From Firmicutes bacterium HGW-Firmicutes-7 (GTDB lineage Bacteria > Bacillota > Clostridia > Lachnospirales > Vallitaleaceae), in NCBI GenBank assembly GCA_002841375.1, contig PGZO01000005.1, positions 124,001-188,000 of the forward strand: a stretch of DNA of 64,000 nt, given 5' to 3'. Below the pieces are notes generated by a model, which worked only from the letters and a program-made list of their open reading frames with translations, was not told the DNA's origin and did no database searches. Below, one piece after another: positions 1-64,000 of this stretch; positions within the stretch are counted from its first letter, which is position 1, and each line of letters starts with the position of its first letter. The position numbers were made by a program, and so were the translations under genes.

Positions 1-470
1 TTACCCATGGTCACTTTGATCACATTGGTGAGGTTGATTTTATTAAAGAGCATTTTAACGTACCTGTATATACGCATAAAGATGAAGCAACAATGATGGC
101 GAATGAAAAGGAAAATTTATCGTTGCTATTTTGTGAACAAGTCATTATTGGGCATGCAGATCATTTTATAGATGATGGTGAAACGTTAGATTTTGGTGGA
201 GGCTTAGAATTTAATTGTATAGTCGTGCCTGGTCATACTTCAAAAAGTGTATGCTTTTATAATGGCGCTTATGATTTTGTTGCGACAGGCGATACTTTAA
301 TGGCTGGGGCAATCGGTAGGACCGATTTTAATAATACGAGTGCAAAAGTTTTAGGTAATAATATAAAAGAAAAGCTTCTAATACTTCCTGGCAATACAGT
401 TGTATATCCAGGCCATGGCTATAAAACAAAAATAAAAGTTGAAAAACAAACAAATCCGTTTTTACAATAA
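1..470 (+). CDS. MBL-fold metallo-hydrolase, 3' part only
   Basis: C-terminal part of a metallo-beta-lactamase-fold hydrolase of the glyoxalase II-like group; the start lies left of the window. The frame is open from base 3 and begins with THGHFDHIG, the HxHxDH zinc-binding motif. Later ligands are the His in VPGHTS, the Asp in GDTLMAGAIGRTDF and the His in YPGHGYKT. Such enzymes hydrolyse thioesters or related substrates in the cytoplasm; the substrate cannot be told from sequence. The stop lies 10 bases before the preferred start of hemZ, so the two are probably co-transcribed. An internal ATG at 93 is not the real start because it would remove the metal-binding motif. Confidence 0.85.
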   Translation, partial: THGHFDHIGEVDFIKEHFNVPVYTHKDEATMMANEKENLSLLFCEQVIIGHADHFIDDGETLDFGGGLEFNCIVVPGHTSKSVCFYNGAYDFVATGDTLMAGAIGRTDFNNTSAKVLGNNIKEKLLILPGNTVVYPGHGYKTKIKVEKQTNPFLQ

Positions 471-480
471 GGTGATTGAA

Positions 481-1950
481 ATGGTTGTTCAAATTAATCG
501 AGAAGACTTTATTTATGAGGTAAAGACATTTTTGAAAGTATACTTCCCAAATGAAGTCATATCATGTTTGGCTTTAACAAATCGTTCTAATGATTTTCTA
601 ATTGAAATTGAGGACGATTTTTTAAGTGTGTCATATTTTATACAGGGTGAGTTAAAGTATAATAGTAACGCAAGTGAAGAACAAATCAAGCATATTGGTC
701 GTATAGTTGATAAAATCGAAAAGCGAAAAGAACAAAAGAAGTTAATGAAGCAATTAATCAGTAATGTAGCTACTCAGATTACTGGAAAGGTGCAACCTTG
801 GGGCATTCTCACTGGGATTAGACCTACAAAAGTAGTATTTAATCTAAGAAAGAAATATGGAAAAGATACCAATAAAATTATTGAAATTCTGAGTAAAGAG
901 TACAAGCTTTCAGATGCGAAAATACAACTTATGCTAAAAATTGCAGATAAGGAACAAGAAATTTTAAATAAAAACAGGTCAAGCGAAACAAACATTTATA
1001 TTGGAATTCCATTTTGTCCCTCTAAGTGTTTGTATTGTTCCTTTACCTCATTTCCAATTAGTAAATGGCAAAATCATATTATGGATTATTTAAATGCGCT
1101 TAAAAAAGAAATATCCTTTCTTTCAGAAGAGTTATTAAAGGGACAAGTGAACGCTATTAGATCAATTTATATTGGGGGTGGTACACCGACCTCGCTTGAT
1201 ATTACAGCACTTGAAGTTTTGTTAAAGGCGGTTAAGAATGCTTTTAACTTAGCGCAAATTGAAGAATATACAGTAGAGGCTGGACGTCCAGATACGATTA
1301 CAAAAGAAAAGCTATTATTATTGAAGCAATACGGCGTTAATAGGATTTCAATTAATCCGCAGACGATGAATCAAAAAACCCTTGATTTAATAGGGAGAAA
1401 ACATACGCCAGAGGATATTATTAAAACATATGATATGGCGAAGGATATAGGATTTAAAACAATTAATATGGACCTCATTGTAGGACTACCAAGTGAAACG
1501 ACTGAGGATGTAAAAAATACAATTGAACAAATTAAAAAAATTTCTCCTAATAATTTAACAGTGCATACTATGGCGATTAAGAGAGGATCACAGTTAAATG
1601 ATCATGAACATATATATACTTATGCATCAGCTGAAAGTATTGAAGAGATGCTAAATATTACATCAGAAGGTGCACTTTCAATAGGGTTAGAACCATACTA
1701 TTTGTACAGGCAAAAGCATATGGTTGGGAATTTTGAAAATATTGGATATGCAAAAAAAGGGCATGAGTGTACGTACAATGTTGAAATAATTGAAGAGAAA
1801 ACAAACATTCTTGCCCTCGGAGTTGGCGGTATAACCAAAATAGTAACACAAGGTGGGAAAAAAATTGAAAGGATAGAAAACGTTAAAGATGTGGAAGGAT
1901 ATATATCAAGAATTGACGAAATGATTGACAGAAAAAGAAATTTCTCTTGA
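481..1950 (+). CDS. hemZ: HemZ-type coproporphyrinogen dehydrogenase (radical SAM)
   Basis: Radical-SAM enzyme related to oxygen-independent coproporphyrinogen III oxidase, acting in haem synthesis. About 489 aa, the usual length for clostridial HemZ. The N-terminal half contains the HemZ-type motif GILTGIRPTKV. The [4Fe-4S] motif is CPSKCLYC (CX3CX2C), followed by the SAM-binding stretch YIGGGTPTSL. ATG at 481 is chosen because AAGGTG sits 7 bases upstream; an upstream in-frame TTG at 439 would overlap the preceding gene and lacks a good site. Function in haem biosynthesis is from the family; many anaerobes keep the gene without a full pathway. Confidence 0.88.
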   Translation: MVVQINREDFIYEVKTFLKVYFPNEVISCLALTNRSNDFLIEIEDDFLSVSYFIQGELKYNSNASEEQIKHIGRIVDKIEKRKEQKKLMKQLISNVATQITGKVQPWGILTGIRPTKVVFNLRKKYGKDTNKIIEILSKEYKLSDAKIQLMLKIADKEQEILNKNRSSETNIYIGIPFCPSKCLYCSFTSFPISKWQNHIMDYLNALKKEISFLSEELLKGQVNAIRSIYIGGGTPTSLDITALEVLLKAVKNAFNLAQIEEYTVEAGRPDTITKEKLLLLKQYGVNRISINPQTMNQKTLDLIGRKHTPEDIIKTYDMAKDIGFKTINMDLIVGLPSETTEDVKNTIEQIKKISPNNLTVHTMAIKRGSQLNDHEHIYTYASAESIEEMLNITSEGALSIGLEPYYLYRQKHMVGNFENIGYAKKGHECTYNVEIIEEKTNILALGVGGITKIVTQGGKKIERIENVKDVEGYISRIDEMIDRKRNFS

Positions 1951-1984
1951 CAAAAGTTGATTTTATGCATAAAATAATCTAAAG

Positions 1985-2245
1985 AATAAGGATAAATCTA
2001 TGACAAAGAAAAGTAGGTTCTTAACTTGTTTCAGAGAGAGAAGGCTAGGCTGTGAACTTCTTATCAAGCATTAACTGAAAAACACTTTGGAGTAATTGGC
2101 TGAAAAGTAATTAGTAGGCTGATTCGGCTCATCACCGTTAAAAGATTTAGCTGATAACGATTTGTTATAATTAGGGTGGCACCGCGGGAATATGTCTCGT
2201 CCCTTACCATTTGTTTTATTTTGGTAATGGATAGGCTTTTTTTAT
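1985..2245 (+). promoter_or_regulatory. T-box riboswitch, His specifier
   Basis: tRNA-sensing leader of the hisS-aspS transcript. The T-box core AGGGTGGCACCGCGG is at 2173-2187. Stem I carries AGAGAG and GCTG elements near 2034-2053. The expected specifier position shows CAC (2083-2085) just before TTTGGAG, a histidine codon that matches the first downstream gene. A terminator helix with one mismatch (CCCTTACC at about 2201-2208 with GGTAATGG at about 2222-2229) is followed by a T-run near 2238. Uncharged tRNA-His should stabilise the antiterminator and allow read-through. Specifier placement is by eye, without folding. Confidence 0.9.
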
Positions 2246-2323
2246 TTTCTAAGAAAAAATTGACATTCAATTTGTCTTTTATATAAACATAGTTATTTGA
2301 TATACAAGAAGGAGGAATTAAAA

Positions 2324-3589
2324 ATGCTAACACAAGCACCAAGAGGTACAACGGATATTTTTGGTGATTATATGACTGCATGGCAAATGCTTGAGGGCAC
2401 TATGCGCGGTTTATGTAAAGATTTTTCTTTTAATGAAATAAGAACACCTATTTTTGAACATACAGAGCTATTCAGCCGAGGCGTTGGAGAAACTACTGAT
2501 ATTGTGCAAAAAGAAATGTATACGTTTATGGATAAAGGAGATAGAAGTATCTCATTAAAACCAGAGGGGACGGCGGGTGTTGTTAGAGCTTATCTTGAAA
2601 GAAATCTTTATGCAGATACGCAACCAACGAAGCTTTTTTATCTTACACCAACATTTCGTTATGAAAAGCCCCAAGCCGGTCGAATGAGACAATTTCATCA
2701 ATTTGGTGTAGAATTATTTGGGTCAGACCATGCCACAGCAGATGCGGAGGTTATAGCACTTGCCGCACAAATGCTTGAACGCCTTAATATAAAAAACGTT
2801 GAGTTAAATATTAATAGTTTAGGTGGACCAGAATGTAGAGAAAAATACAATGCATTATTAAAAGTCTTTTTAACAAATAATAAGGATGGATTATGTTCTA
2901 CGTGCAAGGATAGACTTGAAAAAAATCCACTGCGAATTCTAGATTGTAAAAATGAAAGCTGTAACACGATCATACAAGATGCGCCTTTAATGCTAGACCA
3001 TTTAGGAGATGACTGTAAAGCACATTTTGAAGAATTATTAGCTTTACTAGATGCTATGGAAATAAAATATTCAGTTAACCCATGGATTGTAAGAGGTCTA
3101 GACTATTATACTAAAACAGTTTTTGAATTTATTTCAAAGGAAATTGGTGCCCAAGGAACCGTTTGTGGCGGTGGACGATACAATGGCCTTATTGAAGAAT
3201 GTGGAGGGTCCCCTACGCCTGCTGTTGGGTTTGGTGCAGGGATTGAGCGGTTGTTAATGACCATAGAAGCTTCCAATGGGAAAATCCAATATGAAAAAAG
3301 TGTTGACTTATATATTGGTACGATGGGTGCAGCAGCAACAAGAAAAGCTGCAAGTTTGGTTAACACGTTAAGAAAAAACAATATTAATGCAGAAATGGAT
3401 TTAATAGGTAGAAGTGTTAAAGCTCAAATGAAGTATGCCAATAAGATCGGCGCAAGGTATTCAATTATATTGGGAGAAAATGAGCTTTCAGAAAATAAAG
3501 GTTTATTAAAAAATATGCAAGATAGTGAGCAAATTGAAATATCACTTGATGAAATAATAAACTTTATGAGTTCCAAAAAAAACATATAG
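2324..3589 (+). CDS. hisS: Histidyl-tRNA synthetase
   Basis: Class II aminoacyl-tRNA synthetase that charges tRNA-His in the cytoplasm; 421 aa, normal length. N-terminal APRGTTDI, class II motif 2 region TFRYEKPQAGRMRQFHQFG, and the HisRS signatures VRGLDYYTKTVFE and FGAGIERLL are present, with a C-terminal anticodon-binding domain (about residue 325 onward). The ATG at 2324 is preceded by AAGGAGGAA; an upstream TTG at 2297 is ignored. It follows the His-type T-box and lies 33 bases upstream of aspS. Confidence 0.97.
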   Translation: MLTQAPRGTTDIFGDYMTAWQMLEGTMRGLCKDFSFNEIRTPIFEHTELFSRGVGETTDIVQKEMYTFMDKGDRSISLKPEGTAGVVRAYLERNLYADTQPTKLFYLTPTFRYEKPQAGRMRQFHQFGVELFGSDHATADAEVIALAAQMLERLNIKNVELNINSLGGPECREKYNALLKVFLTNNKDGLCSTCKDRLEKNPLRILDCKNESCNTIIQDAPLMLDHLGDDCKAHFEELLALLDAMEIKYSVNPWIVRGLDYYTKTVFEFISKEIGAQGTVCGGGRYNGLIEECGGSPTPAVGFGAGIERLLMTIEASNGKIQYEKSVDLYIGTMGAAATRKAASLVNTLRKNNINAEMDLIGRSVKAQMKYANKIGARYSIILGENELSENKGLLKNMQDSEQIEISLDEIINFMSSKKNI

Positions 3590-3622
3590 AACCAAGTAAT
3601 AATGCCTAATGGAGGATTTATA

Positions 3623-5416
3623 ATGAGTGAATCAATGCTAAATTTAAAAAGAACGCATCGTTGCACAGAAGTTAGTGAAAAGTGTATTGATGAAAAAGTA
3701 ACTGTAATGGGATGGGTTCAAAAAAGAAGAGACTTAGGTGGGCTGATTTTTGTAGATCTTCGTGATCGAAGTGGAATCCTTCAAGTTGTATTTGATCAAA
3801 GTTCAATTGGAGAAGAAGGCTTTAAAAAAGCAGAACGAATTAGAAGTGAATTTGTTATTGCTTTAGAAGGCGTGGTTGAAAAACGTACAGATGAAACAGA
3901 AAATACCAATCTTCAAACTGGATCAATAGAGGTTCGAGCAATTGAATTACGTATACTTTCCGAATCAGAAACGCCACCATTTCAAATAGAAGAAAATAGC
4001 CCAGTTAAAGAGGACTTAAGATTAAAATATCGCTATTTAGATTTGAGAAGGCCAGATATTCAAAGAAACTTAATGATTCGTCATAAGGTATCTACAGTAA
4101 CAAGAAAATTTATGGACACTGAGGGCTTTTTAGAAATTGAAACACCAATGCTTACAAAAAGCACACCAGAAGGTGCAAGAGATTATTTGGTACCAAGTCG
4201 TGTACATCCTGGTCAGTTTTATGCGTTACCGCAATCTCCACAAATTTTCAAACAACTATTAATGTTGTCAGGATTTGATCGCTATATTCAAATCGTAAAA
4301 TGCTTTAGAGATGAAGATTTAAGATCGGATAGACAACCTGAGTTTACACAAATTGATATGGAGTTATCTTTTGTTGATGAAGATGATATTATGTCAGTAA
4401 ATGAAAAGTTGCTTTATGAGATGTTTAAGGAGGTTCTTGGTGTCGAAATTTCACTACCGATTGATCGCTTAACGTATCAAGAAGCAATGGATAGATTTGG
4501 ATCAGACAAACCAGATACAAGATTTGGAATGGAAATTGTTAATCTTTCAGATATTGTAACGGAATGTGGCTTCAAAGTGTTTACTGGAGCAATTGAAAAT
4601 GGTGGTAGTGTACGTGGTATTAATGCTAAAGGTTGTGGTAGCTTACCAAGAAGACAGATTGATGCCTTAGGAGAATTCGCCGTGAATTGTGGTGCAAAAG
4701 GTTTAGCTTGGATTGCTATAACGGAAGAAGGAGAACTGAAATCTGCAATTACAAAATTTTTAAGTGAGGAAAAAGTAAATGAAATTATTACTGCCTTAGA
4801 CGGTAAACCAGGTGATTTGCTTCTTTTCTGTGCAGATAAAAATACTGTGGTATATAATACTTTAGGCAATTTAAGGTTAGAAATTGCTGAAAAGTTAGAA
4901 TTAAGAAAGAAAGATGAATATAAGTTTGTTTGGGTTACGGAGTTCCCATTGCTAGAATGGAGTGCAGAACAAAAACGATTTGTTGCTATGCATCATCCTT
5001 TTACAATGCCTTTAGAAGAAGATCTAGCGTATCTTGAAAGTGATCCAGCTAGAGTTAGGGCTAAAGCCTATGATATAGTACTGAATGGTAATGAAATTGG
5101 TGGTGGTAGTATAAGAATCCATCAAAGAGACGTACAAGAGCGTATGTTTGCAGCACTTGGATTCACGAAGGAAGAGGCATATGACCGCTTTGGATTTTTA
5201 TTAAATGCATTTAAATATGGGGTGCCACCTCATGGTGGATTAGCTTTTGGACTTGATCGTATTGTAATGCTAATGACTGGTTCGGATAGTATTCGTGACG
5301 TAATAGCATTCCCTAAAGTTAAAGATGCTTCATGTGCTATGACAGATGCGCCGGGAAATGTAGAAAACAAACAGCTTGCCGAGTTATCAATAAAGATTGA
5401 TAAGCTTGAAATCTAG
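3623..5416 (+). CDS. aspS: Aspartyl-tRNA synthetase
   Basis: Class II synthetase charging tRNA-Asp (possibly also tRNA-Asn in organisms lacking AsnRS); 597 aa, the bacterial length with the GAD insert. An N-terminal OB fold (WVQKRRDLGGLIFVDLRDR) is followed by motif 2 CFRDEDLRSDRQPEFTQID, the bacterial insertion domain and C-terminal motif 3 GLAFGLDRIVMLM. ATG at 3623 has GGAGG at good spacing; the in-frame ATG at 3602 overlaps that site and is rejected. The hisS-aspS pair under one T-box is a common Firmicute arrangement. Confidence 0.97.
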   Translation: MSESMLNLKRTHRCTEVSEKCIDEKVTVMGWVQKRRDLGGLIFVDLRDRSGILQVVFDQSSIGEEGFKKAERIRSEFVIALEGVVEKRTDETENTNLQTGSIEVRAIELRILSESETPPFQIEENSPVKEDLRLKYRYLDLRRPDIQRNLMIRHKVSTVTRKFMDTEGFLEIETPMLTKSTPEGARDYLVPSRVHPGQFYALPQSPQIFKQLLMLSGFDRYIQIVKCFRDEDLRSDRQPEFTQIDMELSFVDEDDIMSVNEKLLYEMFKEVLGVEISLPIDRLTYQEAMDRFGSDKPDTRFGMEIVNLSDIVTECGFKVFTGAIENGGSVRGINAKGCGSLPRRQIDALGEFAVNCGAKGLAWIAITEEGELKSAITKFLSEEKVNEIITALDGKPGDLLLFCADKNTVVYNTLGNLRLEIAEKLELRKKDEYKFVWVTEFPLLEWSAEQKRFVAMHHPFTMPLEEDLAYLESDPARVRAKAYDIVLNGNEIGGGSIRIHQRDVQERMFAALGFTKEEAYDRFGFLLNAFKYGVPPHGGLAFGLDRIVMLMTGSDSIRDVIAFPKVKDASCAMTDAPGNVENKQLAELSIKIDKLEI

Positions 5417-5445
5417 TATTTATGGCATGACAGTGAGGTGATATT

Positions 5446-5856
5446 TTGGCAGAATCAGGACAAGTTATTGAAAGAAAAGACAGTACCATTGTAGTTAGAT
5501 TAGAAAGACAAGAAGCCTGTGCAAAGTGTAGGGCATGCGTTGCTGGATTAGAATCGAAAGACATGTTTATTGAAGCAGAGAATTTATGCGATGCAGATGT
5601 TGGAGATTGGGTAAACATAACCCTCGAACAAAGTAGGTTTTTGAAGGCAGTTATTATTGTTTATACCCTTCCACTTATTGCTATGCTCATTGGATTATTT
5701 TTGGGATACTATATTTTCCAAAATGAAGTTGGTGCACTTATCGTTGGATTTGCATTTATTACAACAGCTTTTTTGACCATTAAGTTAAATAACAAACGAT
5801 TTAATAGTGGAAAATATAGACCCATTGCTGAAGAAAAAATAAAAAAAGATGAATAA
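5446..5856 (+). CDS. RseC/MucC-family (SoxR-reducing system) membrane protein
   Basis: 136-aa inner-membrane protein of the RseC/MucC family, linked to redox systems such as SoxR reduction and Rnf. The N-terminal part carries Cys residues in ACAKCRAC. Two membrane helices follow (about residues 64-88 and 93-113), then a short basic tail. Start is TTG at 5446, preceded by GTGAGGTGA. It lies 29 bases after aspS and ends at a strong terminator, so it is probably the last gene of that transcript. The exact role in Gram-positive bacteria is unknown. Confidence 0.8.
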   Translation: MAESGQVIERKDSTIVVRLERQEACAKCRACVAGLESKDMFIEAENLCDADVGDWVNITLEQSRFLKAVIIVYTLPLIAMLIGLFLGYYIFQNEVGALIVGFAFITTAFLTIKLNNKRFNSGKYRPIAEEKIKKDE

Positions 5857-5860
5857 AAAA

Positions 5861-5900
5861 ATGGTGCATTAAGTAGAAACTTAAATGCACCATTTTTTTA
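5861..5900. terminator. Rho-independent terminator (likely bidirectional)
   Basis: The stem ATGGTGCATT pairs with AATGCACCAT and extends through AAGT/ACTT with one bulge. It is flanked by an A-run on the left and a T-run on the right, so it can end the aspS transcript and the convergent minus-strand gene. Confidence 0.9.
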
Positions 5901-5916
5901 TATTAATTGCAGCTTA

Positions 5917-7350
5917 TTATTCTAAATCCTTGTTTTTTGTGCTATTAGATTCCACGGACATAAATTCAGAATTAGATTCAGGCGTAGTTGATTCTGAAGG
6001 GGTTAATTCGCTGGAGTCATAATCAAAGGAACTTAACTCAGCAGTTTTTAACTCGGATATTTTTATGTCCGTAGCAATGAATTCTTTTGTTTTATGGTCT
6101 GAACTATTAAAAGGCTTATCTTCTTTGATATCTTTTATTTCCTTCGATAATCGTTGGTATTTCTTACGCCATTTTTTTCCTTCATACTGAACTTCCTTCG
6201 TAAAGGAGGCTAATTGATTGTATTGCTCTGTGATGCTTTTTTGAAGCTCTTTAAGATTATATACTTCTTTCTGAAGTGAATCAACTTTGCTGGTATCATT
6301 ATTTACAGATCTTGAAGGAGCCAATGAACCTTTTAGCATTTCTCTCAGTTCAGTATTTGTAGAAGAATAAAATAGGATATGATCTAAATCAATTTGAGAT
6401 AATACTGCGATGTTAGGCTGATGATCAATATAACCTAAAAAAATATTTCCCAACAAGTTGGTATTATGGAAACCAAATAGAGTTATAGTTGTTATTGTAT
6501 TATTTTGCAAAGTGCATTTTATCGGTTGTGAAAAAGTATGACCGCCGTCATTAGAAAATGATGAATAGAGTATTTGGGAGGTTAAGTAATTAATCCAAAT
6601 TATATCATTATAAATAAAAATAATTGGTTTGATTTTTTGGCCTATAGCTGTAATTTCAACAGAAATAAATTCATCATTTTTTCTTTGCCCATAATAGAGC
6701 GTTGAATGACCATATTTTTCTATTACATAGGTGAGATGAATATTATCAAATTGTGTGAGGAAACAAAAATCTGTTATTGGATATTCAGATACCACTAGGG
6801 TTTCATAATTCCCCCAATTGTTTAGAAGAATATTATAATTATATAAATTCAACTCATAAGTATTGTTATTCGTAATGCAACATAGCAAATAGATGACGCC
6901 ATCATGTATCGTACACTGATATTTTGCACTTAGGCTCGGCAACTCAAGAAGAGATTGTGGAGCTGTATTCGTACCTTCTTCAAAATTGTGGAAAATTAAA
7001 TCGGTGGTATTTTCATAAGGATTTAATGCAGAGTAAAATAAATAACTTTTTTTCTCAGAAACAAGTTGTAAATTGGCAATCTTGTAGCTATTATCTAAGT
7101 CTTCTAATAGTGTTGTTGATGTGAAACTGGAGTCCTTTCCGAACAAGTGTACAATGCTGTTTTGGGAAGTTTTATATATCAGATGTATTTTATTATTCTT
7201 ATCAATCGTTGCACAATAATCTGGGTAAACACTTTTTCCAAGAATGCTGGTTTTTTGAGCGTTTTTCTGAGGATAGTTTCTCCAATATATACTTTCTCCC
7301 ACCTTATTTATTAATATGTTTTCATCTTCATTAAGTAATAGATAAGCCAT
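5917..7350 (-). CDS. Asp-box beta-propeller-like protein with coiled coil and Ser/Glu-rich tail
   Basis: 477-aa protein of unknown function. Residues about 1-340 are rich in short beta-strand segments and contain a sialidase-type Asp-box, SFSNDGGHTF, near residue 265, suggesting a propeller fold. Residues about 355-420 form a heptad-rich coiled coil (SLQKEVYNLKELQKSI onward). The last 50 residues are low-complexity, rich in Ser, Glu and Thr (repeated SSELTPSESTTPES-type units). There is no signal peptide. An AAGGA site precedes the ATG. Upstream on the minus strand is a sigma-K-like -10, CATATAATA (7401-7393), with AAC 15-16 bases before it. With the sigma-K-type promoter of the divergent split gene, this hints at a spore-surface or mother-cell role. 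That is inference; catalytic sialidase residues were not seen. Confidence 0.65.
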   Translation of the reverse strand: MAYLLLNEDENILINKVGESIYWRNYPQKNAQKTSILGKSVYPDYCATIDKNNKIHLIYKTSQNSIVHLFGKDSSFTSTTLLEDLDNSYKIANLQLVSEKKSYLFYSALNPYENTTDLIFHNFEEGTNTAPQSLLELPSLSAKYQCTIHDGVIYLLCCITNNNTYELNLYNYNILLNNWGNYETLVVSEYPITDFCFLTQFDNIHLTYVIEKYGHSTLYYGQRKNDEFISVEITAIGQKIKPIIFIYNDIIWINYLTSQILYSSFSNDGGHTFSQPIKCTLQNNTITTITLFGFHNTNLLGNIFLGYIDHQPNIAVLSQIDLDHILFYSSTNTELREMLKGSLAPSRSVNNDTSKVDSLQKEVYNLKELQKSITEQYNQLASFTKEVQYEGKKWRKKYQRLSKEIKDIKEDKPFNSSDHKTKEFIATDIKISELKTAELSSFDYDSSELTPSESTTPESNSEFMSVESNSTKNKDLE

Positions 7351-7392
7351 TGCGTATCAATCCTTTCAGTATTACCTTTATGCTATTGTTAT

Positions 7393-7421
7393 TATTATAT
7401 GATGTTACTAAAAAAAAGTTC
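7393..7421 (-). promoter_or_regulatory. Candidate sigma-K-type promoter of the Asp-box gene
   Basis: Read on the minus strand: AAC, a 15-16 base spacer, then CATATAATA, which matches CATAnnnTA. The -10 lies about 43 bases before the start codon of the minus-strand gene. The -35 match is only partial (AACT rather than mACm), so confidence is moderate. Confidence 0.4.
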
Positions 7422-7479
7422 CATTAATTTTTTAGAACATTAAAGTTTGTAATTGTCCATTTTTTTAGAATGAACATGT

Positions 7480-7508
7480 AACACTAAGCTTTTTTAGCAC
7501 ATAAAATA
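7480..7508 (+). promoter_or_regulatory. Sigma-K-type promoter of the split gene
   Basis: AACA (7480-7483), exactly 16 bases, then CATAAAATA (7500-7508). This fits the Bacillus subtilis sigma-K consensus mACm-N16-CATAnnnTA at every defined position. The predicted start site near 7515 is just ahead of the AAAGGAG site at about 7525-7531 and the GTG start at 7542. Sigma-K acts in the mother cell late in sporulation. Confidence 0.6.
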
Positions 7509-7541
7509 TATTGAAATCTTTTTTAAAGGAGAAAATAAAAA

Positions 7542-7748
7542 GTGAGTGAATGCAAAATTTGTTTTCATAAAGGTGATGGAAAAATAATGCGACGTCCAGT
7601 TGGTGGTGAATGTGAAGTGTGTAATCCAACACCGATATCACCAATAGAAGATGCTTGCGTATGTCCACCTCTCGGTGAGCCGAGAGGGAAGTGGGGCAAA
7701 AAATTTAAAGCTAAAATATCAACTATATGTTTATTTGAATATTTGTAA
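7542..7748 (+). CDS. Split Cys-rich gene, piece 1 (N-terminal 46 codons) running into element 1
   Basis: N-terminal part of a host gene interrupted by element 1. The GTG start has AAAGGAG 10 bases upstream. Codons 1-46 (to 7679) are host sequence with many Cys (CKIC, CEVC, CVCPPLGE). From 7679 onward the frame reads through attL1 into the element and stops at 7748, giving a chimeric 68-aa product. Joining 7678 to 11662 keeps the frame exactly (codon GAG becomes GAA, both Glu) and continues as GEPKFLPIIAP. After removal of both elements the protein would be 322 aa. No family was recognised. The Cys content and sigma-K-type promoter suggest a coat or exosporium protein, an inference. Confidence 0.75.
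   Translation: MSECKICFHKGDGKIMRRPVGGECEVCNPTPISPIEDACVCPPLGEPRGKWGKKFKAKISTICLFEYL
7655..7699. other. attL1 of recombinase element 1
   Basis: Left junction. The core CGGTGAGCC (7673-7681) is shared with attR1, where it reads CGGTGAACC. On the element side is the arm AGGGAAGTGGGGCAA (7685-7699), an exact inverted copy of the arm at attR1. The crossover dinucleotide is placed at GA (7677-7678) because it is the centre of the rebuilt attP palindrome. Confidence 0.85.
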
Positions 7749-7794
7749 TCAGGACAAATCACCTAATCATATAAGGTTATAGGGGGTGATATGT

Positions 7795-7944
7795 ATGGTT
7801 GGTACTTCTAAGCTAAGCTATAATGGCAAACTAATCAGTCTATCAGAACTAACCAACAATGAATATAAGCAATTTATTATTAGTACAAAATATTCTATAA
7901 CGAAGTCACTTGGAAAGAGAGTGATCCGAGTAATTGAAAAGTAA
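7795..7944 (+). CDS. 49-aa ORF upstream of recombinase 1, candidate directionality factor
   Basis: Small ORF starting with ATG at 7795 behind AGGGGGTGAT. The product is a basic 49-residue peptide (begins MVGTSKLSYNG, ends RVIRVIEK). It lies inside element 1 between attL1 and the recombinase and ends 20 bases before the recombinase start, so the two look co-transcribed. Recombination directionality factors of serine integrases are typically small, basic and encoded beside the integrase, so this is the best candidate in element 1. That role is inferred from position and size only. Confidence 0.6.
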   Translation: MVGTSKLSYNGKLISLSELTNNEYKQFIISTKYSITKSLGKRVIRVIEK

Positions 7945-7964
7945 TAGGTAAGGAGAGATTGTAT

Positions 7965-9404
7965 TTGGAACAAAGAGCTGCTGCATATATTCGTGTTAGT
8001 ACAGCTGATCAAACAGAATTCTCACCAGATGCACAACTAAAACAGATCAGAGAATATGCGAGTAAGAATCACATCATTCTATGTGATGATCATATTTATT
8101 CTGATGAAGGTATTTCAGGTAGGTCAACGGGTAAAAGACTCGCCTTCAATAAAATGATCAAAAATGCTAAGAAAAAGCCTCGGCCATTTGATGTGATTCT
8201 CATACATAAGTTCAATCGTTTTGCTAGAAATAGAGAAGATGCAATTATCTTTAAATCTTTATTAAAACGTGATTGTGGTATTAGGGTAATTTCAATAACG
8301 GAACCTATTGAAGATGATAAGTTTGGCATAATTATAGAGAGTGTGCTAGATGCATTTTCAGAGTATTATTCTCTTAATCTATCTGAGGAAGTCAAAAAGG
8401 GTATGTGTGAGAAAGCTTCTAGAGGTGGCGTTCAATCTAGACCGCCACTTGGTTATGATATTATAGATAACAAGTTGGTTATTAATCAGGAAGAAGCGAA
8501 TATTATTAGAATAATTTTCGATAAGTTCATAAGAAAGGAATTAACGTATCTGTATGTTGCAAATTACCTCAATGAAATGGGGATTAGGAGTAAAAATGGA
8601 AACCTATTTCAAAGTAAAACCATAAAATATATTTTATCAAATCCAACCTACAAAGGTTATTTGCTTTGGAATAAAAAAGAAAAGAATGGTGCTATTCGAC
8701 ATTCCTCTAGTTGGATATTAGCTAAAGGAGATTTTGAACCTATTATATCAGAAGAAGAATTTGAAAAGGCACAAAACAGAGTGGATTTTTTGCTTCAGTA
8801 CAACCATAAGAATGCCAGACCTAGTAGTTCATATAAACACTTCTTATCAGGGATGTTAGTATGCCATGCTTGTGGTGGAAGAATGGTGTTTACAAAAAGT
8901 AAAGAGTTTGCCTATATTCGATGCAGGAAGGCCAAAGAAGGTGGTTGCTCAATGAAGGCAAGTGTTAGGTCGGATGTTCTAGTAAAAGCCGTCCTAGAGC
9001 AAATTGAATTCGATTTGGACACCATTGATCTCTTGGTGGGCGACGTAGAAGTGAAGCGAAACGATTGTGACCTAGATTTTTATAAACAAAAGCTGAAAAA
9101 TATAGAAAATAAGTTTGTACAAGCCAAATATGCTTATTTAAATGGTGTGGATACTTTGTCAGAGTACAAGGAGAACAAAGAACAATTTCAAAAAGAAAAA
9201 GAAGTAATGGCGCGCCATATCAAGACGGTTAATATTGATACGGCCAAAACGAATAAAATGATTGCAATTGCTAAACTAGAGCAAATAACTGAAATTGTAA
9301 ATAGTGGATTGACAATAGAACATAAGAATAAAGTATTAAAGTCATTTATAAATCGTATTGTGATTGATATACCTAACGATGCTTTTGTTATTGAGTACTA
9401 CTAG
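7965..9404 (+). CDS. Large serine recombinase of element 1
   Basis: Site-specific serine recombinase of 479 aa. The N-terminal resolvase domain holds YIRVSTADQ with the expected catalytic Ser (about residue 12) and Arg in NRFARNRED. A recombinase domain follows, then a zinc ribbon (CHACGGRMVF with a later CRKAKEGGC, about residues 300-330), and a long coiled coil (about 365-430) of the kind that governs directionality. Start: TTG at 7965 is 7 bases after AGGAGAG; an in-frame TTG at 7959 is too close. It should integrate and excise element 1 by the GA-centred att sites. It is closely similar in domain order and N-terminal motifs to the recombinase of element 2, but the att sequences differ. 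Confidence 0.95.
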   Translation: MEQRAAAYIRVSTADQTEFSPDAQLKQIREYASKNHIILCDDHIYSDEGISGRSTGKRLAFNKMIKNAKKKPRPFDVILIHKFNRFARNREDAIIFKSLLKRDCGIRVISITEPIEDDKFGIIIESVLDAFSEYYSLNLSEEVKKGMCEKASRGGVQSRPPLGYDIIDNKLVINQEEANIIRIIFDKFIRKELTYLYVANYLNEMGIRSKNGNLFQSKTIKYILSNPTYKGYLLWNKKEKNGAIRHSSSWILAKGDFEPIISEEEFEKAQNRVDFLLQYNHKNARPSSSYKHFLSGMLVCHACGGRMVFTKSKEFAYIRCRKAKEGGCSMKASVRSDVLVKAVLEQIEFDLDTIDLLVGDVEVKRNDCDLDFYKQKLKNIENKFVQAKYAYLNGVDTLSEYKENKEQFQKEKEVMARHIKTVNIDTAKTNKMIAIAKLEQITEIVNSGLTIEHKNKVLKSFINRIVIDIPNDAFVIEYY

Positions 9405-9567
9405 GGACGCGTGGTTGTTAGGTGGTGCGTATAAAAATAAATGGAGAATAAAAACACTTTCAAAATTCGACAAATTAATGTATAATTTGATATAAATAGA
9501 TAATACATATTTAATAATGACAGAAATTGTAATCTATCATTATGTGGAAAAATTTGGAGGTGTTATT

Positions 9568-11573
9568 ATGAAGATTAATTTGTCTAAACGTATCGCCATG
9601 TTTGTAGCAGCTCTTATTATTTTTGTTTCACTAATTCTTGGTATTACCGCAGTAAAATTCAGTTCAGACGTAATTGTAGAAACAGCTGAAGATGCGATGT
9701 TAGAGTATGCAATTGAAGGTGCAAATGAAATGAAAGCCTTAATAGATATTCGATTAGGAATTCTAAATGAGGTTGCAAGTAGAGAAAGAACAAGAACGAT
9801 GATCTGGGAAACACAGATGGTTTCTCTTAGTCAAGATGTAGAAAGATTAGGATATTTAGATATGGCAGTAGTACTTCCTAATGGGACAGCAACCTACGTT
9901 ATTAGTGGTGAAACAGCGCAGTTAGGAGATCGAGCGTATATAAAGAAAGCGTTACAGGGTGAAGCGAATATTTCAGATGTAATCGTTAGTAAAGTAACCG
10001 GAACCACTGTCTTAATTGATGCCGCGCCAATAATGGTTAACGGTAAGGTTGTTGGTGTTTAATGGGTAGAAGAGAAGGAGCTTCACTAAGTGAAATTACA
10101 GATAAAATAGGCATTGGAGAAAAAGGATATGCATTTATTATCGGTGCTGATAGTACCTTTTATGCACATCCAAATAAAGACTATGTTCTTAATCAGTTAA
10201 ATGCTTTTAAGGAAATTGAGTCAAATGGAAGTTTAAAGGAATATGGTCTTGCATTAAAAGAGTTGGGAATTGGGAACCTTGGATTAGCTAATTATGAATT
10301 ATCTGGAGTCAAAAGAATTACAGCTATGGCACCTATTCCAGGTACAAACTGGATGCTAGGAATAGGTAATTATGAAGAAGAATTTTTACATGGCACAGAT
10401 GTAATTAAAAAATCAATTCTAATTATTTCGTTAATATGTGTAATCATTGGTGTAATTGGCGCTTTTGCTATTGGCGGATTTATTGCAAGGCCAATTACTT
10501 ATTTGTCCAAAATTGTTAGCAAGCTTTCTGATTATGATTTAACGATAGCAGACAATGAATCTATTAATAAGCATGCAAAAAGAACAGATGAAATTGGTAT
10601 TATAGCTATGGCAATTATCGGTATGAGAAATAATTTTATTGAATTAATAAAGCAGATATCCATGACTTCTCAACAAGTAGCAGCCTCTTCTGAAGAATTA
10701 ACATCTACCGCTCAACAAGCTGCAACAGCTGCTGATGAAGTAGCTAATGCAATTGGTGAAATTGCAAGTGGTGCAACAGATCAGGCAAAGGAAACAGAGC
10801 AAGGTGCATCAAGTGTTAACGTCTTAAGCGAATTAATTACGAAGGATCAACAATTCATGATTGCGTTAAATGATTCTGCGATTGAAGTCAATCGACTTAA
10901 AGAAGAAGGTATAGACGTATTATTTGAGTTGGTGAAGAAAACCAAAGAAAGTGGTAAGGCTACGGATGATATACATGATGTCATTATTGAAACAAGTCAA
11001 AGTGCTGCAAAGATTGAGAGTGCAAGTCAGATGATTCAAAACATTGCAACTCAAACCAATCTTCTTGCTTTAAATGCCGCTATTGAAGCAGCAAGAGCTG
11101 GAGAGGCAGGTAGAGGTTTTGCAGTTGTAGCAGATGAAATAAGAAAACTTGCAGAACAGTCTAACAGCTTTACAAAAGAAATTACTTCAATTATTCAAGA
11201 GCTATCTGAGAAAACAGATAAATCTGTTATTACTATTAAAGAAGTAGGTAGCATTATATCATCTCAAGCTGAAAGTGTAGAAAGCACCAATGAAAAATTT
11301 GAAGGTATTAATTCAGCTATTGAAACAATGAGAGGTATTTTAAATACCTTGAATGAATCAGGCAATGAAATGAAAGTAAAAAAAGAAGAGATTGTTGGTA
11401 TTATTGAGAACTTGTCAGCAATCTCAGAAGAAAATGCTGCTGGAACACAACAAGCCTCAGCATCCGTTGAGGAACAAACTGCTTCCATGCAAGAAATTGC
11501 GAATGCGAGTGATGAATTAGCTCTATTAGCAGAAGAGATGCAAAAGATTATTGCACAATTTAAATTAGATTAA
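9568..11573 (+). pseudogene. Methyl-accepting chemotaxis protein, frameshifted
   Basis: A chemoreceptor gene broken by what looks like a one-base deletion. The first part (9568-10062; ATG after TGGAGGTG) encodes a TM helix (about residues 9-30) and most of a dCache-type sensor domain, ending GKVVGV-stop. The second part continues in the +1 frame with [15 protein letters not shown], then the rest of the sensor, a second TM near 10405-10480, HAMP, and a full signalling domain with [20 protein letters not shown]. One extra T in the run at 10057-10059 would give GVLMGRREG, the normal MCP sequence. The upstream stop overlaps ATG (TAATG), so reinitiation is possible. It is cargo of element 1. A sequencing error in the T-run is an alternative. 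Confidence 0.85.
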
Positions 11574-11587
11574 AGGTTAAATGTAAA

Positions 11588-11624
11588 GGGCGGTTGCACA
11601 ATTGTTGTGTAATCGCCTTTTTCA
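11588..11624 (+). terminator. Terminator after the chemoreceptor
   Basis: GGCGGTTGCACA pairs with TGTGTAATCGCC through a short loop, with G-U pairs, followed by TTTTTC. It lies at the right end of element 1, just before attR1, and would insulate the host gene fragment beyond. Confidence 0.75.
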
Positions 11625-11638
11625 TTCGTAGGAAAGTG

Positions 11639-11675
11639 TTGCCCCACTTCCCTTACGGTGAACCTAAGTTCTTAC
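11639..11675. other. attR1 of recombinase element 1
   Basis: Right junction. Arm TTGCCCCACTTCCCT (11639-11653) is the exact inverted copy of the arm in attL1, and the core CGGTGAACC is at 11656-11664. The predicted crossover GA is at 11660-11661. Host sequence resumes at 11662 in the same reading frame that stops at attL1. Confidence 0.85.
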
Positions 11676-12325
11676 CAATTATTGCACCCGTAGTTTTTGA
11701 TGAATGTGGTATAAACCTTTGTAGAGAAATTGTTATACCTGAAGACATTATTGATGATTTTCCAACCGCAACAGCTGTTGAATTAAAAGTTATTGACATC
11801 GACTTCAACTTAGATAAGGAAGAAGGATCAAGGGTAGAAACCATTTCTAGAAGACCAAACTGTGTAAGAGTAAGGCTAGCAAGATTGTGCGTTAAATTTA
11901 TTGCAAAATTTTTAGATCCTAATTGTAGAGTTTTAGGTGAAAGATGTTTCAATGCTGAATATTTACCTGATTCTGATGCACCATCGTTTGATGAAGATAC
12001 GAATCCTTCCTCTGTTACAGTTGAACTTTATGCACCATATGGCGTATCCTATGCTGAAATATGTGGATGTTTAAAACCAAGTATTAATTTCCTAGGTTTT
12101 GTCGAATGGCCAGATAGAAATAATGATCTACGTCAAGGCATAAACAGTCAAGTTTTAGCAAAAGTTATTGATTTAGACTTGGTAGCTGGCGTAATGGCTG
12201 TAGGCTTATCAGTTTATTTGAAATCAGTATATTTCGTTCAGTATAAGATTAAGCACGCTGGACTATGCATTTTAAAAAGACAAAGAAAGATCGTTTCAAG
12301 TTGGCAATTAGAAAATAGCATTTAA
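11662..12325 (+). CDS. Split Cys-rich gene, piece 2 (200 codons), no start of its own
   Basis: Middle part of the split host gene. The open frame begins inside the upstream terminator, so it has no true start; host sequence runs from 11662 to 12261, giving 200 codons after the joined Glu. It contains scattered Cys (DECGINLC, LARLCVKF, RCFNAEY, EICGCLKP) and hydrophobic beta-rich stretches. At the right it meets attL2 at KHAGL, then runs 21 codons into element 2 and stops. Joining 12261 to 23236 keeps the frame (GGA becomes GGG, both Gly). Protein family not recognised. Confidence 0.75.
12245..12285. other. attL2 of recombinase element 2
   Basis: Left junction of element 2. The core GCACGCTGG (12253-12261) is repeated directly at attR2. 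The element-side arm AAAAGACAAAG (12275-12285) is inverted at attR2. An inner TGCATT near 12266-12271 also pairs with AATGCA of attR2. Crossover is placed at GG (12260-12261). Confidence 0.85.
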
Positions 12326-12332
12326 AATTCTC

Positions 12333-12361
12333 TTGACAAAGGCACGAAGAACCGATATAAC
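12333..12361 (+). promoter_or_regulatory. Sigma-A promoter of the sugar operon
   Basis: TTGACA (12333-12338), 17-base spacer, TATAAC (12356-12361). It lies about 70 bases inside the left end of element 2, so the operon travels with its own promoter. About 30 bases downstream is the dyad TGTTAC-AG-GTAACA (12392-12405), a possible operator. The leader up to 12503 holds nothing else I recognise. Confidence 0.7.
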
Positions 12362-12391
12362 AAAAATGAGCGCAAAACTAGCCAGTATTAT

Positions 12392-12405
12392 TGTTACAGG
12401 TAACA
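12392..12405. promoter_or_regulatory. Dyad in the sugar-operon leader, possible operator
   Basis: TGTTAC and GTAACA flank a two-base centre, a compact inverted repeat downstream of the strong promoter. It may bind a repressor; the cognate regulator is unknown. The CdaR-type protein two genes downstream is one candidate. Confidence 0.35.
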
Positions 12406-12503
12406 TTGCCATCCGTTGTTTAACGATCTAAAATGAAACTTAAGCAATTATTTTTATTAAATACAAATAAATATAAATAAACATAAAGAATTATGGAGAT
12501 GAC

Positions 12504-13412
12504 ATGAAAATAATAAATTTTGGTTCGTTGAATATTGATAATGTCTATCGTGTAGATCGGTTAGTTTTATCAGGTAATACCATTGATAGTAAAGGATATA
12601 AGGTTTTTTCAGGAGGAAAAGGACTGAACCAAAGTGTGGCTATTAGTAAAGCAGGCGTGTCTGAGGTTTATCATGTAGGTAATATAGGAATGAATGGTGA
12701 GTTTCTTATGTATACACTGCTAGAGCATGGCATAAATACCGATTTTATTAAAAGGAGTAGCTGCAAGACGGGACATGCTGTTATTCAGGTGGCAGATAAT
12801 GCTGAACATACAATTATTATTCATGGGGGAAGTAACCATAATATTGATATTGATTTCATCGACAGTGTGCTTCAAGAATTTCAGGCAGGTGATTTATTGT
12901 TATTGCAAAATGAAATCAATAATGTAGGCTATATTATTGATACTGCTTATGAAAAGGGGCTTGTCATTATTTTGAACCCGGCGCCAGCAAATGAGAAGAT
13001 ATTAGAATATGATTTGTCAAAGATTGATACATTAATTGTTAATGAATCTGAGCTTTATCAATGTGCTAGAACAAATCATTTAAAGGATGCTATAGATATT
13101 ATAAGACAAAAAGGGATTAATTTATTGCTGACACTAGGCTGTAAAGGTGGTATTTACTATTCAAAAGATCATAAAGAATATAAATACTTGGCTTATAAAG
13201 TAGATGAAGTAGATACAACAGCTATAGGAGATGCCTTTGTAGGCTATTTTGTTGCAGGACTAACTAAATATGATGACATGACACAAATTCTTGATCTAAG
13301 TTCTAGAGCGGCAGCATTAACAGCAACGAATATGGGGGCTTCAAATTCTATTCCTTCATTAGATGAAGTACTTAGTTTTAATAAAGAAGGTAAAAACTGT
13401 TATGAAGATTAA
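12504..13412 (+). CDS. PfkB-family carbohydrate kinase
   Basis: Cytoplasmic sugar kinase of the ribokinase family, 302 aa, normal length. The N-terminal PfkB signature is GGKGLNQSVA and the C-terminal one is DTTAIGDAFVGYFVAG with the catalytic Asp in AIGDAF. Start ATG after TGGAGATGAC. It is the first gene of the sugar operon and overlaps the CdaR-type gene by 11 bases. A second PfkB kinase ends the same operon. Substrate unknown; the ribose-type transporter suggests a pentose or pentulose. Confidence 0.88.
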   Translation: MKIINFGSLNIDNVYRVDRLVLSGNTIDSKGYKVFSGGKGLNQSVAISKAGVSEVYHVGNIGMNGEFLMYTLLEHGINTDFIKRSSCKTGHAVIQVADNAEHTIIIHGGSNHNIDIDFIDSVLQEFQAGDLLLLQNEINNVGYIIDTAYEKGLVIILNPAPANEKILEYDLSKIDTLIVNESELYQCARTNHLKDAIDIIRQKGINLLLTLGCKGGIYYSKDHKEYKYLAYKVDEVDTTAIGDAFVGYFVAGLTKYDDMTQILDLSSRAAALTATNMGASNSIPSLDEVLSFNKEGKNCYED

Positions 13413-14502
13413 TCAAGGGCAAGCTATTAATATTGTAAACAATTTAAAGGGACTAATTTATAACGATATATTTATTTTAGATTCAGATGGACTAGCTTTA
13501 GCCAGTAATAAGGATATTATTGATGATAAGTATATAGTGTATGGTAAAGCCGTATCACGGGACAACAAAATTCTCGTTGTGAATGAAGAAAATTTGAATC
13601 ATAAGTGCATTCTTATACCTGTTAATTTAGATGATGAACTGGTTGCCATTATTGGCCTGTCTGGTGATTTTGAAAATGTAAGTCAATATGGAGAAATCAT
13701 CGTAAAAGTTACGGAAATTCTATTAAGAGAATCTATTCATTATGAGCGTAAGATTAAAAGTAGAGAAAATGATCGATTTTTAATGAACGAGTTGTTTTCA
13801 GACACAATAGACTACCATTACGTAGCTTCCAAAGCCAAATTATTAGGGTATGACATCGAATCATTTAAGGTCTTATCTATTGTGGACATACCATATGCTG
13901 ATAAAAGAGTAATGACCTATGAAGATATTGTGGATTGTATAGAAAGTTGTTTAAAGCCGAGTGATCTAGTAGGAATATATGAAACCAATATTATTATTCT
14001 GCAAACTGAGGATGATCCTGCAAGTATTAAGAAAAGATTGAAAACTATTAAAGATTATCTTGATAAAAAACTCTTTTCACCTATTACGATTGGAATATCA
14101 AATAAAATTATGCATGTTGGTGATATAAAAATGGCATATTATCAATCATTAAAATTATTACAAATACCAGCAATTAAGGCCTCAGATGGAATTTATGATT
14201 TCGAAGATTATGCGCTTGAATTGGTGTTTTTTGGAATTTCTCCTCAAATAAGCAATAATTTTATTAAGAATATATTTAATAATTTAACTCGTAAAGAGAT
14301 GGATGAAATTAGTAAGCTATTGGAAGTATACATGAATAACAATGGATCAATCAATCAAACAAGTAAGGTGTTATTTATACATAAAAATACGTTGCAATAT
14401 AGACTAAATAAAATAAAAGATAAAACAGGGTATAACCCAAGAGATCTAAAACAATTATATAGATTATATACAGCTTTAACGTTCTATTACTTGAGAGATT
14501 AG
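13402..14502 (+). CDS. CdaR/PucR-type transcriptional regulator
   Basis: 366-aa regulator. The N-terminal part resembles the putative sugar-diacid recognition domain of CdaR (INQGQAINIVNNLKG, FILDSDGLALASN). The C-terminus is a PucR-type HTH (FIHKNTLQYRLNKIKDKTG). Start ATG at 13402 overlaps the kinase end; the upstream in-frame start at 13363 would lie deep in the kinase. Probable regulator of the operon it sits in. Ends before a UUCG-loop terminator. Confidence 0.85.
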   Translation: MKINQGQAINIVNNLKGLIYNDIFILDSDGLALASNKDIIDDKYIVYGKAVSRDNKILVVNEENLNHKCILIPVNLDDELVAIIGLSGDFENVSQYGEIIVKVTEILLRESIHYERKIKSRENDRFLMNELFSDTIDYHYVASKAKLLGYDIESFKVLSIVDIPYADKRVMTYEDIVDCIESCLKPSDLVGIYETNIIILQTEDDPASIKKRLKTIKDYLDKKLFSPITIGISNKIMHVGDIKMAYYQSLKLLQIPAIKASDGIYDFEDYALELVFFGISPQISNNFIKNIFNNLTRKEMDEISKLLEVYMNNNGSINQTSKVLFIHKNTLQYRLNKIKDKTGYNPRDLKQLYRLYTALTFYYLRD

Positions 14503-14546
14503 TTTCTATAAATAATTGTATTTGACAATTCAGCTTAAATAATGAT

Positions 14547-14577
14547 AGTGGAATTCTTCGGAATTCCGCTTTTTTCT
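14547..14577 (+). terminator. UUCG-loop terminator
   Basis: AGTGGAATTC and GAATTCCGCT pair around a TTCG loop, followed by TTTTTT. It ends the kinase-regulator transcript, so the transaldolase-like gene probably has its own promoter. Confidence 0.9.
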
Positions 14578-14698
14578 ATTTTAGAACTGATGTAACAAAA
14601 AAAATGTTTTTTTATTCCTTATTTTATAGCATGTGTAACATTGTCTTGAAGTGTTAGACTTGTTAGAATTACTATATTAAATGAACAAGGAGTATATG

Positions 14699-15343
14699 AT
14701 GAGATTTTTTATAGACACAGCGAATGTAGAAGAAATTAGATCAGCTAATGAATTAGGGGTGGTATCGGGCGTTACGACAAACCCTTCACTTATAGCAAGA
14801 GAGAATAGAATTTTTGAAGAAGTTGTAAAGGAGATTATACAAATAGTAGATGGACCTATTAGCGCTGAGGTTATGAGCATTGAGGCTACTGGTATGGTTG
14901 AAGAAGGTAGAAGGCTAGCCCAAATACATAAAAATATCGTTATTAAAGTGCCTATTACAGAAGAGGGATTGAAGGCAGTCAAGATTTTTAAAAGTGAAGG
15001 GATCAAGACAAATGTAACACTTGTTTTTTCAGTACCACAGGCTTTGATGGCGGCTAGGGCAGGGGCAGCTTATGTAAGTCCCTTTTTAGGGAGACTTGAT
15101 GATATTGGTGCAGTGGGTATGGATTTAATAACTGATATTGCAGCCATCTTTGATATTCATGGTATAGAAACTGAAATTATTGCAGCAAGCATTAGAAATC
15201 CTATTCATATACTTGATGCAGCAAAAGCAGGATCACATATAGCAACAATTCCATATGGCGTTATGAAACAATTGTTAAACCATCCATTAACCGATATTGG
15301 TATCGATAAGTTTTTAAAGGATTGGGAAAGTGTTCCAAAATAA
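14699..15343 (+). CDS. Transaldolase-like / fructose-6-phosphate aldolase family protein
   Basis: 214-aa class I aldolase of the small transaldolase (FSA/TalC) family. N-terminal [14 protein letters not shown] and [13 protein letters not shown] are typical; the Schiff-base Lys is expected in [11 protein letters not shown]. The C-terminal [20 protein letters not shown] is also conserved. ATG at 14699 is 6 bases after AAGGAG; ATGs at 14681 and 14696 are less well placed. Next to sugar kinases and a sugar transporter it would act on phosphorylated sugars. FSA and transaldolase activity cannot be separated by eye. Confidence 0.88.
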
Positions 15344-15493
15344 TATGAATTTGGTCATACATCTTGTTTCTACAAGTAAGCTTTCGGTTAAGCGTATTTC
15401 AAGTTAAACAAGAGTTGACATAAATCAATTTAATCAAAGGGTTGCATGAAAGCTAACAAGCGCTCATATAACCCACAATAAGAGGAGGATATT

Positions 15494-16648
15494 ATGAAGA
15501 AAATACTATCTATTATTATGGCAATGATGTTACTTGTAACAGTTTTTGCAGGGTGTGCAAAGAGTGAACCAACAACAGGGGATACAACGAAGGAAACGGA
15601 AGTTGAAGCAGGAGAAACTGTAAACGAAATAGATCAACTACCGGCAGCAGATGTTGCAGAACAAGGGTATGATTTTTATGATGGCGCAATGACCTATGGT
15701 GATGCAATTGCAAAATTAGGTGCTATACCTAAGCCAGATAAAGCCTTACAACTTGGCTATGTATGCAAAGCATTTGAAAATGAGTTTTGGAGAATGCAAA
15801 AAGAAGGTGCTGAACAAGTTGTTTCTCAACTTCAAGATATGGGCTATGATATTAAAATTGATGTTAGAGCTGCGCAAGGTGAAACAGATGAACAAGGTCA
15901 ACTTGCCGTATTCAGTGATATGATTAACAAATCTTATGATGGAATTTTAGTTTCAGCAATTTCACCAGGTAATTTAGTTCCTGGAGCAGAAGAAGCAAAT
16001 AAGAAAGGCATTGAAATGGTTGTTTCTATGGACGCGTTTATGCCACAAATCGAAAGTACAGTTGGTGCTTGGCATTATCAAGCGGGCCAACTTGCAGCAG
16101 AATATATTAATAATGCAATTGGTGGTAAAGGAGAAGTAGCAATTATTCAAGGATTACCTAAGGCATCACCAGCGATTACTAGAACTGAAGGATTTAAGAA
16201 GTGGTTTGAAGACAATAATCCAGAGGTTAAGGTGGTTGCAGTTCAAAATGCTGATTGGGATCGTATGAAAGCAAAAGATATTATGGACATTTGGTTAAAA
16301 CAATATCCAGATTTAAAAGGTGTATATGCCAACAATGATACGATGGCAATGGGTGCGTTAGAAGCAGTTAGAGCAGTTGATAAGATTGGAACAATTGTTA
16401 TTGTTGGAACAGATGGTACATCAGAAGCTAAAGATTCGATTGCTAACGGTGAGCTTACTGCAACAGTTGACTCCTTCCCATATTATATGGCTCAAATATC
16501 TACAGAAATGCTTATTAGAAAGCTTATGGGCCAAGATGTACCAAAGGTTATTTATTCACCTCAAGTTGTTGTTGATAGTGCCAATGTATCTACAGACGCA
16601 TTAGAAATTATGAATTCAGTTGGATGGGATGGACCTAAGTTTGAATAG
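15494..16648 (+). CDS. Sugar ABC transporter substrate-binding lipoprotein
   Basis: 384-aa periplasmic-binding-protein-like lipoprotein of the ribose/xylose type. Signal peptide with lipobox (VFAGC, Cys at about residue 20), a Ser/Thr/Glu-rich linker, then the binding domain (from about residue 80) with QGLPKASPAITRTEGF and NNDTMAMGALEAVRA. It has an N-terminal extension of about 60 residues compared with RbsB. The ATPase and permease follow after an intercistronic hairpin. Ligand unknown; the two PfkB kinases suggest a sugar phosphorylated after import. Confidence 0.9.
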   Translation: MKKILSIIMAMMLLVTVFAGCAKSEPTTGDTTKETEVEAGETVNEIDQLPAADVAEQGYDFYDGAMTYGDAIAKLGAIPKPDKALQLGYVCKAFENEFWRMQKEGAEQVVSQLQDMGYDIKIDVRAAQGETDEQGQLAVFSDMINKSYDGILVSAISPGNLVPGAEEANKKGIEMVVSMDAFMPQIESTVGAWHYQAGQLAAEYINNAIGGKGEVAIIQGLPKASPAITRTEGFKKWFEDNNPEVKVVAVQNADWDRMKAKDIMDIWLKQYPDLKGVYANNDTMAMGALEAVRAVDKIGTIVIVGTDGTSEAKDSIANGELTATVDSFPYYMAQISTEMLIRKLMGQDVPKVIYSPQVVVDSANVSTDALEIMNSVGWDGPKFE

Positions 16649-16660
16649 CTTATAACAACC

Positions 16661-16701
16661 TTTGAGATTACGGTTAGTTTTGGATTAGCCGTAATCTCAA
16701 A
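16661..16701 (+). other. Intercistronic hairpin between binding protein and ABC ATPase
   Basis: TTTGAGATTACGG pairs perfectly with CCGTAATCTCAAA, with extra inner pairs. No T-run follows, so it more likely protects the upstream mRNA 3' end, raising binding-protein yield, than terminates fully. Confidence 0.7.
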
Positions 16702-16745
16702 TATAAATCTATGAGTGAATGATTATAAGTAGGGGTGATCGCAAA

Positions 16746-18245
16746 ATGAATAATAATGACAATTATATTAGATTTGAAAATATAACCAAAGCCTTTGCTG
16801 GACAAAGAGCAGTTAATGATGTCTCTTTTGGCATTAGAAAGGGTGAAATTCACGCTATAATGGGCGAGAATGGTGCAGGAAAATCAACCTTATTAAACTT
16901 ATTGCATGGTGTCCATCAACCTTCTAATGGGTGCATCTATATAGACGGTAAGATGACAAAATTTCATAATATTCATGATGGAATAGTAGCTGGGATTTGT
17001 AAAATTCATCAGGAAATAAATGTTGTATCTGAATTATCAGTCATGCAAAACCTCATGTTAGGGTCTGAATTAAGTCGGTATGGATTTGTGAAAAAGAAAG
17101 AGATGATCAAAGAAACAAATGAAATATTAAGGCGACTTAAATGTAATTTTTCATCCATGGATAAGATTGGACCTTTAAGTGCAGGCCATAAACAAATGAT
17201 ACAAATAGCTAGAGCACTTAGAACAAATGCTAAAATAATATCTTTTGATGAACCAACAGCATCTCTAAGTAACAATGAAGTTGATATTTTGTTTGAAATT
17301 ATGAGAGACTTGAATAATCAAGGGATAACAATATTGTATATTAGTCACAAGTTAGATGAAGTGTTGAAAATTTGTGATAGAGCAACAATATTAAGAGATG
17401 GAAAATATATAAATACATATGAAATTAAAAATACAAGTAAAGAAGAATTAATAAAAAGCATGGTGGGTCGAGATGTATCTATGTTTGCAAAACGTACGAA
17501 ACCAAGCCGTGTAAGGCAAGATAAAACAGTACTAAAGGTCGAAAATTTATGCGGAGAAACGTTTAAGAATATAAGTTTTGACTTGAAGCAATCAGAAATA
17601 TTAGGATTTTTTGGGTTAGTTGGTGCGCAGAGAACGGAAGTCATGCGAACAATATTTGGAGCAGACAAGAAGTTCGATGGAAAGATATATCGTAAAAACG
17701 AATTGATCAATAACAAAACACCAAATGAAGCTATTAAAAATGGTATAGCGTTTGTTTCAGAAAATCGTAAAGAGGAAGGGTATATTAAGGAATTTAGTAA
17801 TTCAAATAATATAGCCCTTGCGTCTTTATCAAAATATATGGAGCGAGGTATGGTAAGCAGAAAGCTCAAAAATGAAAATTCTATTAATCAAGGAAGTTAT
17901 GTGGGACTATATCCGAATGATCCAGAATTTTATACAAATAACCTCTCGGGAGGTAATGCACAAAAAGTTATATTAGCAAAGTGGCTTTCAACCGACGCAG
18001 ACATTATCATTCTTGACGAGCCAACTAAAGGGATTGATGTAGGAGCAAAAACTGAAATCTATAAATTAATGGAAGAAATATTAGAAAACGGAAAATCTAT
18101 CATTTTGGTTTCTTCAGAGTTAACTGAAGTTATGGGGATGAGTGATAAAATAATAGTAATGAATGAAGGTAAGATGGTTGGGGAATTAGATAAAAGTGAT
18201 TTTTCAGAAAAAGATATATTATCAGACGCTTTAGGAGGTAATTAA
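16746..18245 (+). CDS. Sugar ABC transporter ATP-binding protein (RbsA/MglA type)
   Basis: 499-aa tandem ABC ATPase. First half: Walker A GENGAGKST, signature LSAGHKQMIQIARAL, Walker B ISFDEPTASLS. Second half: degenerate Walker A GLVGAQRTEVMRTIFG, signature LSGGNAQKVILAKWL, Walker B IILDEPTKGIDVG. This asymmetry is normal for the family. ATG at 16746 follows GGGGTGATC; the ATG at 16719 is upstream of that site. Partner of the permease 1 base downstream. Confidence 0.95.
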   Translation: MNNNDNYIRFENITKAFAGQRAVNDVSFGIRKGEIHAIMGENGAGKSTLLNLLHGVHQPSNGCIYIDGKMTKFHNIHDGIVAGICKIHQEINVVSELSVMQNLMLGSELSRYGFVKKKEMIKETNEILRRLKCNFSSMDKIGPLSAGHKQMIQIARALRTNAKIISFDEPTASLSNNEVDILFEIMRDLNNQGITILYISHKLDEVLKICDRATILRDGKYINTYEIKNTSKEELIKSMVGRDVSMFAKRTKPSRVRQDKTVLKVENLCGETFKNISFDLKQSEILGFFGLVGAQRTEVMRTIFGADKKFDGKIYRKNELINNKTPNEAIKNGIAFVSENRKEEGYIKEFSNSNNIALASLSKYMERGMVSRKLKNENSINQGSYVGLYPNDPEFYTNNLSGGNAQKVILAKWLSTDADIIILDEPTKGIDVGAKTEIYKLMEEILENGKSIILVSSELTEVMGMSDKIIVMNEGKMVGELDKSDFSEKDILSDALGGN

Positions 18246-18246
18246 G

Positions 18247-19233
18247 ATGAAGAAGTTTATTAAACGAAATTCACGAGAGCTCAGCATTGTTATTGCCATT
18301 GTAATCATGGGTGTTGCCTTTGGAATAAAAGAGCCTATATATTTATCTGGTGATAATATGAAAGATATTTTTGAACAATCCATTATATATGGTTTAATGG
18401 CGCTAGGGATGACTGCAGTGATTATTTCAGGAGGGATAGATCTTTCAGTTGGTTCAGCACTTGCACTAATCTGTGTGATTATTTCAAAAGCTGCGGTTGG
18501 TGGATTATCTCCATTTATTGCAATTTTATTAGCATTCGCTATAAGTATTACGCTAGGGTTATTTAATGGAATTCTTGTATCAAACTTAAAATTACAACCT
18601 TTTATCGCGACCTTAGGCACAATGTCCGTTTATCGAGGTATAGCATATTTAGTATCGGATGGATATCCAGTTCTTAATGTTCCGAGTGAATACCGAAAGT
18701 TAATAAATGGAGATTTCTTAAATATAGTAGATACATCGACTATTTTATTTATAGGTTTTGCATTATTCATGTATTTTATAATGACGAAACTCAAACTTGG
18801 GACATATATATATGCAATTGGTGGCAATGAAGAAGCAGCTAGGCTTTCAGGTATTAAAATTAGTTCTGTTAAAGTTAAGATTTATGCAATAGCGATGATT
18901 GGAACAGGAATTGCGGCAATGATCCAAGTCGCTAGGCTTGGCACTGGGGATCCTACAACTGGACAAGGATATGAATTGAATGCAATTGCTGCTATCGCAA
19001 TTGGTGGTACAAGTATGGCGGGTGGTAGAGGCACAATAGTTGGGACATTACTTGGGGCAATCCTATTTGCAGGGCTTAGAAATGGTCTAATTGTATCAAA
19101 TGTAGCAACGTTTTGGCAATATGTTGCTACCGGTGTTGTAATTATTATTGCAGCATATATTGAAGTTATACAAGATAATTTTGCCAAAATATTTAAGAAA
19201 AAAGGTTCAGAGACACAAGGAATAACTGTTTAA
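18247..19233 (+). CDS. Sugar ABC transporter permease (RbsC type)
   Basis: 328-aa inner-membrane permease of the ribose/xylose/galactose family with about 8-10 helices. Family motifs GGIDLSVGSALAL and GGTSMAGGRGTIVGTLLGA are present. Start ATG follows GGAGGTAATTAAG and the stop of the ATPase gene directly, indicating translational coupling. Confidence 0.95.
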   Translation: MKKFIKRNSRELSIVIAIVIMGVAFGIKEPIYLSGDNMKDIFEQSIIYGLMALGMTAVIISGGIDLSVGSALALICVIISKAAVGGLSPFIAILLAFAISITLGLFNGILVSNLKLQPFIATLGTMSVYRGIAYLVSDGYPVLNVPSEYRKLINGDFLNIVDTSTILFIGFALFMYFIMTKLKLGTYIYAIGGNEEAARLSGIKISSVKVKIYAIAMIGTGIAAMIQVARLGTGDPTTGQGYELNAIAAIAIGGTSMAGGRGTIVGTLLGAILFAGLRNGLIVSNVATFWQYVATGVVIIIAAYIEVIQDNFAKIFKKKGSETQGITV

Positions 19234-19266
19234 TAATATATAATTTAAATGTCAGGAGATGATAAA

Positions 19267-20175
19267 GTGGAATATGCCGTTGTTTGTGGTAGTCTAAATA
19301 TGGATTTTGTCTGTAGAGGACCACGTATACCCGCACCAGGAGAAACAATTTTAGGATATGACTTTTCAACAAGTATAGGAGGAAAAGGTGGAAATCAGGC
19401 GGTGGCGCTCACGAATCTTGGAATAACTACCTATATGATTGGTTGTATTGGGAAGGATCCCTATGGAGATGAAATCTATCAAGCATTAAAAGAAAAGGGC
19501 GTTGAAGTTGAGACTGTAAGAAGGGTCGATAAAACAACGGGTACGGCGCATATAATGATAGAAGATAGTGGGGAAAACAATATCGTTGTTGTACCCTCTG
19601 CCAATATGTCAGTTTCATATGAATTAGTGAAAGAAAGTGAAAAATTAATCTCTGGAGCTTGTGTGCTTTTAGCACAATTAGAAATTTCAATAGAAACCGT
19701 AAAGCAATTTATGCTGTTGGGAAAAAAATATAAAATATTAAATGTTCTTAATCCTGCACCAATGCCGCCAGAGGGTATTTCAAATGAACTGTTAGCGCTT
19801 GTAGACATATTGACACCAAATGAAAGTGAAATGAAGCTTTTAACTGGAATAGAAGTGTGTGATCAAGAGAGCTTTATGATAGCAGCCAATATTTTACATG
19901 ATAAAGGTGTTGCCCAAGTAATATGCACAGCAGGAGCTAAAGGCGCTTATTATAGCGATGGTAAGCGTATTTATTTTCAGAGCGCCTTTAAAGTAATGGC
20001 CGTGGATACAACGTGTGCAGGTGATAGCTTTACAGGTGCACTGATTACAAGGCTGTTAGAAGGTGCGCCTATTACGGATGCATTAGCATTTGCTGCTAGA
20101 GTAGCCTCCTTAACGGTTATGAAACCGGGTGCGCAAGATTCAATACCTAAGAGAAAAGAAGTAGAGGATTTATGA
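19267..20175 (+). CDS. rbsK: Ribokinase (PfkB family)
   Basis: 302-aa sugar kinase with GGKGGNQAVALTNLG near the N-terminus and DTTCAGDSFTGALITRLLEG with the catalytic Asp near the C-terminus, both close to ribokinase. The GTG start at 19267 is preceded by CAGGAGATGA; an ATG at 19249 lies upstream of this site and is less likely. Last gene of the transporter operon, followed by a terminator. Ribose specificity is inferred from the context. Confidence 0.85.
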   Translation: MEYAVVCGSLNMDFVCRGPRIPAPGETILGYDFSTSIGGKGGNQAVALTNLGITTYMIGCIGKDPYGDEIYQALKEKGVEVETVRRVDKTTGTAHIMIEDSGENNIVVVPSANMSVSYELVKESEKLISGACVLLAQLEISIETVKQFMLLGKKYKILNVLNPAPMPPEGISNELLALVDILTPNESEMKLLTGIEVCDQESFMIAANILHDKGVAQVICTAGAKGAYYSDGKRIYFQSAFKVMAVDTTCAGDSFTGALITRLLEGAPITDALAFAARVASLTVMKPGAQDSIPKRKEVEDL

Positions 20176-20196
20176 AATAATAGTAACAAAAATCAT

Positions 20197-20240
20197 AAAA
20201 CACGATGAAGTATTCGTACTTGGTCGCGTTTTTTTGTTTG
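20197..20240. terminator. Terminator between rbsK and the DUF421 gene
   Basis: An imperfect stem, AACACGATGAAGTA with TACTTGGTCGCGTT around a TTCG loop, is followed by a T-run. It ends the + strand operon and abuts the convergent minus-strand gene. Confidence 0.8.
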
Positions 20241-20241
20241 T

Positions 20242-20964
20242 TTATTCAATTCCATATTGTCCATGATACTCTTGAGTTTGGGGTTGATTAACAGATACAT
20301 AAAGATTTCCAGAAGAATCAAGGCCTGCATAAAAGACCTGTTTTGCACTATCAATCCCTTGATTGGACAATTGGGTATTAAGCCATGTCTCATCTAATTT
20401 TACTGATTTTAGATTTTCAAATAGTACTTTTCCATCCATAATCAAGTCCTTTGATAAGCCTTTATAGGTAGTAGATAGGTTTAAATCTGAAGGCGTTAAA
20501 GGTGCCTTTTGAGATTTGGGTAAAACCGACAGTTGACCATCATTTTCTATAATGGCAAATTCTACGTCTGCATAATCAAATACATTTTTTTGCCTTAGCA
20601 TGCTGGTTAATTCACTTACTGTAAAGCGAACCTTTTTTAAATTTTTATCAATAATTTTTCCGTTTTCGATTGCTGTTACTGGTTCACTATTCGTTATTTT
20701 GCTGATCCACACACTTTTTATATGCAAATATCCAGTTAGAATAGCAAGTCCACCAAGTGTTAATAACGAAGCTACAGCAGATGCGGGCGTGCTATTTTGT
20801 CCCATTGCAAGGTTAGCAGTTACGGATCCTAAAGTTATTATTACTGAAAAATCAAAAAAAGTCATCTGTGAAAGCCCTTTTCTTCCCATCAATCTAGTAA
20901 CACCTAAAAGTAAGCTATAAGCAATGATTGCTCTAAAAATGGAAGATAAAATGTCTTGATACAT
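20242..20964 (-). CDS. DUF421 (YetF-like) membrane protein
   Basis: 240-aa protein: three N-terminal membrane helices (about residues 8-75) followed by the soluble DUF421 domain, with TRLMGRKGLSQMTFFDFSV and GKPLTFDDL-like spacing. YetF-type proteins are common in sporulating Firmicutes; their biochemical role is not settled. ATG at 20964 has AAAGGAGGC upstream; an earlier ATG at 20985 lies ahead of that site. Cargo of element 2, on the same strand as the recombinase. Confidence 0.85.
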   Translation of the reverse strand: MYQDILSSIFRAIIAYSLLLGVTRLMGRKGLSQMTFFDFSVIITLGSVTANLAMGQNSTPASAVASLLTLGGLAILTGYLHIKSVWISKITNSEPVTAIENGKIIDKNLKKVRFTVSELTSMLRQKNVFDYADVEFAIIENDGQLSVLPKSQKAPLTPSDLNLSTTYKGLSKDLIMDGKVLFENLKSVKLDETWLNTQLSNQGIDSAKQVFYAGLDSSGNLYVSVNQPQTQEYHGQYGIE

Positions 20965-21057
20965 AAAAACGCCTCCTTTGTTCATTATTACAGTTTGTCC
21001 AAAGCAAATGATAGTTATTGCAGTAAATAATGGCCTTTAGTATGAAAGTTGACTAAG

Positions 21058-22506
21058 CTATATATAATAATAGAGATTGATGCTTTTATTCATTAAATCA
21101 ATATTAATTTTTTCAATAAATTGCTTTGCTGCTTTATTCTTATCGCTTTCAGAAATATTATCAGTTGTAATAAGTGATTTGAAATTTGCAAGTTTTATTG
21201 ATTTGAAAATTTCAGGACCTATTTTAGTAGATGTTGCTTTGATTCGTTCCATTATTTCAGTTTCTTCTCGTGAAATATTCTCTTTATTCTTTTTGTATTC
21301 TTCTAAGCTATCTATTTCTCCAATATAGGCTTTATAGATTAATTCATATTGACGGTGTAGCTTAACTAATTTTTTATTCAGTATATCGAGTTCGTCGTTT
21401 AACTTAGCAACAGTTTTTACCATTGTTACATTAATATTTCCAAGACTAAAATCCACATTAAATTTCTCGAGAAGAAGGGTATTCAGCTTAATGGCTGAGA
21501 AGGTATTGTTTACATTGCAGGCACCTTGATAAGCTTTAGCACATCTAAAATAATGATATCGAATGTTTTTGCGTGTTACATGCAGTATACGAAGGGTTGA
21601 ACCACAATGCTTGCATCTGACAAGCTTTTGCATCCAAGATTTAATTTGGTAAGGGTCGGTGTCTTTTCGAAGCAAAGTGCAATTATTCTTAAGGATGGCT
21701 TGCGTCTTTTCAAATATGTCTTTCGTAATGGCAGGTTGATGCACCGATTGAATTAAAATCCATTCGGATTCAGGATTAATTTGATTTGTTTTAGGAACTC
21801 TGTAATTATATCTAGTATATCCCATATATACGTGATTTCGTAGTAGGTAACGTAAGGATTGCTTAGTCCATGATTTGTTGTTTTTTGTTCTTATGTCCCG
21901 AACATTTAAATGCCGAACAATGTCTAATAAAGAGGAACCAGTATTAAACATTTCAAATATTTTCCGAACAACAAGAAACTCAGTAGGATGCGGTATAAGG
22001 TTTTTATCTTCTAATTTATATCCGTAAGGAAGATTACCAATATGTTCGCCGCGGCTGGCTTTTTCAAACATCCCTTTTTTAACTTCATCTGATAAATTCA
22101 AACTATAATATTCAGCCATTGCTTCTAACATCGATTCTAGAATAATTGAAAACTTGTCATCTTCGAGGGTTTCAGTAATACTTAGTACTTTTACGTTACA
22201 TTCTTTACGAAGTAAAGCTTTATAAACAACACTGTCTTCACGGCTGCGAGCAAAACGATCAAACTTGTGCACAAGGATTACATCAAAAGGGTTTGGTTTT
22301 TTCTTTGCAGTAGCAATCATAAGCATAAATGCTGGACGTTTTTCAGCTCGTCTTCCAGAAATACCTTGATCTACAAATATGTAGTGTTCATCTACAAAAA
22401 AATTATGATCTTTAGCATATTTTAATAATGATTTTTTCTGTGCATCGGGGCTATATTCAATCTGGTCATCTGTTGATACTCTAATATAAAGTGCGGCTAT
22501 TTGCAT
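21058..22506 (-). CDS. Large serine recombinase of element 2
   Basis: 482-aa serine recombinase. Resolvase domain with LYIRVSTDDQ (catalytic Ser about residue 11) and DRFARSRED, central recombinase domain, zinc ribbon (CKHCGSTLRI and a later CAKAYQGAC), and C-terminal coiled coil (about 370-440). It shares the conserved SPDAQ, KKKP.PFDVIL and SLNLS(D/E)EVKKGM motifs with recombinase 1, so both belong to one subfamily. It sits about 730 bases from attR2 with two small ORFs between. Should act on the GG-centred att2 sites. Confidence 0.95.
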   Translation of the reverse strand: MQIAALYIRVSTDDQIEYSPDAQKKSLLKYAKDHNFFVDEHYIFVDQGISGRRAEKRPAFMLMIATAKKKPNPFDVILVHKFDRFARSREDSVVYKALLRKECNVKVLSITETLEDDKFSIILESMLEAMAEYYSLNLSDEVKKGMFEKASRGEHIGNLPYGYKLEDKNLIPHPTEFLVVRKIFEMFNTGSSLLDIVRHLNVRDIRTKNNKSWTKQSLRYLLRNHVYMGYTRYNYRVPKTNQINPESEWILIQSVHQPAITKDIFEKTQAILKNNCTLLRKDTDPYQIKSWMQKLVRCKHCGSTLRILHVTRKNIRYHYFRCAKAYQGACNVNNTFSAIKLNTLLLEKFNVDFSLGNINVTMVKTVAKLNDELDILNKKLVKLHRQYELIYKAYIGEIDSLEEYKKNKENISREETEIMERIKATSTKIGPEIFKSIKLANFKSLITTDNISESDKNKAAKQFIEKINIDLMNKSINLYYYI

Positions 22507-22558
22507 AGGATAACAACCTTTATGTTAATGGTATACCTACTATTATGATTTGCCAATT

Positions 22559-22572
22559 ATTAGCATGCTAAT
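22559..22572. promoter_or_regulatory. 14-bp perfect palindrome between recombinase 2 and the small ORFs
   Basis: ATTAGCATGCTAAT is a perfect palindrome about 55 bases upstream of recombinase 2 and 150 bases upstream of the first small ORF. A likely protein-binding site controlling one or both divergent transcripts; the binding protein is unknown. Confidence 0.4.
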
Positions 22573-22615
22573 TTGAGGATAAAGTTAATAAATTAAACAG
22601 TTTTAACTCCATTTT

Positions 22616-22623
22616 CATACAAT
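22616..22623 (+). promoter_or_regulatory. Possible sigma-E-type -10 ahead of the small ORFs
   Basis: CATACAAT matches the sigma-E -10 consensus CATACAmT, about 100 bases upstream of the 82-aa ORF. The matching -35 (consensus kmATATT) is poor, so this is only a candidate. Confidence 0.25.
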
Positions 22624-22724
22624 AATCTTTTTAATCATATACATAGATAAGTTTAAGAGAAGGAGCACAAGAATCCTAGAAGCAGTGAGAAATATAATAG
22701 AAGATATTTTGGAGGAATTTATAA

Positions 22725-22973
22725 ATGCATGACACTTTTTTATTCGAAAACATTAAAAAAGCAGTTTTTACTTTGTGTGAGAATAATGCAATTAAAAGAT
22801 TAACTTATATAAATGTCAGTGTATACGTAGAGAGTCATGTGAATGAAGTAGCTTTGTATAATAAGCTAAAGGACTCAAATAGCAATTTGATTGGAGATTG
22901 GACTAAAGTAGCTGTTGAACATAACAATCCAAAACGTTTAACAGCCACAATTAATCAAATTGAGGGAGATTAA
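22725..22973 (+). CDS. 82-aa protein of element 2, candidate directionality factor
   Basis: Small acidic/neutral protein (begins MHDTFLFENIKKAVF) with an excellent TTTGGAGGAATTT site before the ATG. No family recognised. It lies between the recombinase and attR2, transcribed away from the recombinase. Just upstream an AGAAGGAG site leads into a 19-codon frame (22673-22732) that begins with ATC and overlaps this start, possibly a decayed leader ORF. Position and size suit a recombination directionality factor or its regulator; this is inference. Confidence 0.65.
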   Translation: MHDTFLFENIKKAVFTLCENNAIKRLTYINVSVYVESHVNEVALYNKLKDSNSNLIGDWTKVAVEHNNPKRLTATINQIEGD

Positions 22974-23018
22974 GTTTATATTGTGTAAGTAAATAAAAAA
23001 TAATGCGAGGTGATGCAT

Positions 23019-23198
23019 GTGGAGATTACCGTAGGGAAGGATACTTGGGAGGTAAGATCATTTGTAACCATAAGCGCTACAGGTGAATGTTATAGCTATG
23101 ATGAGCTATCAGATGAAGACAAGAGAAAATACGCTGAGATTTTTAATGAGAGAGCATTTAATGTTCTAGGGTATAAGAAAGATGAAAATGAAAAATAG
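23019..23198 (+). CDS. 59-aa protein of element 2, unknown
   Basis: Small acidic protein (VEITVGKDTWEVRSF ... DEDKRKYAEIFN) ending 36 bases before the attR2 crossover. GTG at 23019 is chosen because GAGGTG lies 6 bases upstream; in-frame GTG 23010 and ATG 23013 overlap that site. No family recognised. With the 82-aa ORF it forms a two-gene unit at the right end of element 2. Confidence 0.55.
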   Translation: MEITVGKDTWEVRSFVTISATGECYSYDELSDEDKRKYAEIFNERAFNVLGYKKDENEK

Positions 23199-23209
23199 CA
23201 TAAGATTAA

Positions 23210-23250
23210 CTTTGTCTTTTAGGAATGCACGCTGGGCTTTGCGTACCACC
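23210..23250. other. attR2 of recombinase element 2
   Basis: Right junction: arm CTTTGTCTTTT (23210-23220), inner AATGCA (23224-23229), core GCACGCTGG (23227-23235). Crossover GG at 23234-23235. Host sequence resumes at 23236 in frame with piece 2. Confidence 0.85.
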
Positions 23251-23467
23251 AAAGTGTATTGCAATTGAAGAAGCTGGTGATGCATGTAAAGAATTCGTAG
23301 AAGGTGATTTGTTAGAACAAAGTATTCAACCGTTAGAAGTATGTGCGAAACCAAAAACGATTGACCCATGTGACTTCGAACCAGTTGAAGACCCAACTCC
23401 TACAGAAGCTGTTGAAGAAGTTAAAGATGTTGATAATAGAAGAAAAAATCCATTTAGATTTTCATAA
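23236..23467 (+). CDS. Split Cys-rich gene, piece 3 (C-terminal 76 codons), no start of its own
   Basis: C-terminal part of the split gene. The frame has an in-frame ATG at 23225, but that lies in the element side of attR2 and has no ribosome site, so it is not a genuine start. Host codons read HAGLCVPPKCIAIEEAGDAC and end in an acidic, Pro-rich tail (DPTPTEAVEEVKD) with a basic end (RRKNPFRFS). Joined to piece 2 at the Gly codon it completes a 322-aa protein. Cys pairs (CVPPKC, VCAKPKTIDPC) match the Cys-rich style of pieces 1 and 2. Confidence 0.75.
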
Positions 23468-23490
23468 GATTATTTAATTACTACTTTTGA

Positions 23491-23528
23491 AAAAAACAGT
23501 CCCCCGTTTTACAAAGAACGGGGGACTG
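23491..23528. terminator. GC-rich terminator between the split gene and the TPR gene
   Basis: CAGTCCCCCGTT pairs perfectly with AACGGGGGACTG. The A-run on the left becomes a T-run for the minus strand, so it terminates the TPR gene and may also block read-through from the split gene. Confidence 0.88.
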
Positions 23529-23539
23529 CTTATGAAGGA

Positions 23540-24685
23540 TTATAGTCTTTGAAGAAAAAATTCTTGTGCTTGCTTTAACAATTCTTTTTGTATATTCACT
23601 TCTTTATTTTTAGCTTCTACTGCCTGTGTTAATCTTTCAAGAGCAAATTCATATTCAGCGGATAGCTTCACAGCTTTTTTTAGATGATCAGTAGCAGAAC
23701 TATAGAAACCAATATTGTGATAGATGTTGCCTATATTAGCTTTTATCCATTCTTGTTTACCCTCACATAATTTATCTGCTTCTGTATAGGAAATTAGTGC
23801 CAAATCATATAAACCTAATTTGAAATATGCATTTCCAATATGACCAATTGTTTTGAAATCTTTCGGATTTTTTTTCTCAAGGATTTTTAGAATATAGAGA
23901 CTCTCTTTTGGCCTTCCAGTTGCTTCAAGCTCATTAGCAAAAATCAATAAGTGTTCATCGTTAAGCTTATTTAATTGAAAACCTTTTATGAATGTATTGA
24001 GTTGTTCTTCAGGATCACCAAGGGATTTATATAATTTAGCGAGTGTATAATATATTATTGAAGTAAAAGTTTTCTTGTCTATTGAGCTTTGGATACAATC
24101 TATTCCTTCTTGATGACTACCCATTTCACCTAAAAATTCTGCTTTCAATAAGACAAGCGTTGGATCTTTTGAAATATTATCAAGTCCTGCATCCAAGATT
24201 GCTATCGCTTGAATATAGAGTTTTCTTGAAGAATATATTTGAGAAAACCATACATATATTTCACATTCGTTTGGATGTGAATCAATTAATTCCATGAATA
24301 ATTCAATTGATCGATCAAAATCAATCATTGAAGTAACATATGCAGAAAGTATTTTACACTTCAAAATTTCATTTGGATATTCTAAAGTTAAAATGTGTTT
24401 TTCCAGTTCTAATAAGGCTACAGAGTATTCCTGTTTATTAAAAGCATTTAACCATAGTTTATTATCAACTTCATCTAAGCATAGAGCAATTTCATCTTGA
24501 GGTTCTTGATTCGTATAGTTTTCGTCAGCTGTAAACACTTCTATTAATGTTTCTGTTATTGGTTCAGCATTTTTCTTTGCTGATTTATTGCGTATAGCTC
24601 TTTTTATTTCATTCTTAAAAGTAAATGTAATTACTATTACTGTAAAACAAATTGCAATAATTGCTATTGGTCCCCATTCAATCAT
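23540..24685 (-). CDS. Membrane-anchored TPR-repeat protein
   Basis: 381 aa: one N-terminal membrane helix (about residues 5-24, IIAICFTVIVITFTF), a short basic linker, then several tetratricopeptide repeats (about 90-350; units such as AYFKLGLYDLALISYTEA and IYHNIGFYSSATDHLKKA). Likely a scaffold at the membrane; partner unknown. ATG after GGGAGGTAAG. A minus-strand promoter, TTTACA-N16-TATAAT, lies at 24752-24779. Confidence 0.8.
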   Translation of the reverse strand: MIEWGPIAIIAICFTVIVITFTFKNEIKRAIRNKSAKKNAEPITETLIEVFTADENYTNQEPQDEIALCLDEVDNKLWLNAFNKQEYSVALLELEKHILTLEYPNEILKCKILSAYVTSMIDFDRSIELFMELIDSHPNECEIYVWFSQIYSSRKLYIQAIAILDAGLDNISKDPTLVLLKAEFLGEMGSHQEGIDCIQSSIDKKTFTSIIYYTLAKLYKSLGDPEEQLNTFIKGFQLNKLNDEHLLIFANELEATGRPKESLYILKILEKKNPKDFKTIGHIGNAYFKLGLYDLALISYTEADKLCEGKQEWIKANIGNIYHNIGFYSSATDHLKKAVKLSAEYEFALERLTQAVEAKNKEVNIQKELLKQAQEFFLQRL

Positions 24686-24751
24686 TTCTTACCTCCCAAG
24701 TTTAATTTAGTATGTTTTGATATTTTAGAACGTTATCTGCCTTTATTTTCC

Positions 24752-24779
24752 ATTATATCATATTGTTCGACAATGTAAA
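24752..24779 (-). promoter_or_regulatory. Sigma-A promoter of the TPR gene
   Basis: Read on the minus strand: TTTACA, 16 bases, TATAAT, about 70 bases before the start codon. Confidence 0.55.
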
Positions 24780-24869
24780 AGAAAAGAGGCTATTTTTTTG
24801 TAAAAAAGAAATAAGATACATGATAGAACAAACATCTTATATCTATTATGATATAATTAGTATAATAAG

Positions 24870-24985
24870 CAGTTAATTAAAGGAGTTATATCAGTTTGTT
24901 GCTCATGAGCAGTATGATTTAGGCTGAAGTTATCCTAGGCAGAATATTATCGGTCGGAAGGTTTAGGATTTGTATTTTTTTTAGT
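24870..24985 (+). ncRNA. Structured leader or small RNA with terminator-like end, unidentified
   Basis: Within the roughly 400-base gap before the permease genes. Several TATAAT-like -10 sites lie near 24850-24868. The region holds AAAGGAG (24880-24886), a 10-bp palindrome GCTCATGAGC (24901-24910), and a hairpin with ATCCTA (24932-24937) pairing with TAGGAT (24964-24969), followed by a T-rich run to about 24982. A tiny frame of 8 codons starts at TTG 24896. It could be a small RNA or an attenuated leader; no known riboswitch class was recognised. Confidence 0.3.
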
Positions 24986-25013
24986 TGACATATTGAGCCA
25001 GCAACAATATAAT
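24985..25013 (+). promoter_or_regulatory. Sigma-A promoter of the permease operon
   Basis: TTGACA (24985-24990), 17 bases, TATAAT (25008-25013), both perfect. The AT-rich partial dyads just downstream (AATATTCATATATTACAATATT region) could be an ArsR-type operator. Confidence 0.75.
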
Positions 25014-25093
25014 ATTCATATATTACAATATTAACTTTGCGAAAGAAGTCCCCCACATTCTTTCAGTGAAGGCAACTTGAAATGGAGGATTTT

Positions 25094-25579
25094 ATGAGCA
25101 ATTATCTATTTTATGGAATAACATTAATTTTGCTTATTCTTTCTTTTTATAAAGACAAGAAGAAGACAATAAAGGCGCTAAAAAAAGCATGGAAAGCATT
25201 TAACAATATTTTACCTGAATTGTTAGGTATTATTATTCTTGTAGGTTTTATGCTTGCCATATTAAACCCATCAGTCATATCAAAAATTATTGGAGATAGT
25301 TCTGGTTGGTTAGGTGTGTTACTTTCATCAGTAATTGGTGCAATTACTTTAATACCTGGGTTTGTAGCTTTTCCAACGGCAGCCTTATTGCTAGAGAACG
25401 GCGCAGGATATATGCAAATAGGGGCATTTGTCTCTTCTCTTATGATGGTTGGTGTTATAACAATACCAGTTGAAATAAAGGTTTTTAGTAAGAAAATAAC
25501 TATTTTACGTAATGTTCTTGCGTTTATTTTTTCGTTTATAGTAGCATATGCTATAGGAAAGGTGGCTGGTGGTATATGA
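25094..25579 (+). CDS. Permease, first half (DUF318/ArsP superfamily-like)
   Basis: 161-aa membrane protein with about four helices (for example LLGIIILVGFMLAIL and a Gly/Pro-rich PGFVAFPTAALLLENG). Likely the N-terminal half of a two-subunit permease, with the second half overlapping by 4 bases (ATGA). ATG at 25094 follows TGGAGGATTTT; the upstream ATG at 25082 overlaps that site. Metalloid, sulfur or selenium export is suggested by the ArsR, DUF2703 and ArsP-like neighbours, not by the sequence itself. Confidence 0.7.
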   Translation: MSNYLFYGITLILLILSFYKDKKKTIKALKKAWKAFNNILPELLGIIILVGFMLAILNPSVISKIIGDSSGWLGVLLSSVIGAITLIPGFVAFPTAALLLENGAGYMQIGAFVSSLMMVGVITIPVEIKVFSKKITILRNVLAFIFSFIVAYAIGKVAGGI

Positions 25580-26109
25580 AATTACTATTAAAAAGATATC
25601 GCTTTTTTATTGGAGCAATGATTGGAATAGGTTTACTTACAATTTTCAATTTTGACCTTGGGATAAAATCTTTGAGTATTTCTGGATACAGTTTAAAAGA
25701 AATGATTTTAGTTATTCCGCCTGTTTTCATTTTATTGGGGCTACTAGATATTTGGGTTCCTAGAGAAATCATGATGAAGTATATGGGAGAGGATTCAGGA
25801 CTTAAAGGAATCTTAATTTCTATTGCGTTAGGATCTGCTGCTGCAGGACCTTTATACGGTGCATTTCCGATTGCAACGGTTTTTATGAAAAAAGGCGTTA
25901 AGTTTAGCAATATTCTAATATTTATTGGCGCTTGGTCAACCACAAAAGTCCCAATGTTCTTATTTGAATTATCAGCTCTTGGAAGTAAGTTTGCAATTAC
26001 AAGGTTGCTCATTGATATACCAGGAATTATTATCATCGCATATATAATGGGTGCTTTAATTTCAAAAGATGAAATTAAAAAACTTTATGAAAAGGCTGAA
26101 AGCTTGTAA
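25576..26109 (+). CDS. Permease, second half
   Basis: 177-aa membrane protein with four or five helices, including the half-permease motif GSAAAGPLYGAFPIATVFMK, matching PGFVAFPTAALLL in the preceding protein. The two probably form a heterodimer corresponding to a full-length permease. ATGA overlap indicates translational coupling. Confidence 0.7.
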   Translation: MKLLLKRYRFFIGAMIGIGLLTIFNFDLGIKSLSISGYSLKEMILVIPPVFILLGLLDIWVPREIMMKYMGEDSGLKGILISIALGSAAAGPLYGAFPIATVFMKKGVKFSNILIFIGAWSTTKVPMFLFELSALGSKFAITRLLIDIPGIIIIAYIMGALISKDEIKKLYEKAESL

Positions 26110-26165
26110 TGTTGATTGCCAAGTGAAGGTATTCTAAATATAAGATTAAAGAGGAGGTATGAAAA

Positions 26166-26738
26166 ATGGATAAGGTTTGCTGTAATGATAGTGGAATAAC
26201 TGATTTAAGTAGTCGAAATGAATGTGAGTGTGGTTTAGAATGTTGCATTGATACGGGGGATGGTCAAATAAATAATAAAAATATTACAATTGACTTTTTA
26301 TTTCTTGACCTAAGTGTTTGTGAACGATGTCAGGATACAGACACTAGTTTAGATGAGGCTTTAAAAGAAGTAGAACAGGTGCTTACGTCAACAGGTGCCT
26401 CAGTAATAATTAACAAAATTAATGTTAATACTGAGGCTTTAGCATTGCACCATAAATTTATAAGCTCTCCTACTATTAGAATAAATGGAAGAGATATTCA
26501 ATTGGAAGTTAAGGAGAATTCATGTAAAGATTGTGGGGACTTATGTGGTGATGAGGTAGACTGCCGAGTATGGTCATATGAAGGAAGTGAATATGCTGTA
26601 CCACCAAAAGCTATGATTATCGAGGCGCTTTTGAAAGCAGTATACGGGAATGAATCTAAAAAGGAAGAAGTTGATGAAGAATATATTATGCCAGAAAATT
26701 TGAAACTATTTTATACAGCAATGAGTAAAAAAAAATAA
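26166..26738 (+). CDS. DUF2703-like Cys-rich protein
   Basis: 190-aa protein with many Cys: ECECGLECC near the N-terminus, CERCQDT (CxxC) at about 53-58 and SCKDCGDLCGDEVDC at about 120-134. The middle (FLFLDLSVCERCQDTDTS to SSPTIRINGRDIQ) has the pattern of a thioredoxin-like DUF2703 domain with a cis-Pro-like SSPTI. Such proteins are often encoded beside metalloid permeases. Start ATG after AGAGGAGGT. Function unknown; likely thiol redox or metal binding. Confidence 0.7.
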   Translation: MDKVCCNDSGITDLSSRNECECGLECCIDTGDGQINNKNITIDFLFLDLSVCERCQDTDTSLDEALKEVEQVLTSTGASVIINKINVNTEALALHHKFISSPTIRINGRDIQLEVKENSCKDCGDLCGDEVDCRVWSYEGSEYAVPPKAMIIEALLKAVYGNESKKEEVDEEYIMPENLKLFYTAMSKKK

Positions 26739-26746
26739 GATAGCAC

Positions 26747-26810
26747 TTGACAATTTGAAAAATACGGAGTAACATACTTACATACCCATATGGGCATATA
26801 AGTATGTTAC
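26747..26810 (+). promoter_or_regulatory. Promoter with a 42-bp operator-like palindrome ahead of arsR
   Basis: TTGACA (26747-26752), 17 bases, TAACAT (26770-26775). Overlapping the -10 is a long inverted repeat (26769-26810) with GTAACATACTT on the left, AAGTATGTTAC on the right and CCCATATGGG at the centre; two mismatches per half. It fits autoregulation by the ArsR protein encoded next. The following TTTTGTTTG also makes it a possible terminator of the DUF2703 gene. Confidence 0.55.
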
Positions 26811-26901
26811 TTTTGTTTGTGAATATAATGAAATATGACTTAGCAAAAAAAAGACACATTACGATTGTAGTGTACTAGATGATGAAAAAGGATGTGCCAC
26901 G

Positions 26902-27255
26902 ATGAATGATCTAATCAATTTATTTAAAGTTTTGTCCGATGAGACACGAATGAGGATACTTATTTTACTATATCATAAAACACTTTGTGTTTGTCAGATG
27001 CAAGTAGTATTAGAAGAAACACAGCCTAAGATATCAAAACACCTAGGAAAATTACGGGATATGGGTTTTGTAAAATACAAAAGACAGGAGCAACTTGTCT
27101 ATTATTATTTAGATGAAACAAACAGTGTTCTTATAGATATTTTGCAAAAAATTGTACTGAATATGAAGGACGATCCTATAATTATTAAGGATTTAGAAAA
27201 ATTGGATAAGGTTGATGAATTTCTCAAGGTGCAAATGTTTCAGCTGAAATCCTAA
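26902..27255 (+). CDS. ArsR/SmtB-family metalloregulator
   Basis: 117-aa winged-helix repressor. DETRMRILILLYHKTLCVCQMQ carries the CVC metal/metalloid-binding motif of ArsR in the recognition region, followed by the DNA helix ETQPKISKHLGKLRDMG and the wing VKYKRQEQLVYYYL. It would release DNA on binding As(III)/Sb(III) or a similar ion. It precedes an ArsP-like permease and a thioredoxin-like protein, which it probably controls. Confidence 0.9.
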   Translation: MNDLINLFKVLSDETRMRILILLYHKTLCVCQMQVVLEETQPKISKHLGKLRDMGFVKYKRQEQLVYYYLDETNSVLIDILQKIVLNMKDDPIIIKDLEKLDKVDEFLKVQMFQLKS

Positions 27256-27325
27256 TATGTAGAAATTAGAAACTGTTGTTAGACTTAATTACTAACATAA
27301 TTTAAAACAAGGAAGGTGTAAGAAG

Positions 27326-28333
27326 ATGCTTGGTTTTTTAAATGGAATTTGGAGTGTATTTACCAGTATATTAAAATTTGAATGGTTATATTATTTGGTA
27401 GAAAAGCTTGTGGAAAATGTTTTTGGATTGTCAATGGAGACGAACTTAGGTTCATCAGTACATTTCTTCATCTATGACGTCATCAAAATTTTAATGTTAT
27501 TGAGTATTATGATCTTTGTTATTTCTTATGTGAGAAGTTATTTTCCACCAGAGAGAACAAAGAAGATTCTTGAGAAATTTAGTGGGATAAAAGGGAATAT
27601 TATGGCTTCGCTGCTCGGAACCGTAACACCATTTTGCTCTTGCTCTTCAGTTCCGATTTTCATTGGTTTTGTTGAAAGTGGAATACCACTAGGTGTGACC
27701 TTTTCATTTTTAATAACTTCTCCCTTGATTAATCAAGGGGCCATTATTGTTCTCTTAGCAGCATTTGGCTGGAAAGTAGCAACCATTTATATTGCAATGG
27801 GTGTCATAATTGGTATTATTGGAGGCATAATTATTGGGAAATTTAACTTAGAGAAAGAAGTTGAAGGTTATGTTTATGAGATGTCGATGGGTGAAGTAGA
27901 GCTAGAAACGATGACTAAAAAAGAACGAGTAAACTTTTCCCTTAATGAAGTTAAAGCAATTGTTAAACACGTATGGATCTACTTATTAATTGGTATTGGC
28001 TTAGGAGCTGCAATTCATGGATGGGCACCGGCAGGTATTCTCACGAAATATGCAGGACCAGATAATCCATTTGCTGTATTAATAGGAGTCGCGGTTGGAA
28101 TTCCACTATATGCCGATGTTATTGGTACTATTCCAATTGCTGAAGCGTTAATTGCAAAGGGAATGGGCATTGGTACCGCACTTTCTTTTATGATGGCTGT
28201 AGCGGCTTTGTCATTGCCTGCTATGATCCTTCTGCGTAAAGTTATTAAACCAAAACTTCTCGGTATTTTTGTAGCGATAACAAGTTTTGGAATTATTTTA
28301 GTAGGTTATTTATTTAATTTTATTTTACATTAA
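27326..28333 (+). CDS. ArsP-like permease (DUF318/UPF0718 family)
   Basis: 335-aa inner-membrane permease with about eight to ten helices. The hallmark motif TPFCSCSSVPIFIGF with paired Cys and the repeat-like GVAVGIPLYADVIGTIPIAEAL are present. Family members export organoarsenicals (ArsP) or other soft metals; substrate here is not certain. ATG after AAGGAAGGTG. Forms a unit with the GCKNC protein 21 bases downstream. Confidence 0.85.
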   Translation: MLGFLNGIWSVFTSILKFEWLYYLVEKLVENVFGLSMETNLGSSVHFFIYDVIKILMLLSIMIFVISYVRSYFPPERTKKILEKFSGIKGNIMASLLGTVTPFCSCSSVPIFIGFVESGIPLGVTFSFLITSPLINQGAIIVLLAAFGWKVATIYIAMGVIIGIIGGIIIGKFNLEKEVEGYVYEMSMGEVELETMTKKERVNFSLNEVKAIVKHVWIYLLIGIGLGAAIHGWAPAGILTKYAGPDNPFAVLIGVAVGIPLYADVIGTIPIAEALIAKGMGIGTALSFMMAVAALSLPAMILLRKVIKPKLLGIFVAITSFGIILVGYLFNFILH

Positions 28334-28354
28334 AATCTTTAGGAGGTACATTTT

Positions 28355-28582
28355 ATGGAAATTAAAGTATTAGGGCCAGGTTGTAAGAATTGCAAGGTAT
28401 TAGAGGAAAACACTAAAAAGGCTGTTCAAGCATTGAAGCTTGATGCAACAATTGAAAAGGTTACAGATATGAAGGAAATTATCGGATATGGCGTTATGAG
28501 GACGCCTGCACTCGTTGTAGATGGAACGGTTAAGGTAATGGGAAGAGTGCCATCTCCAGAAGAAATTAAAGAGTTATTATAA
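28355..28582 (+). CDS. Small thioredoxin-family protein (GCKNC active site)
   Basis: 75-aa thioredoxin-fold protein of the redox-active disulfide / MTH895-like type: active site PGCKNCKVLEENT (CxxC) at about residues 10-13 and cis-Pro loop RTPALVVDG. Usually encoded beside DUF318 permeases; may pass electrons or metalloids to the permease. AGGAGG precedes the ATG. Confidence 0.88.
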   Translation: MEIKVLGPGCKNCKVLEENTKKAVQALKLDATIEKVTDMKEIIGYGVMRTPALVVDGTVKVMGRVPSPEEIKELL

Positions 28583-28638
28583 ACTTAATACTATAAGTGG
28601 TATTGGGAAGACGTAAACGTATGTTAAATAAAACCTAC

Positions 28639-28798
28639 CATTAGATTAAAAGGATACTCACCCTCCGCATTCGCTACGAGCTCGTAATCTAATGCAAGCT
28701 TTGCTTGCCCATCAGTGGGTGTTTTAACACCCACTGATTTTGGAAGTAAGTTACCCCAACTTAAAGAAGTGGGGGTAACTTACTTCATTAGATTAAAA
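28639..28798. repeat. Palindrome-rich repeat unit flanked by 13-bp direct repeats
   Basis: The 308-base gap after the thioredoxin gene contains CATTAGATTAAAA at 28639-28651 and again at 28786-28798, with an inverted copy TAATCTAATG at 28686-28695. Between them are two perfect hairpins: ATCAGTGGGTGTT with AACACCCACTGAT (28711-28738), and GAAGTAAGTTACCCC with GGGGTAACTTACTTC (28743-28786). It looks like a non-coding mobile remnant of IS200/IS605 or MITE type. No transposase is present. Confidence 0.55.
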
Positions 28799-28803
28799 TG
28801 CCC

Positions 28804-28830
28804 TTGACACTAGGCGCAATTATATATAAT
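28804..28830 (+). promoter_or_regulatory. Promoter ahead of the thioredoxin-like/CcdA unit
   Basis: TTGACA (28804-28809) and TATAAT (28825-28830) with a short 15-base spacer. It lies immediately right of the palindromic repeat, about 60 bases before the TTG start. Confidence 0.5.
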
Positions 28831-28890
28831 GTGTGGGTTTTATTTAGAAATGATGTGGTTGGAAGTTGCAAAATTAAAGGGGGAAAATTT

Positions 28891-29400
28891 TTGAATAAGA
28901 GAAATATTATTATCGTTGGGGCTGTTATAGTCCTTGTATTAACAGTATTTGCAGTGAAAAATTTTATGAGAAAAGAAAATGAATCAGATAAGGGAACGGC
29001 TCTATTAAATCAAATCGATCAAGGTTTTATCAAATTAAGCTTAGAAGAACAATATAAGTATATCAATGATCAACCTATGCCTACTATGATTGTATTTTCT
29101 TATGATGCAGATTGTTGTGAAAGTACGAAGAAGTTTTTCGATGAGTATAACTTGAAAGCTCGACAACTAATGCTGGAGTATGAGGACCAGCTAGAGGTAT
29201 TATTTATTAATACTGGTCTTATTGCAAGTGAAGAAGAAAATGAAATGCTCATGAAAATCGCCAATGATTATGAGGTTTCTACATTACCTTCAATACTTAT
29301 TCGTAATGGGAAAGGTGAAAAAGTTAAGGTTATTGAAGGTCCTTTTGATTTTGAGGAGGTTAAAAATGTACTGAACGAGGTGGTAAAAAATGAATATTAG
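28891..29400 (+). CDS. Membrane-anchored thioredoxin-like protein
   Basis: 169 aa: an N-terminal membrane anchor (IIIVGAVIVLVLTVFAV, about residues 5-21) and an extracytoplasmic thioredoxin-like domain. The active-site position reads SYDADCCESTKKF, adjacent Cys rather than CxxC, and the cis-Pro loop is STLPSILIRNGKG. TTG at 28891 follows AAAGGGGG; the upstream ATG at 28798 would read through the promoter and is rejected. Overlaps the CcdA gene by 11 bases, suggesting CcdA supplies its electrons. Confidence 0.75.
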   Translation: MNKRNIIIVGAVIVLVLTVFAVKNFMRKENESDKGTALLNQIDQGFIKLSLEEQYKYINDQPMPTMIVFSYDADCCESTKKFFDEYNLKARQLMLEYEDQLEVLFINTGLIASEEENEMLMKIANDYEVSTLPSILIRNGKGEKVKVIEGPFDFEEVKNVLNEVVKNEY

Positions 29401-30058
29401 TTCAGACATTGGGGTATTATCCGCATTAATGATCGTTTTTTTTACTGGATTAATTGGTGGGTTAAGCCCTTGTACATTACCAACCGTAGCTTTTACTGTT
29501 GCATATGTAAGTGGAAAGCAAAGCACATCAAGGATGAAAGCCTTTATACTGTCGCTTTCATTTGTGCTAGGTATAGCTTTTATGTTAACAATATTGGGGC
29601 TGTTTGCAGGGATATTAGGGAATGTTTTTTTGAAGAGTAATATTATTCATTACCTGATGAGTGTGATCTTAATTGTGATGGGATTATGGATGCTAAAAGT
29701 TATTGATTTTAGCAGAAATAAGAGTGGTCCTTATTTCAATACGCTAGTTCCTAAAAAGGGTAGTGGAATTATTGGCGCATTTATACTGGGGATTCCTTTT
29801 GGAATATCTGCATCACCTTGTACGATGCCAATTACTGCTTCCGTATTAGCTTACAGTGCATCTACTCAAAGTGGTTTTATTGGAATGCTCATGATGTTTA
29901 CATATGCGATAGGTAGAAGTATTCCCTTATTATTAGTAGGTACATTTACTGGAATACTGAATAACTTGAAGGTGATTTCAAAATACCAGAGCCATATTGA
30001 AAAGATCAGTGGAATTCTATTAATTATTTTAGCCTTATATTTTATATGGAAGGCATAA
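29390..30058 (+). CDS. CcdA/DsbD-type thiol-disulfide transporter
   Basis: 222-aa, six-helix membrane protein. The paired Cys motifs GGLSPCTLPTV (helix 1) and ISASPCTMPITAS (helix 4) are the CcdA signature. It moves reducing equivalents from cytoplasmic thioredoxin to extracytoplasmic thiol proteins, here presumably the anchored thioredoxin-like protein upstream. Confidence 0.92.
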   Translation: MNISSDIGVLSALMIVFFTGLIGGLSPCTLPTVAFTVAYVSGKQSTSRMKAFILSLSFVLGIAFMLTILGLFAGILGNVFLKSNIIHYLMSVILIVMGLWMLKVIDFSRNKSGPYFNTLVPKKGSGIIGAFILGIPFGISASPCTMPITASVLAYSASTQSGFIGMLMMFTYAIGRSIPLLLVGTFTGILNNLKVISKYQSHIEKISGILLIILALYFIWKA

Positions 30059-30078
30059 GAAGTTAGGAGGATTAGAAC

Positions 30079-30312
30079 ATGTCAAAAAACTGGTATCCAG
30101 TAATTGATTATAGCTTATGTAAAGAGTGTGGAGCTTGTATTAATCTATGCAAGCAAGGTGTATACGAAAAAGAAATACATAGACCCAAGGTGATTTATCC
30201 AGATGGATGCATACAAGGATGTCACGGTTGTGGCAATTTGTGTCCAGCAAATGCAATTGACTATGTTGGTGATGCTAGCGGCCTACAAAGAATAGGCTGT
30301 AGCTGTTCTTAA
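30079..30312 (+). CDS. 4Fe-4S ferredoxin-like protein
   Basis: 77 aa with Cys clusters CKECGACINLC and CIQGCHGCGNLCP, the second with one extra residue in the first gap, and a C-terminal CSC. Likely a cytoplasmic electron carrier. TAGGAGG precedes the ATG. Clusters with CcdA and metalloid genes. Confidence 0.85.
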   Translation: MSKNWYPVIDYSLCKECGACINLCKQGVYEKEIHRPKVIYPDGCIQGCHGCGNLCPANAIDYVGDASGLQRIGCSCS

Positions 30313-30401
30313 TTAACTTTTTTGATCTTAATATATAGTTGAATATCTAGGGCAAAAATAAAAAATAATACAAAGATACGAAGGTAATACTAAAATTCAT
30401 C

Positions 30402-30461
30402 TTGACAAATCAATAATTAAGTTATACAATATTCGTATACTCACATTCACTCATATACGAA
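30402..30461 (+). promoter_or_regulatory. Promoter and operator of the arsR-arsDA operon
   Basis: TTGACA (30402-30407), 17 bases, TACAAT (30425-30430). Downstream of the -10 an inverted repeat, TTCGTATA (30432-30439) and TATACGAA (30454-30461), fits an ArsR operator. Confidence 0.65.
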
Positions 30462-30475
30462 AGGGGTTTAATAAA

Positions 30476-30862
30476 ATGATTTTATCTGAATTATTTAAAG
30501 CACTAGGTGATGAAAATAGGCTTAGAATACTAAATTTATTAATTAAAGAAGAACTTTGTGTATGTGAAGTTGAAATGGTATTAAATATGACACAATCTAA
30601 TGTATCAAGACATTTGAGCAAATTAAAGAGTATGGGGTTGATTTCCTCTTATAAAAAGGCACAGTGGGTTTATTACGAAATAGATAGTAATTTTATTAGT
30701 AAATATCCTTTACTCTATGAGTTTCTTCAAAATGAGAGTGAGAAAAGCACAGAATACATTAGAGATATAGAGATTTTAGCTAAATATAAAAAAAGTAATT
30801 GCTCTTTTGTAGAGTATAAAGAATCCTATATAAAAGACAATGAATTTTATGTATCTAAATAA
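30476..30862 (+). CDS. arsR: ArsR-family arsenical repressor
   Basis: 128-aa winged-helix regulator with DENRLRILNLLIKEELCVCE (CVC metalloid site), recognition helix MTQSNVSRHLSKLKSMG, and wing SYKKAQWVYYEI. A C-terminal extension of about 30 residues has one more Cys. Adjacent to arsD-arsA; the operator-like repeat is just upstream. Start ATG after GAAAGGGG. Confidence 0.9.
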   Translation: MILSELFKALGDENRLRILNLLIKEELCVCEVEMVLNMTQSNVSRHLSKLKSMGLISSYKKAQWVYYEIDSNFISKYPLLYEFLQNESEKSTEYIRDIEILAKYKKSNCSFVEYKESYIKDNEFYVSK

Positions 30863-30883
30863 CCTAATTGAATATAATAATAG

Positions 30884-30906
30884 ATAAGTAGGAAATCCTA
30901 CTTATT
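30884..30906 (+). terminator. Hairpin between arsR and arsD, possible attenuator
   Basis: TAAGTAGG and CCTACTTA around AAAT, followed by TTTATTT. Weak terminator that would lower expression of arsDA relative to arsR. Confidence 0.55.
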
Positions 30907-30958
30907 TATTTGACTATTATATGACTAAACTCAATTGTAATCATAAAGGAGAAAAAAT

Positions 30959-31273
30959 ATGATAATAGAATATTACGATCCACCAATGTGTTGTTCTACA
31001 GGCCTTTGCGGACCAAGTGTAGATGAAAACCTCGTTAAACTAGGTGAAAACATAGAGACTATTAAGAAAAAATATAATGGTATTCAAGTTGAAAGATATA
31101 TGATTACGCAACAACCTCTAAAATTTAAGGAAAACGCCAGTGTTTTTGAAATGGTAAAAAAAGAAGGTAAATCAGTTCTTCCTATTACAACATTAGATGG
31201 TGAGATAATAAAAGCTGGTGAATATCCAACACTTGAAGAATTGGAGGAAAAAATCAATGAACAAAACAACTAA
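30959..31273 (+). CDS. arsD: Arsenite metallochaperone ArsD
   Basis: 104 aa. The As(III)-binding Cys pattern MCCSTGLCGP (Cys 11, 12 and 17) matches ArsD Cys12/13/18, and VLPITTLDGEIIKAGEYPT is the conserved C-terminal region. It delivers As(III)/Sb(III) to ArsA. AAAGGAG before the ATG; overlaps arsA by 17 bases. Confidence 0.93.
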   Translation: MIIEYYDPPMCCSTGLCGPSVDENLVKLGENIETIKKKYNGIQVERYMITQQPLKFKENASVFEMVKKEGKSVLPITTLDGEIIKAGEYPTLEELEEKINEQNN

Positions 31274-33134
31274 TAAAACAGAATTTATATTTTTTTCTGG
31301 CAAAGGTGGCGTAGGCAAAACGTCTATGGCTTGTACAACAGCTGTTCACTATGCTGATACAGGAAAAAAGACAATGATCGTAACAACTGATCCAGCAGCT
31401 AACCTATCAGATGTATTTGAACAAGAAATTGGTCATAATATAACGAAGATCAACGGAATAGACAATTTATATGCAATGGAGATCGATCCAGATCAATCAA
31501 CGAAGGATTATAAAGAAAGATCACTTGCGCCTATGAGAGAGCTCTTTGATGAAGAAATGTTGAAAATTGCAGAAGAGCAACTCAGTGGTCCATGTACTGA
31601 AGAAATGGCATCCTTTGATAAGTTTATTGACTTTATGGATGATGATGCATATGATATAATTATATTTGATACGGCACCAACTGGTCATACCATTAGATTA
31701 TTAGAGTTACCAGTCGACTGGAGCAAGCATATTGAAGACAGCTCAAAAGGTAGTGGCCAAACCTGCATGGGTCCTGTTGCCTTGATACAGGAAAGTAAAC
31801 AAAAATACGATACTGCTGTAGCAAAACTTAGAGACCCTAGCCAAACAGATTTTGTATTTGTTATGCAACCAGAGCAAACCTCTTTACAAGAAACCATTAG
31901 AGCTTCAAATGAATTAGCACAAATTGGTATTACTACTACGAGAATTATTATCAATGGATACATTCCAAAAGAAGAAGCGGTTAATCCGTTCTTCAAATCA
32001 AGATATGAAATGCAAAGTGGGTATTTAGAAAAAGCGAAAGAAACCTTTAAAGACATCACAATACAAACAATGGAATTGTTTGATGGTGAACTAAAAGGCA
32101 TTCCAATGTTCAAAAAAAGTGGAGAAAAGCTGTTTAATACTGGAAAGGTTGATTCTACAGAAAAAACCGAACCAGAAGTTAAGACTTCAACAATGCAAAA
32201 GGCAAAAACAACGAACTTGAAAATTGATAATTCCCAGCTTAACATCGATCACCTCATTTATCCAGTAAAAGGTAAAAGAAAACACATCTTTTATTCGGGA
32301 AAAGGTGGTGTAGGTAAAACTTCTTTGGCATGTCTAACAGCAATCCAAACCGCTAAAAAGGGTTATAAGACCTTGCTTATGACAACAGATCCAGCAGCAC
32401 ATATCGGTAATGTACTAGATAAGCCAGTATCCGATGAAATAACAGCAATTGATGGCGCCAAAAATCTATTTGCAGTAAAGATCGATCAAAAAAAAGCTAC
32501 AGAAGACTATAAAGAATCCATTTTAGGTGATGCAAGAAAGAATTTCGATGCAACTACAATACAGGCAATGGAAGAAGAGTTAGACTCACCTTGTACAGAG
32601 GAAATGGCATCCTTTCAAAAGTTCATGGAGTATGCAAGTGGCGATGAATTTGAAGTTATTGTATTTGATACTGCACCGACAGGCCATACACTTAGACTAT
32701 TAGAATTACCCATGGACTGGAGTAAACAAATACAACTGAAAGCAGGACTTTCCACACAAATAAGTGAAGCAGATAAACTTCAAAAAGCTCGTTTTGATAA
32801 AGTCATTGATATGATGAAAAACAAAGAAGAAACAACCTTTGGATTTGTAATGTATCCAGAAAAAACACCTATTATTGAAGCATACAGAGCTTCGGAAGAG
32901 TTAAAAACTGTTGGTGTTCATACGCAACTTGTAGTTGCCAATCTTATAATACCTGATGAACAAGCAGTAACTCCGTTTTTTGAAAACCGCAGGAACATGC
33001 AAGAAAAGTATTTAAATGAAATTTATGAACAATTTGTTGATGCTGAGATTCTTAAAGTGCCAATGCAGGAAAAAGAAATCAAAGGTATTGCTATGCTCAA
33101 TAAAATGTCAGAAAACTTATTTGGAGGGAAATAA
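31257..33134 (+). CDS. arsA: Arsenite-stimulated pump ATPase ArsA
   Basis: 625-aa tandem ATPase. Each half has a deviant Walker A SGKGGVGKTS (about residues 13 and 346), DTAPTGHT switch motif and SGPCTEEMASF or DSPCTEEMASF Cys region that binds metalloid. Start ATG at 31257 after GGAGGAAAA; the in-frame start at 31218 is inside arsD. ArsA energises ArsB-type pumps, but no ArsB or ACR3 gene is in this window; the ArsP-like permease upstream is a candidate partner only by proximity. Confidence 0.95.
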   Translation: MNKTTNKTEFIFFSGKGGVGKTSMACTTAVHYADTGKKTMIVTTDPAANLSDVFEQEIGHNITKINGIDNLYAMEIDPDQSTKDYKERSLAPMRELFDEEMLKIAEEQLSGPCTEEMASFDKFIDFMDDDAYDIIIFDTAPTGHTIRLLELPVDWSKHIEDSSKGSGQTCMGPVALIQESKQKYDTAVAKLRDPSQTDFVFVMQPEQTSLQETIRASNELAQIGITTTRIIINGYIPKEEAVNPFFKSRYEMQSGYLEKAKETFKDITIQTMELFDGELKGIPMFKKSGEKLFNTGKVDSTEKTEPEVKTSTMQKAKTTNLKIDNSQLNIDHLIYPVKGKRKHIFYSGKGGVGKTSLACLTAIQTAKKGYKTLLMTTDPAAHIGNVLDKPVSDEITAIDGAKNLFAVKIDQKKATEDYKESILGDARKNFDATTIQAMEEELDSPCTEEMASFQKFMEYASGDEFEVIVFDTAPTGHTLRLLELPMDWSKQIQLKAGLSTQISEADKLQKARFDKVIDMMKNKEETTFGFVMYPEKTPIIEAYRASEELKTVGVHTQLVVANLIIPDEQAVTPFFENRRNMQEKYLNEIYEQFVDAEILKVPMQEKEIKGIAMLNKMSENLFGGK

Positions 33135-33135
33135 A

Positions 33136-33474
33136 ATGAATAGTAAAACGCAAGTAATTGTTTTTGGATTGAAAGATGAGGCACCAGCAGAAAGTGGCTG
33201 TGGTTGTAGCTGTGGGGATACAGGCTGTGGACCAACACCAACTATGGGCGAAATGTACCAAGAGCTATCTGAATTTTTAACTACGAAAGTCGATAATATC
33301 GAATTTAAATTTGTTGATATTTTAGAAGATGAGCTGGAGGAACATGAGGATGTATTAGAATTGTTAGAAAAGCAATTTCCTATTCCGTTTACAAAAATAA
33401 ACGGTAAAATGGCTTTTTATGGCGGTATATCCAATGAAGCTATATATGAAGATATTAAAAAACTTAATGCTTAG
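33136..33474 (+). CDS. Cys-rich thioredoxin-fold protein (YuzD-like), copy 1
   Basis: 112 aa. VIVFGLKDEAPAES, a Cys-rich loop CGCSCGDTGCG (about residues 22-32), an acidic helix region and a cis-Pro-like PFTKINGKMAFYGG. The fold pattern resembles the YuzD/thioredoxin-like family, but the Cys loop is expanded. Start ATG 1 base after the arsA stop with TTGGAGGGAA, so it belongs to the ars operon. A metallochaperone role is plausible but inferred. Confidence 0.65.
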   Translation: MNSKTQVIVFGLKDEAPAESGCGCSCGDTGCGPTPTMGEMYQELSEFLTTKVDNIEFKFVDILEDELEEHEDVLELLEKQFPIPFTKINGKMAFYGGISNEAIYEDIKKLNA

Positions 33475-33560
33475 TTGAAGCACTGGTATTATTACAGACA
33501 TTTACTAATAGTGATGTTTAGACTGTGTATATTTATCAGTGAGAGGAGGGAAGCTTAATC

Positions 33561-33920
33561 GTGTACAAAAAAATTGAGGTTATTATATTTGGAATACGAG
33601 ATGAACCTTCATCTTCAGCTTGCGATTGTTGCTCAGGTGGATGTATTGGAATACTTGGACTTAAATCAAAAAATAAAATGGGTCATGAATTTGATGAGTT
33701 AAAAAGTTACATTGAAATGAAAAAGAACTATGAGAATGTAGAACTTAAATTTATTGATGTTCAAAAAGATAGTTATGAAGAACATGATGATGCAGTTAAT
33801 ATGTTAAATCAACATATGAAACTTCCATATACTAAAATTAATGGTCAAATGACGTATTATGGTAGTTTGTCCAAAGAATTCATTTGTGAAGATATCGAAG
33901 ACATTTTATTAAAAAGATGA
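33561..33920 (+). CDS. Cys-rich thioredoxin-fold protein, copy 2
   Basis: 119-aa paralog of the preceding protein: VIIFGIRDEPSSSA, Cys loop CDCCSGGC, then YTKINGQMTYYGSLS in the same positions as copy 1. Between them lie 86 bases without a clear terminator. GTG start after GAGGAGGGAA. Looks like a tandem duplication with divergence in the Cys loop, perhaps for different metals. Confidence 0.62.
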   Translation: MYKKIEVIIFGIRDEPSSSACDCCSGGCIGILGLKSKNKMGHEFDELKSYIEMKKNYENVELKFIDVQKDSYEEHDDAVNMLNQHMKLPYTKINGQMTYYGSLSKEFICEDIEDILLKR

Positions 33921-34014
33921 TGAGAAGTTTTAAAGTACCCTACTTCTTTAGTGGAGGAATGTTTGACTGTATTAACAATTAGAAAGTTTTCTATAAGAAG
34001 TATTTTTTAGTAAT

Positions 34015-34052
34015 GAGGCCCCTGAAAAAATTTAATTTTCAGGGGCCTCTAT
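34015..34052 (+). terminator. Terminator of the ars operon
   Basis: GAGGCCCCTGAAAA pairs with TTTTCAGGGGCCTC around a short AT loop; a T-rich tract follows. Confidence 0.9.
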
Positions 34053-34080
34053 TTCTGTTCTTAGGAGTTGCGGGTTGATG

Positions 34081-34109
34081 TTGACAATCATTATCAATTA
34101 GGATATAAT
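34081..34109 (+). promoter_or_regulatory. Promoter with overlapping Fur box
   Basis: TTGACA (34081-34086), 17 bases, TATAAT (34104-34109), both perfect. Between them TGACAATCATTATCA (34082-34096) matches the Fur 15-mer TGATAATnATTATCA with one difference. A Fur-type repressor bound here would cover the promoter. Confidence 0.7.
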
Positions 34110-34154
34110 TTTTATGACTTTCTAAATACAACTTAATAAAAAAAGAGGTACAAA

Positions 34155-35363
34155 ATGCTTTTTAACCTAAATGAATTTTTGATTTCCATATCTTTTGCAC
34201 TTGATTTTGTGGAAATGGATATATTTGGCGTTGTAACAAATCATTCAAAAAGAGTTGCATATATATCTATGAGAATTGCAGAAAAGCTTGGGCTTTCCCA
34301 AGAAGAAATATTTGATATTATATCCTTATCTATTCTTCATGATAATGGGGCAAGCCATAAAAGACTACATAATAGTTTGCATAAAAGTAAAGAGGACCTT
34401 TTGTCCATTGAAAGCCAAAAGGAACATGGTATAAAAGGGGAAGAGAATATTAAAGAATATCCCTTCTTAACAAACGTTGACAATGTCATAAAGTATCATC
34501 ATGAAAATTATGATGGGACGGGCTTTTTTGGCATTATTGGAGAAGAGATCCCAATCATGTCACAAATTATAAAATTGGCAGACACTGTTGAACTGAATTG
34601 TAATTTAAATGAAATGTATATAGAAGACAAGGGAAAGATACTAAGCTTTTTAAGAAATAATGAAAACACTATTTTTTCTTCTAAGCTGGTTTATGCCTTT
34701 ACTGAAATAAGTCAAATACCTGCTTTTTGGCTTGACTTAAGAGATGACTTTATCAATTTCTTCTTTCAACGAAATATGCCAAAGTTTTCTATCCAGTTGC
34801 CATTATGTAAAATACATAACATTACAAAAATCTTTTCAAATATTGTTGATTCTAAGTCAAGGTTTACGCAACTTCATTCGACAGAGCTATCAGAAAAGGC
34901 ACGAATAATGGGACGATTTTACAATAAACCAATAGATGAGATCTATAAAATTATGATTGCAGCAGACTTACATGATATTGGTAAGCTTGCCATTAGTAAT
35001 GACATACTTGACAAGCCAACAAAACTCAACGATAGAGAGTTTGATATTATAAAACAGCATTCTTATTTTACTAGATTAAGTTTACAGCAAATTCATGGTT
35101 TTGAAGATATCACCGAATGGGCTTCAAATCATCATGAGAAATTAAATGGTAAAGGGTATCCTTTGGGTAAGAATAGGGATGAATTAGACTTTAATTCGCG
35201 TTTAATTGCATGTTTGGATGTCTACCAAGCACTGATGGAAGAAAGACCTTATCGTAAAGCTATGACACAGTATAAAGCTACTAAAATATTAAGGGAAATG
35301 ATAAAAGACGGATCCCTCGATGAAAAGATAACAAATGATATTATTGTTGTTTTTAGCACCTAG
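34155..35363 (+). CDS. Tandem HD / HD-GYP domain protein
   Basis: 402-aa cytoplasmic protein with two HD-type phosphohydrolase domains. The first (about 20-160) has NHSKRVA, ILHDNGA and KYHHENYDGTGFFG, a diverged site. The second (about 230-400) has ADLHDIGKLAI and NHHEKLNGKGYPLG, the HD-GYP pattern. HD-GYP proteins hydrolyse c-di-GMP or related cyclic dinucleotides. No sensor or membrane domain. The promoter carries a Fur box, so expression probably rises under iron limitation; that is inference. Confidence 0.85.
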   Translation: MLFNLNEFLISISFALDFVEMDIFGVVTNHSKRVAYISMRIAEKLGLSQEEIFDIISLSILHDNGASHKRLHNSLHKSKEDLLSIESQKEHGIKGEENIKEYPFLTNVDNVIKYHHENYDGTGFFGIIGEEIPIMSQIIKLADTVELNCNLNEMYIEDKGKILSFLRNNENTIFSSKLVYAFTEISQIPAFWLDLRDDFINFFFQRNMPKFSIQLPLCKIHNITKIFSNIVDSKSRFTQLHSTELSEKARIMGRFYNKPIDEIYKIMIAADLHDIGKLAISNDILDKPTKLNDREFDIIKQHSYFTRLSLQQIHGFEDITEWASNHHEKLNGKGYPLGKNRDELDFNSRLIACLDVYQALMEERPYRKAMTQYKATKILREMIKDGSLDEKITNDIIVVFST

Positions 35364-35385
35364 TTTATGTGAATGAAAGAAATTA

Positions 35386-35430
35386 AAAGACTATATATCC
35401 TTTGGCTTAAAAAGATATATAGTCTTTTAA
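35386..35430. terminator. Bidirectional terminator
   Basis: AAAAGACTATATATC pairs with GATATATAGTCTTTT; A-run and T-run on either side serve both convergent genes. Confidence 0.85.
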
Positions 35431-35457
35431 ATGATGCTTTTCTTATGTATTCTATCT

Positions 35458-36696
35458 TTAAATAATTTCTTTTACTTCTCTTAAAATACTTTCTTCAGTA
35501 AAATCTTGGATGAAGGAATGAACTATTTTACCGTTTTTAGTAAGAACAACTGCAGGAAATTCCTTGATATTTAAACGATCAGCAAGGCCGGTCGACTTGT
35601 AAACATCAACTCTATTAACTTGAACTTGACCAATTAAACCTTCTTCAATTTTTTTTACAGATGTTAAAAACTCTCTTGAAGGGGCATCAACTGCGTTATA
35701 GATGTAAGTTAAGCCAGGTTTTTCCTTTTGTAAAATAATGTCGTGAAAGCACTCACTTTCAGCGATATATTTTTCAGCTGCAAAGCCTGCAATGGCACCA
35801 TCACCAACAGCTGTAGCAATTTGCTTTAACCATTTCTCTACAACATCGCCACAAGCAAAAACACCTTCAACATTTGTAGCCATTTTTTCATTTGCAACAA
35901 TATATCCTTGAGGGGTTAAATTGATTTGATCTTTAAATATCTCTGTATTTGGAATATAACCTATAAATTCAAAACAAGTATCACAAGAAATCGGAATTAA
36001 ATCTCCTGTTTTTACATTTTTTAGTACAACTGTATCTAGGTGACCTTCACCTTCAAAAGATTCGACTACGGTATTCCACATGAATGACATCTTAGGATTT
36101 TGTAGTGCTGCTTCTTTTGCAATTTCATTACAATCCATTTTTCCTTCATCATGTAAAACAGATACGATGATTTTGTCAGCGAATTTGGTTAAAAACATTC
36201 CTTCTTCAATAGCAGCGTCACCACTACCAATTACAACGACAGTTTTACCAGTATTAGCAGCAGCATCACAGGTTGCACAAAAAGAAATACCTTTATCAAA
36301 AAGATAGTTTTCTTCATTTTTAGCTTTTGTAATTCTAGGACGTCCGCCAGTTGCTAAAATGACAGTTTTGGCGATATATTTATTTCTAAAAGTTTCAACT
36401 ACTTTTTCCTCGCCTTCAAGGTCCACACTTTTCACATCGGTCAGTTTAAATACTACGCCCATTTTTTTAGCTTGTTCTTTCATTAGGTTTGTAATATCTT
36501 CACCTTTTGGGCTATTTGGAAAACCAGGATAATTTTCAACTTCATTTGTATAAGTTGCAAGGCCACCAACCAAAGATTTTTCTAAAAGCAATGTTTTAAG
36601 GCGGGCTCTTCCAGCATAAATGCCAGCTGTTAAACCTGCAGCGCCACCTCCAATAACAATGACATCATAGTTTTCTACAACTTTTTCACGGGCCAT
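35458..36696 (-). CDS. Thioredoxin reductase fused to a Cys-less thioredoxin-like domain
   Basis: 412 aa. Residues 1-310: flavin disulfide reductase with FAD site GGGAAGLTAGIYAGRA, redox CATC (SFCATCDAA), NAD(P)H site GSGDAAIEEG and C-terminal FACGDVVEKWLKQIATAVGDGA. Residues about 320-412: thioredoxin-like domain with cis-Pro loop EFPAVVLTKNGK, but NAVDAPS stands where WCGPC is expected. The extra domain therefore cannot do disulfide exchange by itself and may be a docking module. Last gene of the minus-strand sulfur-uptake operon. TGGAGGAT precedes the ATG. Confidence 0.88.
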   Translation of the reverse strand: MAREKVVENYDVIVIGGGAAGLTAGIYAGRARLKTLLLEKSLVGGLATYTNEVENYPGFPNSPKGEDITNLMKEQAKKMGVVFKLTDVKSVDLEGEEKVVETFRNKYIAKTVILATGGRPRITKAKNEENYLFDKGISFCATCDAAANTGKTVVVIGSGDAAIEEGMFLTKFADKIIVSVLHDEGKMDCNEIAKEAALQNPKMSFMWNTVVESFEGEGHLDTVVLKNVKTGDLIPISCDTCFEFIGYIPNTEIFKDQINLTPQGYIVANEKMATNVEGVFACGDVVEKWLKQIATAVGDGAIAGFAAEKYIAESECFHDIILQKEKPGLTYIYNAVDAPSREFLTSVKKIEEGLIGQVQVNRVDVYKSTGLADRLNIKEFPAVVLTKNGKIVHSFIQDFTEESILREVKEII

Positions 36697-36717
36697 GTTA
36701 GATCCTCCATAATTTTT

Positions 36718-37275
36718 TTACATAAAATACTTAACAAGTAATTTCCCACCTACAATTGCACCACCGAACATGCCAATGGCAAAAATCCACCCAGAGAGGG
36801 ATAAGGAAGAAATACCGCTAAATAAGGCACCAATGTTACAGCCATATGCAATTCTTGCACCATAGCCCATTAGTAAACCTCCTAAAATGGCAGCAAATAT
36901 TTGCTTTTTAGATTTTATTTTTTTTATCTTAAATTGAGATGCAAGTAATGTTGCTAGTAGTGCACCAATGATAATACCAATGTTTCTTATTGAACCAGGA
37001 TCTTTAAGAAAGCCTGCTTGTAAAGTGGCTTGCGCACCATCACTACTAAAATAGTACCATTTGTCAACACTACCTCCAAGCGCTTCATAAATCCAAGCAC
37101 CCCAATTTGCAAAGGCACCAGTAACACCCCATGGGTTTTTAGTTGTTGCAAGCGTAACGATTTGAAACAGAGATAAAAGAACTGCCCCAGTTATATAGGG
37201 CCAAGCATCCTTTAACCATCTTTTGTAAAACTCATTTTTATTTATTTTGTTAATTAGCTCTTTATAAGCACTCAA
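36718..37275 (-). CDS. YeeE/YedE-family transporter, second half
   Basis: 185-aa membrane protein, about five helices, with YGARIAYGCNIGALFSG, the Cys motif of the YeeE/TsuA thiosulfate-transporter family. TTG start after AGGAGGTCATAC. With the 235-aa protein upstream in the operon it makes up one split transporter. Substrate inferred from the TusA partner and family. Confidence 0.82.
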   Translation of the reverse strand: MSAYKELINKINKNEFYKRWLKDAWPYITGAVLLSLFQIVTLATTKNPWGVTGAFANWGAWIYEALGGSVDKWYYFSSDGAQATLQAGFLKDPGSIRNIGIIIGALLATLLASQFKIKKIKSKKQIFAAILGGLLMGYGARIAYGCNIGALFSGISSLSLSGWIFAIGMFGGAIVGGKLLVKYFM

Positions 37276-37319
37276 TGTATGACCTCCTACTAATTATTGA
37301 GTATGAAAGTTCTGTCATA

Positions 37320-37547
37320 CTATTTTGTTTTTTCAATAATGACTTCCCATTCGCCGTCATCAACTTCCTCAACTTCAACATTGTAACCTTCTTTACGAGC
37401 CCATTCAGGTACGTTTTTCATTGCACAACTATGGTCGATCTGTACAATTAATAAATCACCAAGCGCTAATTCCTTAAGTTTGTTTTGAGCTTTTATTAAT
37501 GGAACAGGACACGCCTCGCCCATACAATCTAATACGACTTCATTCAT
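37320..37547 (-). CDS. TusA/YeeD-family sulfur carrier
   Basis: 75 aa with DCMGEACPVPLIKAQNKL; the Cys in CPxP is the sulfur-accepting residue. Located between the two transporter halves, as YeeD/TsuB is beside YeeE/TsuA. Probably takes sulfur from imported thiosulfate. TAGGAGGAT before the ATG. Confidence 0.9.
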   Translation of the reverse strand: MNEVVLDCMGEACPVPLIKAQNKLKELALGDLLIVQIDHSCAMKNVPEWARKEGYNVEVEEVDDGEWEVIIEKTK

Positions 37548-37584
37548 AGTTATATCCTCCTATAATTTGGTTTTAATTTTTAAT

Positions 37585-38292
37585 TTAATTATTTTGTTGA
37601 TCTTTAATCGTGCGTGCTTTTTGATACTTTTCAGCAGCTATGTATAAAAATAAAATAATCAGTAGCTGTACGATGACTGCACCAAACCATCCAAAGATGT
37701 CAGGTAGAAAAATAGGTTTACCTTTTGAGATGACATGAAATTTCCACCATTCAAAATCATGTGCAGCCCATAATGAACCAATGACAAAAAAGATCAATGA
37801 GAGAATTTGCATAGTGAATCCTTCTCCAACACGCATTAGTGTACCAGATGCACATCCTCCAGCGATTACCATTCCAATTCCAAAGAGGAAAGCGCCAATT
37901 ATAGTTGCAAAGCTTATTGGTACCACATAACCCATACCAGGAATCGGTAAACCACTCTGAAGATAACCGTACTTAATTGCGGTAAACCCAATGGTAGTAA
38001 TTGCAAAGGCTACTAAGACCATTCGGGTTACGGAAGTACTACCTGTTAAATAAGGATCTCTCATAGAAGCTGTAAAGCAAAATCTTGACTTTTGTAATAT
38101 AAAACCAAAACAAATACCGGTGATGAAAAATAAGGCTAAATTGCTTGATTGAATATTTAGCATAATACCCATACCAATCGTAATAAGGAGCAATAAAACG
38201 CCAAAAGGTATTTGATTGACTTTAGGTTTTCTAGTACTTGCTCTAGAACGTGGACTTCGTTGAATAGATGAGACGGTTTCATTTTCGCTCAT
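37585..38292 (-). CDS. YeeE/YedE-family transporter, first half
   Basis: 235-aa membrane protein. After a basic N-terminal segment come about six helices including FGFILQKSRFCFTASMRD and VIAGGCASGTLMRVGEG, the two Cys motifs of the family. Together with the second half it gives the expected three conserved Cys sites. ATG at 38292 has AAGGAG 9 bases upstream. First gene of the minus-strand operon, divergent from the LysR gene. Confidence 0.82.
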   Translation of the reverse strand: MSENETVSSIQRSPRSRASTRKPKVNQIPFGVLLLLITIGMGIMLNIQSSNLALFFITGICFGFILQKSRFCFTASMRDPYLTGSTSVTRMVLVAFAITTIGFTAIKYGYLQSGLPIPGMGYVVPISFATIIGAFLFGIGMVIAGGCASGTLMRVGEGFTMQILSLIFFVIGSLWAAHDFEWWKFHVISKGKPIFLPDIFGWFGAVIVQLLIILFLYIAAEKYQKARTIKDQQNN

Positions 38293-38529
38293 AATCAAAC
38301 ACTCCTTAATTGTTTATTAGACTTTAAATGAGCGACTTGGTTAAAAGTTTAACGAAAATTGATGTCGTTGGTTATTCATTTTAACAAGAAGCACATAAAA
38401 AGCTGTAAATGGTGCATAAGTCTGTTACATTTTTATATTTCCCAATTAATATAATATCATATTATTCATAAGAGTTACATTAGGTTTATCAATGCTGCAT
38501 TCGTATTTTTAATAGCGTGCAATAATTAT

Positions 38530-38548
38530 TTGTTGAAAAAATCAACAA
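38530..38548. promoter_or_regulatory. LysR-type operator candidate
   Basis: TTGTTGA and TCAACAA flank five A residues: a perfect dyad in the divergent region, 43 bases upstream of the LysR start. It has the T-N11-A core of LysR sites. Likely used for autoregulation and control of the sulfur operon. The rest of the gap (38293-38590) is AT-rich with no other clear feature. Confidence 0.55.
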
Positions 38549-38590
38549 TATCCTTTATAGTAAAGAAAAACATACTTGGAGGTGATATTA

Positions 38591-39490
38591 ATGCATATTG
38601 ATTCTTTGAAATATTTTATTGACGTCGTTCAAGAAAAAAGTATTTCTAAAGTGGCTCAAAAAATGCATATATCCCAATCAGCGCTTAGTCAACATATACA
38701 GAAGTTAGAAGAAGATTTTGGGCACAAACTTTTGATTAGAAGTAATAAAGGTGTTGAAGTAACTGAAATTGGCGAGATTGTATTAAAGTATTCTAATAAT
38801 ATCTTAAGAAATTACGAAAAGATGTTTATAGAAATAAAAGCGTATGGTGAGGATAATAATAGAATATGTATAAATGGGACAAGTGCATTAGTTGCCTATT
38901 CTTTGCCTTGTGTTATTTATAAAATAAAAAAGAAGTTTCCTAATTATATCTTTGAAATGAGTGCAAGTACAGTTGAACAGTTAATTGTTGATATTCAAAA
39001 TGATATATGCGATTTTGGGTTTATTGACGCGAAGCCCGATGACATATATAATCTATACTCTTATAAAATGGGAAAAGAAAGGGTCGTGCTTATTGCTCCT
39101 CCAAAATATAAAATATCAGATGTAATTAAACTTGAAGATTTACTAGGCGTGGATTTGATTAATTGTACGATGAATTCTCAAACTGCGACCTTACTTGAGA
39201 GAGAATTAGAGAAGATCAATAAATCTTCTAAGGATTTAAAGATCATTTTTAATGTGGATTCTATTAGTGCTGTGAAATCATCGGTTACAAATGGTCATGG
39301 TGTTGCTTTTGTCCCCTACGAAGCAATTAAACATGAATTATACGAGAAGGCTATTAAGATCGTTGATATTGAGAATGTGAATTTCGATTATGACATCTAT
39401 TTAATCAGTAAAAGAATGGTTGACTTAGCAAAAGCAGCAAAAGAATCGTTAGAGTATTTAATAGAGATTGGTAGAAAAAGTTTTTGTTAG
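38591..39490 (+). CDS. LysR-family transcriptional regulator
   Basis: 299 aa: N-terminal winged HTH (SISKVAQKMHISQSALSQHIQKLEEDFG, about residues 16-43) and a substrate-binding-like effector domain from about 90. ATG at 38591 follows GGAGGTGAT; the ATG at 38576 overlaps that site. Divergent from the sulfur-uptake operon, so probably its regulator, by analogy with CysB/CysL-type control. Confidence 0.9.
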   Translation: MHIDSLKYFIDVVQEKSISKVAQKMHISQSALSQHIQKLEEDFGHKLLIRSNKGVEVTEIGEIVLKYSNNILRNYEKMFIEIKAYGEDNNRICINGTSALVAYSLPCVIYKIKKKFPNYIFEMSASTVEQLIVDIQNDICDFGFIDAKPDDIYNLYSYKMGKERVVLIAPPKYKISDVIKLEDLLGVDLINCTMNSQTATLLERELEKINKSSKDLKIIFNVDSISAVKSSVTNGHGVAFVPYEAIKHELYEKAIKIVDIENVNFDYDIYLISKRMVDLAKAAKESLEYLIEIGRKSFC

Positions 39491-39492
39491 TT

Positions 39493-39711
39493 TTACGTTT
39501 TCGTTAATGTGATTTCCCATACACCGTTAAGGACCTCGTCAAAGACACATAAAACTGAGGTGTTTGTAAAGTAATCTTTTATGGACTCTACAACACAGCT
39601 ATGATCTGTAACCAGGAGAATACTTTCATTTATTGGTAATATGCGAAGTGCAGCTTTTGTTTTTATTAAGGGCATGGGACAATAATCACCTAAGCAGTTG
39701 ATCTTTTTCAT
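39493..39711 (-). CDS. Second TusA-family protein
   Basis: 72 aa with CLGDYCPMPLIKTKAALR, CPMP being the sulfur-carrier Cys motif. Convergent with the LysR gene, two bases apart. ATG at 39711 has AAGGAG upstream; the longer frame to 39735 lacks a site. May serve as an additional sulfur carrier. Confidence 0.85.
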   Translation of the reverse strand: MKKINCLGDYCPMPLIKTKAALRILPINESILLVTDHSCVVESIKDYFTNTSVLCVFDEVLNGVWEITLTKT

Positions 39712-39838
39712 GTAAAGCTCCTTATAATTGAACAATAAGTAAGATTCTTCTCTTTATTTTACACCAAATTGTGCGTCTTTAACAGAACTATATTATATAC
39801 TTCAATAAATAATCTACATTAGAAATCGAGGCGAAGTA

Positions 39839-40981
39839 GTGAAAAGTTTGTTTAATGTACCATATAAATCTAATAATGAATTACTTTATATACAGGATGC
39901 TATTCAACTTGGTAAAACAGGAGGAGATGGCTGTTATACAGCGTTATGTCAAAGAAAATTAGAAGAAGTTTTGAAAAGCAACAAAATTTTAATGACAACT
40001 TCCTGTACTCATGCATTAGAACTTGTTTTTGAACTTATAGAGTTAAAAGATTTTGAAGTAATTATGCCTTCCTACAACTATCCATCTACGGCAAATTCAG
40101 TTTTATTAAAAGGTGGAAAAGTTGTTTTTACAGAAGTTAATAAAGAAAATTTGTGCATTGATGTACATAAAATTGAAGAAAAAATTACGCCAAAGACCAA
40201 AGCAATCCTTGTCGTACATTATGGCGGTACAAGCTGTGATATGGAGCCTATTATGGCGTTAGCTGATAAATATCACTTATATGTTGTCGAAGATGTAGCC
40301 CAAGGGTTTTTAAGTAGCTATAAAAATAAATGGCTTGGAACCATTGGGCACTTTGGATGTTATAGTTTTCATGAAACAAAAAATATAAACTGTGGTGAAG
40401 GTGGTGCGCTAAGTATTAATAGTATTGATCACTCCTTGATTGAAAAAGCAGAGAATATTCGTCAGAAGGGTACGAACCGAAGTGCCTATGATAGAGGTGA
40501 GGTTGCTTTTTATGAATGGGTTAGTAAAGGATCAAGCTATTCACCATCAGAAATATTAATGGCCTATTTATTTGCCCAATTGGAAGTGGCAGAGCTCCTT
40601 CAAATGAGAAGAAGAGACCTATTTCAACATTATTATAAGCTGTTTCAAGCAACTGCTTATCCTAGCATTGAAGCTTTTTCAAGCGGGAATATGTATGGAG
40701 CGTTTAATGCACATATATTCTATGTTATTTTTAAGACTGAGAATTATGCCAGATGTTTTATGGAACAATTAAGGAGTAACAACATAAATGCATATACCCA
40801 TTTTATACCTTTACATTTGAGTAAAATGGGGAAAAATTTAGGGTATCATAAGGAAGATTTCCCTTATGAAGCCAGTGTTTGTAAAAGATTAGTTCGGTTA
40901 CCTATTCATAGTATGATGGAGCAAGATACAATAGACTTTACTATGAAAGAAATTCATGAAGTCTTAATGAGGTTAAAATGA
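39839..40981 (+). CDS. WecE-like sugar aminotransferase (DegT family)
   Basis: 380-aa PLP-dependent aminotransferase. The PLP Lys is in SFHETKNINCGEGGAL, close to WecE/RffA, which makes dTDP-4-amino-4,6-dideoxygalactose. Other conserved parts: MPSYNYPSTANSVLL and VVEDVAQGF. GTG start preceded by GAGGCGAAG. Overlaps the next gene by 4 bases. Heads a five-gene unit of mixed content. Confidence 0.88.
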   Translation: MKSLFNVPYKSNNELLYIQDAIQLGKTGGDGCYTALCQRKLEEVLKSNKILMTTSCTHALELVFELIELKDFEVIMPSYNYPSTANSVLLKGGKVVFTEVNKENLCIDVHKIEEKITPKTKAILVVHYGGTSCDMEPIMALADKYHLYVVEDVAQGFLSSYKNKWLGTIGHFGCYSFHETKNINCGEGGALSINSIDHSLIEKAENIRQKGTNRSAYDRGEVAFYEWVSKGSSYSPSEILMAYLFAQLEVAELLQMRRRDLFQHYYKLFQATAYPSIEAFSSGNMYGAFNAHIFYVIFKTENYARCFMEQLRSNNINAYTHFIPLHLSKMGKNLGYHKEDFPYEASVCKRLVRLPIHSMMEQDTIDFTMKEIHEVLMRLK

Positions 40982-41709
40982 TATCAATAATTGTACCCGT
41001 ATATAACTCGGGAAAAACATTAAAAAATCTGTGTATGGAAATCATTGAAGTCATGGGAATCATGCAGCAAAACTATGAAATAATTTTAGTCAATGATGCA
41101 AGTAGGGATAACAGTTGTCATGTCATAAAAAAATTAGCTAGTAATCATATGCATATTATAGGTATTCATTTGGCAAAGAATGTAGGTCAGCAAAACGCGC
41201 TATTATGTGGTATTAGGTATTCTACCGGTGACTATGTTATAACGATTGATGATGATCTTCAATATACACCCTTTGATATTCCTAAGCTTTTACATAAAAT
41301 TCATCAAGGTTATGATGTTGTATATGGTATACCTATACAGAAAGAGCATAATGTTTATAGAAATATTGGGACAAGGTTTAAACATAATGTTTTCAATCAT
41401 TTTCTAAAAAAACCTGAGCATATTTGTATTACAAGCTTTAGAATTCTGAGTAAAAGACTAGTGGATAAAATAATTATGGATAACAATAGTTTTGTATATT
41501 TATCTGCTGCAACATTTAAAAATACTCAAAACGTTGCTAATGTAAAAGTACATCATTATAAACGGGCGTATGGTCAATCCAATTACAGCATACCTAAACT
41601 TTTCAAGCTGATGTTTAATATTTTAATCTATTATAGCGATTGGGTATTATTCAAACCGCTAAAAAAACACAAACATCAGTATCATATAAAGGAGATTATA
41701 ATCAATTGA
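40978..41709 (+). CDS. Glycosyltransferase family 2
   Basis: 243 aa, GT-A fold: ISIIVPVYNSGKTL, NDASRDNS and the metal site IDDDLQY. The HLAKNVGQQNALLCGI pattern is like dolichol/undecaprenyl-phosphate sugar transferases, without membrane helices. Translationally coupled to both neighbours (ATGA upstream, TTGA downstream). Acceptor unknown. Confidence 0.88.
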   Translation: MISIIVPVYNSGKTLKNLCMEIIEVMGIMQQNYEIILVNDASRDNSCHVIKKLASNHMHIIGIHLAKNVGQQNALLCGIRYSTGDYVITIDDDLQYTPFDIPKLLHKIHQGYDVVYGIPIQKEHNVYRNIGTRFKHNVFNHFLKKPEHICITSFRILSKRLVDKIIMDNNSFVYLSAATFKNTQNVANVKVHHYKRAYGQSNYSIPKLFKLMFNILIYYSDWVLFKPLKKHKHQYHIKEIIIN

Positions 41710-42941
41710 AGGAAAAATTAATGATTCTTGGCGCGTCGTATGCCCAACTAAATGCTATTAAGCGTGCAAGCGTAAGTGGGATTAAAGTATTGGCAACAGA
41801 CTACTCGAAAACTTCTATTGGTAAGATGTATGCAGATGAACATGCTTTTGCAAGTACGTTTGATGTCGACACAACATTAAAGGTTGCAAAAGATCACCAT
41901 ATAAATGGAATCATGACGACAGGAACAGATCAACCAGTGTTAACTGTTAGCAAGATTGCACAGGATTTAAATTTGCCTTCATTTTTATCTATTCACACTG
42001 CCTATCAAGTTACCCATAAAAAAGCCATGAAGAAAGTTTTTATAGACCATAATATTCCTACAGTTGATTACAGAGTGATTGACCGTAAATTTTCTGATGA
42101 TGAACTTAAAGGTTTGATTTTTCCAGTGGTAGTCAAACCACTTGATTCCCAAGGTCAAAGAGGTATTTATAAATTATCCACGATAGAAGAAATTCGCAGG
42201 CATTTTCATCTAGTTCTTAAGCATTCAAGAGAACAAGAAATAATGGTTGAATCTTATTATGAAAATAATGAAATCACCATAAGTGGATGGGTGAAAAATG
42301 GACAAGAAAAAATATTAACCGTTACAGATCGAGTAACGTTTCAAGAAGAAGGAAATTTAGGTATTTGCTTATCTCATGAGTTTCCTTCCAAACATTTACC
42401 TGAGTATATTGACGAAATTAAAGCTGTTACGCATGAAATTGTAAAAGCTTTTAAAATAAAGGAAGGTCCAATTTATTTTCAAATGTTTATTGGAGAAGAG
42501 GGCTTAAAAGTTAATGAAATAGCTTGTAGAATTGGAGGTGCTTATGAAGATGAAGCCATACCTGTTCTGACAGGTGTAGATATATTGCAAATGGTTATAG
42601 ACTATTCTATAGGAAAAGAGATCAACTACACAGCGTTAGACCAATATGATATGACGCTTAATAATCTTTATGCATCCATTCAATTATTTTTCTTAAATGA
42701 AGGGGTGATCAATACAATGACTCCTGAAGATGAAATTAAAAAGTTAGAAGGGATAGCTAGCATTGGATATCATTATAAAGTATTTGAGCAAGTTAGACCC
42801 ATTGAAAATGCAACAGCAAGAGCAGGGTATGCTATTGTAATTGGAGAAAGTCAAGAACAGCTAAAATATAATCTTTTACAGTTATATGATAAAATGCAAA
42901 TAGTGGATAATAATAATCACAATATGGTGATTCATTCATAG
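41706..42941 (+). CDS. ATP-grasp family enzyme
   Basis: 411-aa ATP-grasp ligase or carboxylase. N-terminal LMILGASYAQLNAI pre-grasp fold; ATP-binding lysine in FPVVVKPLDSQGQRGI; metal/phosphate region IYFQMFIGEEGLKVNEIACRIGG. TTG start at 41706 after AAGGAGATT, overlapping the GT2 stop. Such proteins join a carboxylate to an amine; in this operon it could modify an amino sugar made by the WecE-like enzyme. Inference. Confidence 0.82.
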   Translation: MKEKLMILGASYAQLNAIKRASVSGIKVLATDYSKTSIGKMYADEHAFASTFDVDTTLKVAKDHHINGIMTTGTDQPVLTVSKIAQDLNLPSFLSIHTAYQVTHKKAMKKVFIDHNIPTVDYRVIDRKFSDDELKGLIFPVVVKPLDSQGQRGIYKLSTIEEIRRHFHLVLKHSREQEIMVESYYENNEITISGWVKNGQEKILTVTDRVTFQEEGNLGICLSHEFPSKHLPEYIDEIKAVTHEIVKAFKIKEGPIYFQMFIGEEGLKVNEIACRIGGAYEDEAIPVLTGVDILQMVIDYSIGKEINYTALDQYDMTLNNLYASIQLFFLNEGVINTMTPEDEIKKLEGIASIGYHYKVFEQVRPIENATARAGYAIVIGESQEQLKYNLLQLYDKMQIVDNNNHNMVIHS

Positions 42942-42961
42942 TTATAGAGGAGGGGTTGTTT

Positions 42962-43897
42962 ATGAAAGGGTTTAAAGCAGTTATTATAATAAGCTTTATG
43001 ATGTTGATATTTTCAAGTTGCACAAAAAAGAATGGAGAGGAAACACTTTTTATTGCTGAGCAGTATGGATTAGCTTATGCACCGCTACAAATTATGAAAG
43101 AAAAACAAATTTTAGAGGCACTATTACCCAATACCAAGATTGAATGGGTAACATTGTCAAATACAACGTCTATAAGAGAAGCGATGTTATCTGAAAATGT
43201 AGATGTTGGATTTATGGGTATTCCCCCTTTTATTATTGGCCTTGACAATGGGATGGACTGGAAAATTATGAGTGGACTTTCTAAGAATCCATCTGGATTA
43301 GTTACTTATGATAAGAATATTAAGACATTAGCAGATTTCACTTCAGCAGATAAAATTGCATTGCCACAACCTGGGAGTATCCAACATATTCTGTTAGCAA
43401 TGGCCTGTGAAAAGCAATTTGGAGAAGCAGATCGATTAGATCATTTATTAGTTGCTATGAAACATCCGGACGCTTATCAATCACTAGAATCGCAATCAAC
43501 GATAAAAGCCCACTTTGCTTCACCACCTTATTTATTTGATGAATTAAATAATGCTGATAATCACCTTATTCTATCAGGGGAAGAAGCCTTTGGTGAAGAC
43601 TTCACATTCATAGTAGGCGTTTGCGGAAGAGAATTTTACAATAATAAGAAACAGTATGAAGCTGTGAACGAAGGCTTGAAACAAGCGATTACTTATATGA
43701 AACAAAATGAGGCTGAAGCAATTGCGTTGTTGTCAACAAGTTACTCGATTGATGAATTGCTTTTAAAAGAGTACTTAACCCAAGAAGGTATGATATATAG
43801 TCAGGAAGTAGAAGGATTAGAAAGGTTTGTTGATTTTATGCTTCGAAATGAGTATATAAAAAATGACTATCAATTAGACGATCTCATATGGGAGTAA
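42962..43897 (+). CDS. ABC substrate-binding lipoprotein (NitT/TauT/SsuA type)
   Basis: 311 aa: signal peptide with lipobox IFSSC, then a periplasmic-binding fold with EQYGLAYAPLQIMKEKQ and GFMGIPPFIIGLDNG, typical of the nitrate/sulfonate/taurine/thiamine-precursor group. ATG at 42962 after GAGGAGGGG. The permease follows; no cognate ATPase is encoded nearby. Ligand unknown. Confidence 0.85.
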   Translation: MKGFKAVIIISFMMLIFSSCTKKNGEETLFIAEQYGLAYAPLQIMKEKQILEALLPNTKIEWVTLSNTTSIREAMLSENVDVGFMGIPPFIIGLDNGMDWKIMSGLSKNPSGLVTYDKNIKTLADFTSADKIALPQPGSIQHILLAMACEKQFGEADRLDHLLVAMKHPDAYQSLESQSTIKAHFASPPYLFDELNNADNHLILSGEEAFGEDFTFIVGVCGREFYNNKKQYEAVNEGLKQAITYMKQNEAEAIALLSTSYSIDELLLKEYLTQEGMIYSQEVEGLERFVDFMLRNEYIKNDYQLDDLIWE

Positions 43898-43903
43898 TAT
43901 ATA

Positions 43904-44671
43904 ATGAGCGGATTAAGAAATAAATACATACAAAGAAGCATTAGTGTGATCATACTTATATTTCTTTGGGAAATTCTATATAAACTTCAAATGTTTCCAG
44001 TCCAATTATTTCCTTCTACTACGCAGATTATAAAAGCCTTGGTAGAGGACTTGATGGCAGGAAAGTTATTGGTTCAAATAGGTCATTCGCTCCTGCTAAT
44101 AATAGTTGCCTTAGTAATGGGATTTATTATTGCACTTTTTTTAAGCTATGTTGGTTATCTATCGAAGTCTATTTCTGTGTTACTAGATACACTCATTGCA
44201 ATATTAGATCCGTTACCAGGCGTTGCAATACTACCTTTAGTCATTTTATGGATAGGTATAGGGGAAAAAGCTATTTTGTTTATTATGTTACATTCTATTA
44301 TCTGGCCAATGGTAATTAGCATTCAAACAGGTATGAACAATATTGATAAAGTGTATATTGAGAGCGCAAAAACCAATTCAATTACTCATTGGCAATTGTT
44401 TTGGTGTATTTTATTTCCTTTAAGCTTACCACAAATAATGGCAGGTTTAAAAATCGGATGGTCTAGGTCATGGAGAGCATTAATTAGCACAGAAATGATT
44501 TTTGGCGCAATCGGGTCATTAGGAGGTATAGGATGGTATTTGTTTGAAAAACGAACATTTATGAATACACCTGGCATGTTTGCGGGTCTTATTGTTATAA
44601 TTATAATTAGTATTTTCATAGAAGATGTTGCTTTTGTTAAAATGGATGCATGGATCAAGGAGAAATTATAG
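43904..44671 (+). CDS. ABC permease (SsuC/TauC type)
   Basis: 255-aa, six-helix permease with the EAA-type loop (YIESAKTNSITHWQLFWCILFPLSLPQI) that contacts the ATPase. Partner of the binding protein 6 bases upstream. Because the EAA loop is intact, it should use an ATPase encoded elsewhere. Confidence 0.88.
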   Translation: MSGLRNKYIQRSISVIILIFLWEILYKLQMFPVQLFPSTTQIIKALVEDLMAGKLLVQIGHSLLLIIVALVMGFIIALFLSYVGYLSKSISVLLDTLIAILDPLPGVAILPLVILWIGIGEKAILFIMLHSIIWPMVISIQTGMNNIDKVYIESAKTNSITHWQLFWCILFPLSLPQIMAGLKIGWSRSWRALISTEMIFGAIGSLGGIGWYLFEKRTFMNTPGMFAGLIVIIIISIFIEDVAFVKMDAWIKEKL

Positions 44672-44677
44672 GTGCTA

Positions 44678-46231
44678 TTATTCATAAACTTGATAAATAC
44701 TAATTTTCCATTCATATTCCATCATATATTTTGGAATTCTTATGCCGTACATAGAGTCTGTAAAGCTATGAACTAGCGTACATTCATTCTGGATAAATTC
44801 TGTCATTTGATCATAATAATGATCCTCCCCATATAAAATAAGCCAGTTTACATTGTTATGAATGTAATCCAATTCTTCATAATGAACGATATATTCAATC
44901 CCATTTTTATCAATGTATTCTTGAAAGGAAAGATCATTCACTTCTATAAAAGCAAGATTCCTATAATCTAACAATGCACTATTGTCAAAGTAAAAATCTG
45001 AATTTAAATTACCTAATGTTTTGCTGTCTTTTGGAATAACACTTGAGAATTCGCTAAGATAATCCTCATAACGATAATGAAGAAAAGGTTTAATTTCCGT
45101 TAAAGATATAACGAAAGATAGCACGATCAAAGTACAATAAAGTACATATTGGATTTTAACGTTATGAAATAAAATTGAAATAACATTTACTAACATGATG
45201 TAGAAAAATGGAATGAAAAATAGTACACTGGTGCTATTGTATCGGCCTATTAGAAGAATACCAATTTGAACAGCAAAAAGAGAAATAATGCATATTTTAA
45301 GGGTTTTGCGGCTCTTTTCATTTGCGAAGCGTTTACTAATTAATACACCAATAGAAATAGGAATAAGTATTATGAAAGTAATCCAGAAGTGTTTCATAGG
45401 GGGAACATAGTATGTTGCACTTATACTATTAAATATTTTTAAATAAAAATCATCTAAAGTAAAAAGTTTGGCACCAATCGGTAAATCCACGCCAAAGGTC
45501 GATCCATATTGTGAATAATGGGTAAGGAAGTTTGGGTCACCCAACAAACTAAGGAAAATAAATACTATAGCAAAGCCAGCTACAATAATTATGAGAAAAG
45601 ACAGTTCTTTAAATGATTTCTCATGTATGATCCAATCATACATATAAATAAATCCAAATATTAAAGCAAGAAGGAAACTATTAGGATGAATACCTATGCT
45701 AATACCAATAATACAGCCTAATATTAAAGTTGACTTAAAGGAAGGAGCAGGAAGACTGAAATATACATATAATCCTAACATCAAGAAAAACAGAATGATT
45801 ATTTCTTGTCGTGCAAAGTGAGAAGCATAAATAAATTGAAGGTTCAGGCTTAATAAAATAGTAGCCATTATAGCAATAATGGCGTTTTTTTGGATGTTTA
45901 GTATCACCTTATAAAATATTAACAAGGATATTAAGGAAATAATTAAGGAGATAAGCCTAACGGTGAAAATATTATAACCTAAAAAATAAATAAAAGGCAT
46001 TTGAATTAGGTGAAATATTATTTTAATACTATGGGGATGACGAGGATATAGATCAAAAAAGGCCTCTGTACAATAAATGTTATGGGTATCCATCATATTT
46101 CTAGTTAAACCGCTTAACCATGCTTCGTCAGAATGTACAAAAGGAAAGCTTGTTAAAAAAAAGATACTTGTTATAAAGTATAATAAAAGAAATAAAACAA
46201 TTATGAAAGCACTTTTTGATTTATTGTTCAT
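44678..46231 (-). CDS. GT39/ArnT-like membrane glycosyltransferase
   Basis: 517 aa with about 11-12 membrane helices and the first-loop acidic motif FVHSDEAWLSGLTRNM, as in polyprenyl-phosphate-sugar-dependent transferases. A soluble C-terminal part (about 400-517) faces outside. Convergent with the ABC permease gene. TAAGGAG precedes the ATG. Acceptor unknown. Confidence 0.78.
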   Translation of the reverse strand: MNNKSKSAFIIVLFLLLYFITSIFFLTSFPFVHSDEAWLSGLTRNMMDTHNIYCTEAFFDLYPRHPHSIKIIFHLIQMPFIYFLGYNIFTVRLISLIISLISLLIFYKVILNIQKNAIIAIMATILLSLNLQFIYASHFARQEIIILFFLMLGLYVYFSLPAPSFKSTLILGCIIGISIGIHPNSFLLALIFGFIYMYDWIIHEKSFKELSFLIIIVAGFAIVFIFLSLLGDPNFLTHYSQYGSTFGVDLPIGAKLFTLDDFYLKIFNSISATYYVPPMKHFWITFIILIPISIGVLISKRFANEKSRKTLKICIISLFAVQIGILLIGRYNSTSVLFFIPFFYIMLVNVISILFHNVKIQYVLYCTLIVLSFVISLTEIKPFLHYRYEDYLSEFSSVIPKDSKTLGNLNSDFYFDNSALLDYRNLAFIEVNDLSFQEYIDKNGIEYIVHYEELDYIHNNVNWLILYGEDHYYDQMTEFIQNECTLVHSFTDSMYGIRIPKYMMEYEWKISIYQVYE

Positions 46232-46486
46232 AAAAACTCCTTAGCATATATAATTATTGTAGCTAATCCATAGGGGTATTATAGCATGGGATAGCGTATA
46301 TTAAAATTGATATTCAATATTAAAGTATCAAATATAGCATTCGCAAAACTTATAACAAAAAACAGGTTATATAATGTATAATTAAATATGTAAGTGGTTG
46401 TCAATAAGTTTTTTATTTCCCTGCAATTGTATAAAATTTAACAATCTTTTGTATTAGTAAGTTAAGCCTAGGAGGATAAAATAAAG

Positions 46487-47386
46487 ATGAAGCTAAAAAA
46501 ATACATAATGGTTTTATCCCTACTTTTTGTAGTTTTAATGTTTGCAAGTTGCACTCAAACAGCGTATACACAAAGCAATAACATCATTGAACCTGGAGAA
46601 GTTAAGAATGAAATTGGAAAGGCACAGATAATTGTTGTAGATGCCAGATCTAAGGAAGATTATGATAAGGGGCACATTAAAGGAGCTATTCATCTGGAGC
46701 CTTCAGAACTATCAACAACAAGGCCAGTTCTAGGTAAGTTGCGTTCTAAAGAAGACATTGAAAAGGTGTTAAGTTCTAAAGGTGTTTCGAATGAATCTAT
46801 TTTATTTGTTTATGATAACAATGGAGGCGTGAATGCTTCAAGAGTATGGTGGACATTAAAAGGTTTTGGACACGAACAAATTAAAGTCATCAACAAAGGA
46901 GAAAAAGGCCTACTAGAAGAAAAGATAGAAGTATCTTTAGAAGTCCCAACACTAGCTAAGACTACGTATGTAGCAGCTGATTTTAATGATGGTATGATTG
47001 TTGAATTAGAAGAAATGAAAATAATAACATCTGATGAAAACAGCCAAGTTCGAATTATCGATGTAAGAAGTACTGCAGAATATGATGAAGGGGCTATACC
47101 GAAAGCAATACTCTATCCACATACAAAGAATTTATATACAGATGGCGCATTTAAATCAGGTAAGAATATTTATTTATCCTATAATGATTTTGGATTAGAT
47201 AAAGACGATCCCATTATTTTATATTGCAAAACATCATTTAGAGCAACACAAACAGCCGTATTACTTGAAGAAGCTGGCTTTACTAATGTAAAAGTGTATG
47301 ATGGTGCATGGGAAGAATGGTCTAAGGATATGCCTCAAGAAAAAAAAGAAGAGAAACAAGTAACGACAACACAAGATGCATCATAA
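46487..47386 (+). CDS. Tandem-rhodanese lipoprotein, SseA-like
   Basis: 299 aa: signal peptide with lipobox MFASC (Cys about residue 22) and two rhodanese domains. The first has DARSKEDYDKGHIKGAI but YDNNGG where the catalytic Cys should be. The second has DVRSTAEYDEGAIPKA and YCKTSFRAT with the active Cys. An inactive first domain is normal for thiosulfate/3-mercaptopyruvate sulfurtransferases. Acts outside the membrane. AGGAGG before the ATG. Confidence 0.9.
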   Translation: MKLKKYIMVLSLLFVVLMFASCTQTAYTQSNNIIEPGEVKNEIGKAQIIVVDARSKEDYDKGHIKGAIHLEPSELSTTRPVLGKLRSKEDIEKVLSSKGVSNESILFVYDNNGGVNASRVWWTLKGFGHEQIKVINKGEKGLLEEKIEVSLEVPTLAKTTYVAADFNDGMIVELEEMKIITSDENSQVRIIDVRSTAEYDEGAIPKAILYPHTKNLYTDGAFKSGKNIYLSYNDFGLDKDDPIILYCKTSFRATQTAVLLEEAGFTNVKVYDGAWEEWSKDMPQEKKEEKQVTTTQDAS

Positions 47387-47427
47387 TAGAATTCAACTAT
47401 ATTGGGTGAAAAAAATGGAGGATTACA

Positions 47428-48402
47428 ATGAAAAAGATTAAAAGTTTATTTGCATTTTTATTGATTGGTGCTTTAGTATTAAGTTTAATGGGTTGTGCTA
47501 AAGAAGAAGTAGTGGATACAAGCATGGATATTGCAGCAGAAACACCAGAAGCACCAGAAACGCCAGAAGAACCAGTTGTAATAGAAAAAGATATTGTAGA
47601 AGAAGGCGTGCTCGCTTATTTTGCAAATATGCCAGAACATGGGTACAAAATAAAAGAAGCTGATTTATTAGAAAAAGTTAAAGCGAATGATGAAATGGTA
47701 ATTCTTGACATCCGTTCGGCGGAAGATTACGCAAAGGGCCACGTGATAGGAGCTATTAACGTACCATGGGGAACAGCAATAAGTGATAATATTACAAAAA
47801 TTCCACAAGATAAAGAAGTCTTTATTTATTGTTATACAGGGCAAACAGCAGGTCAAGCAGTGATGACAATGAACCTTGCAGGCATTAATGCAAGATCAAT
47901 TGAGTTTGGTTGGAATCTCGGTATTTCTAAGGTAGAAGGCTATGAAGCATTAACTGATACAAACGCTTATGAATTTGGTAGTGATGCATATGAAGTTGCA
48001 CCAGAAATAGTTGCAGCATTAGATAGTTATTATTCAGGTTTAGCTGACGTAGGAGATACAATTTATAAGTTTTATAAAATTTCTGAGGATGATTTAAAGG
48101 CATTAATGGAATCAGATGAAGACTTTTATATACTATCTGTGAGAAAAGCTGAAGATTATGAAAAAGGACACATAGACGGTGCCTTTAACATTCCGTTTAC
48201 AGCTGGTATGGAACAACAATTTTCTATACTACCAGTAGGAAAAAAAGTAGTAGTATATTGCTATACAGGTCAAACTTCTGGTCAAACTGTAGCAGGTTTA
48301 AGACTTTTAGGTTATGACGCAGTTTCATTAAATGCAGGTATGGGAAAAGATAAGAATGCGCCTGCTGGTTGGGCAAATAAAGGATATGAAGTGGTTCAAT
48401 AA
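47428..48402 (+). CDS. Tandem-rhodanese lipoprotein with two active-site Cys
   Basis: 324 aa: lipobox LSLMGC (Cys about residue 23), a Glu/Pro-rich linker, then two rhodanese domains, each with an intact loop, CYTGQTAGQ (about 140) and CYTGQTSGQ (about 285). DIRSAEDYAKGHV and SVRKAEDYEKGHI mark each domain start. Both sites could carry persulfide. Likely co-transcribed with the preceding gene (41-base gap, AATGGAGG site). Confidence 0.9.
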   Translation: MKKIKSLFAFLLIGALVLSLMGCAKEEVVDTSMDIAAETPEAPETPEEPVVIEKDIVEEGVLAYFANMPEHGYKIKEADLLEKVKANDEMVILDIRSAEDYAKGHVIGAINVPWGTAISDNITKIPQDKEVFIYCYTGQTAGQAVMTMNLAGINARSIEFGWNLGISKVEGYEALTDTNAYEFGSDAYEVAPEIVAALDSYYSGLADVGDTIYKFYKISEDDLKALMESDEDFYILSVRKAEDYEKGHIDGAFNIPFTAGMEQQFSILPVGKKVVVYCYTGQTSGQTVAGLRLLGYDAVSLNAGMGKDKNAPAGWANKGYEVVQ

Positions 48403-48422
48403 CAATTAGATAACATTATTTG

Positions 48423-48460
48423 AAAATCGCCATGGTCGCAAGATTATGGCGATTTTTCTA
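48423..48460 (+). terminator. Terminator after the rhodanese genes
   Basis: AAAATCGCCAT pairs with ATGGCGATTTT, followed by a T-run. Confidence 0.9.
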
Positions 48461-48551
48461 ATAATAACGTTGATCGAGCACTTGCACTACAGCAATCGAC
48501 TTATTATTTTAAAATGAGGCATCTAAATATTAAAAATATGGCGTAAATACG

Positions 48552-48690
48552 GAGACAATTAGAATATCTTATGTTATAATACACCTAGCATAAAATTGAA
48601 ATTATTTATTAACTATTAAATTTTAAATCAATACATAGAAAAGCGTTCCGAATATATTATATTGAAACCGATTTTCCTATGTATGAATAG
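48552..48690 (+). promoter_or_regulatory. glyA promoter and structured leader
   Basis: GAGACA (48552-48557), 17 bases, TATAAT (48575-48580). The roughly 150-base leader contains ATACATAG (about 48631-48638) pairing with CTATGTAT (about 48678-48685), extended by AAAA/TTTT. No glycine riboswitch or other known class was recognised. The rest of the 48403-48736 gap holds only the terminator. Confidence 0.5.
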
Positions 48691-48736
48691 ATGTAGGTAT
48701 TCATGAATGGTTAATAACAAAAACGGAGGATGTATA

Positions 48737-49969
48737 ATGTACTCATTTGATGAAGTCAAAAAAATTGACTTAGAAGTAGCAAATGCTATGGAAAAAGAAT
48801 TTAACAGACAAAAGGATAATATTGAATTAATTGCATCAGAAAACTTTGTATCAGAAGCGGTTATGGCAGCAATGGGTAGCCCACTAACAAATAAATATGC
48901 AGAAGGATATCCAGGAAAGAGATACTATGGTGGTTGTGAATATGTAGATGTAGTTGAAAATCTTGCGAGAGAACGTGCAAAGGCTATTTTTGGTGCTGAC
49001 CATGCAAATGTGCAACCACACTCAGGTTCTCAAGCGAATTTTGCAGTATACTTTGCTGTGTTACAACCAGGAGATACAGTTCTTGGTATGAATCTTTCTC
49101 ATGGTGGACATTTAACCCATGGGAGTCCTGTAAATATGTCAGGCAAGTATTATAATATTGTACCTTATGGCGTAGATAAAAAAGGGTTTATAGATTATGA
49201 AGAAGTGATGAAGCTTGCAAAAGAAAATAAACCTAAATTAATTATTGCTGGTGCTAGTGCGTATCCAAGAACAATTGATTTTAAGAAATTTCGAGAAATC
49301 GCTGATGAAGTTGGTGCATTATTAATGGTTGATATGGCACATATTGCAGGGCTTGTAGCGACTGGAATGCATCCAAATCCAATACCTTATGCCGACTTTG
49401 TTACTACAACAACGCATAAAACGTTACGTGGACCAAGAGGCGGTATGATTCTTTGTAAAGCACAATATGCCCAAATAATTGATAAAGGTATTTTCCCAGG
49501 TATTCAAGGGGGACCACTTATGCACGTTATAGCTGCAAAAGCAGTGAACTTTGCGGAGGTCATGACAGAAGAATTCAAATCCTATCAAAAGCAAATTGTT
49601 CTCAATGCAACAGCACTTGCAAAGGCGTTAACTAAAAGAGGCTTTAACTTAGTCTCTGGTGGTACGGATAACCATTTAATATTATTAGATTTACAAAATA
49701 TGAATATAACAGGTAAAGTAGCAGAGAAGCATTTAGATGAAGTTGGTGTTACATGTAATAAAAACACCATTCCTTATGACCCACAAAGCCCGTTTGTTAC
49801 AAGTGGAATTAGATTAGGGACACCAGCAGTTACAACTAGAGGAATGAAAGAAGAGGACATGGAGGTTATTGCTGAAATTATTTCCTTAGCAATTGCGGAT
49901 TTTGAAAAAAACAAAGAAAAAGCGGCGTTGATGGTTAAGGAATTGGTAGGAAAATACCCATTATACTAA
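48737..49969 (+). CDS. glyA: Serine hydroxymethyltransferase
   Basis: 410-aa PLP enzyme interconverting serine and glycine with tetrahydrofolate. [32 protein letters not shown] Lys motif [17 protein letters not shown] at 48737 follows CGGAGGATG; the ATG at 48707 lies before that site. Single-gene transcript, ending at the AGGCATCT terminator. Confidence 0.97.
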
Positions 49970-49994
49970 TAATTATCAAAAAAGCATATACTAT

Positions 49995-50024
49995 TAAAAA
50001 GGCATCTACTTAAGATGCCTTTAC
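49995..50024 (+). terminator. glyA terminator
   Basis: AAAGGCATCT and AGATGCCTTT around a short loop, then a moderate T-rich tail. Confidence 0.8.
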
Positions 50025-50046
50025 TTAGTCAAAGGAGCGCAATAAT

Positions 50047-50490
50047 ATGTTGGAAGGTGTAATAATTAAAGAAATTGAATTCTCTTCTGAGCAGTATAAA
50101 ACAGCGCTGGAGATTAGAAATCAAGTATTGAGGAAGCCACATGGGCTTAGTATTTATGAGGAAAATTTAACGACGGATGCTAAAAGTATTCACATCAGTG
50201 CGTATTATGATAATGAAATGATTGGAACGCTTGTTATGACTGAAATTAACGAGGAAAAAATTAAAATGAGGCAAGTGGCTGTTGAACCTAAATATCGAGA
50301 GCAAAATGTTGGGAAGCAATTAGTACTATATGCTGAAGATTTTGCAAGAGCGATAGGTTATAAAAAAATAGTTCTTCATGCAAGAGAAGAATCAGTTGGG
50401 TTTTACGAAAGATTAGGTTATACCAAGTTAGGATCAAGTTTTATAGAGGTAACAATACCACATTATAAAATGGAAAAAGCATTAACCTAA
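50047..50490 (+). CDS. GNAT-family N-acetyltransferase
   Basis: 147 aa. Acetyl-CoA loop MRQVAVEPKYREQNVGKQLV and C-terminal LHAREESVGFYERLGY are the GNAT motifs A and B. Similar in layout to ElaA/YitI-type acetyltransferases. AAAGGAGC precedes the ATG. Substrate unknown. Confidence 0.9.
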   Translation: MLEGVIIKEIEFSSEQYKTALEIRNQVLRKPHGLSIYEENLTTDAKSIHISAYYDNEMIGTLVMTEINEEKIKMRQVAVEPKYREQNVGKQLVLYAEDFARAIGYKKIVLHAREESVGFYERLGYTKLGSSFIEVTIPHYKMEKALT

Positions 50491-50510
50491 AATAAAGCGT
50501 TATTTACAAA

Positions 50511-50550
50511 CAAGCACGAAACCTTAAGGCAGGTATTCGTGCTTGTTGTT
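50511..50550. terminator. Terminator between GNAT and AraC genes
   Basis: CAAGCACGAA pairs with TTCGTGCTTG, followed by TTGTTTATT. Confidence 0.8.
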
Positions 50551-50556
50551 TATTAT

Positions 50557-51396
50557 TTAATTAATTGTTTTCATAGAAAATTGTTTTGGCGTTTCACCAT
50601 AATAATTTTTAAATAGTTTAATGAAATATGAAACATTTTCAAAACCAAGATCATAGCACACTTCAGTAACGTTTTTATGCCTCAGTGCTTCCTTTGATGT
50701 TCTTATTTTAAGAAGATTCTGATATTCTTTAGGCGTCATATTTGTCTTTTTTTTAAAACACGCGGTTAAGTTTGAAGCTGACATATTCAGGTGAGTAGCA
50801 ATTTCATTAATCGCAACAGTCTCATAAATATTTTCTTCTAAAAACTTTAAAGTGTAATCCACAGGATCAAAATACTTATTATTAGGGTTAGGTGTTATGA
50901 AGAAATCTTTAATTAGATTATATGTAAGTTCTTGAGAACATAAGTCAATCAAGAAGGTCTTGTTTGGATCATTACTAGAACAGTATTCGTTTATTCTTTT
51001 AATTGGTGCTTTGAGGGCTTCGTTAAATTTTTCCTTAATAATACTATCTTTGACGTCAATTGCATCTGCTTCAAACTTAATCTGAATATGATTTCTAGTA
51101 TCTTCAATGAGTTTATCACTAAGTTCATAAACAACTGCTATAGTAGGTTCTTTAATCTCCATTTGAACACTCGAATTTGGTGGCAGAAGAATAAAATCAG
51201 AACGATTATAGTCAAATTCTAAGCCATTGTTAATTTTAACGTGCTTGGTACCATTTACAATTGTACATAGTCTATTGTACTGATATGATTTATAAACTTC
51301 TTTATAGTCTTTAGACAAATCATAATAGAGTATCTTTAGATACTCTGTTTCATAATTATTATTTTTTTCAAAACTACGATCAAAATTGTGAATCAT
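50557..51396 (-). CDS. AraC-family transcriptional regulator
   Basis: 279 aa: N-terminal cupin-like sensor (about 1-165; HVKINNGLEFDYNRSDFILLPP) and C-terminal double HTH with TVAINEIATHLNMSASNLTACFKKKTN and VTEVCYDLGFENVSYFIKLFKNYYG. ATG at 51396 has AAAGGG upstream. Divergent from the glycosyltransferase cluster; a role in its control is possible but not shown. Confidence 0.9.
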   Translation of the reverse strand: MIHNFDRSFEKNNNYETEYLKILYYDLSKDYKEVYKSYQYNRLCTIVNGTKHVKINNGLEFDYNRSDFILLPPNSSVQMEIKEPTIAVVYELSDKLIEDTRNHIQIKFEADAIDVKDSIIKEKFNEALKAPIKRINEYCSSNDPNKTFLIDLCSQELTYNLIKDFFITPNPNNKYFDPVDYTLKFLEENIYETVAINEIATHLNMSASNLTACFKKKTNMTPKEYQNLLKIRTSKEALRHKNVTEVCYDLGFENVSYFIKLFKNYYGETPKQFSMKTIN

Positions 51397-51635
51397 CTTA
51401 AGCACCCTTTCATAATTATATTTAAGTTGATTTAAATGATTAATACAATACTAACATACGTTTTAAAGTTTATCAACAAAGTTGCAGTATTTGACAGGAA
51501 CAATATTGTAGAGTTACCTTAACAACAACTTGAAATATGGAAAATTAATATGATAATATACATATTTAGAAAGTATAACAAAAAGGCAATGGAAATGGGA
51601 ACGTTAGTAATATTTTTATATAAAGGAGGACTAAG

Positions 51636-52511
51636 ATGACATTACCCTTGATATGTTATATAACATGGAATCGAGTTGGTTTAACGGCGCAAAATTTAAA
51701 AGCACTTCTTGACACGAAGGATGATTTCGAATTATATATTCTTGATAATAATTCACAAGATGATACTTGGAAGATGGTTGAGCAAATTAAGGATAAGAGA
51801 ATCGTATGTAAAAAAAGGTTTGAGATGAATAGGGGAGAAGTATATGCAATTAATTATGCTTTAAGTAAAAGAAAAAAGAATCAATATTTTATTTTAGTTG
51901 AAAATGATATTCTCATTAAAACAAATGATTGGGTAACTAAGTTTTTAGCTACTATGGAAGCCTTTCCAGAATTAGGCTTACTTGGAGCAACGAATTCAAT
52001 CATATTATCAAATGAAGTGAAGCCATTACCTCAAGTTAAAAAAAAGGGAGAGTTTGGATACTATAAGGTTTACCAGATTAGAGGATGTTGTAATTGCTTT
52101 CGACCAGAATTACTTGAGCTTTTAGGATATTTTAATGAAGAAACGGGATGGGCTGACCGTGACAATTGTTATCGTATTAATAAGTTGACACCCTTTGTTA
52201 CTGGCTATAGTTCAATAATAGAGGTTGAGTTAACAAGAAGTATACCCTGTAAAATATGTCTTATTCATAAACAATGTACTCTCTTAAAGGAGGGTACTAC
52301 TTGTTTTGAAATATATAAGGAAAAAGATAATTATCCGCAATTTACTACAGCAATGAAGTATAAGGAAGCTATATATATTCATGATACATCAATAGGAAAA
52401 CGCTCTGTATATTGTGCATCAATACATGATCCAGAATCTATTAATAATCATTTTTACAATAAAGAATGGGCGTTGGAAAACTTTCAGTTCTTTATAGATA
52501 AAGCTAATTAA
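51636..52511 (+). CDS. Glycosyltransferase family 2, paralog A, with 4-Cys motif
   Basis: 291 aa. GT-A core: YITWNRVGLTAQNLKALL, DNNSQDDT and the VENDILI metal site. The C-terminal part holds CX2CX5CX8C (CKICLIHKQC, then TTCF) near residues 205-225 and a conserved YCASIHDPESINNH. The Cys motif is not usual in GT2 enzymes and is shared with the next gene. AAAGGAGG before the ATG. First gene of the glycan cluster. Confidence 0.82.
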   Translation: MTLPLICYITWNRVGLTAQNLKALLDTKDDFELYILDNNSQDDTWKMVEQIKDKRIVCKKRFEMNRGEVYAINYALSKRKKNQYFILVENDILIKTNDWVTKFLATMEAFPELGLLGATNSIILSNEVKPLPQVKKKGEFGYYKVYQIRGCCNCFRPELLELLGYFNEETGWADRDNCYRINKLTPFVTGYSSIIEVELTRSIPCKICLIHKQCTLLKEGTTCFEIYKEKDNYPQFTTAMKYKEAIYIHDTSIGKRSVYCASIHDPESINNHFYNKEWALENFQFFIDKAN

Positions 52512-52551
52512 TAAATATAATATATATATAATTTAAGGCAAGGGAGAATTT

Positions 52552-53424
52552 ATGCTACCACCTATGATCAGTTTTGTAACATGGAACCGGGCGGGATTAA
52601 ACGCTCAAAATTTAACTGAACTTTTAAATACTACAGAGGATTTTGAATTATATATCATTGATAATGGTTCATTGGACGATTCCTGGGAATTCATACAAAG
52701 CTTAAAAGATGTTAGAATAAAACTAAGGCAAAGATTTGATGTGAATTACGGATTAGTATATGCCATGAATTATATATTAAAAAAAAGGAAAAAAGAGCAA
52801 TTTTACATTTCAATGGATAGTGATGTTCAGGTATTAACGAAAAACTTCATTCATCAGTATATGAAAGTAATGGATACTTTTTCGGAGGTTGGGTTACTAG
52901 GTGCGGTAAGAGATGGTTTTTTTTTGGAGAAAAATATTAATTGTCATATGGAAATAAGAAATAAGGTTGGTTATTATCCCTTCCATGTTATAGTCGGGTG
53001 TTGCATTTGTATTAGACCCGAAATATTTGAATATCTGGGCTATTGGAATGAAGAGACATGTGGAGCAGATATTGATATAAGTGCACGCATAAATAAAAGA
53101 ACGCCTTTTACGACAGGGTTTATTCCTACAATTCAGATTGATCAAACTCAAAGGATTTCCTGTGAAGTATGTTTGATTAGAGAGAAATGTACGCTGATAA
53201 AAAAAGGTCAAAATTGTTTTGATCTCTATTACAGTAAGTATTCACACAGTGAATTTGCTAAAATCATGCAGGGTAAAGAAAATGCTTATTTACAGGAGCT
53301 ATATGCTGAGAAACGTAGTGCATATTGTGCATCAATTCACGATCCAGACTCTATAGAAAATCATATATATAATTATGAAGCTGCTAAAGAAAACTTCCAA
53401 TTCTTTAAAGAGAATGCAAATTAA
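52552..53424 (+). CDS. Glycosyltransferase family 2, paralog B, with 4-Cys motif
   Basis: 290 aa, clearly related to the preceding protein along its length: FVTWNRAGLNAQNLTELL, DNGSLDDS, SMDSDVQV. It has the same CX2CX5CX8C spacing (CEVCLIREKC, then QNCF) and YCASIHDPDSIENH. A tandem duplication. Possible metal-binding element after the catalytic fold. Confidence 0.82.
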   Translation: MLPPMISFVTWNRAGLNAQNLTELLNTTEDFELYIIDNGSLDDSWEFIQSLKDVRIKLRQRFDVNYGLVYAMNYILKKRKKEQFYISMDSDVQVLTKNFIHQYMKVMDTFSEVGLLGAVRDGFFLEKNINCHMEIRNKVGYYPFHVIVGCCICIRPEIFEYLGYWNEETCGADIDISARINKRTPFTTGFIPTIQIDQTQRISCEVCLIREKCTLIKKGQNCFDLYYSKYSHSEFAKIMQGKENAYLQELYAEKRSAYCASIHDPDSIENHIYNYEAAKENFQFFKENAN

Positions 53425-53445
53425 TTATAGAAAGAGGTGAACAGT

Positions 53446-54462
53446 ATGAAAATATGTTTTTTCTTATCGGCGAATGATAATGCAGTGAGTACATATTCGG
53501 ATAAATTCATTGCTTTAGGTTTGAAAAAAATGGGGTATGACATTGAAATTATTCAAGATAAAGAAGATAAGTTAAACATACTTAGAAACCCTAATTATTG
53601 TGATGCAATATTTTTCCAAAAAACAATTCAATGTATCGGTCATACAAAACAATACATCAGTCACCTAAAGGGGAAAGTTCGTTTAATTCATATTGATGAT
53701 GACTTTCAAGATATGGTTGTTAAAGAACACATTGATACATTAAATATCACAGATCTTATATTAGTAGGAACGAATCAGCATAGATTGGCCTTAGCTGATT
53801 ATACAGATACTCCAGTAGAAGTATTTTCTTGCATTGTTGATATTGAAAACTATCCATATAAGTCAGTAAGACAAAAAAACAATAACCCGTTAATAATAAG
53901 TTGGCAACAGGGGTGTGCAGATGCATATGTGAAAGAATTTTTAATGATCAAAGAGCCCTTAAATGCATTACATGAAAAATACGGTATTGAACTACATTTG
54001 TTTGGATGGCATATGGGAAAGGATTATCCTGATAAAAGACAAGTAGTTTTAGAAGTGTTACCATTTTCGAAATGTATAGAATATCAATCCATTAAAGAAT
54101 ATCTTATTCATATTGTACCTCAAATCGCAAAGTCGGATATTTTTATTATGCCATATAATATGAGGGATAAAGATAGAATTGGAAAAAGTGGCTTTGGGTT
54201 AAAGAGGGTCATGTCTTTAGGAATCCCAGTTGTTGCAACGGATTCCATTCATCATAGAAGCATGATTGAAAATGGTGTTCATGGCTTTTTGGCCACAACT
54301 GAAGAAGAGTGGTTTGATTATATTAAAGCACTCATTGAAGATGTAAAGTTACGGGAGAGATTTTCATTGAATGCACGAAATCTTATCGAAGAAAAATATA
54401 ATGAGGCAGCAGTTCTGAAAGGATTTATAAGTGTTGTAAATAAACATTTCTCGATTTTTTGA
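53446..54462 (+). CDS. Glycosyltransferase, GT-B fold (GT4-like)
   Basis: 338 aa. The C-terminal half has SGFGLKRVMSLGIPVVATDSIHHRSMIENGVHGFLA, a GT4-type donor-binding site, after an N-terminal Rossmann-like half. ATG at 53446 after GAGGTGAACAGT; the upstream start at 53437 overlaps that site. Follows the two GT2 paralogs on the same strand. Confidence 0.82.
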   Translation: MKICFFLSANDNAVSTYSDKFIALGLKKMGYDIEIIQDKEDKLNILRNPNYCDAIFFQKTIQCIGHTKQYISHLKGKVRLIHIDDDFQDMVVKEHIDTLNITDLILVGTNQHRLALADYTDTPVEVFSCIVDIENYPYKSVRQKNNNPLIISWQQGCADAYVKEFLMIKEPLNALHEKYGIELHLFGWHMGKDYPDKRQVVLEVLPFSKCIEYQSIKEYLIHIVPQIAKSDIFIMPYNMRDKDRIGKSGFGLKRVMSLGIPVVATDSIHHRSMIENGVHGFLATTEEEWFDYIKALIEDVKLRERFSLNARNLIEEKYNEAAVLKGFISVVNKHFSIF

Positions 54463-54535
54463 CATCTTTTATGTACGGAAGACGTTATGTGTGGAAAATA
54501 TTCGGATCAAATAAAAATTCTTGTTAACCAATAGA

Positions 54536-54566
54536 AAGGATTAACTCCCCTTAGTGGGGAGCTAAT
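54536..54566 (-). terminator. Possible terminator at the end of the minus-strand GT4 gene
   Basis: TTAACTCCCC and GGGGAGCTAA form a near-perfect stem around TTAGT, overlapping the stop region of the minus-strand gene. The T-run is weak. Confidence 0.45.
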
Positions 54567-55567
54567 TCTTTTAGTTTTTTTAAATATTTCCCATAGTGTT
54601 CTTCTTGTGTAAAAAGCTTGGTACGATCATAAATTTTATCTTTATAGTAATCTCTATTAGACAAAGTATGAATCATACTATTAACGAGCTGGTCAATATT
54701 TACAGTAGGAAATTCTTCAATTGAAGTAGGAGTACATTCTGCTAACAATGCTGCATCACCAACTAATTCTGGTAAGCTCCCTGTATTTAGTCCTACTAAC
54801 GGTGTTGCAGTATGAATACATTCTATAACAAGATTTGAACATCCTTCATTTACTTTTAAATGTAAAACCAAGTCTGCAGTTCTTAGAAAACATGGCATTA
54901 AATTATAGTCAATTGGATTGTTAAGATCGACAACAGTAATATTTGATAAATTAGCATTTTTTATGCATGCTTCGTCCTGAGAAGTAGCTTTTCCTAATAA
55001 CCAAAACTCAACTTCATCTATTTCTTTAAATCTTTTTACTACATTTAAGAAAACCTCCATCAATTTAGCAGAGGTATGTGGTGTTCCCCAATGTGCAATA
55101 GCTAAAATTATAAGATGATTATTTTGGTATTTAGCAACTTTATAACCATTTCGCTTGAAAATTGAGGTATTTGTACTATTATATATGATTTCTCCATCGG
55201 GTTCATTGCCATCATATATGCTTCTAAATAAAACATTTTTAGAAAAGTTACTTTGATACACGATTGAATCTGCATAAGAAGTGAGTTCTTTTAAGTGATC
55301 ATTTTTTTTGTTAACAAAGTCTTTACTTGGATGATCATAGTATAAATAAATTGCACCAAGTCTTTGAAGGATCTTAATTCCTTGTTCTTTTATTTTTCTT
55401 AATTCTTCGATAGTAGATAAATTTGCGATAGAACAAAACACATCAACATCTAAATTAAAACCATATACAATGTCGTGTCCTTTATTTTTACAGTAATAAC
55501 TAAAGGTGTTAATCCAAGAACGAGCACCTCCGGGACCATTATAATTTGCAGAAAATCCTATTTTCAT
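54551..55567 (-). CDS. Glycosyltransferase, GT4-like
   Basis: 338 aa, GT-B fold. N-terminal MKIGFSANYNGPGGARSWINTF; C-terminal FLRTADLVLHLKVNEGCSNLVIECIHTATPLVGLNTGSLPELVGDAALL is the GT4 donor site with the conserved Glu region. CGGAGTG precedes the ATG. Faces opposite to its left neighbour. Confidence 0.88.
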   Translation of the reverse strand: MKIGFSANYNGPGGARSWINTFSYYCKNKGHDIVYGFNLDVDVFCSIANLSTIEELRKIKEQGIKILQRLGAIYLYYDHPSKDFVNKKNDHLKELTSYADSIVYQSNFSKNVLFRSIYDGNEPDGEIIYNSTNTSIFKRNGYKVAKYQNNHLIILAIAHWGTPHTSAKLMEVFLNVVKRFKEIDEVEFWLLGKATSQDEACIKNANLSNITVVDLNNPIDYNLMPCFLRTADLVLHLKVNEGCSNLVIECIHTATPLVGLNTGSLPELVGDAALLAECTPTSIEEFPTVNIDQLVNSMIHTLSNRDYYKDKIYDRTKLFTQEEHYGKYLKKLKELAPH

Positions 55568-55706
55568 TGATACACTCCGTAATATACTTAATTTGATAGT
55601 TAAGTTGAAACATTCAAATTAAATTGATTATACTATATATATATTAATTTTTTGTATACTATATGAGCGTATTATCAACCATTGAAAGTAAGTCACTTAT
55701 AAAGTT

Positions 55707-55742
55707 AGAAACCACCTCAAACTTTTTGTTTGGGCGGTTTCT
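55707..55742 (-). terminator. Terminator after the methyltransferase-GT2 gene
   Basis: AGAAACCACC with GGCGGTTTCT (one unpaired region) and inner CAAAC/GTTTG. Placed 32 bases past the minus-strand stop. Confidence 0.65.
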
Positions 55743-55773
55743 AGGGCGTTAATGATTGGAATATTTACTATGC

Positions 55774-57867
55774 TCACTGAAGGGTTTCTTTTAAAAATTT
55801 GATTTTTGAGTCAATAGGTGCTATGCCTTCATTAATATATTCAATTTGTTCTAGTTTGCATAAATTTTTAGATAGTAAATAACCCAAAACTACTGCTTGA
55901 TTTACAATTACTTTTTTAAAATAAGGTGATTGAAATATTGTTTCTAATATCTGGTCATAATTATGATTATTAATATATAAATCTAAAGCGTTGATAAGAG
56001 TAAATGTGAATACAAAGGGTGTTTCTCTATACTCTGCTAAAGCAACATTCGTAACTGCGTTTTCTAAAGAAGAAAAATAGAGCAATTTACAATTAATATA
56101 ATCAAGTGCGATAAACTTTGCTAATTTATTACCATATTGAGGGAAATGCCTTTTGAAGTTAATTAATAATGCGTTCACTTTTTCATTTTCCATTTCATCA
56201 TCATAGGGGCACATTCTTAAAATTTTTATAGAATTAATGTTTTGCAAGTAATTTAATAATTCAGTGTACTGATATTCTTTTTCTGGATTGGGAAAAACAT
56301 CATCAATAATAACCAAGTCATAGGCTTCTAAATATCTTTCATCTGTTCTATGAGCAAAGCCATGCCTTGTGACTGAAAACTCGTCATCATATGTAAAGTT
56401 TAAGTATTTATTGTAGTCATCAATACATTCTATCGTTTTTAAGTTTCTTGCATAAGCATCCATACCTGACCAAATCCCTTTAGAATGCTTTCGATAAAGT
56501 GTCATTGGAGTTCTAATGTAACCCATATCACCAAATTGTGAATAATAAATGTTTAACATCCAATCACCAACAAACATTTCAAATAATTGGTCAGGTATTT
56601 GATCTAAATATTTACCTAAATAAAAACCACAAGATATGTTGCCAATTATATATCTAAGAAGTATATAGGGGGTTGTGAAAATGTTGCCTTTAGCTTCTTG
56701 CTGCATAGTATACATTTCATATTTTTCATCATCCTCATAGTAGATGACAAGGCTATCAAATGAAAGCGCGCATTCAGGGTGGTTTTCCATAAACTCGATG
56801 TGAGTTTGAATTTTGTTTTCATTAACCCAGAAATCATCACCATCTATCAAAGCGGTATACTTACTTCCACGACATGCTTCTAGTAATCGCTTCAAATTTT
56901 TAACCATACCTAGGTTAACATTGCTTTTTAAGTACTTAATTGTTATGTTTTCGCCTAATACTGTGTCATTAATATAGTTTTCAATTATATTTGGGGTTTG
57001 ATCAGTAGACAGGTCCTCACAAATGATGACGTTTAAGTTGAAATCTCCTTTTTGTTTTAATATTGAAGAAAGACATTCAACAATATATTTTTCGTGATTA
57101 TATGCTAGAACCCCTACATTTACAGTAGGTTTTTCCTGTGTGGTCATATTTTCTATTTCAAGCAAGTTTAAATGTAAATTATTTAGTTTCTTAGCCAGAA
57201 GAGCAGCATGATCTATGTTTTTCTGTGTTTTTTCTTGTTTCATGAGGATACCAAAATGACTTGTTTCAAGTAACAGTATGTAATCGTTTTTCATCGTATC
57301 ATAACAGCTTTTTACAGATTCCCAATCTATAGCATCGAGTATAATAATGCCACCTTCGTTTACGAGTGGTGTATAGTTTGTAATATCCGCTTGTACACAT
57401 TTACGATCATGATTACCATCAATATGTAGCATGTCGATTCCAATATCCTTAAAGTCAGAAACTGCGAGGGCAGAAGTTTTTCTTATAATTTCAACAACTT
57501 GAGAAAGGCCATACTTTTCTTTATTGACTAAGACAGTGTTATACATAGCTTCAAAGTCAACGCCTTCAAGAAAGTTGTTTACCATAATTTTTAGGTTTTC
57601 TTCTAAATCGTATTCTTTTGCTTCCGCTAGACTATAAGGATCAATTCCGTAAGCCTTTCCATTGTTGTCTTTAAATGCTTGTCCTACTGAAAACAAACAC
57701 CTGCCTTTGTAAGCACCAATTTCCACATAGTTTTCCATCTTAAAGTGTGATGCTAAATATGCCATAATATAACATTTAGATAAGGGCGCACCACCTCCAT
57801 AATCATATAGTGAACGATCACTATTTATCTCTTTAATCCTACTAAATAATTTTTTTTCCCATTTCAT
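55774..57867 (-). CDS. Fusion of SAM methyltransferase-like and GT2 domains
   Basis: About 697 aa. Residues about 1-215: class I methyltransferase fold with VEIGAYKGRCLFSVG (SAM site), YGIDPYSLAEA and LHIDGNHDRKCVQADI, of the Methyltransf_24 type. Residues about 245-480: GT2 domain with VNVGVLAYNHEKYIVECL, CEDLSTDQT and ALIDGDDFW. Residues about 500-697: unassigned domain. ATG at 57867 has GGAGAGG 7 bases upstream. Single-gene minus-strand unit within the glycan cluster; may add and methylate one sugar. Confidence 0.83.
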   Translation of the reverse strand: MKWEKKLFSRIKEINSDRSLYDYGGGAPLSKCYIMAYLASHFKMENYVEIGAYKGRCLFSVGQAFKDNNGKAYGIDPYSLAEAKEYDLEENLKIMVNNFLEGVDFEAMYNTVLVNKEKYGLSQVVEIIRKTSALAVSDFKDIGIDMLHIDGNHDRKCVQADITNYTPLVNEGGIIILDAIDWESVKSCYDTMKNDYILLLETSHFGILMKQEKTQKNIDHAALLAKKLNNLHLNLLEIENMTTQEKPTVNVGVLAYNHEKYIVECLSSILKQKGDFNLNVIICEDLSTDQTPNIIENYINDTVLGENITIKYLKSNVNLGMVKNLKRLLEACRGSKYTALIDGDDFWVNENKIQTHIEFMENHPECALSFDSLVIYYEDDEKYEMYTMQQEAKGNIFTTPYILLRYIIGNISCGFYLGKYLDQIPDQLFEMFVGDWMLNIYYSQFGDMGYIRTPMTLYRKHSKGIWSGMDAYARNLKTIECIDDYNKYLNFTYDDEFSVTRHGFAHRTDERYLEAYDLVIIDDVFPNPEKEYQYTELLNYLQNINSIKILRMCPYDDEMENEKVNALLINFKRHFPQYGNKLAKFIALDYINCKLLYFSSLENAVTNVALAEYRETPFVFTFTLINALDLYINNHNYDQILETIFQSPYFKKVIVNQAVVLGYLLSKNLCKLEQIEYINEGIAPIDSKIKFLKETLQ

Positions 57868-58022
57868 TATCAATCCTCTCCTATATTAAAATTTATTAAG
57901 GTACATTTTATTATATGCAAAAGCTGTCTTGCTTGGTTCTTAGATATTTAATAATTCAACATTATGCACCCTTATTTTATGGCTTCATAGTATATAATAA
58001 ATCAAATAAAGGGAGTGTTTAA

Positions 58023-58988
58023 ATGGTTTTAGTGACGGGATGTGCTGGATTTATTGGATTTCACTTATGCCAAAGATTAATAAAAGAGGGTCATCAGATT
58101 GTTGGAATTGATAATCTGAATAAGTATTATGATGTCGAGTTAAAAAAAGCACGTTTAGAAATATTAAAAGACAGCACGTCATTCATATTTAAGAAGCTAG
58201 ACATAACCAACAAAAAGTTGTTAGACCGGCTTTTTAGGAAAAATAAAATAAATAGAGTTTATCATTTAGCTGCTCAAGCAGGAGTAAGATATAGTCTAGT
58301 TAATCCAAGTGCATATATAGAAGCAAATATCCAAGGGTTCTTGAATATTTTAGAGGCTTGTAAAGATAATGAGATTCAACATCTTATATATGCTTCATCT
58401 AGCTCGGTTTATGGTAGTAATACAGAAATCCCCTTTAGTGTTATGCATAAGGTAGATCATCCAGTTAGTATGTATGCGGCAACTAAAAAAACAAATGAGT
58501 TAATGGCATATACATATAGTTATTTATATAGGTTGCCTACAACAGGTTTAAGATTTTTTACAGTTTATGGTCCTTGGGGAAGGCCTGATATGGCTCTCTT
58601 TTTATTTGTTGATGCAATTATAAATGATCAACCGATAAAAGTGTTTAATTATGGCAAAATAAAAAGAGACTTTACTTATATAGATGATATTATCGAAAGC
58701 TTAGTGAGGCTCCTAGATAAGCCATCTCAAGAGATCTTTCCATATAATGTATATAACATCGGTAATGGGCAACCTGTAGAATTGGAAAAGTTTATAGAAG
58801 TTATTGAAAAAGAGATCGGTAAAAAAAGCAAGAAAGATTATAGACCTTTGCAAAACGGAGATGTTCCAATTACTTATGCAGATTGTAAAGAACTTTTTGA
58901 TGCCATTCAGTTTTCCCCGGAAACAACGATTGAATATGGTGTTAAAAAATTTCTGGATTGGTATAAAAATTATTATGGTATTTCGTAA
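58023..58988 (+). CDS. NAD-dependent sugar-nucleotide epimerase (UDP-glucuronate 4-epimerase-like)
   Basis: 321-aa extended SDR. NAD site GCAGFIGFHL, catalytic YxxxK in SMYAATKKTNELMAY, substrate motif RFFTVYGPWGRPDMALF typical of UDP-glucuronate/galacturonate epimerases. Supplies an activated sugar for the cluster. Start ATG after AAAGGGAGTG. Confidence 0.9.
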   Translation: MVLVTGCAGFIGFHLCQRLIKEGHQIVGIDNLNKYYDVELKKARLEILKDSTSFIFKKLDITNKKLLDRLFRKNKINRVYHLAAQAGVRYSLVNPSAYIEANIQGFLNILEACKDNEIQHLIYASSSSVYGSNTEIPFSVMHKVDHPVSMYAATKKTNELMAYTYSYLYRLPTTGLRFFTVYGPWGRPDMALFLFVDAIINDQPIKVFNYGKIKRDFTYIDDIIESLVRLLDKPSQEIFPYNVYNIGNGQPVELEKFIEVIEKEIGKKSKKDYRPLQNGDVPITYADCKELFDAIQFSPETTIEYGVKKFLDWYKNYYGIS

Positions 58989-59113
58989 TTTTGGACAACT
59001 GGAAAAATAGCTTATTATACTTGGTTTCCAAAGCAATTGAGAACCTTGAAGTTGATATTTTCATATATTGATATAGAGAGAATATGAAAAAATTATTAAA
59101 GAGGTGGATATAT

Positions 59114-60265
59114 ATGCCCATACAGCTTTTTGTTCCTACCTTTAGAGTAGATGAATGCTTACAAGAGATAAGAGAGTGTTTAGATAAGGGGTGGACAGGC
59201 CTAGGCTATAAAACGGTTGAGTTTGAAGAGAAGTGGAAGGCTTTTACAGGAATGTCACATGCTCACTTTGTTAATTCTGCAACTGTAGGACTTCATTTAG
59301 CAGTTAAAATATTTAAAGATGAGCTGGGATGGAAAGATGATGATGAAATAATTTCCACCCCAATCACCTTCATATCAACGAACCATGTGATTACCTATGA
59401 AAAGCTTAAAGTGATTTTTGCAGATGTTGATGAATCACTGTGTTTAGACCCAATCGATGTTGAAGAGAAAATAACAGATAAAACAAAAGCAATTATATAT
59501 GTTGGCATTGGCGGTAACAGTGGTAAGTATAAAGAAATTGAAATGCTACGTAATAAATACAATCTAAAACTCATTCTGGATGCAGCGCATATGGTAGGGA
59601 CAAAGCTTGACGGTGAGAATATAGGTATGGAAGCAGATGCCACTGTTTATTCCTTTCAAGCAGTAAAAAATTTACCTACTGCAGATTCTGGAATGCTTTG
59701 CTTCAAAGATGAGAAAAGGGATCAAATAGCAAGAAAACTATCATGGCTAGGTATAAATAAGGACACCTATCTTAGAAGTAATGAGAATGGCGATTATAGG
59801 TGGAAATATAATGTTGAATATATTGGTTACAAGTATCACGGAAATTCAATTATGGCTAGTATTGGACTTGTTCAATTGAAATACCTTGAGGAAGACAACA
59901 AATATAGAAAACAAATTGCAAGCTGGTACGATGAAGGCTTCAGACCCTATAAAAATTTGATTAGATCTATACCAATAGCTAAGGGGTGTGAGTCATCAAG
60001 ACATCTATATATTATTGAAGTGGATGAACGAGATGCATTAATGAAAACACTCAATGATCATGAAATATATCCAGGTGTACATTATATTGATAATACAACA
60101 TATTCTATGTATTCTTATGCAGCAGGTAGCTGCCCAAAAGCTAATTATATGAGCGAGCATATTTTATCATTGCCCCTTCATTTAAGATTGACAAAACAGG
60201 ATGTTGACAAGGTTGTAGAAATAGTCATTAAGAGTGTACAAGTAGGTGGAAAACAAGGGACTTGA
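59114..60265 (+). CDS. DegT/DnrJ/EryC1-family sugar aminotransferase
   Basis: 383-aa PLP aminotransferase. PLP Lys in YSFQAVKNLPTADSGML, plus STPITFISTNHVITYE and LILDAAHMVG. ATG at 59114 after AGAGGTGG; an upstream ATG at 59084 also reads in frame but has no clear site. Converts a 4-keto sugar nucleotide to an amino sugar. Confidence 0.88.
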   Translation: MPIQLFVPTFRVDECLQEIRECLDKGWTGLGYKTVEFEEKWKAFTGMSHAHFVNSATVGLHLAVKIFKDELGWKDDDEIISTPITFISTNHVITYEKLKVIFADVDESLCLDPIDVEEKITDKTKAIIYVGIGGNSGKYKEIEMLRNKYNLKLILDAAHMVGTKLDGENIGMEADATVYSFQAVKNLPTADSGMLCFKDEKRDQIARKLSWLGINKDTYLRSNENGDYRWKYNVEYIGYKYHGNSIMASIGLVQLKYLEEDNKYRKQIASWYDEGFRPYKNLIRSIPIAKGCESSRHLYIIEVDERDALMKTLNDHEIYPGVHYIDNTTYSMYSYAAGSCPKANYMSEHILSLPLHLRLTKQDVDKVVEIVIKSVQVGGKQGT

Positions 60266-60304
60266 AATATTTAAAATATAAGGAGAATGAAAGAGTGATG
60301 TTTA

Positions 60305-61291
60305 ATGGATAATCCCAAAATAAGTGTTGTTATACCGTCCTTTAATCATGAAAAATATATTGCCCAAGCAATTGAGAGCGTTTTATTTCAAACGTTTGGA
60401 GATTTTGAGTTGTTAATTGGGGATGATTGCTCAAAAGATCAATCGAGAGAAATTATCAATAATTATAAGGATTCCCGTATAAAAACATATTTTTTAGAAG
60501 AACATTTAGGAGCGGTAGAAATCTTAGAGTTTCTAATTCGTCAGTCAAAAGGTGACGCAATTGCGCTACTCAATTCAGATGATTATTGGTTACAAGGAAA
60601 ACTAGAGAAACAATATGAAATAATTCAGACTCATCCTGAATTAGGGGCCTGTTTTACTTGGGCTGATATTATTGATGAAAACAATACGAAAAGCAATGAT
60701 TTGCTGTTTGCAGATTTATTAAAACATAAAAATCGAAGCCAAGGTAAATGGCTACAGAGGTTTTTCTACAAAGCTAATTGCCTTTGTCATCCAAGTATAT
60801 TGATAAATAAAAAAGTTTATAATGAATTGGGCTATTATAAACATTATTTGCGGCAACTACCAGATTTAGATATGTGGGTTAGGCTGATTAAAAAATATCC
60901 GATTCATATGCTCGAAGAAACCTTGGTTATTCATCGTAGGCATGGTTCGAATTCAAGTGCGTATACGAACGAAAATTTAATAAGAGGGAAAAATGAATTA
61001 TATTTCATATATAATACCTTCTTTGATAACATAAGTGATGAAATATTTTTAGAAGGGTTTGAGGAAAAACTTATAAATAACTCAGCTATCCAACATGAAG
61101 AACTCATATGTGAACAAGCATTTTTATTACTTAATAATCCAATCTGTGAAAATGTATGTAAGAGAATTGGCTTAAATAAGCTAGCATACTTACTACAAAA
61201 TAAAGAAACAAGAAGCATTTTAAAAGATAAATACGGTTTTACAATGAACGATTTTTTTGAATTAATGGCAAAAAATCATATAACCTGTTAG
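60305..61291 (+). CDS. Glycosyltransferase family 2
   Basis: 328 aa: ISVVIPSFNHEKYIAQAIESVLFQT, GDDCSKDQS and LNSDDYWL are textbook GT-A motifs. The C-terminal third is unassigned. Lies between amino-sugar genes, so it probably transfers that sugar. Confidence 0.9.
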   Translation: MDNPKISVVIPSFNHEKYIAQAIESVLFQTFGDFELLIGDDCSKDQSREIINNYKDSRIKTYFLEEHLGAVEILEFLIRQSKGDAIALLNSDDYWLQGKLEKQYEIIQTHPELGACFTWADIIDENNTKSNDLLFADLLKHKNRSQGKWLQRFFYKANCLCHPSILINKKVYNELGYYKHYLRQLPDLDMWVRLIKKYPIHMLEETLVIHRRHGSNSSAYTNENLIRGKNELYFIYNTFFDNISDEIFLEGFEEKLINNSAIQHEELICEQAFLLLNNPICENVCKRIGLNKLAYLLQNKETRSILKDKYGFTMNDFFELMAKNHITC

Positions 61292-61352
61292 AGATAGAAA
61301 TAACTATTGAAACTTAGATGGTCTTAATTTTAATAAAAAAGAAGGTGAATAA

Positions 61353-62006
61353 ATGGAAGACATAATTATTTTTGGATCAGGTGGACAGGCAAAGGTAATC
61401 ATCGATATTATCTTAAATCAAAAGAAATACAACGTGATAGGATTGGTTGACCCCTATAAAGATATGAATGAGTTGCAGTTTGGTTATCGCATTCTAGGAA
61501 ATAGTAAAGATTATTTGATTTTGAATAAAGTTTATGGAGGTATAGTAGCGATTGGTGATAATTGGGTTAGATATGAGACTACACAATTTATTAAAAACAT
61601 AAATGCTAATTTCCAATTTGTAAGCTGTATTCATCCGAATACAACAATTGGAAGAAATGTAAAGATTGGAGATGGCACAGTAATTATGCCAGGTGCAGTT
61701 GTAGGTTGTGAGACAAAGATTGGTGACGGGTGTATTGTCAATACATTAGCTTCTATTGATCATGATAGTAGTATTGGTAATTTTGTATCGATAGCCCCTA
61801 ATGCAGCAACTGGTGGTGGAGTCATAATTGATAATTATACAGCGATTGGACTTGGGGCTAATATTATCCATAAAATTCATATAGGAGAACACACTGTAGT
61901 CGGTGCAGGTTCTACAGTAATCAATCATATACCTTCATATGTTGTATCATTTGGAACACCATGTAAAGTAATAAGAGAAAGGATAAAAGGTGATGAATAT
62001 TTATGA
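61353..62006 (+). CDS. NeuD/PglD-type sugar O- or N-acyltransferase
   Basis: 217 aa. N-terminal IIFGSGGQAKVIIDIIL (Rossmann-like, sugar nucleotide) and a C-terminal left-handed beta-helix of hexapeptide repeats (IGRNVKIGDGTVIMPGAVVG, IGEHTVVGAGSTVI). These enzymes acetylate amino sugars in bacillosamine or sialic-acid-like pathways. Overlaps the next aminotransferase by 4 bases (ATGA). Confidence 0.92.
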   Translation: MEDIIIFGSGGQAKVIIDIILNQKKYNVIGLVDPYKDMNELQFGYRILGNSKDYLILNKVYGGIVAIGDNWVRYETTQFIKNINANFQFVSCIHPNTTIGRNVKIGDGTVIMPGAVVGCETKIGDGCIVNTLASIDHDSSIGNFVSIAPNAATGGGVIIDNYTAIGLGANIIHKIHIGEHTVVGAGSTVINHIPSYVVSFGTPCKVIRERIKGDEYL

Positions 62007-63088
62007 TTTATGTTACAAAGACCTATTTACCTGAGATGAAAAAATATATTGAATACTTACATAAAATATATAATTCAAAATGGATAACAAATAATGGTGA
62101 ATTTGTAAGGGAGTTAGAGAATAAGTTAATAAAATACTTAGGAGTTAAAAATATCTTGTTAGTTGCAAATGGAACATTAGCACTTCAAATAGCATATAAG
62201 GCATTAGAGCTTTCAGGAGAAGTAATAACAACACCTTTTTCCTTTGTCGCAACAACAAGTAGCTTAGTATGGGAAGGGTTAACGCCCGTATTTGCAGATA
62301 TTGATAGTGATACCTTGAATATTGATCCTAAAATAATTGAAAATAAAATCTCGAAACAGACAAGTTGTATTGTTCCAACACATGTTTTTGGTAATGGTTG
62401 TGATGTTGAAAGTATAGAAAAATTATCAAAACAATATAACCTTAAGGTAATTTATGATGGAGCCCACGCATTCGGTATCCAATATAAAAACAATAGTATT
62501 CTTAATTATGGAGATATATCCATTATTAGTTTTCATGCAACCAAACTCTTTCATACAATAGAAGGTGGAGCACTTATTATTAATAATGATACTTTATATG
62601 AGAAAGTAAAAATGATGATTAATTTTGGACTTAATAGTAATGACGAAGTGAGTGTATTAGGTATTAATGCTAAAATGAATGAATTTGAAGCTGCTATGGG
62701 GCTTTGTGTACTAGAGGATATAGATAGAATTATTGAAAATAGGAAGAAAATTTATGATTATTATATGGACTATTTAGTTAATTGTTCACATGTTAAATTA
62801 CAGAAGCATAATGAGTTTTGTAATATGAATTATGGGTATTTTCCAGTTGTTTTTGACTCAGAAGAAGTTGTAAAAATAGTTATTGATAAGCTGAAAGATC
62901 ATCAAATTATACCTAGAAGATATTTTTATCCATCACTCGATAAATTACCATATGTTAAATCTTCTGATAGTCCAATTTCAAATGATATTGCATCAAGAAT
63001 TTTATGCTTACCGATATACGAAGCGCTTGAGCTAAAAGAATCCGAAAGAATAATAAACCTAATATTGAACTGCATAAAGAGTTCTTAA
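62003..63088 (+). CDS. DegT-family sugar aminotransferase
   Basis: 361 aa. PLP Lys in SFHATKLFHTIEGGAL, TTPFSFVATTSSLVWEG and VIYDGAHAFGI. Translationally coupled to the acyltransferase, matching the aminotransferase-acetyltransferase pair that makes N-acetylated 4-amino sugars. Confidence 0.92.
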   Translation: MIYVTKTYLPEMKKYIEYLHKIYNSKWITNNGEFVRELENKLIKYLGVKNILLVANGTLALQIAYKALELSGEVITTPFSFVATTSSLVWEGLTPVFADIDSDTLNIDPKIIENKISKQTSCIVPTHVFGNGCDVESIEKLSKQYNLKVIYDGAHAFGIQYKNNSILNYGDISIISFHATKLFHTIEGGALIINNDTLYEKVKMMINFGLNSNDEVSVLGINAKMNEFEAAMGLCVLEDIDRIIENRKKIYDYYMDYLVNCSHVKLQKHNEFCNMNYGYFPVVFDSEEVVKIVIDKLKDHQIIPRRYFYPSLDKLPYVKSSDSPISNDIASRILCLPIYEALELKESERIINLILNCIKSS

Positions 63089-63109
63089 TTGATAGGAGGG
63101 ATTTAGTTT

Positions 63110-64000
63110 ATGAACGATGCACTTCAAAAAAAATTAATTATAATGGATGACTTATTCCCTTGCCTAAAGACTGGATTTAGAGTTTCGGAATACAATTATT
63201 ATCTTAATAGGTATCCTAATTGTGAGTTGTATTCAAATGTATATACTACTTACATCAATGAATATGCTATGGTTTATCCTCAATACTTAAATAAAATTAA
63301 ACCAGCGGAAATATTTGACTACGCTAGGAAAGATTACTCATTAATTTATACTGTTTTCATAAATGGTATTTTAAAGTATTTAAATATGATTCAAGCTACA
63401 AATACTCCTTTTGTTTTTACACTATATCCTGGAGGGGGATTCTGGCTAAATGATCCTATGGTGGATAGTAAACTTTCAAATGTGTTTCAATCTCCATTGT
63501 TTAGAAAGGTTATTGTTACACAAAAAAGAACCTATGAGTATCTTATAGACAATAGGTTTGTTACACCTGAAAAAGTGGAGTTCATCTATGGGATGGTACC
63601 ACATCCAGAATACTTTGATCAAACAATACCAAAAAAATTTTACAAGAAAGGCAAAACAACTTTTGATATTTGTTTTGTCTCTCACAAATATATGTCAAAG
63701 GGAATCGATAAAGGATATGATGTTTTTATTGATGTATGTAAATATCTTGCAATTGACACTGAAAATATTAGATTTCACGTAGTAGGAAACTATGATGATA
63801 AGGATATTGATATTAGTGATATTCGAGATAAAATAACATTTTATGGTTTGCAAAATATGGACTTTTTCCGAGAGTTTTATTCAAGAATGGATATGATTAT
63901 TTCACCAAATAGTTCTTTTGTATTGGTTCCAGGAAAAAACTTTGATGGTTTTCCAACAGGATGTTGTATTGATGCATTATTAAATGGTGTTGGATTAATC
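63110..64000 (+). CDS. Glycosyltransferase (GT4-like), 5' part only
   Basis: Starts at ATG 63110 behind ATAGGAGGG and is open to the window edge (297 codons visible). Begins MNDALQKKLIIMDDLFPCL and contains FVSHKYMSKGIDKGYDVFI, RFHVVGNYDD and a C-terminal GTB-like stretch VPGKNFDGFPTGCCIDALLN, which resembles the donor site of GT4 enzymes. N-terminal half without close motif. Continues the + strand glycan operon. Confidence 0.75.
   Translation, partial: MNDALQKKLIIMDDLFPCLKTGFRVSEYNYYLNRYPNCELYSNVYTTYINEYAMVYPQYLNKIKPAEIFDYARKDYSLIYTVFINGILKYLNMIQATNTPFVFTLYPGGGFWLNDPMVDSKLSNVFQSPLFRKVIVTQKRTYEYLIDNRFVTPEKVEFIYGMVPHPEYFDQTIPKKFYKKGKTTFDICFVSHKYMSKGIDKGYDVFIDVCKYLAIDTENIRFHVVGNYDDKDIDISDIRDKITFYGLQNMDFFREFYSRMDMIISPNSSFVLVPGKNFDGFPTGCCIDALLNGVGLI

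Follow-up and report, generated by a model that had tools for sequence, protein, structure and literature searches.

A cysteine-rich, spore-linked gene of Vallitaleaceae is split by serine-recombinase elements whose precise excision would restore its reading frame

The window, a 64,000-nucleotide stretch of contig PGZO01000005.1 from Firmicutes bacterium HGW-Firmicutes-7, contains a gene in three pieces, separated by two elements that each carry a large serine recombinase (Table 1). Joined at short core repeats, the pieces give one 969-base frame (322 aa plus stop) whose product has 19 cysteines. The joins restore Glu codon 46 and Gly codon 246 with no base gained or lost, so the coordinates, frame and base-exact joins proposed in a sequence-only reading of this DNA hold. 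No Pfam or NCBIfam family matched the product (sigma factors included), and a PDB search with it gave nothing solid. An AlphaFold model of a homolog (in L046) has a beta-rich core (mean pLDDT 64.8), and comparison of the fold using Foldseek and VIA-align listed no clear match. Three of the 22 homologs had a match to Fer2_BFD (best E 0.00068), which we took to be an effect of the Cys motifs. As neither a family nor a clear fold was matched, it is from the Cys content, promoter and distribution that we consider the product to be probably a Cys-rich coat or outer-layer protein.

Table 1. Features of the split gene and its two elements (positions in the window).
Feature	Position	Strand	Details
Sigma-K-type promoter of split gene	7478..7508	+	GTAAC 7478-7482, 17-base spacer, CATAAAATA 7500-7508
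5' piece of split gene	7542..7679	+	GTG start; residues 1-46
attL1 core CGGTGAGCC	7673..7681	+	central dinucleotide GA at 7677-7678
Element 1	7679..11661		about 4.0 kb
attL1 palindromic arm AGGGAAGTGGGGCAA	7685-7699
49-aa ORF upstream of element 1 recombinase	7795..7944	+	candidate recombination directionality factor (putative function)
Large serine recombinase of element 1	7959..9404	+	481 aa
Element 1 cargo	9517..11573	+	methyl-accepting chemotaxis protein, overlapping ORFs 9517-10062 and 10062-11573
attR1 palindromic arm TTGCCCCACTTCCCT	11639-11653
attR1 core CGGTGAACC	11656..11664	+	GA at 11660-11661
Middle piece of split gene	11663..12262	+	residues 47-246
attL2 core GCACGCTGG	12253..12261	+	central dinucleotide GG at 12260-12261
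Element 2	12262..23235		about 11.0 kb
Element 2 cargo	12504..20175	+	sugar-uptake operon
YetF/DUF421 membrane protein	20242..20985	-	dN/dS 0.06 against G001
Large serine recombinase of element 2	21058..22506	-	482 aa
82-aa ORF of element 2	22725..22973	+	looks like a remnant
62-aa ORF adjoining attR2	23010..23198	+	candidate recombination directionality factor (putative function)
attR2 core GCACGCTGG	23227..23235	+	GG at 23234-23235
3' piece of split gene	23237..23467	+	residues 247-322, then stop

Resolvase, Recombinase and zinc-ribbon domains were present in both recombinases, confirming that each gap encodes one. The chemotaxis-protein call in element 1 has Pfam support for the second ORF only. 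The cargo of element 2 comprises a PfkB kinase and a periplasmic binding protein (both identified using Pfam), a transaldolase and an ABC ATPase (both using PHROGs), and a regulator, a permease and a second PfkB-like kinase assigned by reading and similarity, in agreement with the sugar-uptake operon that had been claimed for one gap. Six of these genes have dN/dS of 0.06-0.10 against the element of a same-genus genome, in which the transaldolase has no counterpart. The 82-aa ORF is 68% identical to a small ORF that, in the corresponding element of the same-genus genome G001, lies within a gene cluster for a NiFe hydrogenase, and the 62-aa ORF has a homolog in element 2 of G001. A motif common to the 49-aa and 62-aa ORFs recurs in 4 of the 20 stretches scanned (the two elements of the window, element 2 of G001 and the phage contig L128), and both ORFs may act as directionality factors; a factor common to all elements was not found among the 20 stretches.

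The core repeat of element 1 is CGGTGA(G/A)CC and that of element 2 is identical in its two copies. Joining the outer arms produces a dyad of 19 matches in 25 around GA for element 1 and one of 18 in 25 around GG for element 2, and each reconstituted attB has a score of 10 at the respective centre. At random fixed centres in the window, scores of at least 14 had a frequency of 0.0034; with a floating centre over 86-base stretches, at least 18 was reached in 13/3000 and at least 19 in 8/3000. The palindromic, attP-like ends attributed to both gaps are real. Across the family, 11 of 12 junctions have an attP dyad of 14-20 in 25 centred on the crossover dinucleotide (site 1 of G017 is weak, with 10), as compared with 7-14 for attB (14 being reached at site 2 of G013), 8-13 for attL and 6-11 for attR. 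An attL and attR with a short common core, giving a palindromic attP on joining, are characteristic of sporulation gene-intervening elements.

The gene was identified in 9 of 22 Vallitaleaceae genomes and is split in 7 of them: one has three elements (G017), three have two and three have one. The insertions lie at the same two sites as in the window, with a third site in G017. All 12 junctions in these 7 genomes rejoin in frame, with products of 316-324 aa (a chance of 2e-6, taking one in three for each), although two of them (site 1 of G003 and site 2 of G017) join pieces from different contigs. Frame restoration by precise excision from a spore-linked gene is another hallmark of gene-intervening elements. 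Uninterrupted homologs, each one open frame with 61-66% identity, cover query residues 1-305 in G005, 1-313 in G009, 2-315 in G042 and 2-302 in G055. The sequence-only reading had asked for an intact homolog spanning all three pieces and would have been contradicted by homologs ending at residue 46 or missing the other pieces; these four proteins answer both points, and the comparison of relatives upholds a single gene interrupted by two serine-recombinase elements of independent nature, with the frame restored by precise excision. Its description of this arrangement as unusual needs widening, since within Vallitaleaceae the split state is the rule among gene-bearing genomes. An assembly artefact was rejected because seven genomes have the gene split at shared sites, and inteins and introns were rejected because every gap holds a recombinase and att sites. 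The upstream neighbour gene is kept in 7 of the 8 other family loci tested, and the two gene-bearing family genomes in which the gene is intact have a second spore-linked gene that is split. As a point against the spore link, homologs also occur in Epulonipiscium records, and some Epulonipiscium are not known to make mature spores.

Two lines of evidence associate the gene with late mother-cell sporulation. First, GTAAC and CATAnnATA, which we take to be the sigma-K promoter consensus, were found in 13/13 upstream regions examined; the expected frequency of this pattern in the window is 0.027 per 150 bases. Second, SpoIVA has precisely the distribution of the gene in the family, present in 9 genomes and absent from the other 13 (agreement 22/22), so the gene goes with sporulation. 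At the order level, SpoIVA was found in 54 of 56 gene-bearing genomes (the exceptions being G175 and G207) versus 278 of 392 overall. For the recombinases themselves, no clear sigma-E or sigma-K promoter match was seen.

Like both window elements, 10 others in relatives encode their own site-specific recombinase (that of G017 site 2 was cut in the element comparison and whole in a separate recombinase search). Among NCBIfam models, the second window recombinase matches XisF of the fdxN element best, whereas for the first this model ranks third; the scores of the two enzymes (112.7 and 123.4 bits) are below the equivalog cut-off of 375 bits. Counting the window's two, 13 close recombinases in the family form one clade (support 100/100), and its members in the 22 family genomes searched lie only in the split gene or the second spore-linked gene. 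The window genome does not encode only two large serine recombinases, as a third, distant one (31% identity) was found on contig C28; the claim is thus limited to two clade members, both in the split gene. The site-2 enzymes form one clade (100/99) in a tree without phage enzymes. In a second tree, which included phage enzymes and omitted three long branches, they separate into three groups: G000/G001 together with L128, G017/G020 together with the prophage, and G013 by itself. The trees thus do not show that site-2 specificity arose only once. The L128 recombinase, from a phage-like contig, lies inside the clade beside the window's site-2 enzyme; by reading, its neighbour seems to be a truncated transporter gene, so location in a spore gene does not extend to every relative outside the family. 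In the IMG/VR record G392, which holds one side of the insertion, a site-2 recombinase adjoins the middle piece at its att core and is followed by genes for terminase, portal, head and contractile tail. The site-2 elements of G017 (an endolysin-like gene and a methyltransferase gene) and G020 contain phage-like genes or fragments. Relatives at site 2 range from prophage through phage remnants to a phage-free element. No head, tail or packaging family was detected among 12 window-element proteins scanned, and as their metabolic genes are under purifying selection, the window elements look domesticated.

We consider it very likely that the 322-aa gene is reconstituted in the mother cell by independent serine-recombinase elements, each excised so that the gene can be read. 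Under this explanation, it would be a late sporulation gene of the mother cell, transcribed from its sigma-K-type promoter, and in the vegetative genome it would be interrupted by two site-specific elements that are independent of one another and each encode a large serine recombinase. As the cell sporulates, each of these enzymes, presumably with a small directionality factor, would join its attL to its attR, leaving attB in the chromosome and the palindromic attP in an excised circle, and so restore codons 46 and 246 exactly. The cost would be borne only by the mother cell, which dies, and both elements would stay in the spore. Excision in vivo, with its timing and cell type, is what we infer from these features.

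The phage kin described above favour ordinary lysogeny, in which the coding cores are simply phage or island attachment sites, excision is random or induced, and sporulation gains by selection. This is compatible with mother-cell reconstitution, but is improbable in itself, considering that the window elements show no phage structural genes among the proteins scanned and hold metabolic genes under selection, and that the gene needs two or three elements all gone, which random excision would rarely achieve. Alternatively, two mobile elements could have knocked out the gene, with no programmed excision and the pieces as decaying remains. In favour of this, no excision was observed, the gene is absent from 13 of 22 family genomes, and G021 keeps a broken, displaced 3' fragment. 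However, the dN/dS values for G000-G001 (0.27, 0.05 and 0.12 for the three pieces in order, at dS 0.18, 0.98 and 0.58), together with middle-piece values of 0.03-0.10 in seven other listed genome pairs with unsaturated dS, indicate that purifying selection acts on every piece, with dS reaching about 1. As the promoter, att cores and recombinases are also kept in the 7 genomes with every junction in frame, and the gene-less genomes lack SpoIVA too, a knock-out is very unlikely. That the pieces are separate genes for short, cooperating proteins, with the elements as fixed spacers, can practically be dismissed: the window's middle piece does lie within an open frame of 243 codons, but no conserved start was seen for the middle or 3' piece, in-frame stop codons lie just upstream of junctions in G013 and G017, the uninterrupted homologs are single proteins, and the piece ends coincide with recombinase att cores.

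Mother-cell reconstitution is best read as resembling sigK/skin or gerE/gin, but with several elements as in heterocyst nif genes. The parts of the cited reports used here describe gin as a phage-gene-free element in the late mother-cell gene gerE of Bacillus cereus ATCC10987, excised by a serine recombinase and an additional factor with the frame restored over a short overlap (PMC5595907). The phage-gene-free window elements likewise interrupt a spore-linked gene, encode serine recombinases and have a short overlap across which excision would restore the frame. Whereas gin is a single element that has three recombinase genes and lies in a regulator gene, there are one to three independent elements here with one recombinase each, in a Cys-rich and probably structural gene, and excision is experimentally shown for gin whereas it is predicted for the window. 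Skin in sigK of C. difficile and B. subtilis is excised by a serine recombinase with mother-cell timing, and C. difficile skin encodes its own directionality factor (PMC5025042, PMC4191935). The window elements share the recombinase type and, putatively, the timing and the element-encoded factor, but skin is prophage-like, with one element per gene, and the target here is not sigK. SP-beta in spsM, whose excision was demonstrated to reconstitute the gene (PMC4191935), vfbin in spoVFB, vrin in spoVR and yin in yabG (PMC4191935, PMC10747680) are also inserted in sporulation genes, but are single elements with phage genes, in other genes of Bacilli or Clostridium. Among heterocyst elements (in nifD, nifH, hupL and others), 10 of 87 interrupted genes carry several, Rivularia nifD is cut by four, and the recombinases mostly group by insertion site (PMC4874684). 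As in the window, several elements that each encode a recombinase can interrupt a single gene, though in cyanobacterial heterocysts instead of spore mother cells and in different genes. In titles and abstract openings of the sporulation literature (mostly outside subscription papers), we found no gene cut by more than one element and no Vallitalea case.

The sporulation rearrangements compared from the literature involve one element per gene and a handful of genes, whereas Vallitaleaceae have their own element clade that repeatedly targets conserved codons of one spore-linked gene, with up to three elements together. The same site offers uninterrupted relatives, a fossil, remnants of phage and a prophage, which line up as a natural progression from an infecting phage to a domesticated element, and the elements supply matched sets of serine recombinase and att sites for three nearby target sequences. 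The host operons seen in the elements are for sugar uptake, hydrogenase, sigma-54, amino-acid biosynthesis and a germination receptor. If such elements are excised, the mother-cell genome would be stripped of gene sets kept only by the spore line. It is about an even call whether a phage-derived recombinase clade turned late sporulation genes of Vallitaleaceae into multi-lock genes, opened by one to three mother-cell excisions, with elements that swapped phage genes for host operons and so led to programmed differentiation between soma and germ-line genomes. Three questions are now testable: what keeps such elements in spore genes, how the cell coordinates several excisions, and whether mother cells and spores routinely differ in their genomes.

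The joined-protein query was searched against 59 genomes, comprising the window's own genome (G000) and relatives, and gave matches in 20; a scan of named genomes gave 33 loci. The three gene pieces lie in the window where the sequence-only reading had placed them (see table), and joining them at the crossover cores CGGTGA(G/A)CC (site 1, Glu codon 46) and GCACGCTGG (site 2, Gly codon 246) yields a frame of 969 bases, or 322 residues and a stop. That each gap carries one large serine recombinase was also borne out, with Resolvase, Recombinase and zinc-ribbon domains. Uninterrupted homologs, which that reading had proposed to seek in relatives, do exist: in G005 (a Vallitaleaceae MAG), G009 (a Vallitalea MAG), G042, G055 and others, a single open frame reaches all three pieces.

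Within the Vallitaleaceae, the gene was present in 9 of the 22 genomes searched and split in 7 of those 9. For site 1 of G003 and site 2 of G017 (both Vallitalea MAGs), the pieces are on separate contigs, so we infer their linkage. Order-wide, 56/392 genomes carried the gene, 47 of them outside the family, and none of these 47 had two matches with an element-sized gap, leaving aside partial matches of divergent copies. G067 and G331 gave two matches each, overlapping or ~90 bases apart, and G169 has two gene copies, on two contigs. As to the neighborhood, a divergent 477-aa gene lies upstream (its C-terminal half coiled-coil-like, by reading) and adjoins the split gene in 7/8 other family loci tested, the exception being G020; of those loci, the one in G001, a same-genus genome, was alone in also having the window's downstream TPR gene.

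Split and intact genes, associated features and their coordinates (L-numbers are DNA stretches read from the genomes)
Feature	Genome or record	Location
Pieces of the 322-aa gene	G000	window 7542-7679, 11663-12262, 23237-23467
Gene split at sites 1 and 2	G000, G001, G013	
Gene split at three sites (1, 2 and one near residue 150)	G017	
Gene split at site 1	G003, G021	
Gene split at site 2	G020	
Gene intact	G005, G009	
477-aa upstream neighbor	G000	window 5917-7350
Chemotaxis receptor of element 1	G000	window 9517-11573
Second split gene, about 428 aa	G005	L109:6400-11481
Second split gene, about 428 aa	G009	L110:3010-10800
Second gene, whole	G000	L115:3623-4891
GerA-type germination operon (GerAC, Spore_permease, GerA, Spore_permease families), in the element in the second gene	G009	L110:4079-8889
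Site-2 prophage of a Vallitalea-type strain, carrying contractile-tail genes	G392	L129, L131, L132
Third, distant serine recombinase	G000	L115:7088-9074 (contig C28); L133
L,D-transpeptidase-like gene, whole	G001	L134:6164-6871

All 12 junctions rejoin without a base gained or lost, giving frames of 316–324 residues; in G021, the left end carries an Asp codon and joining brings back the conserved Glu. We set the crossover dinucleotide from G000, where the strongest dyads gave GA for site 1 and GG for site 2, and transferred it to the other genomes by alignment; it is the same on both ends of every site-1 (six) and site-2 (five) junction. For the third site of G017, we picked CA within a short repeat. 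When the outer arms were joined (attP), dyads reached 14–20 matches in 25 at 11/12 junctions (10 at G017 site 1), with scores of 7–14 for the rebuilt attB (14 being G013 site 2), 8–13 for attL and 6–11 for attR. As a control, a score of 14 is reached at a frequency of 0.0034 when the dyad centre is chosen at random in the window. This pattern is the layout expected for serine-integrase sites. For directionality factors, small ORFs of the elements are candidates only.

Between G000 and G001, dN/dS of the three pieces was 0.27, 0.05 and 0.12 (dS 0.18, 0.98 and 0.58). The middle piece gave 0.03–0.07 in five listed pairs among G003, G013, G017, G020 and G021, and the short 5' piece gave noisy values of 0.06–0.27 across all listed pairs. 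Such constraint would not persist if the pieces were never read. For the recombinases, three pairs were calculated, with dN/dS of 0.11, 0.18 and 0.09. Between G003 and G013, dS of the site-1 recombinase was 0.41, far above the 0.03–0.12 of the host gene. In these two enzymes (L039 and L033, respectively), the open frame encoding the catalytic-serine motif extends upstream of the first ATG/GTG/TTG found, and a rarer codon may serve as their start.

With the second window recombinase as query, the 22 family genomes yielded 13 close enzymes and many distant ones. Eleven of the 13 sit in the split gene. The remaining two belong to G005 and G009, the family's two spore formers whose 322-aa gene is intact; there they interrupt a second gene, which encodes a C-terminal peptidoglycan-binding domain. 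This second gene is whole in seven relatives, the window's genome included, and is distributed across exactly the nine SpoIVA genomes. Read by eye, its rejoined junction is WMTQWG in G009, the same as in intact relatives, and in G005 it is in frame, as WMRQWE. When 7 of the distant family enzymes were included in a tree, the 13 formed one clade (100/100); the recombinase at the G017 third site belongs to a different lineage. The clade holds (100/100) with phage enzymes added, now including L128, a phage-contig enzyme, beside the G000/G001 site-2 pair. As L128 seems to adjoin a truncated transporter gene (by reading), the clade's restriction to spore genes is established for the searched family genomes only, and this tree does not require a single origin of the site-2 enzymes. 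The window's genome also has a third, distant recombinase, which on contig C28 abuts the 3' part of an L,D-transpeptidase-like, peptidoglycan-binding gene (named by reading); no 5' piece was seen in the stretches read, and genes beside this recombinase resemble a conjugative element.

A phage link came from an IMG/VR record, G392, of a strain close to G013 (site-1 elements sharing 98% identity across 2745 bases). In this record, a site-1 recombinase lies on one side of the middle piece; on the other, at core CATGCAGG, is a site-2 recombinase, which the tree places with the G017 and G020 enzymes (100/100). This site-2 enzyme is followed by genes for terminase, portal, head protease, major head, tail sheath, tape measure and baseplate proteins; the record covers one end of this insertion, the far end and 3' piece being outside it. 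The G020 site-2 element retains fragments 81–85% identical to this phage, and a methyltransferase and an endolysin-like gene remain in that of G017. Among 12 proteins scanned from the window's two elements, no head, tail or packaging family was found. G021 (L036) carries an additional 3' gene fragment (137 bases, 96% identical) that begins close to the site-2 core, ~7.5 kb past the intact 3' end in the downstream direction, and the stretch between them has a phage-like 59-aa ORF 75% identical to G392. This fragment is probably the fossil of a former site-2 prophage.

The gene was also linked to sporulation. GTAAC, a spacer of ~17 bases and CATAnnATA occur upstream of it in 13/13 regions, our own selection across four families of the order. 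In the window, this pattern would be expected 0.027 times per 150 bases; it agrees with the sigma-K consensus. SpoIVA (PF09547) was found in exactly the same 9/22 family genomes as the gene (Fisher 2e-6), although these sit in three of eight genera and so represent fewer independent events than that value implies. Across the order, SpoIVA was found in 54/56 gene-bearing genomes (none in G175 and G207) versus 278/392 overall (lists compared by reading; Fisher 4e-7, kinship ignored). The joined product has 19 Cys among its 322 residues, and its predicted structure (mean pLDDT 64.8) had no clear match among known structures; a coat role is our guess from Cys content, promoter and distribution.

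In the portions available of PMC5595907, PMC4191935, PMC5025042 and PMC10747680, interrupted sporulation genes have one element per gene, whereas here there are up to three. One gene cut by several elements is reminiscent of heterocyst genes, where, in the available part of PMC4874684, 10 of 87 interrupted genes have several elements, with up to four in nifD. The papers listed by our literature searches included no sporulation gene split by several elements.

Those elements that lie wholly within one contig range from 3 to 22 kb in size, and their contents rest on a scan of part of the cargo ORFs. The sugar operon that the sequence-only reading had noted in one of the two elements is in element 2, and most of it is common to G000 and G001 (87–93% identity); transaldolase is present in G000 and missing from G001, whose element 2 also carries a NiFe hydrogenase and maturation genes. 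Site-1 elements carry sigma-54, a sigma-54 activator and a transport operon in G021, and an aminotransferase, hydroxyacid dehydrogenase, short-chain dehydrogenase and thiolase in G013. In element 1, the chemotaxis receptor is divided between two overlapping frames, one for the sensor half and one for the signalling half, and is thus frameshifted or misread. Excision in the mother cell during sporulation would best explain the split gene, and the presence of vegetative- or spore-line genes in elements lost from the mother cell would account for the retention of these elements.
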